Origin: a virus
DNA: 40,327 nt
Virus record (IMG/VR): IMGVR_UViG_3300049491_000546
Location: 1 to 40,327 of that record
Reading direction: 5' to 3' (one strand)
The first letter of the stretch is position 1. Each line of letters starts with the position of its first letter. Below are positions 1 to 40,327 of the stretch, piece by piece. A program made the translations under genes and the position numbers. A model generated the notes under the pieces. The model ran no database searches. It was not told the DNA's origin and saw only the letters and a list, made by a program, of their open reading frames with translations.

Positions 1-1725
1 CACCTGGAGCGGCTGGGTTGGCACCAGATCCAGGTCGAGCGGCTTCCCGTCCGCACCCAGACCGCCCTGCTTCGCCAGCAGCTCTGCGACACGCTTGCGC
101 CGCGCCTTGTCCTTCCGCGCGAAGCGGTCGGCTGCCTCGCCGAACATCTTGTCGCGCTGGGCGTCGAGCTGCTTCTGCTGGTTGTCGAGGAACCCCTGGA
201 GGCCGAACTCGCCCGGCAACTGCACCGGCCCGTTCTTGTTGAGCAACGGCGGCGACGGCCCCGTCTGCGTTTTGTCAGCGCCTCCCGTGAGGGCGTCGAC
301 AGCGTCGAGCATCGCCAGGGCGGGGCCGACGAACGGGATGCCCAGCTTCCCCCACTCCTTCAGCGCCGTTTTCACAGGGCCAGGGATCGCGTCCGTGACC
401 TTCAGGACGAACTCGATGTCGATCACGATGCCCTTCAGGTTCGCGATCTTGCCCGCGAGATCATCAATCTTCCCGGCGACCCGTGTGGACTTCGTGATGA
501 TGTCGGAGAGGCCGCGCACGAGTTTCTCGATCGGGCCGTCAACGACTTCGCCGATCTGGATTCCGAGCGTGGACAGGTTCGACCCGAGCGCCGCGAACGC
601 ACCAGACAGCCCTTCCGCCTTCGCCCTGTTGAGGTCGGCGGCGACCCCCTGGCGGTCGAGCGAGTCGATCATCTTCTCCAACTCGCCCCGGTTTTGGGTG
701 AGCAGCACGGAAGCGGCGCGAACTGCGTCCTGGCCGAAAATCTGGTTGAGGACGGCGGTGCGCTGCACCGGGTTGAGGGACAGGAGGGCCGAGCGGTACT
801 GCTCGATAACGTCGGCGAGCTGCGCCCCCTCCGTTTTCGACTCGTCCAGTTGCACACCGAGCGCCTGCACGAACTGGCCTGCCTGCTTCGTCGTCGGGAT
901 CAGGCGCAACAGGAACGTCCGCAGCGACGTGCCCGCGTCCGAACTCGTGATCCCCGCTCGTGCCAGTTCCGTCAGGGCGGCGGCCGTCTGCTCGACCGTC
1001 AGCCCCGCCTGGGCAGCGACGGTCGCTACCTGCTGGGTGGCGTTACCGAAGTCCTCGATCGACCCCTGGGCTGCAATAGAGGCGGCTGCGAGGAGGTCAA
1101 CCACGCGCCCAGCCTGGTCGCCCGACAGCTTGAAGGCGTTGAGTTCGGTGGCGACGAAACGGGCTGCTGCTCCGGCGCTGATTTCCGCTGCTCCCGCCAG
1201 CTCCAGGGTGCCTCGTGCGGCAGCCAGCGCATCCTGCACCGACAGGCCAGCCTTCGCCAGCTCGGTCAGGGCGTCGGCAGCGTCCTTCGCCGAGATCGCC
1301 GCCAGGCCCGTGTCGCCACCGAGGTCGATCGCCGTTTTCCGCACCTGCTGGAGCTGGTCGTCGGTGATCTGGGTGATCGCCTGAAGGGTGTTCAACTGCT
1401 TCTCGAAGTCGGCGGTGTCGCTGACGAGCGTTTTGATCGCCAGGCCCGCAGCGATACCCGCGGTGCCGTAGAGGCCGAGGCCGAACACCGTGACCGGAGT
1501 CACCCGCGAGAGGCCGATCAGCGAGCCACGGAGGGCGTTGGCTGCCGTTGACGTTTCCTTCAGCCCTTTCGCAGCAGCCCCCCCTCCAGCACCTACCGCC
1601 GGAACCTTCAGACCGGCGAACGCCTTGTCAACAGACGCCTGGAGCTGCGCCTGAAAACCCGTCAGGTCGGGCGTGACCTTGACGGTCGCCTGGGCGATCC
1701 TCCCGCCCCCGTAGAAGGACGACAT
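1..1725 (-). CDS. Tail tape measure protein, N-terminal part (cut by window edge)
   Basis: The reading frame is open from ATG at 1725 to the left edge (575 codons), so the C-terminus is missing. The translation starts MSSFYGGGRIAQATVKVTP and enters the TP901-type tape measure core. Recognisable stretches include DTADFEKQLNTLQAIT, then ALTELARAGITSSDAGTSLR, and later LNPVQRTAVLNQIFGQDAVR. Such proteins set siphovirus tail length and occupy the tail lumen before DNA ejection. The ATG directly follows the TAG of the frameshifted chaperone frame (TAGATG), which is the usual chaperone-then-tape-measure order. Past about residue 480 the protein becomes charged and lysine/arginine rich (DNQQKQLDAQRDKM, then ARKDKARRKRVAELLAKQGG). 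Seen: the core motifs and open frame. Known: the family role. The full length cannot be judged. Confidence 0.93.
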   Translation of the reverse strand, partial: MSSFYGGGRIAQATVKVTPDLTGFQAQLQASVDKAFAGLKVPAVGAGGGAAAKGLKETSTAANALRGSLIGLSRVTPVTVFGLGLYGTAGIAAGLAIKTLVSDTADFEKQLNTLQAITQITDDQLQQVRKTAIDLGGDTGLAAISAKDAADALTELAKAGLSVQDALAAARGTLELAGAAEISAGAAARFVATELNAFKLSGDQAGRVVDLLAAASIAAQGSIEDFGNATQQVATVAAQAGLTVEQTAAALTELARAGITSSDAGTSLRTFLLRLIPTTKQAGQFVQALGVQLDESKTEGAQLADVIEQYRSALLSLNPVQRTAVLNQIFGQDAVRAASVLLTQNRGELEKMIDSLDRQGVAADLNRAKAEGLSGAFAALGSNLSTLGIQIGEVVDGPIEKLVRGLSDIITKSTRVAGKIDDLAGKIANLKGIVIDIEFVLKVTDAIPGPVKTALKEWGKLGIPFVGPALAMLDAVDALTGGADKTQTGPSPPLLNKNGPVQLPGEFGLQGFLDNQQKQLDAQRDKMFGEAADRFARKDKARRKRVAELLAKQGGLGADGKPLDLDLVPTQPLQV

Positions 1726-2025
1726 CTAGCGAATCCTCCTGGGGGGCGCGAGGCCGCCCATCTGAGCCTGGAGAGCCTTCATCGCGTCCATGTTCGCCCG
1801 CTCGCGGATCGTCTCCGCGGCCTGCGGTGTCGGGGCAAGCAGAGCATCCAGCTCGATGAGCTGCTTCTCGTCCCGTCCGTCTGCGAGGAGGGCGTAGATC
1901 ACGTTCAGGAACTCCCGAAGGGTCAGGCCGCGGACACCACGGCCGGTTTTGAGGATGAGTCGTCCGTCGATGTAGTTGAGGTTGGCGCGTCCCCACCCGT
2001 AGAGGGCGATGACGCTTTCGTAGGG
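1726..2025 (-). CDS. Tail assembly chaperone, downstream frame reached by -1 frameshift (GT-type)
   Basis: This frame has no convincing start codon of its own and lies at -1 relative to the upstream chaperone. From about 2022 it reads YESVIALYGWGRANLNYIDG, then RLILKTGRGVRGLTLREFLN and VIYALLADGRDEKQLIELDA, and ends at TAG (1728-1726). This is typical of the T part of G/GT tail chaperone pairs in siphoviruses. The fusion from 2342 would be about 205 residues. GT-type products bind the tape measure protein and recruit tail tube subunits. The -1 frame is open well upstream of 2025, so the exact shift point is unresolved. I found no canonical X-XXY-YYZ slippery heptamer; the best region is around 2016-2028 (CGC CCT ACG AAA in the zero frame). 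A separately initiated T protein is less likely. Confidence 0.7.
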   Translation of the reverse strand, partial: PYESVIALYGWGRANLNYIDGRLILKTGRGVRGLTLREFLNVIYALLADGRDEKQLIELDALLAPTPQAAETIRERANMDAMKALQAQMGGLAPPRRIR

Positions 2026-2342
2026 CGGCCGGTCTGCTGCTCCGCTACCCAGCCGACGAGATCGGTCAAGTCCTGAAAGTCGAGCGGGTCGTCGTCGCTG
2101 CGAAGGATCGCCAGGAACTTCTCCTCCTGACCCGGTTCGAGCATCTTCACGAGCGACTGCTCCATGATCCCGATCAGCTCTGCGGCGGTAATGTCCTGCC
2201 CCGAGCCGATCTCGCCCATCACCGTGTAGCTCGTGACGGGCCGGAAGTGGAACGTCACGCCGCCCAACACGAACGCACGGTCGCCCATCTCGGCCTCTAG
2301 CTGGGCGTGACGCTCGTGCCGTTCTGCATCAAAGTCCTTCAT
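1923..2342 (-). CDS. Tail assembly chaperone, upstream frame (G-type)
   Basis: This is a 139-residue product starting MKDFDAERHERHAQLEAEMG. I chose ATG 2342 over the longer frame from 2414 because GAAGGAGG lies ten bases upstream. The first hundred residues hold a compact beta/alpha domain (DRAFVLGGVTFHFRPVTSYT, then ELIGIMEQSLVKMLEPGQEE) of the kind seen in tail chaperones. The last ~35 residues are low-complexity Ser/Thr/Asp/Gly, as expected when the terminating frame is only the default product and the folded continuation lies in the -1 frame. Its place immediately before the tape measure gene fits a scaffold for tail tube polymerisation. It is not a virion protein in related phages. Function is inferred from position, length and the overlapping second frame. 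Confidence 0.78.
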   Translation of the reverse strand: MKDFDAERHERHAQLEAEMGDRAFVLGGVTFHFRPVTSYTVMGEIGSGQDITAAELIGIMEQSLVKMLEPGQEEKFLAILRSDDDPLDFQDLTDLVGWVAEQQTGRPTKASSPSTGGDAPTSTTSTDDSSSKPAVVSAA

Positions 2343-2378
2343 CGTGCAAACGCCTCCTTCACAGACGTTGAGGGATAT

Positions 2379-2403
2379 GGCCGGACCGTGAAGGGGTCCG
2401 GCC
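2379..2403. terminator. Perfect hairpin upstream of the chaperone gene
   Basis: GGCCGGACC (2379-2387) and GGTCCGGCC (2395-2403) form a nine-base-pair stem with a seven-base loop. It lies in the 94-base gap between the stop of the 2437-2784 gene and the strong ribosome site of the chaperone gene. No T-run follows on the minus strand, so it may be an attenuator, an RNA processing site or an mRNA-stabilising stem rather than a full terminator. It could set chaperone and tape measure expression apart from the upstream genes. Confidence 0.45.
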
Positions 2404-2436
2404 AGATCGAGCATACGGTGGTCAGCGGACGCGGCA

Positions 2437-2784
2437 TCAGTCGTAATACTCGTCGGGGAGGAAGTGGTAGCCGTTGTCGCGCAGAATCAGCCCGTACACC
2501 CGCCCGCGGTGGACGGCCGTCACCTGGATGATCGTTTCGGGGACAGCGCCGCCTTCGAGGTCGATCACGGAGAGCGAGTTGACCATGTCGTAGGTGCGGG
2601 CGAACGGCGGCCCAGGGGGCGGTGCGTCACCGCCGGGCCAGGGGTCGGAGAGCGTCGCGACGGCGAGGGCGTACAGCTCGTCCTTCGCCAAGTCTCGTAC
2701 CGCGCCAGCGACCGGCCCCTCGTGGGAGGTCAGGAGGAAAGCGAGCTGTTCGTCATCGAGCGTGATGACCGTCCCGTAGGCCAT
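2437..2784 (-). CDS. Small protein of the head-tail module, function unknown
   Basis: This 115-residue protein starts MAYGTVITLDDEQLAFLLTS and ends YHFLPDEYYD. I do not recognise a family. It has an N-terminal acidic helical half, a Pro/Gly-rich linker (PWPGGDAPPPGPP, about residues 48-60) and a C-terminal beta-like half with IQVTAVHRGRVYGLILRDNG. ATG 2784 follows the TAG of the tail-terminator-like gene directly (TAGATG), so the two are translationally coupled. It lies between the tail terminator and the tail chaperones, where siphoviruses usually keep the major tail protein, but it is too short and unlike one. A role in tail assembly is only positional inference. Confidence 0.75.
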   Translation of the reverse strand: MAYGTVITLDDEQLAFLLTSHEGPVAGAVRDLAKDELYALAVATLSDPWPGGDAPPPGPPFARTYDMVNSLSVIDLEGGAVPETIIQVTAVHRGRVYGLILRDNGYHFLPDEYYD

Positions 2785-3315
2785 CTACGTTCCCGACTCC
2801 ACGCAGGGGATGCCGCCGATCTCAGCGCGGACGACGAACTGCCAGCCGACGCAGCCGCCCGACTCGCTGATCGACGCGGAACGGTCGATGTGGACGATCG
2901 AGCAGAGATCCTCGAAGGTGCCATTCTTGATCGCGCAAGTAATGCCGTTCCAGAGCGCCCAGGCGTCCTCCTGCACTTCGACAGCGGAAGCCTCGATGTC
3001 GGTCGTCAGCACCGATCCGTCGGCCTGCACCTTCGGGGCGCAACGCAACGCCGAGATCACGAGCTGGGCGAGGATCACCCGGCCGTACCTGTCTCGCATC
3101 CCCGTAGCCGCAGCGGGTGAGAGGGGGCTGGTGGCCTCCTCTCCCATCGCCTGCACGTTGACGATCAAGGCAGGGCAGCAGTCGAACGCAGGGGCGGCCG
3201 GGGAGATGTACGACAGGGTCGGTGTCCCCGCCGTCGTCGCCGCCAGAGACGCTTCGGCCGTGGTCAGGAGCAGGTTCGCGAGATCCGTGAGCGTCGTGAT
3301 GTCGGAGACGGCCAT
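2785..3315 (-). CDS. Tail terminator-like / head-tail completion protein
   Basis: This is a 176-residue protein. The N-terminus MAVSDITTLTDLANLLLTTA is followed by a paired cysteine segment (AFDCCPALIVNVQAMGEEAT), a basic strand (GRVILAQLVISALRCAPKV), an acidic helix around EVQEDAWALWNGITCAIKNG, and a C-terminal SGGCVGWQFVVRAEIGGIP. This layout resembles the tail terminator or head-tail completion proteins of actinobacterial siphoviruses, which cap the tail and join it to the head. Its stop overlaps the next start on one side, and its ATG overlaps the adaptor stop (TGATG at 3317-3313) on the other. The cysteines (47, 48, 90, 131, 141) could form disulfides or bind metal. The family assignment is from memory of similar proteins and is moderate. 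Confidence 0.6.
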   Translation of the reverse strand: MAVSDITTLTDLANLLLTTAEASLAATTAGTPTLSYISPAAPAFDCCPALIVNVQAMGEEATSPLSPAAATGMRDRYGRVILAQLVISALRCAPKVQADGSVLTTDIEASAVEVQEDAWALWNGITCAIKNGTFEDLCSIVHIDRSASISESGGCVGWQFVVRAEIGGIPCVESGT

Positions 3316-4433
3316 CAGCTACCGACCGGGCGGGCGTACTTCGGGCCGTCAGGCGACCAGATCGCGGGACGCCGACGCAGACCGGACGGGTTGTAGGCGG
3401 CGATGAAGGTGTCGATCGCGACGATCCCCGTCGCCCCCTTGCGGAGCATGTCCGCGAGCGGCGTCAGCCTGTCCACCGTGATCCCCTGGCGGACGATCCG
3501 CACCGCACCCGAGGGCAGCTTGCAGTCGGCACCGGGGAGCAGCTCACAGGCGAGGGCCGTCGCGGCAGCCTTCCCGGCGAGCGGCGGGGCCACCCCCGAC
3601 TTGTAGGACACCGACCATGTGCCCGGCTCGGTGTCATCGAGATCCATCACCTGACAGGCAGGCCAGAACAGCGGCACCGTCGGGTCGGCCGGGTCGCGCA
3701 TCCTCGTGAGGAACTGCCACTCGTCCAGGCGGTAGGTCGAAGCCGCCTGCACGACGCCGTCGATCTTGACCTCGGTGATCTCCGTCACCGGGTAGCCGGG
3801 CAGCAACACACGGGAGAGCGCCTCGCAGGTGCAGTGACAGCCGATCGAGTCGTACCATCCCCAGGTGACGCCATCCCACGTCCAGGCCCACGGCCAACCC
3901 GTCCAGCCGTACCACGGATTCAGCCCCCAGCAGGCGTTTTCGACGTTCTCGCAGGGGCGAACGGTGCGCTCACAGTTGCCGGAGAACTGCCTGCCGCTGA
4001 TCTCGAACATGATCTGGGAGGCCATCGCAGCGATCCCGTCCAGCAGCTCGTCGTCACCCGTCGCGTTGCAGCTCGCGCGGATGTCGCCGCAGTCGATCCA
4101 GGGCTGGCACGGCCCGAACTGCGGGAACGGCGTCGTCTGCGGGGCGACGGACGACTGGAGGACGGTGAACTCGCCCTGCCCGACCGCATCGACCGCGCCG
4201 GTTCCGGCGATCGAGTAGATCCACTGGCCCGGCTCCGTCGTCGGGGGCAGATCGAGGACGAAGATGCCCACCCCTGGATTCGTGACCTCGGGGGCAACTC
4301 CGAACACATAGCTCGTGGAGACGCCGAGCGGGTCGATGACCGTGTAGGTCACCGTCGTCGGGTTCGTTGGAACGCCGAGGACGCTGAACGTCTCGGTGAT
4401 CGTGACTGCTGTTCCTAGCTGGTAAACGCCCAC
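3315..4433 (-). CDS. Head-to-tail adaptor with an N-terminal beta-sandwich extension
   Basis: This 372-residue protein starts at GTG 4433, one base after the TGA of the repeat protein. Residues 1-100 form an immunoglobulin-like beta sandwich (TVTYTVIDPLGVSTSYVFG, then GVGIFVLDLPPTTEPGQW). Residues from about 105 match the head-to-tail adaptors of actinobacterial phages: CQPWIDCGDIRASC, then helical MASQIMFEISGRQFSGNCER, CHCTCEALSRVLLPGYPVTE, VKIDGVVQAASTYRLDEW, YKSGVAPPLAGKAAATALAC, VRIVRQGITVDRL, and the ending AAYNPSGLRRRPAIWSPDG. Adaptors sit under the portal ring and receive the tail. A Trp-rich insert (about residues 168-195, NPWYGWTGWPWAWTWDG) is unusual. The N-terminal sandwich may be a surface-exposed decoration added to an otherwise standard adaptor. 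Confidence 0.8.
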   Translation of the reverse strand: MGVYQLGTAVTITETFSVLGVPTNPTTVTYTVIDPLGVSTSYVFGVAPEVTNPGVGIFVLDLPPTTEPGQWIYSIAGTGAVDAVGQGEFTVLQSSVAPQTTPFPQFGPCQPWIDCGDIRASCNATGDDELLDGIAAMASQIMFEISGRQFSGNCERTVRPCENVENACWGLNPWYGWTGWPWAWTWDGVTWGWYDSIGCHCTCEALSRVLLPGYPVTEITEVKIDGVVQAASTYRLDEWQFLTRMRDPADPTVPLFWPACQVMDLDDTEPGTWSVSYKSGVAPPLAGKAAATALACELLPGADCKLPSGAVRIVRQGITVDRLTPLADMLRKGATGIVAIDTFIAAYNPSGLRRRPAIWSPDGPKYARPVGS

Positions 4434-4434
4434 G

Positions 4435-7400
4435 TCAGCATCCCTCTCGTTTCGTGTCGCCGCCTGTAACGCTACCGCCCGGTGCGGAAGCGCCTTGAAC
4501 CGTTGCCCCGGAGTCGGAGCCGCTCACCGTCTGCCCTGCTGAAGTCGTGCCCGTGACCGTCGCGCCTTCGTCGCTGCCGCAGACCTCGGGGGCGAAGTCG
4601 AAGCCGACGACATCGCCGTAGCAGGTCGGGGCGACCGCTCCCGTCTGGAAGAACGAGATCGTCGGAACCGGCCTGATCCTGACGAGCGTGACGCTCGGGC
4701 CGAAGAACGCTTCGGCGGCACCGACGACGGTCGGCGGCTTCAGGAAGCTGCGTGGGACGCCTCGCCGCTGCGGCGCGAGCGTGACGCGCGTCGGCCGCGC
4801 GACGAACTGGCGCACGATCGTCGGCGGCTCCAACCGGGAGTGCGGCACCGGGAAGCGCGACGGAGCGAGATGCACCCGGACGAAGCCGAGATCCTGGCGA
4901 TCAACGAGATCGGTCGGGCGGCGCAAGGCCGAGTGAACTGCGACGGGCCTGATCCTGACGAGCGTGACCGAGATGTAGGGGATGCGGAACGCCTGCACGA
5001 CCGTCGGCTTCCGCAGCACCGACTTCGGGCGCGGGAAGCGAGACGGAGCGAGCGTGATGGCGGTGAACCCGACGGGCCGGAAGGCGGGCGGGACGCGCTG
5101 GAGCCGCGACTTCGGCTTCGGGAAGCGCGAGGGGGCCAGCTTGATGCGGATGCCGCGGAAGTAGATGCCCGCGCCGACGACTGCCGGGGGCCGCAGCTTC
5201 GACTTCGGCTTGCCCCGCGTCTGGTAGGCCAGGTGGAGGAGGATCGTGTAGTCGGCCTGCGGCTTCGGCGCGAACTTCGAGTCGGGCCGCAGGATCGACT
5301 TAGGCTTCGGGTAGCGCGACGGTGCGAGCGTCAGCGAGACGTAGTAGGTCTGCGGACGCAGGTCGATGACCGTCGGCTTGCGGAGAAGCGACTTCGGCTT
5401 GCCGCGCGACTGGTAGGCCAGGTGGACGCGAACGAACCCGAGATCGTCTCGGTCGATCAGGTCGATGGGCCGCCGGACGATGTGCTGCGTCGGGACGGGC
5501 CTGATCCGAACGAGGGTGATCTGGGCGAAGCCGAGATCCTGGGCGTCAACGAGGTCGGTCGGCTTGCCCAGGATCGGCTTCGGCTTGCCCCTGAACGACG
5601 GGGCCAGCTCGACCGTCAGGTAGTAGACCTGCGGCGAGAGGTCGATCAGCGTCGGCGGTTCGAGCCTCGACTTCGGTGTTCCGCGCTTCTGCGGTGCCAG
5701 GGTGACGCGAACGCGGCCAAGATCCTGCTGATCGACCAGATCGGTCGGAGGCTCCAGGCGGACGATTGTCCTGACCGGCCTGATCCGAACCAGGGCGACC
5801 GAGACGTAGTAGGTCTGCGGCCGAAGGTCGATGACAACCGGCGGGCGCAGCTCCGTCCGACCCGGACGCCGTGACTGGTACGCGAGATGGACTCGGACGA
5901 AGCCGAGGTCGTCGCGGTCAACGAGGTCGATCGGCCGCCGCAGGATCGACTTCGGGGTGCCGCGCTTCTGCGGAGCCAGGGTGACCGCAACGGAGCCGAC
6001 GGGCCGGAAGGCCGCCGGGACAGGGAGCAGCCGGGCGATCGTGCGTACCGGCCTGATCCGGGTGAGCGTGACCTTCGGGCCGTAGTAGACGACGACGACG
6101 CCGGACGTAACGACGACCGGCGGTGCCAGCTTCGACTTCGGGACACCCCGGCGCTGCGGTGCGAGGGTGACCGCCAGGTAGTACGCCTGCGGACGCAGGT
6201 CGATGACGACAGGGACACGCACGACGGAGCGTGTGGCGACCGGGCGAATCCGAACGAGGCTGACGGCGACAGCGCCGAGATCCTGGGTGTCGATCAGGTC
6301 GGTCGGCTCGCGCAGAACCGAGCGGACAGACACCGGCCTGATCCGAACGAGAGTGACAGCGACGGTGTAGACCTGCGGCGTCAGGTCGATCAACGTCGGC
6401 GGGCGCAGCTCGGACTTCGGCCTGCCGCGGAACGATGCGGCCAGCGTCACCCTGACGCGGCCTACGTCCTGCCGGTCAACGAGGTCGGTCGGCGGGAACA
6501 GCCGCGCCATCGTCGGCGGCGGCGTGATCCGGACGAGGGTGACCGAGGGGTAGTAGACCTGCGGACGCAGGTCGATGACGACAGGCTTCCGCAGCACCGG
6601 CCTCGTCGCCACCGGGCGGATGCGAACGAGATCGACCCTGACCGCGAAGCCGATCGGCTGGAACGCGGCAGGGACCGGCAGCAGCCGCGCCAGAGTCCTG
6701 ACCCGCCTGATCCGGGTGAGCGTGACCTTCGGGCCGTAGTAGACGACAACGACGGTCGTCGTGACGACGGTCGGGGGTTCGAGGCGCGAGTGGACTGCGG
6801 GATTGCGGTCGCGTGGTGCGGTGAGGCGAACGCGGGGGCCGCCGTAGGCGATCGAACCGCCGATGACGGCAGGCGCTTCGAGCCTCGGCTTCGTGAGCGG
6901 CGGGCGGATCTTCGCCAGAGCGACCTGCGGGCCGAAGAAGATCGCGGTGGTCGCGGTCGCGACGACTACCGGCGAGCGCAGCTCCGACTTCGGTCTGCCC
7001 CTGGAGGAATCGGCGAGCCGGACGCCTGGGCCGCCGGGGCTGATGTTCGCAACAACCGGCTCAACGACGTAGAGGGGGCCGCGCAGCCGGGAGAGCGTCC
7101 GCCGCTGGTTCGCGAGGATCTGGGCGTCGTCGCTCTGGTCAACGAGCGTGACCTTGATCGGTGTCGCGACGAAGGTGACGCCTGAGCTGACGACCGTCGG
7201 CGGGCGCAGTTCCGACCTGACGGCAGGAGGCCGGATCGCGGTCGTGCGGACACCCGGCCCGAAGTTGAGCGGGATGACGTAGACGGCGACGGGAGCCGCG
7301 AGCCGGTGCTGCGCCCGCTTGCGCGTGATGCGGATGATCTGGTCAGCGAGCGTGACCTTGATCGGTGTCGCGATAAACGCCACCGGGATCGTGACGACCC

Positions 7401-7644
7401 TCGGCGGGCGCAGCTCGTAGCGCGTGAATCTGATCGCAGCCTGCGGAGGCTGCACATACTGGATGAGGACGCCACCCTGCGGTGACAGCGGAGCCTTGAC
7501 GACCGGCCGCTGGTAGAACGAGTGGCCCCAGACCTGCCCGTTCATCCGCAAACGGTCGGGCTTGCCGACCGCGCGACACGCGATCTGGAACGGCGTCGGG
7601 CCGTTGATCGCGGCCGAGTCGAGGAGGACGATCAGGCTCGTCAC
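4435..7644 (-). CDS. Giant repeat protein with ~29 mosaic ~32-residue units
   Basis: This 1069-residue protein has a GTG start (7644). Residues 1-75 are a non-repetitive head (MTSLIVLLDSAAINGPTPFQ). Residues ~76-999 are about 29 degenerate units by my count. The last 70 residues are a Gly/Ser/Thr-rich tail with two near-identical motifs (SDEGATVTG, SDSGATVQG) and three cysteines. Each unit joins a core beta strand ending in (V)xVTL or xVHL to a basic linker such as VRIRPVxT, APQKRGTPKS, APSRFPKPKS or AYQSRGKPKS. Cores come in a few near-identical types (PTVIDLRPQ.YY, PTDLVDRQDLGFV, VPAAFRPVGF, VVVVYYGPK), recombined in different orders. The protein is very basic and Pro-rich with no catalytic motif. 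Its place between fibre genes and the head-to-tail adaptor suggests a virion fibre or an internal DNA- or polyanion-binding protein. I do not know a named family. Confidence 0.9.
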   Translation of the reverse strand: MTSLIVLLDSAAINGPTPFQIACRAVGKPDRLRMNGQVWGHSFYQRPVVKAPLSPQGGVLIQYVQPPQAAIRFTRYELRPPRVVTIPVAFIATPIKVTLADQIIRITRKRAQHRLAAPVAVYVIPLNFGPGVRTTAIRPPAVRSELRPPTVVSSGVTFVATPIKVTLVDQSDDAQILANQRRTLSRLRGPLYVVEPVVANISPGGPGVRLADSSRGRPKSELRSPVVVATATTAIFFGPQVALAKIRPPLTKPRLEAPAVIGGSIAYGGPRVRLTAPRDRNPAVHSRLEPPTVVTTTVVVVYYGPKVTLTRIRRVRTLARLLPVPAAFQPIGFAVRVDLVRIRPVATRPVLRKPVVIDLRPQVYYPSVTLVRITPPPTMARLFPPTDLVDRQDVGRVRVTLAASFRGRPKSELRPPTLIDLTPQVYTVAVTLVRIRPVSVRSVLREPTDLIDTQDLGAVAVSLVRIRPVATRSVVRVPVVIDLRPQAYYLAVTLAPQRRGVPKSKLAPPVVVTSGVVVVYYGPKVTLTRIRPVRTIARLLPVPAAFRPVGSVAVTLAPQKRGTPKSILRRPIDLVDRDDLGFVRVHLAYQSRRPGRTELRPPVVIDLRPQTYYVSVALVRIRPVRTIVRLEPPTDLVDQQDLGRVRVTLAPQKRGTPKSRLEPPTLIDLSPQVYYLTVELAPSFRGKPKPILGKPTDLVDAQDLGFAQITLVRIRPVPTQHIVRRPIDLIDRDDLGFVRVHLAYQSRGKPKSLLRKPTVIDLRPQTYYVSLTLAPSRYPKPKSILRPDSKFAPKPQADYTILLHLAYQTRGKPKSKLRPPAVVGAGIYFRGIRIKLAPSRFPKPKSRLQRVPPAFRPVGFTAITLAPSRFPRPKSVLRKPTVVQAFRIPYISVTLVRIRPVAVHSALRRPTDLVDRQDLGFVRVHLAPSRFPVPHSRLEPPTIVRQFVARPTRVTLAPQRRGVPRSFLKPPTVVGAAEAFFGPSVTLVRIRPVPTISFFQTGAVAPTCYGDVVGFDFAPEVCGSDEGATVTGTTSAGQTVSGSDSGATVQGASAPGGSVTGGDTKREGC
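4648..7419 (-). repeat. Coding repeat array, about 29 units of ~96 bp
   Basis: The array makes up most of the 1069-residue gene. The unit boundary is best seen at the strand VTL/VHL followed by a basic PKS- or RIRP-type linker. Several blocks recur nearly identically at DNA level, for example the code for GFVRVHLAYQS at 5395-5430 and again near 5870-5900, and that for YYGPKVTLTRIR at 6060-6090 and 6718-6750. Different core and linker blocks are paired in different combinations. That is the signature expected from repeated unequal or gene-internal recombination. Confidence 0.88.
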
Positions 7645-7865
7645 GAGACGAGCCGCCTAGCTAGGTGAGGTTCAGCAGCCCGCTTGCGGCCCGAGCGCCG
7701 GACGACCCGGCGGATGCTACGCGGCGTCCGCCGCCGGAGTCCACAACGCGGAGGCGAGGCCGTCGGAATGGAGGCGGTAGCCGGACGCCGCCGCAGCAGT
7801 GTACGCCGGAAGGACGGACGTGAGAACGTCCGGTGGCTGGTTGCGGCGTGGCAGGCAGTGCCCAT
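7641..7865 (-). CDS. Doubtful small ORF between tail protein and repeat protein
   Basis: The 220 bases between 7644 and 7865 have no clear owner. One frame runs from ATG 7865, overlapping the upstream TGA (TGATG), to TGA 7643-7641, which overlaps the GTG of the repeat protein (GTGA). That double coupling is the pattern of real genes here. However, the 74-residue product is extremely Arg-rich (MGTACHAATSHRTFSRPSFR, then RRTLLRRRPATAS) and has poor third-position GC. A second frame ending at 7717 looks more protein-like (VLTSVLPAYTAAAASGYRLH, then DGLASALWTPAADAA) and has better GC3, but its only ATG is at 7923, inside the upstream gene. A frame error or a decayed gene is possible. No function can be assigned. 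Confidence 0.3.
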   Translation of the reverse strand: MGTACHAATSHRTFSRPSFRRTLLRRRPATASIPTASPPRCGLRRRTPRSIRRVVRRSGRKRAAEPHLARRLVS

Positions 7866-8764
7866 CAGACAGCCCATATCTCGAACTGGAGTGCGCCCCA
7901 GGCGTTGTTGGCGGTCGTGTCATCCGGCCCGCCGTAGTGGATGTTCGTGGCCGCGAGAACGATGTCCACCGAGTAGGCGGCGTCGAGGCTGTACGACGTG
8001 CCGCGCGTCAGGCCCGTGATGACACCAGACGCTTCGAGGCCGATGTTCGTTGTGGCGAGCGCGGTGCCGGGGATGCCGCCGATCGGAGCGGCACGGCCCT
8101 TCACGGTCGCGCCGTCCATGACGCCGAGCAGCACCGACGGCATCGTCGTCGCGCCCGACAGGTTGCAGCGCACCCGCCAGAGAACCTTCGTCGTCTGGGC
8201 CGTGAACGTGATCCGCGCGTTCGTGGTGTCGAACGCCGTCATCGCGATCAGCGACGATGTTGCCTTCGACACCGCACCGGCAGGGTCGTAGAGGATGTTG
8301 CCGAGGCAGTTCGGCGCATCCCATATCTCGAACACGTAGGCACCGAAAGCGTCGTCGGTCGTCGTGTTGTCGGGGCCGCCCCAGCGGACAGCCGTCGCCG
8401 CCACCAGAGTCTCGACGCCGCGGGCCGCATCCCAGGTCAGCGACGAGCCTGCGGTCAGGCCGCCGATCACGTAGAGCGCCTCCAAGCCGACCTTCGCGGT
8501 AGCGACCGCCGTGTTGACGAGGCCGCCGATCGGCACGACCCGGCCGCGCACCGTCGCTCCTTCCAGGCAGCCGAGGAGGATCTGCGGGAACGTCGTCGCC
8601 CCCTCGACGCAGGTGCGCTGACGGACGAGAACACGCCCGTTCGGCGGGACCGTGAACGTGTTGCGAAGGTTCGTCGTGTCGATGGCCGTCATCGCCGCAG
8701 CCGCCGTCGTCACGCTCGACGCGGCAGCAGCGGGATCGTACTGGGCGGAAGCGAGAAGGGTCAT
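7865..8764 (-). CDS. Virion/tail protein with two tandem beta-sandwich repeats
   Basis: This 299-residue protein is an internal duplication. Residues ~6-150 (QYDPAAAASSVTTAAAAMTA, then GVETLVAATAVRWGGPDNTT and AYVFEIWD) align with ~157-299 (LYDPAGAVSKATSSLIAMTA, then SVDIVLAATNIHYGGPDDTT and ALQFEIWAV). Each copy has the order AMTAxDTTNxRxTFT, LLGxxxGATVxGRxxPIGG, GxxxGLTxGxSxxxDAA, YGGPDxTTxxxAxGA, FEIW. This looks like a jelly-roll or carbohydrate-binding-like fold of phage tail and decoration proteins, but no catalytic residues are evident. The ATG at 8764 directly follows the TAG of the preceding gene. It belongs to a run of six beta-rich tail genes. The role, probably host-surface contact or virion decoration, is inferred. 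Confidence 0.8.
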   Translation of the reverse strand: MTLLASAQYDPAAAASSVTTAAAAMTAIDTTNLRNTFTVPPNGRVLVRQRTCVEGATTFPQILLGCLEGATVRGRVVPIGGLVNTAVATAKVGLEALYVIGGLTAGSSLTWDAARGVETLVAATAVRWGGPDNTTTDDAFGAYVFEIWDAPNCLGNILYDPAGAVSKATSSLIAMTAFDTTNARITFTAQTTKVLWRVRCNLSGATTMPSVLLGVMDGATVKGRAAPIGGIPGTALATTNIGLEASGVITGLTRGTSYSLDAAYSVDIVLAATNIHYGGPDDTTANNAWGALQFEIWAV

Positions 8765-9319
8765 CTACAGCAGCCCGTAGATCGTCAGGCGCGACCCGGC
8801 GATGAAGCTGCCGGTGCCACCGATGATCTGGATGCGATTGATCGCCGATGTCGAGCGCCAGATGCCACCGCCGACGGACGTGATGAAGTCGGCCGCCGTC
8901 GTGTTCCGCTTGTACCAGCCTGCGTTCTGCACGTTCTTCTGGCCGACCGTTCCCGCGTAGGCTGGGATGTCGAAGGTCGAGCTGCCGAAGCTGGACGCTG
9001 GGGCCGTCGCTCCGGGGAGGACGACACCGCTGATCTGGGCCGCCGACGCCGCCGAGTTAGCCGAGACGGTGGAGGCGTTCGTGAAGGCGGCGATCGACCA
9101 GTCGTAGTTCGCGGCCGAGTCGTTGTTGAAGCGGAGGCTCACGGTCGTCTCCGTCGCCGCGTTGTCTCCACGACCGTAGAGAACGATCCGCAAGTGGTTG
9201 TACGCCTGCGAGATGTTCTGCACGTCCCAGCTCGCGGTCGTTCCCGAGAGGACGTTGTCGTAGAGCTGCGCCATCGCGACGGCCTGCGCGACGACCTGGG
9301 CGACGGGCATCAGGGGCAT
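8765..9319 (-). CDS. Beta-rich tail/fibre protein
   Basis: This 184-residue protein starts MPLMPVAQVVAQAVAMAQLY; ATG 9319 and ATG 9310 are both possible because no strong ribosome site is visible. The body resembles phage structural domains that follow a T.SWDVQNISQAYNHLRIVLY segment with RFNNDSAANYDW, a central Ala/Ser-rich stretch and the ending RIQIIGGTGSFIAGSRLTIY. Such domains occur in fibre and decoration proteins of metagenomic tailed phages. No enzymatic motif is seen. It lies 28 bases after the stop of the preceding tail gene and touches the next start. A role in host-surface binding is inference. Confidence 0.72.
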   Translation of the reverse strand: MPLMPVAQVVAQAVAMAQLYDNVLSGTTASWDVQNISQAYNHLRIVLYGRGDNAATETTVSLRFNNDSAANYDWSIAAFTNASTVSANSAASAAQISGVVLPGATAPASSFGSSTFDIPAYAGTVGQKNVQNAGWYKRNTTAADFITSVGGGIWRSTSAINRIQIIGGTGSFIAGSRLTIYGLL

Positions 9320-9347
9320 AAGGTCAGCCTATCCCGATTTGGGGACA

Positions 9348-10010
9348 TCACCATGACGCACCCCGGCCGCCGACGGGCCGCTGGGCGATGAACCGGGGCG
9401 ACTCCGCGAACTGCCCCATCAGCGCGAAGCAGTCGGGGATAGTCGATGTCCATGAACACTCGTCCGTCGAGATGGCGGCGGACGCCACGATCTTGTAGGC
9501 CGAGAAGAAGGTGAGGGCGTTGGTCACCGTCGTCAGCTCCGTGAATCCTGATGCCGGAACGACCGTCGCGGGGTTGGCGATGCTGTTGAGGAAGCAGGCC
9601 ACGAGCAGCCGGTTTGTCGGCACCGTCTGGATCGACCCCGTGCGCGGCGTCGTGCTGGACGAGAGGTTGAAGTTGCGGCAGAACGAAACAGACCCCAGAG
9701 ACGTGCCCGTGTATTCCTGCACGTTGATGAAGTTGCGATTCCAGTTGCCCGTGTAGCTGACGTTCGTCAGCCCGGCAGCCACGTTCGTCGCGTACCACAT
9801 CGAGCAGCCGTCGTTCGCGCCGTTGAACCCCCAGCCGAAGTTGCGCCAGGTGTTGCCCTTGTCGTCGCTGACGACGCCGGGAAGGATGCCGATGTTGAAG
9901 TCGCCGACGGTGGCGACGAGCAGCGACCCGGCGGACGGCGTCAGCGCCACCGACATCGAGGAGCCGCCGACGGTGCCGCCCGTGATCTGCTGCACGAAGG
10001 CGATGCTCAC
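9348..10010 (-). CDS. Tail/fibre protein, GRGASW-tagged paralogue 1
   Basis: This 220-residue protein starts MSIAFVQQITGGTVGGSSMS and ends PVGGRGASW. It shares a layout with the products at 10721-11425 and 11425-12141: an opening FVQ/FSQ strand, AGSLLVATV, SDDKGNTWRNFG, a Cys- and Trp-containing middle (SVSFCRNFNLSSST, TNRLLVACFLN), then DECSWTSTIPDCFALMGQF before the tag. The fold is probably an all-beta lectin-like sandwich. ATG 10010 overlaps the stop of the LamG-like gene (ATGA). Three paralogues in a row suggest duplication and divergence of receptor-contact modules. Binding specificity is unknown. Confidence 0.78.
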   Translation of the reverse strand: MSIAFVQQITGGTVGGSSMSVALTPSAGSLLVATVGDFNIGILPGVVSDDKGNTWRNFGWGFNGANDGCSMWYATNVAAGLTNVSYTGNWNRNFINVQEYTGTSLGSVSFCRNFNLSSSTTPRTGSIQTVPTNRLLVACFLNSIANPATVVPASGFTELTTVTNALTFFSAYKIVASAAISTDECSWTSTIPDCFALMGQFAESPRFIAQRPVGGRGASW

Positions 10011-10714
10011 GCCGCACCCCTGCCGTGGATCATCGGCGGAAACGGAGTAGCCAACGCCGACGGCGCACAGCCCGTCGTAGGCGCATTGGAAGTGAACGGC
10101 GCTGACCCGGTGAGACTTATGCTGTTGTTGCCGCCCGACAGATCCAGCTCGGGATCGACGCCGTCCATGATCCAGAAACCCCGGAGGTTCAACGGGTCAA
10201 CGTCGTCGGGGCAGCGACCCGCGGCGAGATCGAGCCACTGCTGGTCGGTGAGGTAGCTGGCCCAGATCGCGACGTAGTAGATCAGGCCGTTCCAGGGGAA
10301 CACGTTGTCGTTCCGCAGGCCGATCCGCCAGTCGGTCGCACCGAAGATCGCCTGCGTCCCCATCGTCGTCGTGCCGTCCTGAACGCCGTTCAGCGTCACC
10401 CTCATCACGTTCGAGCCGTCCCACGCTCCACCGTACAACTGCCACGTTCCCGGCGTGGTGTCGGTAAGGCCGAGTGCCTCCCGGCCGGTCGAGCCGCTGT
10501 CAACGGTGAAGAACCTCACCTTCTTGTTGACGATCCTGATGATCGGGCCGAAGCCGTTGTATTTCGCGAGGGGCGTGATCTCGTCAACCGTGTTGTCCAT
10601 GTTCCCGTAGATCGCCATCGAGTAGGGGCCGTTGGCGGTGTTGACGTTGAGAGCGGCCGGGCTGGCGAAGGTAGTCAGGTAGTCGCCACCGGAGTCGTCC
10701 CATGACCTAGACAC
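10007..10714 (-). CDS. LamG/concanavalin A-like lectin tail protein
   Basis: This 235-residue protein has a concanavalin A-like (LamG-type) jelly roll. The key stretches are FASPAALNVNTANGPYSMAI, VRFFTVDSGSTG, TPGTWQLYGGAWDGSNVMRV followed by TLNGVQDGTTTMG, WRIGLRNDNVFPWNGLIYYV, then AIWASYLTDQQWLDLAAGRC. The WDGSNVMRVTLNG and NGLIYYVAIWASYLT strands are the classic LamG_3 signature. These domains bind carbohydrate or proteins; in phages they sit in fibres and help recognise host glycans. The C-terminus MIHGRGAA carries the same GRGA tag as its neighbours. The start ATG 10714 lies six bases below the upstream stop. Confidence 0.85.
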   Translation of the reverse strand: MSRSWDDSGGDYLTTFASPAALNVNTANGPYSMAIYGNMDNTVDEITPLAKYNGFGPIIRIVNKKVRFFTVDSGSTGREALGLTDTTPGTWQLYGGAWDGSNVMRVTLNGVQDGTTTMGTQAIFGATDWRIGLRNDNVFPWNGLIYYVAIWASYLTDQQWLDLAAGRCPDDVDPLNLRGFWIMDGVDPELDLSGGNNSISLTGSAPFTSNAPTTGCAPSALATPFPPMIHGRGAA

Positions 10715-10720
10715 TCGGCA

Positions 10721-11425
10721 TCACCAGCTTGCCCCCTTGCCGCCGAGCGGCTTCGGCCTCGCAGCGAACCCGGCGCTGTCGAGGAACGCCATGATCTGAT
10801 TCCCGCCTCGGGTCGTCAACGCCGCCGTTTTCGTCCAGCTACAGCGGGTCGCGAGCTGCGGGTTGAGCGCGTAGGCCCAGACGATGTTGCAGCCGGTCGC
10901 GAGCTGATCCGGCAGGGCAGTGAAGGTGCCTGGGTCGATCGCCATGTCGGTGCGGTTGCTCTCGTAGGCGGCGACCATCAGCCCCGGCCCCGGCAGCGTC
11001 AGCGTCGGCGTCAGCACGTTCCCTGGGCTGGGTGAGTTGATATTCCGCTGCTCGACGGCGAACGGGATCAGGGTGGACGGCTTCGTAAACTCCGCGATCA
11101 CGAGGGCGCACTGGGCACCGCTCGCGTTGACGCACGTTGCCGTCACGGTCGTCGCGCCGCCGATGGCGGTGAGGCAGTAGAACTGGCGAATCCACGAGCC
11201 GCTCACCGAAGGATCGAACGCGGTCGCACCGTACTGCCGCCAGGTGCCTCCCGTCGAGTCGGTGAGGACGAGGCTCGCATCGAGGTTCGCGCTCGGGCTG
11301 TCGAGCGACGAGTAGTAGGCGACGAGCAGGCTTCCGGCCAGCACGTTCGACCCGAAGGCAAGCGCAGGACTGAGTCCCGGTGCCGACGCTACGCCGTTCG
11401 ACTGCACGAACGAGATAGACGGCAT
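10721..11425 (-). CDS. Tail/fibre protein, GKGASW-tagged paralogue 2
   Basis: This 234-residue protein starts MPSISFVQSNGVASAPGLSP. I chose ATG 11425 because it overlaps the upstream TGA (TGATG); the longer frame to 11773 is out-of-frame reading of the neighbour. It shares AGSLLVAYYSS, DSTGGTWRQYGATAF, QCALVIAEFTKPS, GPGLMVAAYESN, TRCSWTKTAALTTRGGNQIM and the final PLGGKGASW with its paralogues. It is probably a beta-sandwich lectin-like fibre subunit. The conserved cysteine pairs could form disulfides. The exact role is not known. Confidence 0.78.
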   Translation of the reverse strand: MPSISFVQSNGVASAPGLSPALAFGSNVLAGSLLVAYYSSLDSPSANLDASLVLTDSTGGTWRQYGATAFDPSVSGSWIRQFYCLTAIGGATTVTATCVNASGAQCALVIAEFTKPSTLIPFAVEQRNINSPSPGNVLTPTLTLPGPGLMVAAYESNRTDMAIDPGTFTALPDQLATGCNIVWAYALNPQLATRCSWTKTAALTTRGGNQIMAFLDSAGFAARPKPLGGKGASW

Positions 11426-12141
11426 CAGCGGTTCGCCCCCCGGCCTGCGAGCTGCACCGGGTAGTCGCCGACCTTCGCGTTGTTGACCATCTGCGCCGCA
11501 CCCAGGATCACGAAGTCGCTGCCCGTCCAGGTGTACCCAGGCGTCACCTGCTGCGGCTCGACCACATACGACGTGCAGTGACGGTAGGCCGTCGGCACCC
11601 GCGTCGTCAGGAGGTTCAGCCCCGTGTCCGACTCCGCGAAGTCCACGCGCGTCCCGACGCCCGAGGCGACGAACAGGCACGGCTTCCCCGGCGGCACGAA
11701 CGTCGGCCCCGTCACGGGAGACGCCGGGTTCGTTCCCGACCTCGGCTGCCCCCACCCGTTCAGCGCCTCCCACGTCCCGGCCGACTTGACGAACTCAGCG
11801 GCAGCGATCGAGCAGGTGTTCGACCCCGTCGTGCAGGTGAGCTGCGCCTGCGCCTGCGTCGAACCACTGTTCGCGGATGCCACCCAGAAGAACGCCCAGC
11901 CGAGAGCGTCGAGCTGCGGCTCCGTGACGAGGCTGCCGAGCTGCCGCCAGGTGTTGCCGTTGTTGTCGCTGACACTCAGGCCCAGGTAGCGGCCGAGGAA
12001 GCTGCCGGAGACGTTGACAGCGACCGAGGCGATCAGGATGCTGCCCGCCGTGATGATCGTGCCGAAGGTGGCGGTGGGGCCGGGGCTGACGACGCCCTCG
12101 ACCAGACCTCCTGCTTCCTGGCTGAACGCGAGAGCGGGCAC
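11425..12141 (-). CDS. Tail/fibre protein, GRGANR-tagged paralogue 3
   Basis: This 238-residue protein starts MPALAFSQEAGGLVEGVVSP and is the first of the beta-rich tail genes in transcription order. It shares TAGSILIASVAVN, SDNNGNTWRQLGSLV, TCTTGSNTCSIAAAEFVKSA, PPGKPCLFVASGVGTR and the end VQLAGRGANR with the other two paralogues. The stop overlaps the ATG of paralogue 2. The upstream gap to the glycosyltransferase cluster is only 29 bases, so fibre and glycosyltransferase genes probably share a transcript. That makes these proteins candidate glycosylation targets, which is inference. Confidence 0.78.
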   Translation of the reverse strand: MPALAFSQEAGGLVEGVVSPGPTATFGTIITAGSILIASVAVNVSGSFLGRYLGLSVSDNNGNTWRQLGSLVTEPQLDALGWAFFWVASANSGSTQAQAQLTCTTGSNTCSIAAAEFVKSAGTWEALNGWGQPRSGTNPASPVTGPTFVPPGKPCLFVASGVGTRVDFAESDTGLNLLTTRVPTAYRHCTSYVVEPQQVTPGYTWTGSDFVILGAAQMVNNAKVGDYPVQLAGRGANR

Positions 12142-12170
12142 ACCCCGAGGCTACCGGGATCAGGGGACGC

Positions 12171-12830
12171 CTACTCCGACTCGGGCATCGCCAACTGGAT
12201 CAGGAACGAGTCAGCGACGACGAAGTTCTGGCACCACTTGCCGTCCGGCCCCTTCCCCGGCCAGATCGCGGTGGCCGTCATGTGGCCGAGCGTCTGCCCG
12301 AGATCGCAGTGGATCTCGAAGCCGCACTCGCGCACCCGCTTGCAGAACAGGAAGTCCTCTGACATCTCGGCGCGGCGCTCGAACACGGGGTAGCCGGGGA
12401 ACTCCTCGCGCACCGCGTCGAGGACGTGCTTGCGGATCAGCATCCCGGCCGAGCCTGCGCTGTGGATCTTCACGAGGCCCGACGTTGCCGCCCGCGTCAG
12501 GTCGATGACGTGGCCCTCGTCGTCCACTCGCACGACGGGAGCGAAGGGCCGCTGGCGCATCAGGCAGAGCGGGACGACGACATCGACGTTGTGGTCGAGG
12601 AGGCGCATCAGCAGGTCGGGGTGGAAGCAGTGGTCGTCGCCCATGATGAACAGCCACTCGCCCTCCATCTTCTGCGCGAGCTGGCTCATCCCGTTCGGGA
12701 TGTCGGTGCCGTACTGGTACAAGATCGAGCTGCCTTCCGGCGTCAGCAGCCCCGTCATCGACTCGGTGAACGCCGTGTAGCGCCCCGTCTCCTGCACACA
12801 GATCCCCACAGTCCCCGGCGGGTGCGTCAT
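12171..12830 (-). CDS. Putative GT-A glycosyltransferase, tandem paralogue D
   Basis: This 219-residue protein is the last of four related genes. Its ordered motifs are GICVQETGRYTAFTESMTGL at the N-terminus, a DXD-like FIMGDDH (about residues 61-67) expected to bind the metal-nucleotide sugar, a conserved core AGSAGMLIRKHVL, the acidic SEDFLFCKRVRECGFEIHCD, then LGQTLGHM. This is a compact GT2-like fold lacking long acceptor domains. ATG 12830 overlaps the stop of paralogue C (ATGA). Donor and acceptor are unknown. The family call rests on motif order shared with the three neighbours. Confidence 0.72.
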   Translation of the reverse strand: MTHPPGTVGICVQETGRYTAFTESMTGLLTPEGSSILYQYGTDIPNGMSQLAQKMEGEWLFIMGDDHCFHPDLLMRLLDHNVDVVVPLCLMRQRPFAPVVRVDDEGHVIDLTRAATSGLVKIHSAGSAGMLIRKHVLDAVREEFPGYPVFERRAEMSEDFLFCKRVRECGFEIHCDLGQTLGHMTATAIWPGKGPDGKWCQNFVVADSFLIQLAMPESE

Positions 12831-13501
12831 CCTTGCTCCTTCAGGTCGTCGCCGATCGGGAGGCCGACGTTCATCGCCTGCGCGACGACGAGGGTCGCGA
12901 GCCAGCCGGAGTCGGGCATGTAGGTGGGCACCACGTTGATCGGCGTGATGTGACCGAGCCGCGCTTCCAGATCCACGAAGATCGGGAAGCCAGCGGCGAC
13001 CGCACGATCGCAGAAGTAGAGATCCTCGGAGTGCTGGTCGGTGTGCAGGAACCAGGGCTGCGGCAGCTCGTAGAACACTTCCGAGCGGATCAGCATCCCG
13101 CCCGTCCCGGCAGCGACGACAGGGACGATCCCCGTCCCCTCGTGGGCCGAGAGGTCGAGCGCCGTGTAGAGGCCGTTCTCCTCCTTCGACCCGTAGGCGA
13201 TCGGCCAGAACGGCGGCTGGCGCAGCAGATACAGGCTCGCCACGATCGGCTGCTCGCGCGAGAGAAGCTGCAACAGCAGGTGAGGCGGGAACGAGTGGTC
13301 GTCATCGAGGAACAGAATCCACTCGGAGCCGCGTTCGAGCGACTGCTCGACCAGCCAGTCGCGGCTCGCCCCGCGCTCGGGGCCGACCTTGAACTGGAGG
13401 CGGGTGTTGACCGGCATCTTCGTCAGCAGACCCGTGAGGCACTCCGTGAACTCCGTGTACCTCGCCGTCGCGTCGGCGATCACTCCTACCGTGCCGCTCA
13501 T
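12827..13501 (-). CDS. Putative GT-A glycosyltransferase, tandem paralogue C
   Basis: This 224-residue protein starts MSGTVGVIADATARYTEFTE. ATG 13501 is preferred because it overlaps the upstream stop (ATGA); the frame further upstream is spurious. It has RGASRDWLVEQSLE before the DXD-type FLDDDH (about residues 64-69), then AAGTGGMLIRSEVF and SEDLYFCDRAVAAGFPIFVD, followed by LEARLGHI. The arrangement is the same as in its three neighbours, and the acidic triplet is well placed for a metal-dependent GT-A enzyme. Probable role: transfer of one sugar in a phage-encoded glycan, with an unidentified acceptor. Confidence 0.75.
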   Translation of the reverse strand: MSGTVGVIADATARYTEFTECLTGLLTKMPVNTRLQFKVGPERGASRDWLVEQSLERGSEWILFLDDDHSFPPHLLLQLLSREQPIVASLYLLRQPPFWPIAYGSKEENGLYTALDLSAHEGTGIVPVVAAGTGGMLIRSEVFYELPQPWFLHTDQHSEDLYFCDRAVAAGFPIFVDLEARLGHITPINVVPTYMPDSGWLATLVVAQAMNVGLPIGDDLKEQG

Positions 13502-14160
13502 CCCTCTCCCTTCGTGTGATCCATCGGCATCATCACCGAGGTTCCGTCGGCGTACTTGAACTCGGCGCACCAGCCCGCGTCCGTCGGCACCGGGAACACG
13601 GCGGCGGGAGCGATGTGGCCCATCCGGCAGCCGGTGTCGAGGATCATCGGAATCCCAGCCTCGGCGAGCCGGTTGGCGAAGAACATATCCTCGCCCCACG
13701 CCTCCGAGTAGACGAACCAGGGAGGCCCGAGCTGGCGCAGCACATGCGAACGCACGAGCAGCCCCCCGGTTCCCGTCGCGGCCACTTGGACGAGGTTGTT
13801 GTGGCCGACGGAGTTGAGGTCGAGCGTCTGATAGAGGCCGTTCTCGTCGCGACCCGCGTAGGCGGTCGGCAGGAACGGCGCGGCCCGCTGCACGATCAGC
13901 GCCGACACGACCTGCTGTTCGAGCGCCAGCAGCCGAGTCAGGGTGCCTGTCGGGAACGCCTGGTCGTCATCCACGAAGAACAGCCAGTCATAGCCTCCGT
14001 CGAGACACGCCTCCACCAGCGAGTTGCGGCTCGCCCCCCGGTTCGCACCGAAGCGCCACTCGATCTTCGTGTCCTCCGGCTTCACGAGATCAGCGAGGCA
14101 CTGGGAGAACCAGTGGTAGCGACCGGCGAAGTCGGCGATGATTCCGATCATCCCGCTCAT
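13498..14160 (-). CDS. Putative GT-A glycosyltransferase, tandem paralogue B
   Basis: This 220-residue protein starts MSGMIGIIADFAGRYHWFSQ at ATG 14160, overlapping the stop of the upstream paralogue. It has ANRGASRNSLVEACLDGGYD, the acidic FFVDDDQAF (DDD about residues 64-66), TGTGGLLVRSHVL, GEDMFFANRLAEAGIPMILD and GCRMGHI. Except for the DDDQ versus DDDH detail it follows paralogue C closely, so the two are probably a recent duplication. Substrates are unknown. Confidence 0.75.
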   Translation of the reverse strand: MSGMIGIIADFAGRYHWFSQCLADLVKPEDTKIEWRFGANRGASRNSLVEACLDGGYDWLFFVDDDQAFPTGTLTRLLALEQQVVSALIVQRAAPFLPTAYAGRDENGLYQTLDLNSVGHNNLVQVAATGTGGLLVRSHVLRQLGPPWFVYSEAWGEDMFFANRLAEAGIPMILDTGCRMGHIAPAAVFPVPTDAGWCAEFKYADGTSVMMPMDHTKGEG

Positions 14161-14819
14161 GCGTCCCCCAGCTCCACCGAGAGCATCCAGCCTTCCGTGA
14201 TTCCGATCCCCGCCGTCCAGTGTTCCTCGCGGTTCATCGGCCACACCGAGTAGTTCGACAGATGGCCCATCCGCGCCGCCAGGTCGAGGTACATCGGGAA
14301 TCCCGCTTCGACCGCGCGAGCGCAGAACGACATGTCCTCGCCTGCGCCGTCGCGCTTGAACCACGAGTCGAACTCCATCGCCACGAACACGGAGGTTCGC
14401 ACGAGCAGCCCTCCGGCTCCGGCGGCGACGATGTCCACCAGTCCCGTCGGCGGCGCTCCTTCGAGATCGACAGGGTTCCAGGCTGGGCCTCCGTCGGGGC
14501 CGACGAAGCGGCGGTTGTAGGCCACCGGGTAGTAGGGCGGCTTGCGGTTGAAGTAGAGGCTCGCGACGATCGGCTGGTTGTGGGCAAGGAGGCCGGTCAG
14601 ATGCCCCGGTCCGAACAGCATGTCGTCGTCCACGAACCAGACCCAGTCGTACTCGTTCTCCAGCGCGTAGCGGACGACGTTGCGCCGGTTGACGGCCACG
14701 TCGATCCCGGCCTCGAAGCGAACCTCCGTCCTCGGTGGCTTCGTGAGGTTCGCGAGGCAGGAGGAGAACTGGGAGTAGCGGCCCAGCTCCGCGCAGGCGA
14801 CACCGATCACTCCGGCCAT
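14157..14819 (-). CDS. Putative GT-A glycosyltransferase, tandem paralogue A2
   Basis: This 220-residue protein starts MAGVIGVACAELGRYSQFSS at ATG 14819, overlapping the upstream TGA. It carries NRRNVVRYALENEYDWVWFV running into DDD (about residues 64-66), NQPIVASLYFNRKPPYYPVA, AAGAGGLLVRTSVF, GEDMSFCARAVEAGFPMYLD and ARMGHLS. The RKPPYYPVAY-type segment after the first domain recurs in the other paralogues as RQPPFWPIAY or RAAPFLPTAY and may line the donor pocket. A role in a shared glycan pathway is inferred from the tandem arrangement. Confidence 0.75.
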   Translation of the reverse strand: MAGVIGVACAELGRYSQFSSCLANLTKPPRTEVRFEAGIDVAVNRRNVVRYALENEYDWVWFVDDDMLFGPGHLTGLLAHNQPIVASLYFNRKPPYYPVAYNRRFVGPDGGPAWNPVDLEGAPPTGLVDIVAAGAGGLLVRTSVFVAMEFDSWFKRDGAGEDMSFCARAVEAGFPMYLDLAARMGHLSNYSVWPMNREEHWTAGIGITEGWMLSVELGDA

Positions 14820-15796
14820 CAGCGGTCGAACATCCTGCCGGGGACGCGGTACTGGCGGATGTTGCGGGAGTCCTCGACCTCGCGGCCGATCTGGTAGGCC
14901 ATCACGCCGGGGTAGCGCATCTCCGCAGCCGCGAGGACGGACGCCTCGTTGATCGCCGAGTCCTTCATCAGCACCGCGCCGTCGTGGCTGATCGCCCGCC
15001 ACCACCAGACGAACTCCTCGTCCACCCAGATTTCGATTCGCTCGGCTTCCGAAGGCTCGGCGTCGGGGTGTGGGTTGTCGTCGCGGTTCCGCGGATCACC
15101 TACCTCCGGTGGTAGCTCGTGTTCGGCGGTCAGCTCCTCGGCCGTCCCGATCGCCAGTTGCAGGCCGCTCATCACGAGGCCCGTCACCCACTTCTCCCCA
15201 TCGTGCCCCGGCGTCACGGAGGCGGTGAGGATGTGGCCGAGGCGGCAGGCCACGTCAGCGTGGATCTTGAACCCGGCGGCCACAGCTTTCTCGCAGAACA
15301 CGATGTCCTCGGAGCGCGGGCTGTTCTCGAACCAGGGTTGCGGCACGGTCGCCAGCACGTCGCGATGGATCAGCATCCCCGCGGAACCGGCAGCGTCCAG
15401 CTCGATGATCCCCTCGGGCGGAACCTCCGCGAGACTGACCGAGAGGTAGTCGGGGCCGGACGGGTCGGGATTCTTCCCGTAGTCCACGAGGGCGAAGGGG
15501 GCGCGGCGGGTGGCGCAGAGCGGCACGAGGATCGGCAGGTCGAACGCCTGCGCCGAGACGAGCAGCTTCTCCAGCAGGTCGGGGCCGAAGGTGTGGTCGT
15601 CGCCCATCAGCCAGAGGTAGTCGAAGCCGTCATCGAGACAGCGTTGGGCGAGGATGTTCTGGTTCGAGACGTAGTCGGTCCCGATCGCCACATCCTTGAC
15701 GGAGCCGCCGGGTGCCTCCAGTTGCATCATGCAGCCCCAGAACTCGGCGTAACGCGCAGCTTCGTTCGAGAGGATGCCGATCAGAACGCGGGTCAT
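14819..15796 (-). CDS. Putative GT-A glycosyltransferase with C-terminal extension, tandem paralogue A1
   Basis: This 325-residue protein is the longest and first of the four paralogues. Residues 1-220 carry the shared set: LSNEAARYAEFWGCMM, NQNILAQRCLDDGFDYLWLM ending in GDDH (about residues 65-68), AAGSAGMLIHRDVLA, SEDIVFCEKAVAAGFKIHAD, ACRLGHIL. Residues ~225-325 are an acidic linker (HPDAEPSEAERIEIWVDE) followed by an extra alpha/beta domain ending YRVPGRMFDR that the others lack. That extension might bind the acceptor or a partner enzyme. The stop overlaps the ATG of the next paralogue, and the start overlaps the coiled-coil gene (ATGA). Donor and acceptor are unknown. Confidence 0.75.
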   Translation of the reverse strand: MTRVLIGILSNEAARYAEFWGCMMQLEAPGGSVKDVAIGTDYVSNQNILAQRCLDDGFDYLWLMGDDHTFGPDLLEKLLVSAQAFDLPILVPLCATRRAPFALVDYGKNPDPSGPDYLSVSLAEVPPEGIIELDAAGSAGMLIHRDVLATVPQPWFENSPRSEDIVFCEKAVAAGFKIHADVACRLGHILTASVTPGHDGEKWVTGLVMSGLQLAIGTAEELTAEHELPPEVGDPRNRDDNPHPDAEPSEAERIEIWVDEEFVWWWRAISHDGAVLMKDSAINEASVLAAAEMRYPGVMAYQIGREVEDSRNIRQYRVPGRMFDR

Positions 15797-16017
15797 CGGT
15801 CAGGCATCGAGAGGTAATCCTGATACCTCTCGTCCCACTCGTGGGCCATCCGCTCGATCTCCGCGATGGCCTCGTTCAGCCCGCGGCGCAGAGCGGTGTT
15901 CTCCTGCTTCAGCTCGTAGACGGCGTCCGTGAGGCTCGGGAACTGCTGCTTGCGCGTCATGGCCGTCCTGGGAGGCTCCTGGGCCAGCAGGCGCAGGCGG
16001 GCGAGATCGACGCTCAT
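15793..16017 (-). CDS. Small coiled-coil protein, function unknown
   Basis: This 74-residue protein starts MSVDLARLRLLAQEPPRTAM. Residues ~30-65 form a strong amphipathic coiled coil (DAVYELKQENTALRRGLNEA, then IAEIERMAHEWDERYQDYL). It overlaps the methyltransferase-like gene upstream and the first glycosyltransferase downstream by four bases each. A coiled coil between enzyme genes could act as an oligomerisation adaptor for the modification enzymes, but that is speculation. No family is recognised. Confidence 0.75.
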   Translation of the reverse strand: MSVDLARLRLLAQEPPRTAMTRKQQFPSLTDAVYELKQENTALRRGLNEAIAEIERMAHEWDERYQDYLSMPDR

Positions 16018-16535
16018 GGCTTCATCCTGAACACGCGGGTCACGGAGCCGATCGAGTCGCAGAACTCGCCGTACAGCTCCTCCAGAAAGTCAGGCACATG
16101 CTCGGGCAGCGTCTCGGTGCCCCAGTCGTGGACGAGGAACACGGAGCCGGGAGCGCAGCGCGGCGGGAACAGCGCCAGCTCGCGTGGCTTGTTGCCGCCG
16201 TCGCAGAGAAGCGCGACAGGGCCGATCACGTTTGTCAGTTCGGCCACCTTGTCGGGGTAGCGATAGAAGTCCAGGCGCTCGAACTCAGGAGGCTCATGGT
16301 CGGGCTGAATGATGTCGAATGTGCGGAACCACATCCCTCGCGCTCGGGCCTGCGCGTCGAGGAACCAGGAGAAGCCGCCCTGGAAGGTGCCCAGCTCCAC
16401 GATCCCCTTCACCTGCGGGTTGTTGTTCAGCACCAGCTCCCAGACCATGAAGTCGCAGAGGTACTGCGCCATCGGATGCCCGCCGAAGGAGAAGTGGAAG
16501 CCGTGGCAGAAGGTGCAGTCGGCGGGGGCGGTCAC
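16014..16535 (-). CDS. SAM-dependent methyltransferase-like protein (Methyltransf_24/CmcI type)
   Basis: This 173-residue protein uses GTG 16535. It has the class I SAM-binding glycine loop IVELGTFQGGFSWFLDAQAR (residues ~45-64), a second acidic strand TFDIIQPDHEPPEFERLDFY, LLCDGGNKPRELALFP and SVFLVHDWG. The order matches the cephalosporin-hydroxylase/Methyltransf_24 group, which often methylates sugars or small metabolites. The start codon lies only seven bases after a TATAGT hexamer and no Shine-Dalgarno is visible, so the mRNA may be leaderless. It heads the transcript that continues into the four glycosyltransferases, which fits O-methylation of a glycan. Substrate unproven. Confidence 0.72.
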   Translation of the reverse strand: MTAPADCTFCHGFHFSFGGHPMAQYLCDFMVWELVLNNNPQVKGIVELGTFQGGFSWFLDAQARARGMWFRTFDIIQPDHEPPEFERLDFYRYPDKVAELTNVIGPVALLCDGGNKPRELALFPPRCAPGSVFLVHDWGTETLPEHVPDFLEELYGEFCDSIGSVTRVFRMKP

Positions 16536-16550
16536 GGGCGCAACTATAGC
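16536..16550 (-). promoter_or_regulatory. Putative leaderless promoter element CGCTATAGTTGCG
   Basis: On the minus strand CGCTATAGTTGCG is followed directly by CCC and the GTG start at 16535. TATAGT (16548-16543) sits seven bases before the start codon, the spacing of a -10 hexamer for a leaderless transcript. The same 13 bases occur at 36457-36469 before another GTG. No good -35 hexamer is seen. A repressor or stoperator site is an alternative reading. Confidence 0.55.
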
Positions 16551-16564
16551 GTCCCGCCAGGACG

Positions 16565-16795
16565 CTACGCCCGAGGGTACTGGATGTCGTAGACGTAGCC
16601 CGAGACGGCGTCGGCGACGGTGCAGACGCGACGATGCTCGTCTATCGCCTCACGGATCAACCCTTGCCGCGTCCACGCTCCCGGCTTGTAGGGCAGGTAG
16701 ACGTTGACGAAGCCTTTGCAGTGAGGGCACATCAGGCGGATCTCCTTCGCCGTGGCGGGAGATTCGCGGGCCTCCGAGATGGGCGACCAGGGCAT
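16565..16795 (-). CDS. Small zinc-binding-type protein
   Basis: This 76-residue protein starts MPWSPISEARESPATAKEIR and carries MCPHCKGFVNVYLP (CxxC at about residues 23-26) with a later HRRVC (about 54-58), enough for one treble-clef or zinc-ribbon site. It ends DAVSGYVYDIQYPRA. ATG 16795 lies a few bases downstream of the palindromic ACTATAGT shared with the divergent epimerase gene. It is one of about six such small cysteine proteins in the window. Function unknown; nucleic-acid or protein binding is likely. Confidence 0.7.
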   Translation of the reverse strand: MPWSPISEARESPATAKEIRLMCPHCKGFVNVYLPYKPGAWTRQGLIREAIDEHRRVCTVADAVSGYVYDIQYPRA

Positions 16796-16800
16796 CCTGG
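16787..16800. promoter_or_regulatory. Palindrome over the divergent gene starts
   Basis: CCAGG and CCTGG (16787-16791 and 16796-16800) flank the four bases GCAT and cover the ATG of the 16565-16795 gene. The site lies nine bases upstream of the TATAGT used by the epimerase gene, so a protein bound here could block both divergent promoters. It may be coincidental. Confidence 0.35.
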
Positions 16801-16806
16801 CATCGT

Positions 16807-16814
16807 ACTATAGT
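16807..16814. promoter_or_regulatory. Bidirectional -10 element ACTATAGT
   Basis: The octamer ACTATAGT is its own reverse complement, so it presents TATAGT on both strands. On the plus strand it ends seven bases before the epimerase ATG (16822). On the minus strand TATAGT lies 12 bases before the ATG at 16795. Both transcripts would have almost no leader. The core matches the other TATAGT elements in the window. Confidence 0.5.
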
Positions 16815-16821
16815 GCCCCGG

Positions 16822-17718
16822 ATGCGAGCCGTCGTGACAGGGGGAGCCGGGTTCGTCGGCTCGAACCTCGCAGCGGCGCTGGTCAAGATCGGGTGGCACG
16901 TCACCGTCGTTGACGACTTCTTCACCGGCCAGGAGGACTCGATGCCCGACGGTTGCGAGTTCGTCCGTGGCTGCGTCACCGAGTACGAGCTGATGCGAAC
17001 GGTCTGCCATCGAGCCGATCTCGTGTTTCACTGCGCTGCCCGCAACATCATCGTCTCGACCGAGAACCCGGCCGACGACTTCCGGGTCAACGCCGGAGGC
17101 ACCTTCAACGTCCTCCTCGCGGCCCGTGACGAAGGAGTCCCCCGTGTCGTCTACACGTCGTCCTGCTCGGTCTACGGGAACCGGACGAGGCTGCCGATCA
17201 TCGAGAACGATCCAGTCAGCCTGCTCACCCCGTATGCCGCGTCGAAGTTCGCGGGCGAAGCGTACTGCCAGGCGTTCGGCGCGAGCTACGGGCTAGGGAC
17301 GACGGTCGTGCGCTTCTCGAACGTCTACGGCCCAGGGCAGCGGCCCGACAACCCCTACTGCGGCGTCGTCGCCCGCTTCCTCCACGACTCGCTCGAAGGA
17401 CGGCCGATGAGGATCTTCGGCGGCGGCGAGCAGACCCGCGACTACACCTACATCGGCGATGTCGTCCGCGCCACGATCCTCGCAGCGACCGCGCCGCCGG
17501 GGAGCCTCTACAACGTCGGCACCGGCTGGGAGACATCGGTGAACCGGCTTGCCGAGCTGATCGGCGGGCCGGTCGAGCATGTCGGTCTGCGCGACATCGA
17601 CAACGTCAGCCGACGTTCGCTCGCCGCCCTGCGGATACGGAACGATCTCGGCTGGCAACCTCGCGTCGAGCTGCCGGAAGGACTTGCGGCCACGCGAGCA
17701 TGGCTGAAGGAGAGGTAG
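16822..17718 (+). CDS. NAD-dependent sugar epimerase/dehydratase
   Basis: This is a 298-residue extended short-chain dehydrogenase of the UDP-glucose 4-epimerase group. It has the nucleotide loop TGGAGFVG (residues 6-13), DD at 31-32 for the NAD ribose, FHCAARNIIVSTENP, the active-site strand TSSCSVYG (112-119), the catalytic pair Y138-x-x-x-K142 (YAASK), RFSNVYGPGQRPDNPYCGVV and FGGGEQTRDYTYIGDVVRAT. Length and motif order are normal, so it should be active. It would make a nucleotide-sugar donor in the cytoplasm for the nearby glycosyltransferases. It is the only glycan gene on the plus strand, lying between two minus-strand virion genes with its own promoter and terminator, like cargo inserted into a phage. 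ATG 16822 is preferred over an upstream in-frame GTG that overlaps the TATAGT box. Confidence 0.9.
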   Translation: MRAVVTGGAGFVGSNLAAALVKIGWHVTVVDDFFTGQEDSMPDGCEFVRGCVTEYELMRTVCHRADLVFHCAARNIIVSTENPADDFRVNAGGTFNVLLAARDEGVPRVVYTSSCSVYGNRTRLPIIENDPVSLLTPYAASKFAGEAYCQAFGASYGLGTTVVRFSNVYGPGQRPDNPYCGVVARFLHDSLEGRPMRIFGGGEQTRDYTYIGDVVRATILAATAPPGSLYNVGTGWETSVNRLAELIGGPVEHVGLRDIDNVSRRSLAALRIRNDLGWQPRVELPEGLAATRAWLKER

Positions 17719-17743
17719 GGGGCGGCACCGCAGTACCGCCCCC
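17718..17743. terminator. Bidirectional terminator hairpin between convergent genes
   Basis: GGGGGCGG (17718-17725) and CCGCCCCC (17736-17743) form an eight-base-pair GC stem with a ten-base loop, starting at the last base of the epimerase stop codon and ending nine bases before the stop of the minus-strand structural gene. There is no strong T-tract. Its location between convergent stops makes termination in both directions the best reading. Confidence 0.65.
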
Positions 17744-17752
17744 AGCCAGAAC

Positions 17753-18265
17753 CTACTCCTCCCAGACCAGTCCTGCGTATGCGTTGACGGACGCACCCGC
17801 CGTCATGCGGACGCGAGCGAACTGCGCGACCGCGACTTCCGGCTCGCGGCCCAGGGGCCACTGGATGTAGATGCCCGACGTGGGCGGAACGAAGTGCGTC
17901 TCCAGCGAAACGACCGTGGTCGGCGTGACCTCGGTCGTGTTGTTGGAGAACCCGGACAGCGTGGTGCCGAGCTGGATGCTCGACGCCGGAGCGTTCGGGT
18001 CGTTGAACTTCGTAATCATCGCCGCCGTGTACGCGGTCAACGTCGTCTGGTTGCCGCCCGTGTAGCGAAGCAACTCGACCTTGACCGGCGTTGCCGCCGT
18101 CGATCCGTCGAACTCGACCCACCACTCCACGAACCGGATGGCCGGTGTGGTCGTGTTGGTCGCGATCTGCATGTGCGTTTTGATGACGGTGCTGGTCGCG
18201 ATCGGCACTGCCGCCGCTGCACCCGGAACGTCCCCGTTGAGGACGCCGTAGGTTTTGGCTGCCAT
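17753..18265 (-). CDS. Putative virion structural/decoration protein
   Basis: This 170-residue protein starts MAAKTYGVLNGDVPGAAAAV and ends VNAYAGLVWEE. ATG 18265 has a near-perfect AAGGAGGT seven bases upstream, so it should be highly expressed. The body is beta-rich (RFVEWWVEFDGSTAATPVKV, then TTVVSLETHFVPPTSGIYIQ, VAVAQFARVRMTAGASV) with no catalytic motif. It follows the major tail protein gene and shares its strong ribosome site. It could be a tail tube decoration, a head decoration or a second tail protein. I cannot name the family. Confidence 0.75.
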   Translation of the reverse strand: MAAKTYGVLNGDVPGAAAAVPIATSTVIKTHMQIATNTTTPAIRFVEWWVEFDGSTAATPVKVELLRYTGGNQTTLTAYTAAMITKFNDPNAPASSIQLGTTLSGFSNNTTEVTPTTVVSLETHFVPPTSGIYIQWPLGREPEVAVAQFARVRMTAGASVNAYAGLVWEE

Positions 18266-18307
18266 GTTGGACTACCTCCTTCTTGCCTTCGAGTGTCTGC
18301 CTCGCGA

Positions 18308-19000
18308 TTACGAGGCAGGCGCGACTGTCCTGAAGTCGCAGGTTGCTGCCGGTGGATCGGTCGGCGTGTAGAACCAGCCGCCCGTTGCGAGGCTGAACGA
18401 CGACGCCCCGTAGATCGTCTCGGGGCCGTCTCCGTAGGGGCCATCCCCCCAGCAGTCGTTCGACCTCGTGAAGCCGACGAAGTCGGGCTGCGAGAAGTCG
18501 TTGTTGACCGTCTGCGGGCCGGGCGACCAGAGCGAGTACGGGAACACCCAGTGAATCCAGGGCAGCGATCCGTCCTGTGCGTCGTCCACCCAGTTCTTCG
18601 TCCAGAACTCGATCGCAACCGGGATCTGCGAGTCGCAAGCGATGTCCGTCGGGAACGAATACCCAACAGCGACCGGCACTGTCGAGTTGTCGTACAACAC
18701 CCCGCCGTCGGTCAGGAGCGACTCCAGAGGAGCCGACTTGATCGGCGTCGTCAGCGTCAGGTCGTAACGCTTCAGGATGTCCTGCGCCTTGTAGGTCGCG
18801 ATCTTGCAGCCGCAGCCGCCGATCAGGGTCGTGTCCGTGCCGGACTCGATGTTCGGCGTGACCGCCACCGAGATGATGTCCTCCAGCACGAACGAGTTGT
18901 CGGCCTCGGAGAGAACGCAGCCCGAGGTCGCGTCGATCTTGGTTACACGCAGGCGGCAGACTCCCAGGGAGATTCCGCATGGTGTTGCGCGTTGTGCCAT
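18308..19000 (-). CDS. Major tail (tube) protein
   Basis: This 230-residue protein starts MAQRATPCGISLGVCRLRVT. It resembles the major tail proteins of actinobacterial siphoviruses: KIDATSGCVLSEADNSFVLE, then VTPNIESGTDTTLIGGCGCK with IATYKAQDILKRYDLTLTTP, IACDSQIPVAIEFWTKNW, LPWIHWVFPYSLW, NNDFSQPDFVGFTRSND. The strong AAAGGAGGAGTGAG before ATG 19000 fits an abundant tube subunit. Length is normal. It is unusual in lying next to the capsid genes and far upstream of the chaperones and tape measure, which usually follow the tube gene directly. The call rests on family resemblance and expression signals. Confidence 0.72.
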   Translation of the reverse strand: MAQRATPCGISLGVCRLRVTKIDATSGCVLSEADNSFVLEDIISVAVTPNIESGTDTTLIGGCGCKIATYKAQDILKRYDLTLTTPIKSAPLESLLTDGGVLYDNSTVPVAVGYSFPTDIACDSQIPVAIEFWTKNWVDDAQDGSLPWIHWVFPYSLWSPGPQTVNNDFSQPDFVGFTRSNDCWGDGPYGDGPETIYGASSFSLATGGWFYTPTDPPAATCDFRTVAPAS

Positions 19001-19058
19001 CTCACTCCTCCTTTACGGAACCCTGTTAGGGCGTCCTGATCGAGTAGACTTCTGGTTC

Positions 19059-19469
19059 ATGGACTGCCTTTGTGGATGCGGTGAACCCGCCGCCTACGCC
19101 GCCACGCACGTCAGGTGGCAAATGCGCCTCGGCCCAAAGCTGTCCCAGTGGGAAGCCCGAGACATGGGTCACGAGACTCCCTGCTGGATCTGGACAGGCT
19201 CCCTGCGTCCCGGCACCGAGTACGGCCGCGTCTACTTCAACCGGAAGTACCGGAGCGCCCACCGAGCCGTCTACGAAGATCAGGCCGGGCCGATCCCCGA
19301 AGGGCATGACCTCCACCATCTCTGCGAGATCCCTCGATGCGTCAACCCGGCCCACATGGAGCCGGTCCTGCATGGACATCACAGCGTGATGAGCGTCAAG
19401 AAGCGCCATCACGGTGTCCAATCAATCAACACAGCGGCCTGTAGCTCCGTGTCCCAGGTCACGAGGTAG
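19059..19469 (+). CDS. HNH homing-type endonuclease
   Basis: This 136-residue protein starts MDCLCGCGEPAAYAATHVRW (ATG 19059; the longer frame to 18804 has no support). It has a CxCxC opening, PCWIWTGSLRPGTEYGRVYF followed by NRKYRSAHRAVYE typical of HNH_3 enzymes, and the catalytic beta-beta-alpha-metal motif LHHLCEIPRCVNPAHMEPV with H86, H87, N96 and H99. It lies antisense between two virion genes, and its last 20 codons overlap the end of the minus-strand gene at 19409. A TAGACT hexamer lies eight bases before the ATG, perhaps another leaderless promoter. Free-standing HNH genes of this kind act as homing nucleases or packaging helpers; here homing is likelier. Confidence 0.85.
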   Translation: MDCLCGCGEPAAYAATHVRWQMRLGPKLSQWEARDMGHETPCWIWTGSLRPGTEYGRVYFNRKYRSAHRAVYEDQAGPIPEGHDLHHLCEIPRCVNPAHMEPVLHGHHSVMSVKKRHHGVQSINTAACSSVSQVTR

Positions 19470-20260
19470 TCCCGCTCTGCACGTTGGGTGACCTCGTTGC
19501 TTGCCCGATCCATCGACTGAGCGATGTTGTCCGCAACGACCGTGATGTCGCCGCTGCGCCTGATCTGCACCGGGCCTGTCGCGAACGCCCACGCCTGCCC
19601 CGTCGCGGCTGGAGCGTGGAGGCTCGGGTTCGCCCCGATGTAACCGCCATCGACCGCGACGAGCGTTCCGTTCGCAGTCGTTTTCAGCGACCCTCCCGAG
19701 GCAGGACGGAGGTCGAGTCCGTAGCCACCGGAGCCGTTCATCGAGGTCGCGGTGGCCGGGGTCATGTGGATCATCCCAGCTCGTCCCGTTGCTCCGATTG
19801 CGTCCTCCAGCCAGGAGAGGCCGACATCCGGGGTGACAGCAGCGCCGCCAGCCAGGATCGTCAGGTTCCCGTCGCAGAGGAAGGGGTTGAGCGGCAGTGC
19901 CACCCCTCGGGCCAGCTCACGAGCGACCGCGAAACTCTCGGTCGCCGCGAACGCTGCCCGTGCCCGATCGGCGAAGCCGGGCGAGTGGGCCGTGATGGAC
20001 GAGCAGGTGATCGGCAGGTAGACGGTGAAGGCGCTGAAGATCGGAAGATCCCAGCCCGTGCCGTCTGCCTTCGTGCGGAACGTGCCAGCAGCGCAGCCGT
20101 CCCAGGTGGTCGGTAGTCCCGGCGGATAGGGCCACACCGCCCCCCCGACGCCGAAGCGGTCGTCGGAGGGAACGATGGTGGCTGCCGAGAGGAGGCCGAA
20201 CGGTGGCGCGACGGGCAACGGCCCATCGAGGTAGACCGGCGGCCCGAGTGTCGTGGACAT
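19409..20260 (-). CDS. Capsid-associated protein of the capsid module, function unknown
   Basis: This 283-residue protein starts MSTTLGPPVYLDGPLPVAPP. GGGAGG lies seven bases before ATG 20260. It resembles conserved proteins encoded next to major capsid genes in actinobacterial phages: PPFGLLSAATIVPSDDRFGV, then AVWPYPPG, WDLPIFSAFTVYLPITCSS, NPFLCDGNLTILAGGAAVTP, GLSWLEDAIGATGRAGMIHM, VDGGYIGANPS, GQAWAFATGPVQI, RDYLVTWDTELQAAVLIDW. No enzymatic motif is visible. A structural or capsid-completion role is inferred from position. Its C-terminal codons overlap the antisense HNH gene by 61 bases. Confidence 0.72.
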   Translation of the reverse strand: MSTTLGPPVYLDGPLPVAPPFGLLSAATIVPSDDRFGVGGAVWPYPPGLPTTWDGCAAGTFRTKADGTGWDLPIFSAFTVYLPITCSSITAHSPGFADRARAAFAATESFAVARELARGVALPLNPFLCDGNLTILAGGAAVTPDVGLSWLEDAIGATGRAGMIHMTPATATSMNGSGGYGLDLRPASGGSLKTTANGTLVAVDGGYIGANPSLHAPAATGQAWAFATGPVQIRRSGDITVVADNIAQSMDRASNEVTQRAERDYLVTWDTELQAAVLIDWTP

Positions 20261-20285
20261 CGTTCAGCCTCCCTTCAGCGTTCCG

Positions 20286-21980
20286 TTAGCAGGACAGGGC
20301 CGTGGTCGTGGCCGGGAACTCGCCCGACGGGCAGACCGTGGCGCTGATCCAGCGACAAGCCTGAGCCGGTGCCAGTCGTGCCACGTTCTCGAACGTCTCC
20401 CCGAACATCTGGAAGTCGTTGGTCGAGTTCAGGGTGCTGTCGCGGACGAGGCCCAGTTCGAGCGAGCCGCCGTCCACATGGATGAACGCGCCCTCGACGT
20501 AGACCGCGAACTGGATCACGTCGGGGAAGTCGTCAATCGTCCCGGCTGCTTCGTCCGCGAACGCCTGCGACGTGCCGCCCGTGACTGCGTCGAGGTAGAA
20601 CGTCGGCTCGACGCCTGCGTTGCGGAGGATCTCGATGCACCGTCCCCGCGTCAGGAAGCGATCGAACTGCGTTCCCGCTGCGTCCGCGACCATCATGTCC
20701 GGCACCCAGGCAGGCATGAGCGCCCGCAAGCGGACGTTCTCTCCGGTGCGGAGGATGTAGCGGATGCTCGACGCGGTCCGGGTGATCGCGTAGATCAGAT
20801 CCCAGATGGTCGAGTAGACATCGGGCGACGTGACGTTGATCGAGAGCGCCTTGATCCGGTCGAGCAGGTAACCCTCCGCGATCCGGGCGTGTTCGGCCAT
20901 CGTCAGCTCGTTCTCGAAGGTGACGCTCTCCGGCCACGAGCGGGCGTTCAGGTTGCCGTACTCACGGCAATGGCTGATGATCGTGACGGCCGTCTCGGCG
21001 TAGTCGAGGCAGGTCTGGTCGAGACACGACTTCGTGGCGTAGGTGCCGCCGAGAGCGTCGTTGGCCTCGGTGATGATCGTGATGGCGCTGGCCGCGCTCG
21101 CGAGCGTGGTCGGCACCGGCACGTTCACTGCACCGCGATCCGCGTTGAACGACGGGAGCGCGTCACGCACGGGGCGCGACGTGACCGCGAACTGCGGGAT
21201 CGAGTAGATGTTCGTCGCCGGGGCGCAGATACCACCGGAGGCGACGAGCGAGTTGCCCTCGGTGTTCTTCAGCGCCCGGATCTTGCGAGCGTTCGCGTCG
21301 AGGTCGGACGTGAGACGCCGCTCCTCGGGGAACTGGTACTGCGCCGAAGCGAGCAGATACCGCTCCTCGGTGCCGCCCGCCTGGTGCTTCGGGGGGCCGA
21401 GCCTGCGAGCCTGCTTCAGCATGATCTTCGTGAAGTCGTGCGGGTCGAGTTCCGTCCCCGGCTGCGTGTCGGGGACACCAGCGGCGGCGACGAGGACTGC
21501 GCCCTGCGGCTCGTCGTCGGCCTTGCGTCCCTTGCGCTCCTTCGACGGAGCGGGCGGACGCCGCAGCGCGGCAGCCGTCACCGGCTCCTCCTCTGCGACC
21601 TCCTCCTTCTCGTCCTCCTCGACCTCGGCGGCCAGCTCGGTCGCCTCTGCCTCCGGCTCCGGCTCGCCATCGCCGTCTCCTTCGCCCTCGCCGCCCCCTG
21701 ACTCCAGGGCTGCTGCGTCGGCGGTGAGGTCGTCCACGACCTCGGAGAAGTTCTCCTGCGCGGTCACGCGAAGCTCCTGCTCGGCCCGAAGGGCTGCGAG
21801 CTGGGCCTTGCCTGCCGTCGCCTGCTCGATGATGACCGCTGCGGTCAGGTCACCGAGGAAGTCCGCGTCGTTGGCGCGGATGAGCCGCATTGCGCCGAGA
21901 TGCTCCTCGATCGCTGCGGCGAGGTCGGTGTCCGACAGCGCGGACAGATCCTCTGGAAGTGCTGCGAAAAGCGGGTCCAT
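20286..21980 (-). CDS. Major capsid protein fused to an N-terminal scaffold-like domain
   Basis: This 564-residue protein has AGAGGAGA upstream of ATG 21980. Residues 1-90 are helical (EDLSALSDTDLAAAIEEHLG, then TAAVIIEQATAGKAQLAALR). Residues ~94-133 are almost pure Gly/Glu/Asp. Residues 134-225 are a linker with KERKGRK. The remainder is an HK97-fold capsid: GGICAPATNIYSIPQFAVTS, then RPVRDALPSFN, ETAVTIISHCREYGNLNARS, LLDRIKALSINVTSPDVYST, EGAFIHVDGGSLELGLVRDS. The N-terminal part is the delta/scaffold segment normally removed by the prohead protease, encoded just upstream here inside the MuF fusion. It forms the icosahedral head shell. Confidence 0.87.
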   Translation of the reverse strand: MDPLFAALPEDLSALSDTDLAAAIEEHLGAMRLIRANDADFLGDLTAAVIIEQATAGKAQLAALRAEQELRVTAQENFSEVVDDLTADAAALESGGGEGEGDGDGEPEPEAEATELAAEVEEDEKEEVAEEEPVTAAALRRPPAPSKERKGRKADDEPQGAVLVAAAGVPDTQPGTELDPHDFTKIMLKQARRLGPPKHQAGGTEERYLLASAQYQFPEERRLTSDLDANARKIRALKNTEGNSLVASGGICAPATNIYSIPQFAVTSRPVRDALPSFNADRGAVNVPVPTTLASAASAITIITEANDALGGTYATKSCLDQTCLDYAETAVTIISHCREYGNLNARSWPESVTFENELTMAEHARIAEGYLLDRIKALSINVTSPDVYSTIWDLIYAITRTASSIRYILRTGENVRLRALMPAWVPDMMVADAAGTQFDRFLTRGRCIEILRNAGVEPTFYLDAVTGGTSQAFADEAAGTIDDFPDVIQFAVYVEGAFIHVDGGSLELGLVRDSTLNSTNDFQMFGETFENVARLAPAQACRWISATVCPSGEFPATTTALSC

Positions 21981-22089
21981 GACTCTCCTCTATGGGACGT
22001 GTGTGGAACTGACACGCCAGAGGCCATGCTGACCCGGCTCACAACGACCGCCCTACGGACTCTCGTTGCTGGAGATCACGCTACAGAAA

Positions 22090-22106
22090 CTTGCGGACGC
22101 CGCAAG
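22090..22106. promoter_or_regulatory. Operator-like palindrome CTTGCGGacgCCGCAAG
   Basis: A seven-base inverted repeat with a three-base spacer lies in the 196-base gap between the capsid gene (minus) and the HTH gene (plus). It is 18 bases upstream of the TATAGT at 22125, covering the expected -35 region. A regulator, perhaps the HTH protein encoded immediately downstream, could bind it. The rest of the gap (21981-22089) shows only the capsid ribosome site near 21990. Confidence 0.5.
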
Positions 22107-22121
22107 ATGCTAGTTGCAAGG

Positions 22122-22130
22122 CGCTATAGT
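22122..22130 (+). promoter_or_regulatory. Plus-strand promoter -10, CGCTATAGT
   Basis: GCGCTATAGTT (22121-22131) matches the elements at 16536-16550 and 36455-36469 over eleven bases, here on the plus strand. Transcription would begin around 22137 and give a ~40-base leader that contains CCAGGAGGGGC before the ATG at 22177, so this copy drives a conventional message. Having the same element on both strands next to regulatory genes supports a promoter identity. Confidence 0.55.
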
Positions 22131-22176
22131 TTCAGCCATACTTGGTTTTCCAGACCTACTACCCCAGGAGGGGCGA

Positions 22177-22839
22177 ATGACGAACGAGGCACAGAGGCAT
22201 CTCATCAAGGCGATGAAGCTGCTCGCGAAGGGCGACGGCTTCTACGCCCAGGCAGCGGACGAAATCATCGCCGCGCAGAAGGCCGATCCGACTCTCACGA
22301 ATAAGCAGATCGGGGCGACATTCGGGAGGAGCAGGGATTGGGTTCGGATTCTCGTCGCGTGGCGCACAACCGACGAGGCGCCGCGCACTCCGTTCTCGGA
22401 GCCGAAGCGCGAAAGTCCCGATGTTCGTGGGACGAAGCGGATACTGCGCGAGGCTCCGCTGGAGCAGGTCGAGCAGATCATCGAGTCGCTGCCGGAGGAT
22501 AGGAAGCTGGCCGTCGCTGCTGCCGCAGGGAGCGGCTACCACCGGGAGCGGTTGAAGGAGAACGAGCGGGTGAAGAACCTGACGCCCGCCGAGAAGAAGG
22601 AGATCGAGGCCGCAAAGGCTGGGATCACCGACCCCATCGACAAGGCTCTGGGTGGGTTCACTGCCCTCGGCATCGTGGGGCACATCGAGCAGGCAACCGA
22701 GGATCTCTCCGAGATGGTCGCGAACAGCGCGGTCACCGCCGAGAGCATCTACCGCATCGACCAGGCACACGACCTGTTCGTCACGGAACTCGAAGTGGCG
22801 CGGGCGATGGCTGGTCTAGGAGAGGAGAGCATCGCATGA
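22177..22839 (+). CDS. HTH DNA-binding protein of the regulatory island
   Basis: This 220-residue protein starts at ATG 22177 with AGGAGGGG upstream; the longer frame starts at a TTG inside the promoter. Residues 1-35 are helical, and residues ~41-62 (TNKQIGATFGRSRDWVRILV) form a helix-turn-helix of the sigma/ParB-like type. Residues 75-150 are charged and contain RILREAPLEQVEQIIESLPE and TPAEKKEIEAAK. The C-terminal part is a helical coil (TALGIVGHIEQATEDLSEMV). It resembles ParB-like or transcription regulator proteins but lacks the ParB nuclease box. It probably regulates the divergent capsid and plus-strand transcripts. It overlaps the next gene by four bases (ATGA). Confidence 0.8.
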   Translation: MTNEAQRHLIKAMKLLAKGDGFYAQAADEIIAAQKADPTLTNKQIGATFGRSRDWVRILVAWRTTDEAPRTPFSEPKRESPDVRGTKRILREAPLEQVEQIIESLPEDRKLAVAAAAGSGYHRERLKENERVKNLTPAEKKEIEAAKAGITDPIDKALGGFTALGIVGHIEQATEDLSEMVANSAVTAESIYRIDQAHDLFVTELEVARAMAGLGEESIA

Positions 22840-23282
22840 GCGACAAGCCGGTCGTAACGAAGTGGGAGGCACTGGAAGCCTGGATCTTCGACAACGGAGA
22901 GAAGGCGTTTACCGCCCGTAGCCTCGCCGCCAGCGTCAGGATCACGACCGCCCAGGCGACCGTGGCGATCCAGGCGTATCTGGACGCGCAGCGGCGTGAG
23001 AACTCGAACACCCTCTACGTCCTGAAGCGCGAGGGCCGCACGACCGCGTCCGTCTGGTCGGTCGGCCATCGCACCGCCGACGCGAAGGTGATCGGAGGAA
23101 CGCTGTTCGATGACGTGGCCGTGAAGGTGCGTCGCGCCTTCAAGCCGGACCTGGAGCGGCTGGCCGAGAAGAACCCGCGGGCCGCCAGGTACGCGGAGCA
23201 GAAGATCGCCGCCGTGATCGACGGGGCGCTCGTGGTTCTCGCCTCGGCCGTGGACGCGATGATCGAGGACGACGAGAGCTGA
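22836..23282 (+). CDS. Winged-helix-like regulatory protein
   Basis: This 148-residue protein starts MSDKPVVTKWEALEAWIFDN. Residues ~20-75 look like a winged helix: AFTARSLAASVRITTAQATV followed by AIQAYLDAQRRENSNTLYVL, then KREGRTTASVWSVG. The C-terminus is a long helical region rich in Arg/Ala (AVKVRRAFKPDLERLAEKNP, then AARYAEQKIAAVIDGALVVL). ATG 22836 overlaps the stop of the HTH gene, so the two are made together and may act as partners. A clear GC terminator follows at 23311. No named family is recognised. Confidence 0.78.
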   Translation: MSDKPVVTKWEALEAWIFDNGEKAFTARSLAASVRITTAQATVAIQAYLDAQRRENSNTLYVLKREGRTTASVWSVGHRTADAKVIGGTLFDDVAVKVRRAFKPDLERLAEKNPRAARYAEQKIAAVIDGALVVLASAVDAMIEDDES

Positions 23283-23310
23283 CCCCTCTCGCCTAGCCTT
23301 TGGAACCGAG

Positions 23311-23328
23311 CGGCCCCGACAGGGGCCG
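23311..23328 (+). terminator. Rho-independent terminator of the plus-strand HTH operon
   Basis: CGGCCCC (23311-23317), loop GACA and GGGGCCG (23322-23328) form a perfect seven-base-pair stem, followed by TTCGCATTTTGC. It lies 28 bases after the stop of the winged-helix gene. Confidence 0.75.
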
Positions 23329-23354
23329 TTCGCATTTTGCGGCAGAAACGAGAA

Positions 23355-23374
23355 CGGCCCCCTTGCGGGAGCCG
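23355..23374 (-). terminator. Imperfect minus-strand terminator-like hairpin
   Basis: On the minus strand CGGC(T)CCC-GCAA-GGG(G)GCCG is followed by TTCTCGTTTCTG. The stem has one mismatch. It could end minus-strand readthrough coming from the portal/MuF transcript before it enters the HTH operon antisense. Confidence 0.5.
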
Positions 23375-23665
23375 CCTCTACCGTCTAGTGTCGTCCTCGC
23401 CGAAGAACAGACCAGCGAAGCGTATCACGCTGGTCGGACGAGCGACTAGCACGGAGGACGCTTTGCAAGATTGGAGAGGTAGCGGATAGCTCGGAGCATC
23501 GCTCCAAGCGACCCGCAGCCCGGCCGCGTGGGTAGACCAGCCTGAAGGGACTGGGAGCCACGCGGAACCTGCCTCGCTCCATCCGCCGCCCGAATCATCC
23601 TTCTTCCCTACGGGGGGGTAGGGGGGGCAAGAAGCGCCCCCCCAAGAAGCAGAGCAACCCCGGCA
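23375..23665. other. Non-coding regulatory interval with inverted repeats and G-tracts
   Basis: No frame here is convincing; a 65-codon minus frame at 23385-23582 has no ribosome site and an odd composition. Two structures stand out. GACCAGCG (23410-23417) and CGCTGGTC (23428-23435) form an eight-base inverted repeat with a ten-base loop. Two runs of seven G (23612-23618 and 23621-23627) are followed by GCCCCCCC (23636-23643), so that GGGGGGGC (23621-23628) can pair with it as an eight-base stem with a seven-base loop. The region may be an operator cluster, an origin-like site, or the leader of the plus-strand gene at 23666. Confidence 0.5.
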
Positions 23666-24436
23666 GTGACGAACACTGGCAACTCCAGCGCATCGCGAAA
23701 ACTTGAAAATCAGACCTTGACGCCTACCGCTCCCCACCCCTACTGCAAGGCTCACGCGAGTCACTTCTGCCCGTGCGTGAAGCCGAACCTGTATCGGGGT
23801 GAGCCGGACAAGATCCGGGCGTGGGAGCTGGGAGAGGAGGACGTTGCGCGGATTCTGCGTGAGGCCGAGGTCTGGAATCCTCCGGCCGAGGCGCATCCTT
23901 TCGCCGCCCGCTGGCCGATGATGATGCCGACGGAAGCGATGCTGGAGTCGGGCCGTGTGATGCAGATGCACGGCGACGACGTTGACCCGAACGGCATGAG
24001 GAACATCGCGTCGGCGGCCGACCGGGCAGACGGCCACGTTGGCGAGGACGTGATGGATCAGTGGCTCACCTGGCTCGGGGTTCCGCACGTCTGGAACGGC
24101 GGCCCGAACGCGCTGCCCGACTTCGTGATCCGCAACACACCCGTCGCCTTCCGCGCCTGCGCGACCAGGACGACGCTGACGGAGGAGAACTACGTCTACA
24201 TCTTCGACCGCCACGCCCACAGCGGCCCGCAGCAGCGGTTCTTCGGTTACGTCAACCGCTCCACCGGTCTGCACTCCCTCGTCGGAGGCACCACGCTCGA
24301 TGAGTTCATGTCTCAGGCCCGCGTCGTGGAAGAAGGCGAGCAGCTCCAGCACGGCTTCGTCGCCCGCCATCGCATCCACGTCCGCACGATCCGCTGCCTC
24401 ACCGACCCGCTCGACTGGTTAGCCCCACTCGACTGA
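23666..24436 (+). CDS. Putative nuclease-like protein of unknown function
   Basis: This is a 256-residue frame beginning at GTG 23666 with no clear ribosome site, so the start is uncertain. Residues 25-37 carry CKAHASHFCPC, a possible metal site. The C-terminal half (GEDVMDQWLTWLGVPHVWNG, then GPNALPDFVIRNTPVAFRAC) suggests a PD-(D/E)XK-like nuclease fold with PDF as the first acidic strand, but the usual second ExK is replaced by AFRA, so activity is doubtful. Later stretches are NYVYIFDRHAHSGPQQRFFG and YVNRSTGLHSLVGG. It is downstream of the G-tract hairpin and its last 18 bases overlap the antisense glycosyltransferase. It could be a restriction-like or DNA-processing protein; this is tentative. 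Confidence 0.6.
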   Translation: MTNTGNSSASRKLENQTLTPTAPHPYCKAHASHFCPCVKPNLYRGEPDKIRAWELGEEDVARILREAEVWNPPAEAHPFAARWPMMMPTEAMLESGRVMQMHGDDVDPNGMRNIASAADRADGHVGEDVMDQWLTWLGVPHVWNGGPNALPDFVIRNTPVAFRACATRTTLTEENYVYIFDRHAHSGPQQRFFGYVNRSTGLHSLVGGTTLDEFMSQARVVEEGEQLQHGFVARHRIHVRTIRCLTDPLDWLAPLD

Positions 24437-25120
24437 CGACGCATCCCAGTGTTCGCCGTGCCAGAACAGCGCCGTGCGGCCCGTGTTCGCGCGGGCGATC
24501 GTGGAGATGACATCGTCGGGATGCTCGATCAGGCTCGGGATCGTCGCGAGGACGCGCTGCTGCGTCTGTCGCATCCAGCGGCCGCCCATCGCGTCGTCGG
24601 AGCGTTCCTCGAACGTGCGGCCGTTACGTTGGCGCAGGCGGTTCGGGTCGATGCCCCAGGCGTGGAACTCGCGGGCCTTCTCGATCGGCCAGAGGACGGC
24701 GACGACGGGCATGAAGTCGCCGGGATGCACCTGGACGAAGCGTTCGCCTCGCTTGCCCGCCTTCAGCGCCTCGCCGCGGGTTCGCATCGGGAGGCCGCCG
24801 AGGTAGAGGCAGACGGGCACGTCGCCCTCGACCTGGACGAGAGCCTCTACCGCCGGAAGTAGGTTGCGGCAAGTGACCGTGTCATCCTGCACGATCAGCA
24901 AGTGGGTGCAGTCAGGCGGGGCATCGAGGCAGGCCAGATACCCCTTCCAGGGGTTCGGCGGGTCGAAGTCCGTCTCGATGATCTCGACCGGCATCCCCGC
25001 GAGGCCGGGAAGGAGCCGCTCGCGGATCTCCCGGCGGGAGGGGTGCGACTGGACGCGGCAGTGGATAGAGAGAGGGTCAGTGCGGGGTTGGTTCGCCGTC
25101 GAAGTCAGCTTCTCACCCAC
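24419..25120 (-). CDS. Putative phage glycosyltransferase, stand-alone
   Basis: This 233-residue frame uses GTG 25120. The N-terminus LSIHCRVQSHPSRREIRERL opens a GT-A-like Rossmann half, followed by PVEIIETDFDPPNPWKGYLA, LLIVQDDTVTCRNLLPAVEA with the acidic QDD (about residues 78-80) in place of DXD, VPVCLYLGG, GDFMPVVAVLWPIEKAREFH and a His/Asp-rich end. The order is that of phage-encoded small glycosyltransferases. It follows the MuF-protease gene by 28 bases, so the head-module transcript delivers it. The start codon and the substrate are uncertain. Confidence 0.65.
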   Translation of the reverse strand: MGEKLTSTANQPRTDPLSIHCRVQSHPSRREIRERLLPGLAGMPVEIIETDFDPPNPWKGYLACLDAPPDCTHLLIVQDDTVTCRNLLPAVEALVQVEGDVPVCLYLGGLPMRTRGEALKAGKRGERFVQVHPGDFMPVVAVLWPIEKAREFHAWGIDPNRLRQRNGRTFEERSDDAMGGRWMRQTQQRVLATIPSLIEHPDDVISTIARANTGRTALFWHGEHWDASSVEWG

Positions 25121-25148
25121 ACGCCCACTGCCCTCTCTCCCCCTGTAG

Positions 25149-27296
25149 TCAGTGGGTGAGGACTTCGATCTTACGCAGGTACTCGCGGCGGCTCATGCCC
25201 TCGATGTCCTCCTCCGTCACCATCCCGGCCGCGACGAGCGCCAGCACTTCCTCCTCACCGAGAGCGGAGGCGACGATCCGGGCCTCGGGGCGGGGGATCG
25301 GGAAGCCGGGAATGTTGACGACGAGCGCCGCCAGGAACTCCAACCCCCGTCCGATCACCTGCCGCCAGTCGCCCGAGAGCGCACCGGCCTTCAGCTCGCG
25401 CACCTTCTCGGCGGGCAGGTCGGGCCTGAGTCCCCCTGAAACCCAGATCCCGTGCCTGTCCTCCCCGGCCACGACATCAGCGACGGCGCAGCCGGAGTGT
25501 TCGTAATGCTCCAGGGTCGCCTTCCAGCTCAGGTCGCGTCCGGCGTGGAAGGTGGACATCGTGATCTGACCGCAGGGCACATCGACGCCCTCGGACGTTT
25601 CCACGACGCCGTGATGGAAAATCTCGTAGTTCATCCCCGAGCGCGGAGGCGGAACGCAGATCCCCGGCCCCGAAGGCTCGCCGATGTGGCAGGAGTTCCA
25701 GAGCGCGGCGTGGCCCTTGACTTGGCCGTCCTTCGTCACCGTCAGCGGCGTCGGCCCGTCGAAGTGCGGGTCGGAGAACCAGTCGAGCGGGGGGTGCAGG
25801 GGGGCCATGCCCGCAGCGGCGGCGGTGAGAACCTCGCCAGCTTCCACGACGAAGCTGAACGACATCATCAGGACTGGGTTGTTCCACCCACGCCGCTGTT
25901 CGCGGTTGAGTGGGCCGTAGCCCCAGTCACGCCCCGAGGCGAGCATGATCTCCGCGCCTGCGATCGCCGGGGTCGGGCAGACCGTGGAGGCCATGATGAC
26001 GCCCTCCGTGACGGCGAAAAGGATCGGGATGTCCTCCCCGAAGAAGGCGTCCATGAGCTGCTCGTCGGTCAGCACTTCGCCCGTGTCGGCGTTGCGGTAC
26101 TCGTAGGCCAGCACCGCCAGGTCAACCGAGTTGCCTCGAAGCGTCTGCTCGCCGACCATGCGGCAGACCTTCTGGCCGAACTCGCCCGTGTCGAACACGC
26201 CGGTTCCCCACAGCTCGTTGCCCTCGCGCGTGATCGTGTCGATCCGACCGGCGACAGCAGCGCCTTCGTGTCCGCCCGGCCCCGTCTCGTCCATCGCCAT
26301 CAGCGACAGCGGCAGGTCGCGCCAGGAGAGCGCACCCACGTCGATGATCCGGCCGTCCTCCGTCGCCTGCCCCTCGATCGCGAGCAGCGCCCTCCAGCTC
26401 ATGTCCTCCTCGACACCGCCCTCGGTCGCATCCTCGACGGCGTCCTCGGCCTCCTCGACCTCAGTGATCGTGACGACGATCCCGGCCGTGAGCTGTTCGT
26501 TGGTCGTGTCAGTAGCCATGCTCGACATGAGCGTATCCTCCTTAGCGGACGCGACAAGCGTCTCGGTGTAGGTCATCCGGCAGCGACAACGCGCCACCAG
26601 ACGCATCGGGGCCGCCGGGTCGCCGGGGTACATCATCGAGAAGCCGCCGACATCGAACGGCTGGTCTATCGGGACGGTCTGCCCCTGCACCGAAGCGTGG
26701 GCAGGACGAACCCGCGGATCTTTCATCGTCTGCCACACCTTGTAGGTGGGTTCAGCTTTTCCCGACGACGCCTTCTGCGCCGCCTGCAATGAGCGTTCGT
26801 TGACGAGTGAGGTCAGTTCCGTCTGCGCGAGCATCTGCGCGGTCGTGGAGGAGACTCCCTGAAACGCCTTCTGGATCTGGATGGCCGTCTCGTCCGCAGA
26901 CCAGCCTTCCGCGACGCCCTGGTCGATGACGCTGCGGAGAACCCGGAGTAGCTCCTGGTCGAAGTTCAACGATCCTCGCTCGGCGATGGCTCGCATGAAC
27001 GAAACGGCGACGGCGGTCAGCCCGAGGGCCGTCAGTGCTGCGGCGATGGCGAGTGCAGCCCGGTCGCGGACACCGTTCGCCTTCGCCTGCTCTGCCTCGG
27101 TCATCCCTTCCGTCAACGAGTCGATCGGCGGGGCCACGAACCCGGCGGCCGTCACCGCGTCCTGCCTGAAGGTGCGAACGGCCTTCTTCGACGCCCGCTC
27201 GAACGCGGTCGCGTACACCTGGGTCAGCTCCTCCTCGTACTCGAAGGCAGCGACGTAGGCGTCCTCAACGAGCGCGTTCAGCTCCTCGACGGTCAC
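25149..27296 (-). CDS. MuF-like minor head protein fused to capsid maturation protease
   Basis: This 715-residue protein starts at GTG 27296, which overlaps the portal stop (GTGA). Residues 1-245 are a MuF-type minor head domain with AQTELTSLVNERSLQAAQ (157-174), KVWQTMKDPRVRPAHASVQG (186-205) and PGDPAAPMRLVARCRCRMTY (224-243). Residues ~300-715 match the capsid maturation protease domain of actinobacterial phages: MSWRALLAIEGQATEDGRII, then GTGVFDTGEFGQKVCRMVGE; HPPLDWFSDPHFDGPTPLTV; GQVKGHAALWNSCHIGEP; ITMSTFHAGRDLSWKATLEH; GDWRQVIGRGLEFLAALVVN; IPGFPIPR. It should cleave the capsid scaffold segment during head maturation. A strong internal ribosome site before residue 257 may yield a separate protease. 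Fusion of the two is uncommon, as they are usually separate genes. Confidence 0.87.
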   Translation of the reverse strand: MTVEELNALVEDAYVAAFEYEEELTQVYATAFERASKKAVRTFRQDAVTAAGFVAPPIDSLTEGMTEAEQAKANGVRDRAALAIAAALTALGLTAVAVSFMRAIAERGSLNFDQELLRVLRSVIDQGVAEGWSADETAIQIQKAFQGVSSTTAQMLAQTELTSLVNERSLQAAQKASSGKAEPTYKVWQTMKDPRVRPAHASVQGQTVPIDQPFDVGGFSMMYPGDPAAPMRLVARCRCRMTYTETLVASAKEDTLMSSMATDTTNEQLTAGIVVTITEVEEAEDAVEDATEGGVEEDMSWRALLAIEGQATEDGRIIDVGALSWRDLPLSLMAMDETGPGGHEGAAVAGRIDTITREGNELWGTGVFDTGEFGQKVCRMVGEQTLRGNSVDLAVLAYEYRNADTGEVLTDEQLMDAFFGEDIPILFAVTEGVIMASTVCPTPAIAGAEIMLASGRDWGYGPLNREQRRGWNNPVLMMSFSFVVEAGEVLTAAAAGMAPLHPPLDWFSDPHFDGPTPLTVTKDGQVKGHAALWNSCHIGEPSGPGICVPPPRSGMNYEIFHHGVVETSEGVDVPCGQITMSTFHAGRDLSWKATLEHYEHSGCAVADVVAGEDRHGIWVSGGLRPDLPAEKVRELKAGALSGDWRQVIGRGLEFLAALVVNIPGFPIPRPEARIVASALGEEEVLALVAAGMVTEEDIEGMSRREYLRKIEVLTH
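26526..26543 (-). promoter_or_regulatory. Strong internal ribosome site and in-frame start
   Basis: On the minus strand AAGGAGGA (26543-26536) is followed by seven bases and ATG (26528), in frame with residue 257 of the MuF-protease gene; a second ATG follows at 26519. The Shine-Dalgarno is as good as those of the capsid and tail genes and falls at the junction between the two domains. This predicts a ~459-residue protease-only product in addition to the fusion. Confidence 0.65.
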
Positions 27297-29086
27297 GCCG
27301 CCAGCCCTTCCGGCACGGGCGGGTTCGGCTGGAACAGCGTCCGTGCGGCGTGGATCTCCAGCAGGTCGCAGATCGTCGTTGCGTCGCCGGGCGAGTAACC
27401 CCAGGCGCGGAGGATCGAGTGCAGCCCTTCGGTGCCTCCGGCGACGAGCGCCCGCGGCTCCGGTGCGCCGAGCGGCTCCAGGCCCATCCTCCCGAGCGCC
27501 GAGGCGACGAGCGGGTTCGGCACGTCCTTGACCTCATCGAGACAGTGGGGGCAGGTGTCGCGCTTGGAGCGAATCCGCGCTCCGGCCAGCTCACGGCAGC
27601 GCACGAGCGCCATCTCCGCGGCCCCCTGAAGCCGTGCTGCGGAAGCAGGCAGGTTCGTTCCTTCCGAGACAGGCCCAGGCTCGCCGTCGGGTGTGCCCGG
27701 CTCGTCGCCGGGATTGACGATCTGCTCCTCCGTCGGCAGCCCTGCGCCCGCGCCCGAGGAGGGGATCGGGTTCCCCTCGGCGTCCACGAGCACCTTCTTG
27801 ATCGCCAGCCACTCCAGATGCTCCTCGTCGTCCTGGGCGTCGTCCTCGGTGAAGTTCTTGGCGTTGCGGTAGGCCGAGTAGGAGATCGCGCCCCGATCCC
27901 AGGCTTGGTCGGCGTCCTTCGAGCGGTCGGGGTTGACGACGACCGCGGAGGCGTCGTAGCCGACGACGACCGTGTCCCAGCCCTCGAACCCTTCCTCGGC
28001 GAGCGCCGGACGCAGGTACGCCTCGCTCATGTCGTCGCAGAACTGCTCGGCCTTCGGGGCACCGTGGGAGCGCCACATATCGTCGGAGATCCACCAGGCG
28101 GCCCAGTGGTTCGCATCCGACATCCCCTCCACTACCTCGGGTGGTAGGTCGAGGCCGCGAGCGAGGCGACGGATGCACTCGGTGCGAAGGTCGCGCTCCA
28201 GGTAGTCGGTGTCGGTGTTGTGGAGGACGATCGGCTTGATCTTGTCGATCCACTCGGCCTGCGCGTAGAGGACGTAGGGGGCGAGCGAGGAGGCGAGCGC
28301 CGGATCTTCGATCGCCCGCTCCAGGTGGGCCGTGAAGTCGCGCAGGAAGGGGTCGTTGAGGGGATCTTCGTCGCCCGAGTCCTGCGGTGGGGCGGGGGCG
28401 ATCTCCTCGGGGATGCAGAGGAGAGGCGCTCGCACGAGCCGCGAGGTCGCGGTCGCAAGCACCGAGCGGGAGAGGATCAGCAGCTCCTCGGCCTCCTCCA
28501 GCACCGAGCGCATCGGGCTGTCGGGCCACGCGCTGAAGCGCGGATGCGGCGTCCACATCCGGTAGGCGACCGCGGAGCCTTCGGGAATCTCCTGGTAGGT
28601 GGCCTCCGAGAAGTTGAGCGTCTCGTAGGGGATCGAGGGGGCAAGGACGTGCGTCACCTTGCCGTAGTCATCGAAGCGCAGCTCCTCGCGCCACACGAAC
28701 GACCAGCGTTCGCGTCCCTCGCCGATCCCGGTCCCGAACAGGTAGCCCTCGCCCGTGATGAACATCAGCTTGCCGTACATCCCCAGGATCGACGTGCGCC
28801 CGCCACCCGGATCTTGAATCCGGTTCATCAGCGTCAGCGGCAACCCCGTCGTGATCTCCTCGACCTGGCCGTCCTCGCGCAAGTAGGCGGGGAAGATGCG
28901 AAGCCGTTGCAGCATCCGCGAGTAGAACTGGGAGGCGTAGTGCAGCTCGCCGATCGCATCCGTGTAGTAGAGCGCCCGGTTCTGCCACGGCATCGCCAGG
29001 CGGCGCGTGTATTCACTGTTCGAGGGAACGACACGGGTCGCTGCCGCCGTCAGGGAGCGCCTCGCGCGTGTGCGGGGGAGCTGCAA
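27293..29086 (-). CDS. Portal protein
   Basis: This 597-residue frame starts at TTG 29086, three bases after the small Cys-rich gene; an ATG at residue 32 (MPWQNRALYYTDAI) is an alternative. Portal-like features include an early LYYTDAIGELHYASQFYSRM, RIQDPGGGRTSILGMYGKLM, EGYLFGTGIGEGRERWSFVW, a helical stem (SPMRSVLEEAEELLILSRSV), ASSLAPYVLYAQAEWIDKIK, ECIRRLARGLDLPPEVVEGM, ANHWAAWWISDDMWRSHGAP, and a basic and acidic tail ending PPVPEGLAA. It forms the dodecameric ring through which DNA is packaged and ejected. Its C-terminal CPHC (near residue 518) is an unusual extra zinc-like motif. Confidence 0.85.
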   Translation of the reverse strand: MQLPRTRARRSLTAAATRVVPSNSEYTRRLAMPWQNRALYYTDAIGELHYASQFYSRMLQRLRIFPAYLREDGQVEEITTGLPLTLMNRIQDPGGGRTSILGMYGKLMFITGEGYLFGTGIGEGRERWSFVWREELRFDDYGKVTHVLAPSIPYETLNFSEATYQEIPEGSAVAYRMWTPHPRFSAWPDSPMRSVLEEAEELLILSRSVLATATSRLVRAPLLCIPEEIAPAPPQDSGDEDPLNDPFLRDFTAHLERAIEDPALASSLAPYVLYAQAEWIDKIKPIVLHNTDTDYLERDLRTECIRRLARGLDLPPEVVEGMSDANHWAAWWISDDMWRSHGAPKAEQFCDDMSEAYLRPALAEEGFEGWDTVVVGYDASAVVVNPDRSKDADQAWDRGAISYSAYRNAKNFTEDDAQDDEEHLEWLAIKKVLVDAEGNPIPSSGAGAGLPTEEQIVNPGDEPGTPDGEPGPVSEGTNLPASAARLQGAAEMALVRCRELAGARIRSKRDTCPHCLDEVKDVPNPLVASALGRMGLEPLGAPEPRALVAGGTEGLHSILRAWGYSPGDATTICDLLEIHAARTLFQPNPPVPEGLAA

Positions 29087-29089
29087 GGT

Positions 29090-29203
29090 CTAGCTCGTCG
29101 GCTTCTTGGCGGCTGCTGCGGCGGCCTCTGCGGCTGCTGCTTCCTGCGCTGCCTTCGCCTCGGCTGCGGCCACCAGCCGCGCCTGCTTACACCCACATCC
29201 CAT
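29090..29203 (-). CDS. Tiny Cys/Ala-rich protein upstream of the portal
   Basis: This 37-codon frame has GGAGGGC three bases upstream of ATG 29203 and encodes MGCGCKQARLVAAAEAKAAQ followed by EAAAAEAAAAAAKKPTS. The GCGC start and Ala helix resemble small proteins found before portals in other high-GC phages. The TAG is three bases before the portal start, so it may couple portal translation. Too short for the usual ORF callers. Confidence 0.5.
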   Translation of the reverse strand: MGCGCKQARLVAAAEAKAAQEAAAAEAAAAAAKKPTS

Positions 29204-29269
29204 TTCGCCCTCCTCTACGCAGTGACACCGACGAGTCAAGCGTAACCACGCGAGGGGACGCGACCTAGT

Positions 29270-29608
29270 TCATTCTCCGGGGTCGAGCTGGGCGATCAGG
29301 CCGACGGCGGTCGAGAGCGCGAAGGGTGCGGCGACGATGAGCGCCTCGCGGGGCCACTGCTGCCAGGCGGCCCACCAGCCGAGCGACACCCAGAAGCCGA
29401 GGCACCAGGGGCAGACGAGGAACTCCGCGATCCGGCTGCGATACCCCTGGGGCAGTGCCATCCCTTCCCGCCAGTTGCGAGGCAGGCCGACCAACCATGC
29501 CCGAGGAATGTCCAGCAGAGTGTCCATCGCGATCAGCCTGTAGATGCGGTACGCAGCCAATCCGAGCAGGATCAGTGTCCACCAGTCAGGGATGTCCCAG
29601 TCGTTCAT
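29270..29608 (-). CDS. DUF1360-type membrane protein
   Basis: This 112-residue protein starts MNDWDIPDWWTLILLGLAAY. Residues ~10-30 and ~76-105 are hydrophobic membrane-type helices, and the family mark CPWCLGFWVS lies at 66-75. This matches DUF1360, often encoded next to phage structural genes. The CPWC pair could be a redox or metal site at the membrane. ATG 29608 overlaps the stop of the preceding glycosyltransferase (ATGA). The function is unknown in any phage I recall. One idea is anchoring of the glycan-modifying enzymes, but this is speculation. Confidence 0.78.
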   Translation of the reverse strand: MNDWDIPDWWTLILLGLAAYRIYRLIAMDTLLDIPRAWLVGLPRNWREGMALPQGYRSRIAEFLVCPWCLGFWVSLGWWAAWQQWPREALIVAAPFALSTAVGLIAQLDPGE

Positions 29609-30393
29609 GTTCGGTTCGATCGTGCCAGAAGCGTCGGCTTGTCAAGTCCTTCGGGCCAGCGCATCAGGCTCGTTTTCACCTGATCGTCGCCCCACATGAT
29701 CGAGTTCAGATGCTTGCTCGCGTGGTGAGCGCCCCCGTCATGCTCGACGTAGCGGGCATACCGCGCGGCGCGGTCGGCTTCGCAGGCCCAGCCGAAATGC
29801 AGGATCGGCGTCACCGGCTCGGCGACGGTGCGGTTGCCGACCATCGTCGTGTAGATCGGGGTGCGTCCGCAGGCGAGCGCCCGGTCGTTCATCCGCCAGT
29901 GGCGGCGCGTCTGCCGGTTGTTCCAGTGGTCGGGGGGAACCTCGAAGGCGATCCCGATCGGGCGCGGCCTCCAGTCTCCGTCCTGGCGAACGTAGAGCCA
30001 CTCCTCGTCGGCTCCCCAGACCTCGGTCATCGTCAGCTTCCAGACGCCCGTCGTCCCCGTGTCCTGCATCATCAGCCGCAGCAGCTCTCCGTCGGCGACG
30101 AACTCGTCGGCGTCGATCGCGAGGATGTGGGTCGGGTGGCCTTCCATCGTCCAGTCGAGGAGCGCCTGGCGGGTGTTGCCCTCATGGGTGTAGAAGGTCG
30201 ATTCCTCCTGCCAGCGCACCTTGATCCTGTCCTCGTCCACGCCTTCCCACCAGACGGCCTGCTGGTTCCACTCGTCGGTCGAGCCGTCATCGAGGATGCG
30301 GATCTCGTCGCAGAAGTCGAGCAGGTGACGAAGGCAGGGCTGGAGGTAGCGGTCGGCTTCGTTGCGGACGACCATCATCGCGATCAGGTTCAC
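29605..30393 (-). CDS. Family-2-like glycosyltransferase
   Basis: This 262-residue protein starts at GTG 30393, overlapping the upstream TGA (GTGA), rather than the GTG twelve bases earlier. It has VVRNEADRYLQPCLRHLLDF and IRILDDGSTDE (about residues 31-41), the signature of GT2 enzymes, then EGNTRQALLDWTMEGHPTHI and the metal-binding LAIDADEFV (DADE at 94-97). Later it has TTGVWKLTMTEVW, GRTPIYTTMVGN and PILHFGWAC. A normal, complete GT-A domain. It would transfer a sugar from a nucleotide donor. Its overlap with DUF1360 and the next glycosyltransferase suggests a shared pathway. Confidence 0.85.
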   Translation of the reverse strand: MNLIAMMVVRNEADRYLQPCLRHLLDFCDEIRILDDGSTDEWNQQAVWWEGVDEDRIKVRWQEESTFYTHEGNTRQALLDWTMEGHPTHILAIDADEFVADGELLRLMMQDTGTTGVWKLTMTEVWGADEEWLYVRQDGDWRPRPIGIAFEVPPDHWNNRQTRRHWRMNDRALACGRTPIYTTMVGNRTVAEPVTPILHFGWACEADRAARYARYVEHDGGAHHASKHLNSIMWGDDQVKTSLMRWPEGLDKPTLLARSNRT

Positions 30394-31109
30394 GTCGTCC
30401 ACCACTCCCAGTAGCAGGACATCGCCTCACCGTAGGTTGCCCAGTCGCGTTGCAGGCCCGGCACCTTCTTGTAGGCGGCCGTGACGGCAGGCCAGGGGTC
30501 GGCCGGGATCATGTCGAGGGGGAAGCAACGCAGGTCGGGCTGTATCCAGCCCCGCACCGGCTCGAAGGTGTGCTGCCACTCGGTGAAGCCGAAGCGCCCA
30601 TCGGGAACCGGGGCCGGATGCTGGTCGAAGGCTTTGCGGCGCATCAGGCCGACACCGCCGATGTGGGTGGCGGGCATGTAGGTGTGGCAGACGAGCGGAT
30701 CGTCTCCCGGCATCCAGGGTGGCACCCCCGACATCCCCGGCTCCATCCCGAGCAGCATCAGCTCCGGGTCTGTCTCCAGCACGGACAACATAGTTTCGAG
30801 CCAGCCGGGCGGGACAACTATGTCATTGTCGATCTTGGCGAACATCTTGGCCTTCGAGCGGGCGAGAAAGTGGTTCATCACCCCGACGGGCGAGCCGATG
30901 TTCGTGTCCCGCACCGTCATCCCCTCGTAGACATCGAGCGCCGTCTCGTGCAGGTAGTCGTAGGTCAGTGGATGGTCGGGGGCGGCGTCGTTGTAGACGA
31001 CGAACTCGCTGACGCGGCTCCAGTCGGTGTTCTGGAGCAGGGCCGGGAGCGTGGCCTTCGTGAACTCCAGCCGTCCGTGGCAGAGATAGAGGATGTCCAC
31101 CTTGTTCAC
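30390..31109 (-). CDS. Family-2-like glycosyltransferase
   Basis: This 239-residue protein starts at GTG 31109 with GGAGGT a few bases upstream. MNKVDILYLCHGRLEFTKAT (residues 1-20) is the GT2 nucleotide strand. It then has VVYNDAAPDHPLTYDYLHET, NIGSPVGVMNHFLARSKAKM, the DXD-type AKIDNDIVVPPGW (DND at 94-96), GMSGVPPWMPGDDPLVCHTY, IGGVGLMRRKAF and an aromatic end. It resembles cytoplasmic sugar transferases that modify one terminal sugar. The stop overlaps the next glycosyltransferase start. Confidence 0.83.
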   Translation of the reverse strand: MNKVDILYLCHGRLEFTKATLPALLQNTDWSRVSEFVVYNDAAPDHPLTYDYLHETALDVYEGMTVRDTNIGSPVGVMNHFLARSKAKMFAKIDNDIVVPPGWLETMLSVLETDPELMLLGMEPGMSGVPPWMPGDDPLVCHTYMPATHIGGVGLMRRKAFDQHPAPVPDGRFGFTEWQHTFEPVRGWIQPDLRCFPLDMIPADPWPAVTAAYKKVPGLQRDWATYGEAMSCYWEWWTT

Positions 31110-31543
31110 AGTCGTATTACCTCCAGAGGTAGGCCGCGTTCGCGGGCGTTCGAGATCGTATGCAACGTCCCGGTCGAGGAGCCGTTCCAGAAGGCGATCA
31201 CGAGGTAGGGGATCAGGTCGAGCATCTGGAGGTTGCGCCGCTTCCCAGCTTCCCGGCACCAGCCGTAGCCCCGGCAGCGGCAGTCGTCGGAGTGCGTCTC
31301 CCAGTCGGCCGGGAACTTGACGACCGTGATCCCGACCCGTTCGGCAGCGGTCCCGGCGAGCCGGTCAGCCCCGGCGGCGTCTCCGTGGACGAGTATCACG
31401 TCGGCGGGCAGCTCCACGATCCGCTGGCAGATCGTCGCTGTCGCCTTCAGCGGATCGCTGAACTTGCGCGAGCCGCAGACGACGACGCGCCGCCCAGCAG
31501 GCAAGGCAGTGCCACCAGAAGGTGAAGCCGTGAGGGCACTCAC
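31106..31543 (-). CDS. DUF2493/YAcAr-type SLOG-family protein
   Basis: This 145-residue protein starts at GTG 31543, overlapping the upstream TGA (GTGA). It has VVVCGSRKFSDPLKATATIC (about residues 17-36), VHGDAAGADRLAGTAAER, VVKFPADWETHSDDCRC, GKRRNLQMLD, and VIAFWNGSSTGTLHTISNAR, typical of the DUF2493/SLOG superfamily that binds nucleotides or nucleotide-like ligands. These small proteins are common in phages of high-GC hosts; a role in sensing or processing a nucleotide ligand is the general prediction. It lies among glycan genes. Whether it is linked to them is unknown. Confidence 0.78.
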   Translation of the reverse strand: MSALTASPSGGTALPAGRRVVVCGSRKFSDPLKATATICQRIVELPADVILVHGDAAGADRLAGTAAERVGITVVKFPADWETHSDDCRCRGYGWCREAGKRRNLQMLDLIPYLVIAFWNGSSTGTLHTISNARERGLPLEVIRL

Positions 31544-32205
31544 GAATCGCGCACCTGGCGGGCCAGTTCGAGCATCCGGGTGCGCTCGGGCAGGTGCGTT
31601 TTCTGCCGCCACATCCGGTTGTCGTCGGAGGCGAACTCGCGGTCCTGCTTGTCGATGTCCACGAGCCGGAATGGTGTCAGGGTGGTGAACACGACATCGC
31701 AGGTGCGCTTGAACACGTCGGCCGGTGCTTTCGCCATCTCCCAGAGCGAGACGCCGCCCGCGAAACGTCTGAACGCCAGCCCCGGCAGGTCGCGGTGGAA
31801 GCAGGCTCCGAAGCCGACGAGGCACGAGTCCTCGTAGCCTCCGTGGCGAAACTGGCGCGGCATGTTCGCGGTCAGGAACGGCACCGGAGCGTGAGGCTCG
31901 GCTTCACGGTGGGCCTGCGCGATCGCCTCGGGGTCGCTGACGATCACGTCGTCGTCCTGCACATAGATCAGGTCGTGGGAGGCGTACTCGATCGCGGCGT
32001 AACGCCCGTAGACGGAAAGGTCTGCTGGCGGATTGCCTCTCCCCAGGTGAGTCCAGGTGTTCCAGTCTCGCCCCCCTGGCGGCTGTCGCTTCACGTATCC
32101 GTAGGAGTTGTCCCAGACCACGATCTCCCACTCCCACGGCAGCGAGTCGAGTACCGGTTCAAGATCCACGTCTCCGCGGGTGACGATGATCGCGGAGACG
32201 TTCAC
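31540..32205 (-). CDS. Family-2-like glycosyltransferase
   Basis: This 221-residue protein starts at GTG 32205, overlapping the HTH gene stop (GTGA). It has SAIIVTRGDVDLEPVLDSLP (about residues 4-23), EIVVWDNSYGYVKRQPP, GRYAAIEYASHDLIYVQDDD (DDD 84-86), FLTANMPRQFRHGGYEDSCL, ACFHRDLPGLAFRRF and an N-rich C-terminal part. The acidic QDDD triplet is the expected metal-donor site. Complete GT-A domain; acceptor unknown. Confidence 0.8.
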   Translation of the reverse strand: MNVSAIIVTRGDVDLEPVLDSLPWEWEIVVWDNSYGYVKRQPPGGRDWNTWTHLGRGNPPADLSVYGRYAAIEYASHDLIYVQDDDVIVSDPEAIAQAHREAEPHAPVPFLTANMPRQFRHGGYEDSCLVGFGACFHRDLPGLAFRRFAGGVSLWEMAKAPADVFKRTCDVVFTTLTPFRLVDIDKQDREFASDDNRMWRQKTHLPERTRMLELARQVRDS

Positions 32206-32645
32206 GACAGCTTCGCTCCCCGCCCTGGTCCCGAGCCTCGGCCGACGTGCATCCCGTTTCGACCCAGGATGTCCGCCACATGCGACTGGGTGCAGCCGAC
32301 CAGCTCCGCGATCTTCGGCTGCGACAGACCTTCCTGGCGCAGCTCGATGATCCTGTCGTGGTCGTAGCGGCGAGCAGCGCGGGTGGAGCAGGGGAAGCAT
32401 CGCTCGGCTGGCTTGCCGCCGAACCGCTGGAGGGTCGTCGTCGCCCCGCACTCGATGCAGGTGCCGGTTCGCCTGCGCTTCGCGTTCCGACAGTCAGCGC
32501 GATGGCGCTCGATGTAGCCGGGAACGAGCCAGCGTCGGATCGTCGTGTCGGACACCCGCAGGTAGCGGGCGATCTTCTTGTGCGGCCATCCCAACTCGCG
32601 CAGCATTTCGGCGCGTCGTCGCTGCTTCTCGGGGTACTTCATCAT
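32202..32645 (-). CDS. DNA-binding protein with two HTH domains around a zinc ribbon
   Basis: This 147-residue protein has HTH1 at ~9-40 (RRRAEMLRELGWPHKKIARY then LRVSDTTIRRWL), a zinc-ribbon with C63, C66, C83 and C86 (TCIECGATT, RCFPCSTRA), and HTH2 at ~95-128 (DHDRIIELRQEGLSQPKIAE then LVGCTQSHVADIL). ATG 32645 overlaps the previous stop. The HTH-Zn-HTH layout is suited to bipartite DNA recognition, for example a tandem operator or a recombinase-like site. It is a candidate regulator of the modification block. I do not recognise a named family. Confidence 0.8.
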   Translation of the reverse strand: MMKYPEKQRRRAEMLRELGWPHKKIARYLRVSDTTIRRWLVPGYIERHRADCRNAKRRRTGTCIECGATTTLQRFGGKPAERCFPCSTRAARRYDHDRIIELRQEGLSQPKIAELVGCTQSHVADILGRNGMHVGRGSGPGRGAKLS

Positions 32646-32875
32646 TCGTCGTCCTCGTCGCCTAATTCGCGCCGCAGCATCTTGCCGAGGTCGATGTGGG
32701 TCATGCCGGAACGAAGGTGGCTCGCGGTCTGGGCCTCCATCATCTCGACGTAGACGGCCTCGGTGGCGATCTTCATCGGGCAGGGCTGTCCCTGCCCGTG
32801 CGGCGGTGCGCCGAGCGAGATCGCGTGGCAGTAGCCGCAGGCGACCCAGCCGACGACGTTCGGGGCCACCGTCAC
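32642..32875 (-). CDS. Small zinc-binding protein
   Basis: This 77-residue protein starts at GTG 32875, overlapping the stop of the FkbM-like gene (GTGA). It has GWVACGYCHAISL (CxxC at about residues 13-16) with PHGQGQPCPMK later, then a helical, acidic C-terminus (MRRELGDEDDE type). It may chelate one metal through two Cys, His and Cys. One of about six similar proteins spaced through the right arm; likely nucleic-acid or protein contact. Function unknown. Confidence 0.7.
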   Translation of the reverse strand: MTVAPNVVGWVACGYCHAISLGAPPHGQGQPCPMKIATEAVYVEMMEAQTASHLRSGMTHIDLGKMLRRELGDEDDE

Positions 32876-33408
32876 AGGTTCCACTCCTCGGTCGGGCAGC
32901 GGAGCGCGTCCTCGACGCTGCGGCGGCGCTCGATCCACCAGTCGCGGTCGCAGGGGCAGTTGTCGCGGTGGCGGCCGTTGCCGCCGAGGCCGCAGAACTC
33001 GCAGTGCCACTCGATGATCGCCAGCTTCAGGCAGAGGTCGGCGTCGGTGGCGCAGAGATGGGGGAGGACGGTGTATTCGGCCCCTTCGGCGTCCATCTTC
33101 AGGATGATCTCCTTCTCCTCCTGGGCCAGTTCGAGGATGAACCTGGCGAGGTCGAAGCAGGGGAAGGAGGGCGCGTCAGCCTCGACGTGTCCGCCGAGTC
33201 GGGCGACGAGGAAGCCGATCTCGCCGTCGTAGACCCAGGCGACCTCCGGCTTCTCGATCACCCGCGTCTCCTCGACCTTGTAGTTCGAGTAGATGTCGCA
33301 GGCGGGGTCGTAGCCGTAGAGGATCGTGGGGGCGTAGTCCCTGACCAGATAGGGGATCGACTCGTCGCCGCCGTGCTTGGCGCAGCCCACGTCGATGAGG
33401 GCGCTCAT
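32872..33408 (-). CDS. FkbM-type methyltransferase-like protein with zinc tail
   Basis: This 178-residue protein starts MSALIDVGCAKHGGDESIPY with a SAM-like glycine loop (VGCAKHGG, residues 7-14), LYGYDPACDIYSNYKVEETR, LVARLGGHVEADAPSF and the FkbM hallmark IILKMDAEGAEYTVLPHLCA (about residues 99-118). A C-rich end (EFCGLGGNGRHRDNCPC) adds a possible zinc site. FkbM proteins methylate hydroxyls of sugars or polyketides. The overlaps with the neighbouring methyltransferase and small Zn gene suggest joint expression. Substrate unknown. Confidence 0.7.
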   Translation of the reverse strand: MSALIDVGCAKHGGDESIPYLVRDYAPTILYGYDPACDIYSNYKVEETRVIEKPEVAWVYDGEIGFLVARLGGHVEADAPSFPCFDLARFILELAQEEKEIILKMDAEGAEYTVLPHLCATDADLCLKLAIIEWHCEFCGLGGNGRHRDNCPCDRDWWIERRRSVEDALRCPTEEWNL

Positions 33409-33905
33409 GTCGCCTCGAAGGACGCGAGCGAGCCGACGACCCGCGCGGGCGAGCGGGAGCCGAGCGCGGAGGCTACCCCCTCACGGACGCTGTCCATGTC
33501 CCAGTCGTGGAAAACGAGGGTGCCGTCGCGACCCCTGGCGACGTGTTCGAGCGCCGTCTGGGTGTCGCGGGCGACCGCATCCGTGTCGTGGTCGCCGTCC
33601 ACGAACACGAGGTCGAAGTAGTCGCAGAGGAACGGGCAGAAGGCGTCGAAGTCGGCGACGACGATGGCGACATTCGCGAGGCCACGCACCGCGTCGAGGT
33701 AGTCGGGCAGGCTGTCCATTCCCGTCACCCCGTAGCCCTCCACGCCCTCGTGGCGGTCGACGGAGACGACGTATTTGGCGACGAGGCCGAGGGCAACGGT
33801 GGAACGGCCCTTCCAGGCTCCCAGTTCGAGAACGGCCTTGCCCTTCGCGAGCCGTTGCAGCTCGCGCACTTCGTTGTCGGGCAGCCAGCCGTCAGGAAGG
33901 CGCAT
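33405..33905 (-). CDS. Class I SAM methyltransferase (Methyltransf_24 type)
   Basis: This 166-residue protein starts MRLPDGWLPDNEVRELQRLA. It has the glycine loop VLELGAWKGRSTVALGLVAK (residues 25-44), VDRHEGVEGYGVTG, FDLVFVDGDHDTDAVARD (motif 4/post I) and LVFHDWDM. This is the normal Methyltransf_24 layout for small-molecule or sugar methylation. Its ATG lies just inside the stop of the GNAT gene (14-base overlap), linking acetylation and methylation genes in one message. Target unknown. Confidence 0.85.
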   Translation of the reverse strand: MRLPDGWLPDNEVRELQRLAKGKAVLELGAWKGRSTVALGLVAKYVVSVDRHEGVEGYGVTGMDSLPDYLDAVRGLANVAIVVADFDAFCPFLCDYFDLVFVDGDHDTDAVARDTQTALEHVARGRDGTLVFHDWDMDSVREGVASALGSRSPARVVGSLASFEAT

Positions 33906-34611
33906 CGTACCTCCGGTGGAACCAGAGGCTCGTCTCGACCGTCTGGAAGCCGCCCTGCTGAAAAAGCCTCTGAGCGGGGATGTTGCGGCCCTGGGTGACG
34001 ACCGTCATCTTCTTCGCCTTCTGCGAGTGCGCCCAGTTGATCGCGGAGCCGAGCAGCTCGGTGCCGACGCCCCGGCCGCGGAAGTCCTCGTGGACGGCGA
34101 TCAGGCCGATCTTCGAGGCTTCGCCGTCCAGGTGAACGGTGATGTAGCCGACCGGCTTCTGCTCGCGTTCGGCGACGAGCGTCAGGTCGGCCCAGCCTGC
34201 GAAGGAGCGCCGAATCCACTCCTCGTAGAGCAGGTCGCAGCGACCGTCAGGGAGGCTCGGGTCGGCGTAGAAGCGGGTGATCCGATGGGCTGAGTGGGCG
34301 ATCTGCTTCAGTGGCTTCAGATCCTCGATCCGGGCGAGTCGGGAGCCGCCGCCGCAGGAGATCGTGCGCCGCTCCAGGGTGACGCGCACGTCCATGAAGC
34401 GGAAGCCGTCCGCCTCTGCCTGCTGCGCCTCCTCGGGCCGGTCTGAGTCGATCAGGACGCACATCAGACCGACCGTGTTCTCGATCGCCCACTGCCCCAG
34501 CCCCTCGATCCCGTCAGCGCCGCCGACCTTCAGCCCCCAGAACTCGGTGTCCCAGTCGAGCAGACGAGGAGGGTTCGCGGCCGTCGTGCGGGTGGTGGTG
34601 CTGACCTTCAT
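33892..34611 (-). CDS. GNAT acetyltransferase, WecD-like
   Basis: This 239-residue protein starts at ATG 34611, which overlaps the previous TGA (TGATG). The N-terminal stretch RLLDWDTEFWGLKVGGADGI and length resemble the WecD-type sugar amine acetyltransferases. The C-terminal half has the GNAT acetyl-CoA site: LIAVHEDFRGRGVGTELLGS (loop RGRGVG at 178-183), NIPAQRLFQQGGFQTVETSL. It would N-acetylate an amino group, plausibly of an amino sugar (the PIG-L-type deacetylase encoded nearby could expose one). Good fold, unconfirmed substrate. Confidence 0.84.
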   Translation of the reverse strand: MKVSTTTRTTAANPPRLLDWDTEFWGLKVGGADGIEGLGQWAIENTVGLMCVLIDSDRPEEAQQAEADGFRFMDVRVTLERRTISCGGGSRLARIEDLKPLKQIAHSAHRITRFYADPSLPDGRCDLLYEEWIRRSFAGWADLTLVAEREQKPVGYITVHLDGEASKIGLIAVHEDFRGRGVGTELLGSAINWAHSQKAKKMTVVTQGRNIPAQRLFQQGGFQTVETSLWFHRRYDAPS

Positions 34612-35279
34612 CCGATACATCCTGGCGGATAGACCTTCGTCCTGCGGAAGTGGGCCATGAACACTTCTCGCCCGTTGAGCGTGAGGCGACCCTCGGAGGC
34701 GAGCCAGAGCATCGTCAGCTCGTCCGGCTCGAACACCTGCCACTGCGTCCACGCCTTCACGAGCTGGCCTTCGTCGTGAGCGGCGCGGATAAGGCCCGAG
34801 AACGCGAACTCAGCCCAGCCATTCGGCTCGGGTTCTTCCATGAATTGCTCCCAGAGCGGCTCGTCCATAAACAGGTCGCGCATCAGTGCCGTGTTGCGGT
34901 ACAGCGACCAGGGGCCGTTGACGTAGTCAGCGCAGTCGGAGTGCATGTCGATCCCCTGGAGGAACTCGTCGGTGACGAACTGATCGACGCGACCGTAGAC
35001 GCAGTCGAAGTCGGTGTGGCCCCAGAAGTCGAATCCTGTCAGCTCCTCCTTGTAGAGCAGCCCGAGCGCGGGGCGGAAATCCCAGACCTTGCCGCTGCCC
35101 CACATCGGCGGGCACTCGATGTCGAGGACGCGGCGGACACGCTCGCGGAAGGCGTCCTCGTCGTTGTCGAACAGGAACTCGTAGCCCAGCTCGTGCAGAT
35201 GCTCGGTGTTCGAGAGCCAGTGCTTCCACCAGGGCGGATACTCCCCGAAGTAGGGGCAGACGAGGCACTTCGAGATCAC
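34608..35279 (-). CDS. DUF6625-like GT-A glycosyltransferase
   Basis: This 223-residue protein starts MISKCLVCPYFGEYPPWWKH. It has CPYFGEYPPWW, KVWDFRPALGLLYKEELTGF, and the metal-binding DFWGHTDFDCVYGRVDQFVT (HTDFD at 88-92), then NTALMRDLF. This layout matches the DUF6625 family of putative glycosyltransferases, which contain the WGHxDxDxxYG strand. The stop overlaps the GNAT start; the start overlaps a zinc-ribbon gene. Substrate unknown. Confidence 0.8.
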   Translation of the reverse strand: MISKCLVCPYFGEYPPWWKHWLSNTEHLHELGYEFLFDNDEDAFRERVRRVLDIECPPMWGSGKVWDFRPALGLLYKEELTGFDFWGHTDFDCVYGRVDQFVTDEFLQGIDMHSDCADYVNGPWSLYRNTALMRDLFMDEPLWEQFMEEPEPNGWAEFAFSGLIRAAHDEGQLVKAWTQWQVFEPDELTMLWLASEGRLTLNGREVFMAHFRRTKVYPPGCIG

Positions 35280-35497
35280 GTTCGGTGCCCGGCGGCGTTC
35301 GGGCAGGTGGCGAAGTGGGAGATGAACAGCGGCCCTTCGTACTCCACGATCGCGAGTCCTTTCAGGACGTGGCCGACGCCCTGATCGACCGCGACCGTGC
35401 CCTGTGGGCTGGGTGTGTCATCGAGCGGCATCGACTTGCCTGAGCCTGTCATCTTGACCCAGCGGATCTGCGCTCCGCACGACTTGCAGACGCTCAC
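35276..35497 (-). CDS. Small zinc-ribbon protein
   Basis: This 73-residue protein starts MSVCKSCGAQIRWVKMTGSG with a CxxC (4-7), followed by KSMPLDDTPSP, and a later HFATCPNAAGHRT (about 61-73) that completes a possible zinc site. This small zinc-ribbon type is common in phages of Actinobacteria. ATGA overlap with both neighbours. Function unknown. Confidence 0.8.
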   Translation of the reverse strand: MSVCKSCGAQIRWVKMTGSGKSMPLDDTPSPQGTVAVDQGVGHVLKGLAIVEYEGPLFISHFATCPNAAGHRT

Positions 35498-36042
35498 GGG
35501 ACGTACTCGCGGAGGGTGTCGTCCATGAACCAGGGCCGGGTGTTGTCGAGCGCGATCTGCGACTCGTAGCAGCAGAGCGCCCGCATCTTGCGGATCACCC
35601 AGTCGGGGCGGAAGTAGACCTCGGTGCCGCGGGTTCGCATCGAGCCGCGTCGGTAGGTCAGGTACGGCTGCACCCGGTTGCCGAAGATGCCGTTAGCGGC
35701 GTAGCTGACGACGTTGTGCTGCTCGTGGCCGTCCTCCTCGTAGGCGGGTGCCCAGACGCGCTCGGGCGCGTGGACGCGGTCGAGTTGCGCCAGCTCGTCC
35801 AGGAGCTTCTCCGGGCCGCGAGGGTCGGTGTCGAGGATCTCAGACTGGATCATCGAGGGAACGCCGAGGTTCCAGAGCGCCCGCTCCGTCTCCTTCTCGC
35901 GGGTGGCGGCGAAGATGCCGTAGCGGTCCTCCTGCACCTGCGACTTGAAGCAGATGACGACGGTGGGCAGGTGGGCGAGCAGGGTGAAGGAGCCGAACAG
36001 CGTCTCGTCGTCGTTGTGGGGGGCGAGGAACAGATCGGTCAC
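35494..36042 (-). CDS. PIG-L/LmbE-type deacetylase
   Basis: This 182-residue protein starts at GTG 36042, overlapping the upstream TGA. The motif APHNDDETLFGSFT (residues 7-20) fits the (A)HPDDE metal signature of PIG-L/LmbE deacetylases (here PHNDDE), with ICFKSQVQEDRYGIFAATRE containing the conserved R-E pair, and HEQHNVVSYAAN providing the second metal ligands. These zinc enzymes remove N-acetyl groups from GlcNAc-type sugars. With the GNAT and ten glycosyltransferases this suggests acyl exchange on an amino sugar. Shorter than typical (220-300) but the core motifs are intact. Confidence 0.85.
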   Translation of the reverse strand: MTDLFLAPHNDDETLFGSFTLLAHLPTVVICFKSQVQEDRYGIFAATREKETERALWNLGVPSMIQSEILDTDPRGPEKLLDELAQLDRVHAPERVWAPAYEEDGHEQHNVVSYAANGIFGNRVQPYLTYRRGSMRTRGTEVYFRPDWVIRKMRALCCYESQIALDNTRPWFMDDTLREYVP

Positions 36043-36251
36043 GTCGTCTCCTCGGCAGCGAGAGGGTTCGCCTCGACCCACGCCAGGACGTGCGTACACT
36101 CGGGCCACTCGTCGCAGCAGGCGATTGGCATACCGAGAGCGCGGCATCGCTTCGCTTCGTTGATGAACCACTCGGCCTGCGCCTCGCGGATCGTCCCCAC
36201 TGCCCGCTCCCGCATCTGCTTGTCGGCCTGCTCCTGCTCGTAGGCGTCCAT
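36039..36251 (-). CDS. Small helical/Cys protein, unknown
   Basis: This 70-residue protein starts at ATG 36251, overlapping the upstream TAA (TAATG). MDAYEQEQADKQMRERAVGT is followed by helical IREAQAEWFINEAKRCRALG and a C-terminal IACCDEWPECTHVLAWVEAN. The CC/C/H residues could bind a metal. Function unknown. Confidence 0.75.
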   Translation of the reverse strand: MDAYEQEQADKQMRERAVGTIREAQAEWFINEAKRCRALGMPIACCDEWPECTHVLAWVEANPLAAEETT

Positions 36252-36454
36252 TACAGCTCCCACCACCAGCTCTCGTAGTTCGCCCCCGCCCCGTTCTTGC
36301 CGCAGAGGGTGCGGCCGGGGTTGTGGGGGTCGGCCAGGTGCATGATCCCGCGCGGCCCGACGACCCGGTTACGCGACCAATCGAGCCGGGAGAGCGTCAC
36401 CCGCTCGCAACGCTGGCAGCGCCGCTTGACAGGAGGCATGGGGCGCTCGTCCAC
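36251..36454 (-). CDS. Small zinc-binding protein
   Basis: This 67-residue protein starts at GTG 36454 (MDERPMPPVKRRCQRCERVT). It carries CQRC (about 13-16) and IMHLADPHNPGRTLCGKNGA (37-56), which can form a His/Cys metal site, and ends with SWWWEL. A CGCTATAGTTGCG element stands directly before the start; no Shine-Dalgarno is evident. Function unknown. Confidence 0.75.
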   Translation of the reverse strand: MDERPMPPVKRRCQRCERVTLSRLDWSRNRVVGPRGIMHLADPHNPGRTLCGKNGAGANYESWWWEL

Positions 36455-36469
36455 GTCGCAACTATAGCG
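36455..36469 (-). promoter_or_regulatory. Putative leaderless promoter element CGCTATAGTTGCG
   Basis: The element is identical over 13 bases to the one at 16536-16550. TATAGT (36466-36461) ends six bases before the GTG at 36454. It overlaps the last codon and TAG of the upstream glycosyltransferase, so transcription could restart at the gene border. A -35 hexamer is not evident. Confidence 0.5.
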
Positions 36470-37172
36470 CGTGGCCGAGACGTTGTGCCTTCGCCCTCTC
36501 CTGCCTCTCCACGAAGATCATCTTGTCGGCGTGGGCGTCACCGAGCGCCTTGCGGTAGGTGTCGTCCATCGGGGTGCGGCCGATCCCCCGGTGCGGGTAC
36601 ATCGGGTGCAGGTGGCGGACGACGGACGTGTGAGCGAAGGCCCATTCGCCCCGCTCGATCGCTGCTCCGCACAGCTCCGTGTCGACGTACTGGTGGCCGT
36701 AGCCTTCGTGGTAGACGATGCCGGGGCCGTCGTGCCAGGTGCCGCCGATCGTCTCGATGTAGTCGCGGGCGACGATCGGGTGGGTGGCGTGACGACCCTT
36801 CTTGACGAGCGGGTTGGCGTCGTCGTTCGTGCCGATCACCCCGGCGCGGGTGCGTTCGGCGACCGCGAGCGCCCGCACGTCCCAGCCGATCTCGAAGTCC
36901 AAATCGTCGGCTCCGAGCAGGATGTAGGGGGCGGTCGTGTAGGTGTAGGCGAGGTTCTGCTTCTTCGCGAAGTCGCCCGGCCCGGCTTCCCAGGGGACGA
37001 GGATGATCTCCTCTCCCGTGTTGGCGCAGGCGTCGTATTCGGCGTGGTCGCCGGGCGAGCAGACGAAATACAGTTCGACCTCGACCTCGGTGTTCGCGAA
37101 GATGGATTCGCAGACGAGCGATGCCCGGTGGGGCCGGTTGAGGACCGGGATGATGATCGCGATGTCGGCCAT
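36462..37172 (-). CDS. Family-2-like glycosyltransferase
   Basis: This 236-residue protein starts at ATG 37172, overlapping the previous stop (TGATG). IAIIIPVLNRPHRASLVCES (about 4-23) is the GT2 strand, then VELYFVCSPGDHAEYDA, GDFAKKQNLAYTYTTAPYIL, the metal-binding GADDLDFEIGWD (DDLD, 89-92), PLVKKGRHATHPIVARDYIE, GIVYHEGYGHQYVDTELCGA and RHLHPMYPH. Complete GT-A domain. It is the glycosyltransferase nearest the packaging genes. Donor and acceptor unknown. Confidence 0.86.
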   Translation of the reverse strand: MADIAIIIPVLNRPHRASLVCESIFANTEVEVELYFVCSPGDHAEYDACANTGEEIILVPWEAGPGDFAKKQNLAYTYTTAPYILLGADDLDFEIGWDVRALAVAERTRAGVIGTNDDANPLVKKGRHATHPIVARDYIETIGGTWHDGPGIVYHEGYGHQYVDTELCGAAIERGEWAFAHTSVVRHLHPMYPHRGIGRTPMDDTYRKALGDAHADKMIFVERQERAKAQRLGHAL

Positions 37173-37351
37173 CAGCAGAGGCTCAACTGCTCGACGGCTT
37201 CCTCGGCTTCCTGCTGGATCAGTTCGAGCAGCATCTCGCGCTCGCGGATCAGGCCGCGGTACTCCCACTGCCATGCGCTGTCGCTCTCATCGAGGGGCGG
37301 CTCGTGGCCCATCTCCTCGACGTAGCGGGCGATACGAACGTCGTCGGTCAT
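37172..37351 (-). CDS. Small acidic helical protein
   Basis: This frame of about 59 residues is too short for most callers. It runs from ATG 37351 to TGA 37174-37172, which overlaps the glycosyltransferase ATG (TGATG). MTDDVRIARYVEEMGHEPPL is followed by DESDSAWQWEYRGLIREREM and LLELIQQEAEEAVEQLSLC. The second half is a strong amphipathic helix. The tight coupling and high GC3 argue that it is real. Function unknown. Confidence 0.72.
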   Translation of the reverse strand: MTDDVRIARYVEEMGHEPPLDESDSAWQWEYRGLIREREMLLELIQQEAEEAVEQLSLC

Positions 37352-37363
37352 CTCGGGAGTATC

Positions 37364-37648
37364 TCAGGTGGGGAAGGCGTCACGAGCCAGCTCGACCAGT
37401 TCGGGGGGGCAGCCTCCGGCGGCGATGAACTGCCTGACCGGGGTTCCCGTGGGGCAGGGGGTGCCGTAGCGTCGGAGCCAGAAGCGGAGATCCTCGTCGG
37501 AGAAGCGCCGGGTGGTGCCGATCCCCCGGCAGGTGGTGCAGAGGATGCCTCCCTCCGAGGTAGATCGTCGGCGTTGGCGCAACGTGACGACCCGTTGGGA
37601 GCCGCATTTGGGGCAGACGATCGTGTCGCGGGCGACGGTGACGGTCAT
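37364..37648 (-). CDS. Zinc-ribbon protein downstream of TerL
   Basis: This 94-residue protein starts at ATG 37648 with a TGATG overlap with the TerL stop. MTVTVARDTIVCPKCGSQRV carries CPKC (12-15) and ILCTTCRG (36-42), a four-cysteine zinc ribbon. It continues with FSDEDLRFWLRRYGTPCPTG and ELVELARDAFPT. Might bind DNA or the terminase; unproven. Confidence 0.8.
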   Translation of the reverse strand: MTVTVARDTIVCPKCGSQRVVTLRQRRRSTSEGGILCTTCRGIGTTRRFSDEDLRFWLRRYGTPCPTGTPVRQFIAAGGCPPELVELARDAFPT

Positions 37649-39063
37649 CGGCTTCTCGCTCCTATGAAGGGGTTGCGACGACGCGGTTTCGCGGACGCCG
37701 TTCGCATCGGCGAGCCGGTGCGGGAACGAAGCCAGTTCATCGCCTGGCTCCAGGCGTCGACCTGATCGTCGTTTTGGCCGTTGTCGAAGATGGCGCACTC
37801 GTCCACGAACGAGATCACCCAGGCGGGGCAGCGTTCGGGATCAGGCCCGGTCAGCTCGGGGGTGGCGTAGCCGGGCAGGAAGCAGTTGCCCGTCTCCAGG
37901 TCGGAGCTGGCGGCGAGCGCGCGCATCGTTTTGTTGCCTTCGGCTCCGGGGCTGATCTTGTGGATCGAGCCGAGTTCGCGTTGCAAATCCACGATCAGCT
38001 CGACCCCGTAGCCTGCGTTCTCGATCAGGGTGCGGTGCTGGCAGTGCTTGAACGTCGCCCGCATCGTCTGCGCCATCTCCTTGACGGCCCGTTTGCACTG
38101 GTCGTAGCTCAGGCGTTCGACGCGGGTGTCGAGCAGATACCTGTCGGCTCCGACGACGCCCCATGCTTGCAGGGCGACGAAGTCGGACGTTTCCTTGTCC
38201 TTCAGGGGCGTGTCGATCGAAAGCAGGATCATCTGGAAGCGCGGCAGACGGTCGACCTGGATGCCCCGTTTGGCACGGCCGCCGAGCAGCGCCGGATCGT
38301 AGTATTTCCACCAGGCCCGTTTCAGCATGTCGCCCTCGATCGCTTCCAGCCACTCGCCGTCCAACTCCTGCGAACCCAACCGGGTTCCGGCGTATTTGCC
38401 GTACAGCTCACGCACCGCGGAGGCGTTCAGGTTGGCGACGTTGTCGGACGTTCGCATCTGCGCCTTCGGGATTTCGGGGTCGTCCACGAGGATCTTGACC
38501 AACCCGTGACCCATTTTCGGGGTGCCGGTGGCGACGATCCGGGCGGGAGCATGTCGGACGGCGAAAGCGAGGCTCTCGTTCCAGGCTCGGTCCCACTGGT
38601 TCCACAGGCCGACTTCGTCGCACCAGGCTCCGCGCAGGTTCTTGCCCTGAATCCGCAGTGCTCCGTCGTCTGCCCCGTCCAAGTAGATTTTCGATCCGTC
38701 CACGAGCAGGAGTTCGCCCAACGAGCGGTTCCAGTTTTGTACGGCAGGGCCGAGGATCGTGAGAATCCCTGACGAGGTCGATTCGACGCAGGTGTCGCGG
38801 GCGTCGGCGAAGGTGGGGGCGACGATCGCCCATTCGCCGGAAGGGAAGTTGTTGATCCACGAGCAGAACGTTTCGGCTCCGGTGCGCGACTTGCCGCTGC
38901 CGCGTCCGCCCATCAGATACCAGATCCGCCAGTCGCCTTCCGGTTGGCGTTGTTCGGGCCGGGACTGTTCGTGCCAGAGTTCGCTGCGGAGGGTGCCGAG
39001 CAGCTTGATCTTGTCGGCTGTCGGCCAGGCGAGGGCGTCACCGAGGGTGACGAGTCCGCTCAC
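37645..39063 (-). CDS. terL: Terminase large subunit
   Basis: This 472-residue protein starts at GTG 39063, which overlaps the TGA of the zinc-finger gene (GTGA). It has Walker A GGRGSGKS (52-59), a Walker B-like LRGAWCDEV (about 143-151, DE at 149-150), ARIVATGTPKMGHG (coupling motif), and the RNase H-like nuclease with LLSIDTPLKDKETSD, TLIENAGYGVELIVDLQREL and the final acidic FDNGQNDDQVDAWSQAMNWL. It packages DNA through the portal with ATP and cuts it at the end. Length is normal; all motifs are intact. Confidence 0.93.
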   Translation of the reverse strand: MSGLVTLGDALAWPTADKIKLLGTLRSELWHEQSRPEQRQPEGDWRIWYLMGGRGSGKSRTGAETFCSWINNFPSGEWAIVAPTFADARDTCVESTSSGILTILGPAVQNWNRSLGELLLVDGSKIYLDGADDGALRIQGKNLRGAWCDEVGLWNQWDRAWNESLAFAVRHAPARIVATGTPKMGHGLVKILVDDPEIPKAQMRTSDNVANLNASAVRELYGKYAGTRLGSQELDGEWLEAIEGDMLKRAWWKYYDPALLGGRAKRGIQVDRLPRFQMILLSIDTPLKDKETSDFVALQAWGVVGADRYLLDTRVERLSYDQCKRAVKEMAQTMRATFKHCQHRTLIENAGYGVELIVDLQRELGSIHKISPGAEGNKTMRALAASSDLETGNCFLPGYATPELTGPDPERCPAWVISFVDECAIFDNGQNDDQVDAWSQAMNWLRSRTGSPMRTASAKPRRRNPFIGARSR

Positions 39064-39323
39064 TTGCGCCGGAGTCCGTGACGGAGTTCGCAGCGCCACC
39101 ATTCTTTCGCGCACCACCAGAAAGGCAGCAGCGGGTAGCTGCGGTACTGATCCCAGAACCAGGCGATGCGCCCGAGCCTCGTGTGGAAGGCGTGGTAGGG
39201 GTTGAGGTTGACGGTGTAGGAGCAGGTGTTGCAGATCCCGTCGCCGTTGGGGAGCCTCGCTGCTGCCTGTTCGAGTCCGCAGATGTCGCAGACGATGACG
39301 CGCGAATACCCGTTGACGCTCAT
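39060..39323 (-). CDS. Small zinc-finger protein between terminase genes
   Basis: This 87-residue protein starts MSVNGYSRVIVCDICGLEQA. CDIC (12-15) with CNTC (31-34) gives a four-cysteine site; the rest is aromatic and basic (FHTRLGRIAWFWDQYRSYPL, then CAKEWWRCELRHGLRRK). ATGA overlap with the upstream gene and GTGA with TerL. Position between the small-terminase-like gene and TerL suggests an HNH-less DNA-contact or packaging partner, but no HNH catalytic motif is visible. Confidence 0.8.
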   Translation of the reverse strand: MSVNGYSRVIVCDICGLEQAAARLPNGDGICNTCSYTVNLNPYHAFHTRLGRIAWFWDQYRSYPLLPFWWCAKEWWRCELRHGLRRK

Positions 39324-39814
39324 CCTGGCCGCACCCCATCCTCGATTTCGCGTCTGACGAGCTGGGCGTCCAACGTCGGGTGGGCACGTCGGGCGACCAA
39401 CTGGTCGGCGATGTCGCGGATCGCCCTGTCCAGTTCGTTCGCTTCCAACGGGTCGCCGCCTTCGATGGGCGCGTGGGTGGGCGCTTTGCCCCAGCCGCGG
39501 TCGAGTATTTCGCGGGCGGCGTTGATCCGGTCTGCGTTGCGGGCGGTCGTGTCCTCCAGAATGTCGAACAGGACGTTCGCGACCCTCGCGGGATCATCCC
39601 CGACCATGTCGCGGATCTGGCGGGCAAGTCCTTTCTTCCGTCCCCCCAACCTGGAGATTTCGTTCCCCGGCGTGAACCGTTTGCCCAAAGGCCGCAGCAC
39701 ACCGTCGGAGCACATCTGGAAGCCTTCCGGCACCACCGGCTCCACCAGCTCCGGCTCTAGTGCATCTTCCCGCATAGCCGACATCTCACACCACGCTCCA
39801 CATCCGCCGTGCAT
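39320..39814 (-). CDS. Small terminase-like protein
   Basis: This 164-residue frame overlaps the RHH gene by 58 bases; the nearer ATG at 39784 (MSAMRED) would shorten the overlap. It contains ISRLGGRKKGLARQIRDMVG and DDPARVANVLFDILEDTTAR, followed by NADRINAAREILDRGWGKAP (about residues 93-112), the pattern of phage terminase-small-like or DUF5681-type DNA-binding proteins. It lies directly before the zinc-finger and TerL genes. The role in recognising packaging sites is inferred. Confidence 0.65.
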   Translation of the reverse strand: MHGGCGAWCEMSAMREDALEPELVEPVVPEGFQMCSDGVLRPLGKRFTPGNEISRLGGRKKGLARQIRDMVGDDPARVANVLFDILEDTTARNADRINAAREILDRGWGKAPTHAPIEGGDPLEANELDRAIRDIADQLVARRAHPTLDAQLVRREIEDGVRPG

Positions 39815-40125
39815 TTCCCAGACCGTTGCGCCAGATCCCGCGCCCGCACACGCTGCAACTCCAGATCAGCGGAAGATACCGTCCCCAGCCTGCCTACGCC
39901 AGCGGACACCACCGCCCCCTCACGCACAACCCGCTCCGGCGTCGAAGGCACCCGCGGCACGTTCTCCACCACCGACGCCCTCACCACCTGCTCCCGCTTC
40001 GCCCTCTCCATCATCGCCCCACACACCCACGAGTTGAACGACACACCCTCCCGCGCCGCCAGCGCAGCACAACGAACGAAATCCTCCAGAGGCACCCGCA
40101 GCGGAATCTGCTTACGCTCAACCAT
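39757..40125 (-). CDS. Ribbon-helix-helix regulator
   Basis: This 122-residue protein starts MVERKQIPLRVPLEDFVRCA. KQIPLRVPL (5-13) and the following helices FVRCAALAAREGVSFNSWVC form a ribbon-helix-helix DNA-binding domain. The middle is linker; the end carries CTADVERGVRCRLCGKMH, a possible zinc site. It is the first gene of the minus-strand morphogenesis unit, and three CTGATATCAG palindromes lie at and upstream of its start, so autorepression is a strong prediction. ATG 40125 is one base from the first palindrome. Confidence 0.82.
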   Translation of the reverse strand: MVERKQIPLRVPLEDFVRCAALAAREGVSFNSWVCGAMMERAKREQVVRASVVENVPRVPSTPERVVREGAVVSAGVGRLGTVSSADLELQRVRARDLAQRSGKCTADVERGVRCRLCGKMH

Positions 40126-40126
40126 C

Positions 40127-40136
40127 CTGATATCAG
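40127..40136. promoter_or_regulatory. Operator palindrome 1, CTGATATCAG
   Basis: A ten-base perfect palindrome one base upstream of the RHH start codon. TAATCT on the minus strand (40140-40135) overlaps it and could be a -10 with nine bases to the ATG, making another leaderless message blocked by bound repressor. Confidence 0.7.
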
Positions 40137-40169
40137 ATTACCCCATGAGTTCATACCCGCATATGCAAC

Positions 40170-40179
40170 CTGATATCAG
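40170..40179. promoter_or_regulatory. Operator palindrome 2, CTGATATCAG
   Basis: A second perfect copy, 43 bases from the first (about four helical turns). No gene covers this region. Confidence 0.7.
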
Positions 40180-40202
40180 AATCCCCCCAGCAACCCAGCC
40201 AC

Positions 40203-40212
40203 CTGATATCAC
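40203..40212. promoter_or_regulatory. Operator half-matched copy 3, CTGATATCAC
   Basis: A copy with one mismatch, 33 bases from the second (about three turns). Together the three sites form a regularly spaced array fit for cooperative binding by a ribbon-helix-helix protein. Confidence 0.6.
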
Positions 40213-40327
40213 AAACCCCCCACCGAAACATGCACAAAACGGGGTCGCGCACCCCCTGGGCCGGGGGGGGTCGGGCCGGTAGGACGGCTCGACCCGCGCG
40301 CCGGAGCGCCGAGGTCGAGCGAGGCGC
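40213..40327. other. Non-coding GC-rich right end
   Basis: Very GC-rich, with runs such as CCGGGGGGGTCGGGCCGG near 40261-40278. No credible ORF, ribosome site or RNA gene is seen. It could hold part of a packaging site or an upstream promoter of the terminase operon; I cannot tell. Confidence 0.4.

Follow-up and report, generated by a model that had tools for sequence, protein, structure and literature searches.

The locus analysed here raises the question of what a large set of glycan-modification enzymes does among the structural genes of an uncultured phage: whether it decorates the virus particle, its DNA or the surface of its host. The stretch of DNA, hereafter the window, is an IMG/VR record of 40,327 bases (IMGVR_UViG_3300049491_000546) that is classed as linear, as fragments often are. 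A nucleotide search with 24.5 kb of it gave no matches among 50,697 phage records.

Genomic layout

The positions of TerL, portal, MuF/protease, major capsid protein (MCP), head-tail adaptor and tail protein confirm that glycan-type enzymes lie among virion genes (Table 1). They occupy three slots: A, between TerL and portal; B, between MuF and MCP; and C, following the tail genes. The preliminary description had placed virion and glycan-type genes in shared, overlapping transcription units. This holds for the chain from GT10 to the DUF1360 gene, a continuous series of start/stop overlaps of 4-26 nt each, but not for the epimerase gene, which stands alone on the plus strand, or for GT6 and MCP, which are parted by three plus-strand genes (22174-24436).

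Table 1. Virion landmarks and glycan-type genes of the window, with the evidence for each
Feature	Position	Strand	Evidence and remarks
TerL	37645-39273		virion landmark gene
GT11, GT-A candidate adjoining TerL (slot A)	36462..37172	-	phrog_14945 glycosyltransferase 1.4e-6
PIG-L/LmbE-type de-N-acetylase	35494..36171	-	PF02585 5.8e-11; internal start likely
GT10, DUF6625 protein, putative GT-A	34608..35279	-	PF20330 6.1e-22
GNAT acyltransferase, WecD-like	33892..34752	-	PF00583 7.7e-17; start likely near 34620
MT24, Methyltransf_24 sugar/O-methyltransferase candidate	33405..33905	-	PF13578 6.6e-15
FkbM-like methyltransferase (weak)	32872..33408	-	PF05050 0.0028, TIGR01444 0.0016; both under cut-off
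GT9, GT-A candidate	31540..32205	-	conserved QDDD motif; predicted structure
YspA/SLOG-family protein within cassette	31106..31543	-	PF10686 1.3e-15
GT8, family-2 GT	30390..31112	-	PF00535 4.5e-4, under cut-off
GT7, family-2 GT	29605..30405	-	PF13704 8e-7 and PF00535 5e-6, each above cut-off
DUF1360 membrane-type protein	29270..29608	-	PF07098 1.7e-11; 4 nt overlap with GT7
Portal protein	27293..29086	-	phrog_776 2.5e-91
MuF/head morphogenesis-protease fusion	25149..27296	-	phrog_859 3e-110 and head morphogenesis families
GT6, Che8 gp110-family capsid-type GT (slot B)	24419..25120	-	phrog_854 4.4e-10
MCP	20286..21980	-	phrog_777 2e-58; C-terminus ...PSGEFPATTTALSC
Major tail protein	18308..19000	-	phrog_792 2e-18; C-terminus ...RTVAPAS
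GalE-like NAD-dependent sugar epimerase, lone gene	16813..17718	+	PF01370 9e-57
Conserved protein, methyltransferase-like by eye only	16014..16535	-	no significant family match
Tandem GT 5, additional C-terminal domain (slot C)	14819..15796	-	paralogue alignment; phrog_1574 1.7e-4
Tandem GT 4	14157..14825	-	paralogue alignment; phrog_1574 6e-10
Tandem GT 3	13498..14166	-	paralogue alignment; PF13641 0.002, under cut-off
Tandem GT 2 (modelled member)	12827..13504	-	AF2 pLDDT 90 and Foldseek
Tandem GT 1	12171..12830	-	phrog_34859 glycosyltransferase 4e-8; paralogue alignment
Head-tail adaptor	3315-4433		virion landmark gene

Glycosyltransferases and tailoring enzymes

Ten GT-A-like proteins had been described, four of them in tandem at 12171-15796. 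The GT-A candidates are real, but they number eleven, and the tandem region holds five paralogues. Acidic motifs are present in all GT families of the window, and a structural check gave GT-A folds for both families that were modelled. The AlphaFold model of tandem GT 2, to which the other paralogues are 34-42% identical, has LH3, COLGALT1, ppGalNAcT-2 and STIV A197 among its Foldseek matches. The model of GT9 (pLDDT 82.5), a protein with no family match, shows a weaker GT-A fold (best Foldseek E 6e-5) and matches chondroitin polymerase and SpsA. PDB sequence searches with the GT profiles gave weak matches only. The DUF6625 protein GT10, which has a homologue in one relative (L015), is probably a glycosyltransferase. 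The GT11 family has 183 relatives in IMG/VR, and GT8 is kept in cassette relatives. That the tandem GTs arose by a simple, recent duplication is unsupported, because the paralogues are deep and likely orthologues of two of them occur elsewhere, although support is limited.

Among the remaining enzymes, the PIG-L-type deacetylase, which is kept in cassette relatives, and the GNAT transferase were borne out by profile searches. The latter also matches dTDP-4-amino-4,6-dideoxygalactose acyltransferase (NF008212, 5.8e-29), under the curated cut-off. Of the three proteins described as methyltransferase-like, MT24 is clear and the FkbM-like one weak, whereas the third (16014..16535), with a homologue in one relative (G001, 57%), is without family support. 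PADLOC reported no defence system, its sole match being a weak one to ShosA on the SLOG protein.

The NAD-epimerase is secure as to family, with UDP-glucose 4-epimerase as its nearest solved structure (1e-51), but lies outside the structural operon. It is also single: the window's enzyme set includes no nucleotidyltransferase, 4,6-dehydratase or aminotransferase. The complete pathway that had been suggested is therefore not supported, and the sugar donors would be largely host-derived.

Connection to virion glycosylation

A few cultured mycobacteriophages are known to glycosylate their virions, and escape from mammalian antibodies is the advantage proposed there. GT6 shares phrog_854 with Che8 gp110 (the latter at 1e-99), and hhalign comparison with the gp110 family (97.1%, E 6e-11) shows common DD, W, PS and H residues. 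A passage in PMC12363180, citing Freeman 2023, reports Che8 gp110 and Corndog gp38 as essential to capsid glycosylation, and in Cluster O phages three tandem GTs, said to act on capsid and tail tube, come after an O-methyltransferase (PMC11600133). Like Che8 (gp108-gp110, cluster F) and Corndog (gp38, cluster O), the window combines a GT of the gp110/gp38 family with a methyltransferase and several further GTs, which accompany capsid and tail-tube targets; GTs of the Che8 gp108 and gp109 families are encoded by its relatives. It differs in having eleven GTs instead of three, in adding PIG-L, GNAT, FkbM and an epimerase, and in carrying these genes in three slots of the structural operon, in an uncultured, distantly related lineage.

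A second connection leads to the Actinoplanes phage phiAsp2, in which the genes for Pas33 (Che8 gp108 GT domain family), Pas34 (a GT11+MT24 fusion) and Pas35 (GT6 family) are adjacent. The GT11 family matches Pas34 with 96.4% in hhalign. Unlike in the window, these types stand side by side in phiAsp2, as a compact group of three genes (pas33-pas34-pas35) at a distance from the portal region. The pas genes are annotated as DNA methyltransferase and glucosyltransferase, and we know of no test of this annotation. The MT24-GT11 fusion recurs in L193. Other fusions of GT11 involve the Che8 gp109 family (phrog_1721), in L074 and L076, and the tandem family, in some ten contigs. In MW202711, a lone tandem-family homologue is flanked by MCP and tail tubular protein A. 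Together, the GT6 family, the phiAsp2 adjacency and the fusions therefore tie the terminase-side cassette to virion glycosylation. Gene position alone is weak evidence, because the GT genes of Che8 lie away from the capsid gene.

Ser/Thr-rich C-termini were observed. We rejected their enrichment at MCP C-termini as specific evidence, since relatives that lack GT6 have the same.

Conservation among relatives

To judge conservation, relatives were sampled by portal alone. In 44 of 51 such loci GT6 is found in the interval from portal to MCP, and 36 of 48 have slot-A GTs; among the 33 scorable loci, 26 have both, 4 have GT6 only, 3 have neither and none has slot-A GTs only, although the sampled loci are akin to one another and the counts thus not independent. 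That portal-sampled relatives keep the gene arrangement indicates more than chance. A portal-profile scan of genome contigs had one match, a 19 kb Gemmatimonadetes MAG contig with the same cassette order, which is too weak as a pointer to the host.

Because of the Che8-type GT match and the recurrence of the set in many uncultured phages, these viruses probably sugar-coat their own particles. The set is likely to be an expanded, lineage-conserved form of Che8/Corndog-type virion glycosylation; the suggestion of a glycan built on the particle is supported by the GT6 family, phiAsp2 and the fusions, without the complete pathway.

DNA hypermodification as a rival explanation

The strongest rival, a serious one that the preliminary description had missed, is that the terminase-side cassette glycosylates and tailors a hydroxymethylated genome base in the style of TET/5mYOX clusters, giving protection from nucleases. 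It is prompted by two distant, near-duplicate relatives (G002/G003) that carry a TET/TAGT cluster (PF12851, PF20691; Pyle 2024) in the same slot, with Tet_JBP, TAGT, PIG-L, FkbM, GT2s and a GT4, by the position of the slot next to terminase, and by C5-MTase domains in G010, G011 and G012; neither the window nor G001 has a phage C5-cytosine methyltransferase. Such clusters share PIG-L, FkbM and GT2 types with the window at the level of broad families, but no TET, TAGT or thymidylate-synthase-like protein was detected in the window and its slot GTs resemble theirs only as generic GT-A.

In our searches, Tet_JBP was missing from the window and its cassette relatives (including contigs of 54, 83.5 and 101 kb), TAGT was likewise confined to G002/G003, and thymidylate-synthase-like proteins (PF00303) occurred in none of 17 records; these absences should be read with caution, as the window may be a fragment, contigs can be incomplete and there are other chemistries for base activation. 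Among portal-sampled loci, TET occurred in 1 of 48. The slot proteins of G003 aligned to window families with only generic weak GT/MT similarity; what the slot-A families do join, by fusion or adjacency, are virion GT families of the Che8 type. We consider DNA hypermodification unlikely for the window. It nevertheless counts against virion glycosylation that proteins of the PIG-L, FkbM and GT2 types occur in DNA-hypermodification clusters as well, and that G002/G003 have their TET/TAGT cluster in this slot.

The TET contigs retain GT6 by MCP while slot A differs, and the slots are physically separate; with the four loci that have GT6 without slot-A GTs, this would fit a mixed function, in which the capsid is the target of GT6, the slot-A cassette and the tandem GTs act on other substrates (DNA, host surface or fibres), and all that these enzymes have in common is their site. 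The fusions, which join slot-A, slot-C and Che8-type families, make this very improbable.

Host envelope remodelling as an alternative

The GTs could also alter a host surface glycan, causing a superinfection block or receptor change. Such a role has been proposed for GT clusters of jumbo cyanophages (PMC7824862); in GX15bay, relatives of GT7 accompany genes for endoglucanase and mannanase next to the terminase, and the nearest folds of GT9 include the wall and polysaccharide GTs TarS, TarP and K4CP. O-antigen conversion (gtr) and capsule-modification clusters resemble the window in combining phage-encoded GTs with a tailoring acyltransferase. They differ in their membrane GTs, flippase and polymerase: profile searches found no serotype-conversion families (GtrA/GtrB/Gtr), the window showed neither a flippase nor a polymerase nor an undecaprenyl GT, and no enzyme, GTs included, has a strong hydrophobic segment (maximal 19-residue mean <= 1.8). 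Since membrane-anchored GTs, flippase and polymerase were not observed and the genes are interleaved and translationally overlapping with late structural genes, this alternative, raised previously, is the less likely one; fusions and adjacency also tie the cassette to virion GT families. We regard it as improbable.

Proposed mechanism

Family relationships, gene order and the GT-A folds of two families are observed, whereas the substrates and linkages of the GTs, the order of steps and the benefit are inferred; the preliminary description had proposed, as a possible purpose, the blocking of antibodies, receptors or host defence. A probable scheme is as follows. GT6, by the capsid gene, probably adds the first sugar to MCP, judging from its membership in the Che8 gp110 family. 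GT11, GT10, GT9, GT8 and GT7, with PIG-L, GNAT, MT24 and FkbM, would then lengthen and tailor the MCP glycan from host NDP-sugars, with N-acetyl groups taken off or exchanged and hydroxyls methylated. The five tandem GTs, by tail and fibre-type genes, probably modify tail-tube or fibre-type proteins.

More tentatively, and with less confidence, the slots could form one system, in which target-adjacent GTs prime different virion proteins (GT6 the MCP, the tandem GTs tail or fibre proteins), the terminase-side cassette makes a common amino-sugar, methylated glycan, and its slot is exchangeable with a TET-type DNA-glycosylation cluster. Fibre-type proteins may then be tagged by a common C-terminal G(R/K)GA-type tag. 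If so, the terminase-side slot would be an interchangeable glycan module of phages.

Implications

The system is probably a variant of the known Che8/Corndog-type virion glycosylation with a larger, multi-slot set, and the enzymes are now defined for testing. As protein-glycan and DNA-glycan clusters can share a genomic slot, confusion in their annotation is possible. That a far larger cassette is conserved among the terminase, portal, capsid and tail genes of many uncultured phages from metagenomes suggests a long history for virion glycans and a different use of them, for example in stability, in the tuning of host range or as a shield against bacterial defences.

Gene organization and enzyme assignments

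Nearly all genes of the 40,327-base window, which IMG/VR classes as linear (a class that often denotes a fragment), lie on the minus strand, in the order TerL, glycan-enzyme cassette (slot A), DUF1360, portal, MuF/protease, GT6 (slot B), MCP, phrog_779 protein, major tail protein, five tandem GTs (slot C), fibre-type proteins, repetitive protein, head-tail adaptor and tape measure. The gene list in the preliminary description stands in outline, but the tandem array has five members rather than four, giving eleven GT candidates, and the epimerase, placed there inside the structural transcription units, stands alone on the plus strand. Between GT6 and MCP lie three more plus-strand genes, and the distant relative G003 likewise has opposite-strand genes at this point; Pfam scans of two of the window's three (22174 and 23666) gave no match, and by eye the 22174 product looks like a DNA-binding regulator. 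The repetitive protein, for which no family match was found, has a homologue in the nearest contig, G001. Several relatives encode homologues of the SLOG protein close to the cassette or to the terminase.

Features of the window and of a distant relative
Feature	Position	Strand	Remark
Repetitive protein	4435-7644	-	1069 aa; basic proline-rich degenerate repeats; between head-tail adaptor and fibre-type genes
Fibre-type proteins	9348-12141	-	Four neighbours, one LamG; common C-terminal tag
HNH endonuclease	19059-19469	+	Between tail protein and phrog_779 genes
Three genes	22174-24436	+	GT6/MCP interval
GT6	24419-25120	-	Slot B
GT7	29605-30405	-	Slot A
GT8	30390-31112	-	Slot A
SLOG protein	31106-31543	-	YspA-type; within cassette
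GT9	31540-32205	-	Slot A
MT24	33405-33905	-	Slot A; Methyltransf_24 candidate
GT10	34608-35279	-	Slot A; DUF6625 protein
GT11	36462-37172	-	Slot A
TET/TAGT/ParB/PIG-L/FkbM cluster	L025:2687-11556 (G003)		DNA-hypermodification type; TerL-portal slot; also in L027 (G002)

GT7 alone scores above the Pfam cut-offs of a named GT family; the remaining GT calls, including GT10, which we infer to be a GT, are based on PHROG families, paralogy, conserved acidic motifs and two structure models. The GT-A folds proposed earlier were recovered for the modelled tandem family (pLDDT 90), which matches the protein-glycosylating GT-A enzymes LH3, COLGALT1 and GalNAc-T2 as well as the archaeal-virus protein A197, and less strongly for GT9 (pLDDT 82.5), with weaker-scoring matches to GT-A polysaccharide synthases and SpsA. 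Among three methyltransferases previously listed, 33405 is clear and 32872 weak, while no family library supports 16014. The GNAT protein comes nearest to WecD, an enzyme that acetylates a 4-amino-4,6-dideoxy sugar, with a score below the cut-off of the WecD model. The epimerase is similar to UDP-glucose 4-epimerase, and its motif SSCSVYG lacks the Asp-Glu pair of dehydratases.

Conservation in relatives

The window and G001 (identity 72% for MCP, 73% for portal) share the order TerL-GT11-PIGL-FkbM-GT9-SLOG-GT8-GT7-DUF1360-portal-MuF-GT6-MCP-MTP-tandem GTs. Profile scans of IMG/VR yielded 183 relatives with GT11 and 134 with GT6. As a control we drew relatives by portal alone, since this imposes no selection for GTs. 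GT6 lay between portal and MCP in 44 of the 51 loci with both genes, and slot-A GTs were present in 36 of the 48 loci having at least 4 kb upstream, TET in one of 48. Where both slots could be scored (33 loci), 26 had slot A and GT6, four GT6 only, three neither and none slot A only (Fisher p 0.006, to be read as indicative because the loci are related). Relatives lacking the block, a comparison the preliminary description had proposed, do exist: the pre-portal interval of L269 and L270 holds none of these GTs.

The window's cassette order recurs in a Gemmatimonadetes MAG contig (L272; TerL-GT11-PIGL-GT10-GNAT-MT24-gp109-GT9-GT8-GT7-DUF1360-portal), which is no more than a hint to the host of the lineage.

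Probable relation to Che8-type virion glycosylation

GT6 and gp110 of mycobacteriophage Che8 both fall into phrog_854 (4e-10 and 1e-99, respectively) and align across the domain with 97.1% probability. Both Che8 gp110 and Corndog gp38 are reported to be essential for glycosylating the capsid (PMC12363180). In the Actinoplanes phage phiAsp2, the gp108 GT domain family, a GT11-MT24 fusion and the GT6 family are represented by three adjacent genes; further, L074 and L076 carry GT11 in fusion with the Che8 gp109 family (phrog_1721), and other contigs carry it in fusion with the tandem family. This neighbourhood and these fusions tie all three slots to the Che8-type set. For cluster O phages, an O-methyltransferase and three tandem GTs are reported, with capsid and tail tube as targets (PMC11600133). 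By guilt by association, the slots would belong with Che8-type virion glycosylation, with putative substrates.

The cassette might instead remodel the host envelope, as proposed for cyanophage GT clusters (PMC7824862). However, none of the enzymes has a strong hydrophobic segment, neither a flippase nor a polymerase was seen, and a continuous chain of start/stop overlaps runs from GT10 to DUF1360 inside the late structural region; modification of virion proteins in the cytosol therefore fits better.

The main alternative, modification of phage DNA, has a precedent in the same TerL-portal slot of G002 and G003, near-duplicates of each other but distant from the window (MCP 34%), which holds Tet_JBP, a TAGT-like GT, PIG-L, FkbM, GT2s, GT4 and ParB proteins, the make-up expected of a TET-dependent DNA-hypermodification cluster. 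Yet these proteins show only weak generic similarity to the slot-A families and no alignment beyond it, and Tet_JBP, TAGT and thymidylate synthase were not found in the window or the cassette relatives, contigs of 54, 83.5 and 101 kb included, which makes DNA modification less likely for the window cassette. Three contigs among the cassette relatives carry C5-methyltransferase domains. GT6 still adjoins MCP in G002 and G003.

Proposed pathway and significance

For virion glycosylation, we propose that GT6 would prime MCP and slot-A GTs lengthen the glycan; PIG-L would take the N-acetyl group off an amino sugar, GNAT re-acylate it and methyltransferases cap hydroxyls, while the tandem GTs may act on tail or fibre-type proteins. 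The host would supply most of the sugar donors, since the window contains no nucleotidyltransferase, dehydratase or aminotransferase.

MCP and the tail protein of this lineage both have Ser/Thr-rich C-termini. Tail proteins from contigs with GT6 mostly terminate in -VTATS, -VTPSS or a comparable sequence, and the Che8 capsid and tail proteins in -KTGS and -SDGS. As the enrichment in MCP also occurs outside GT6 carriers, we take these termini as a lead rather than as site evidence. The fibre-type proteins carry tags of their own (GGRGASW, HGRGAA, GGKGASW, AGRGANR), with similar endings in G001, L136 and L159 (LGRGAVR, SRGTSWV, LGRGAGW, SRGVSWG), possibly a targeting or modification signal.

Phage virion glycosylation is already known as a principle; the size of the cassette, its tailoring set, the three-slot layout and the broad conservation across an uncultured lineage are apparently new.
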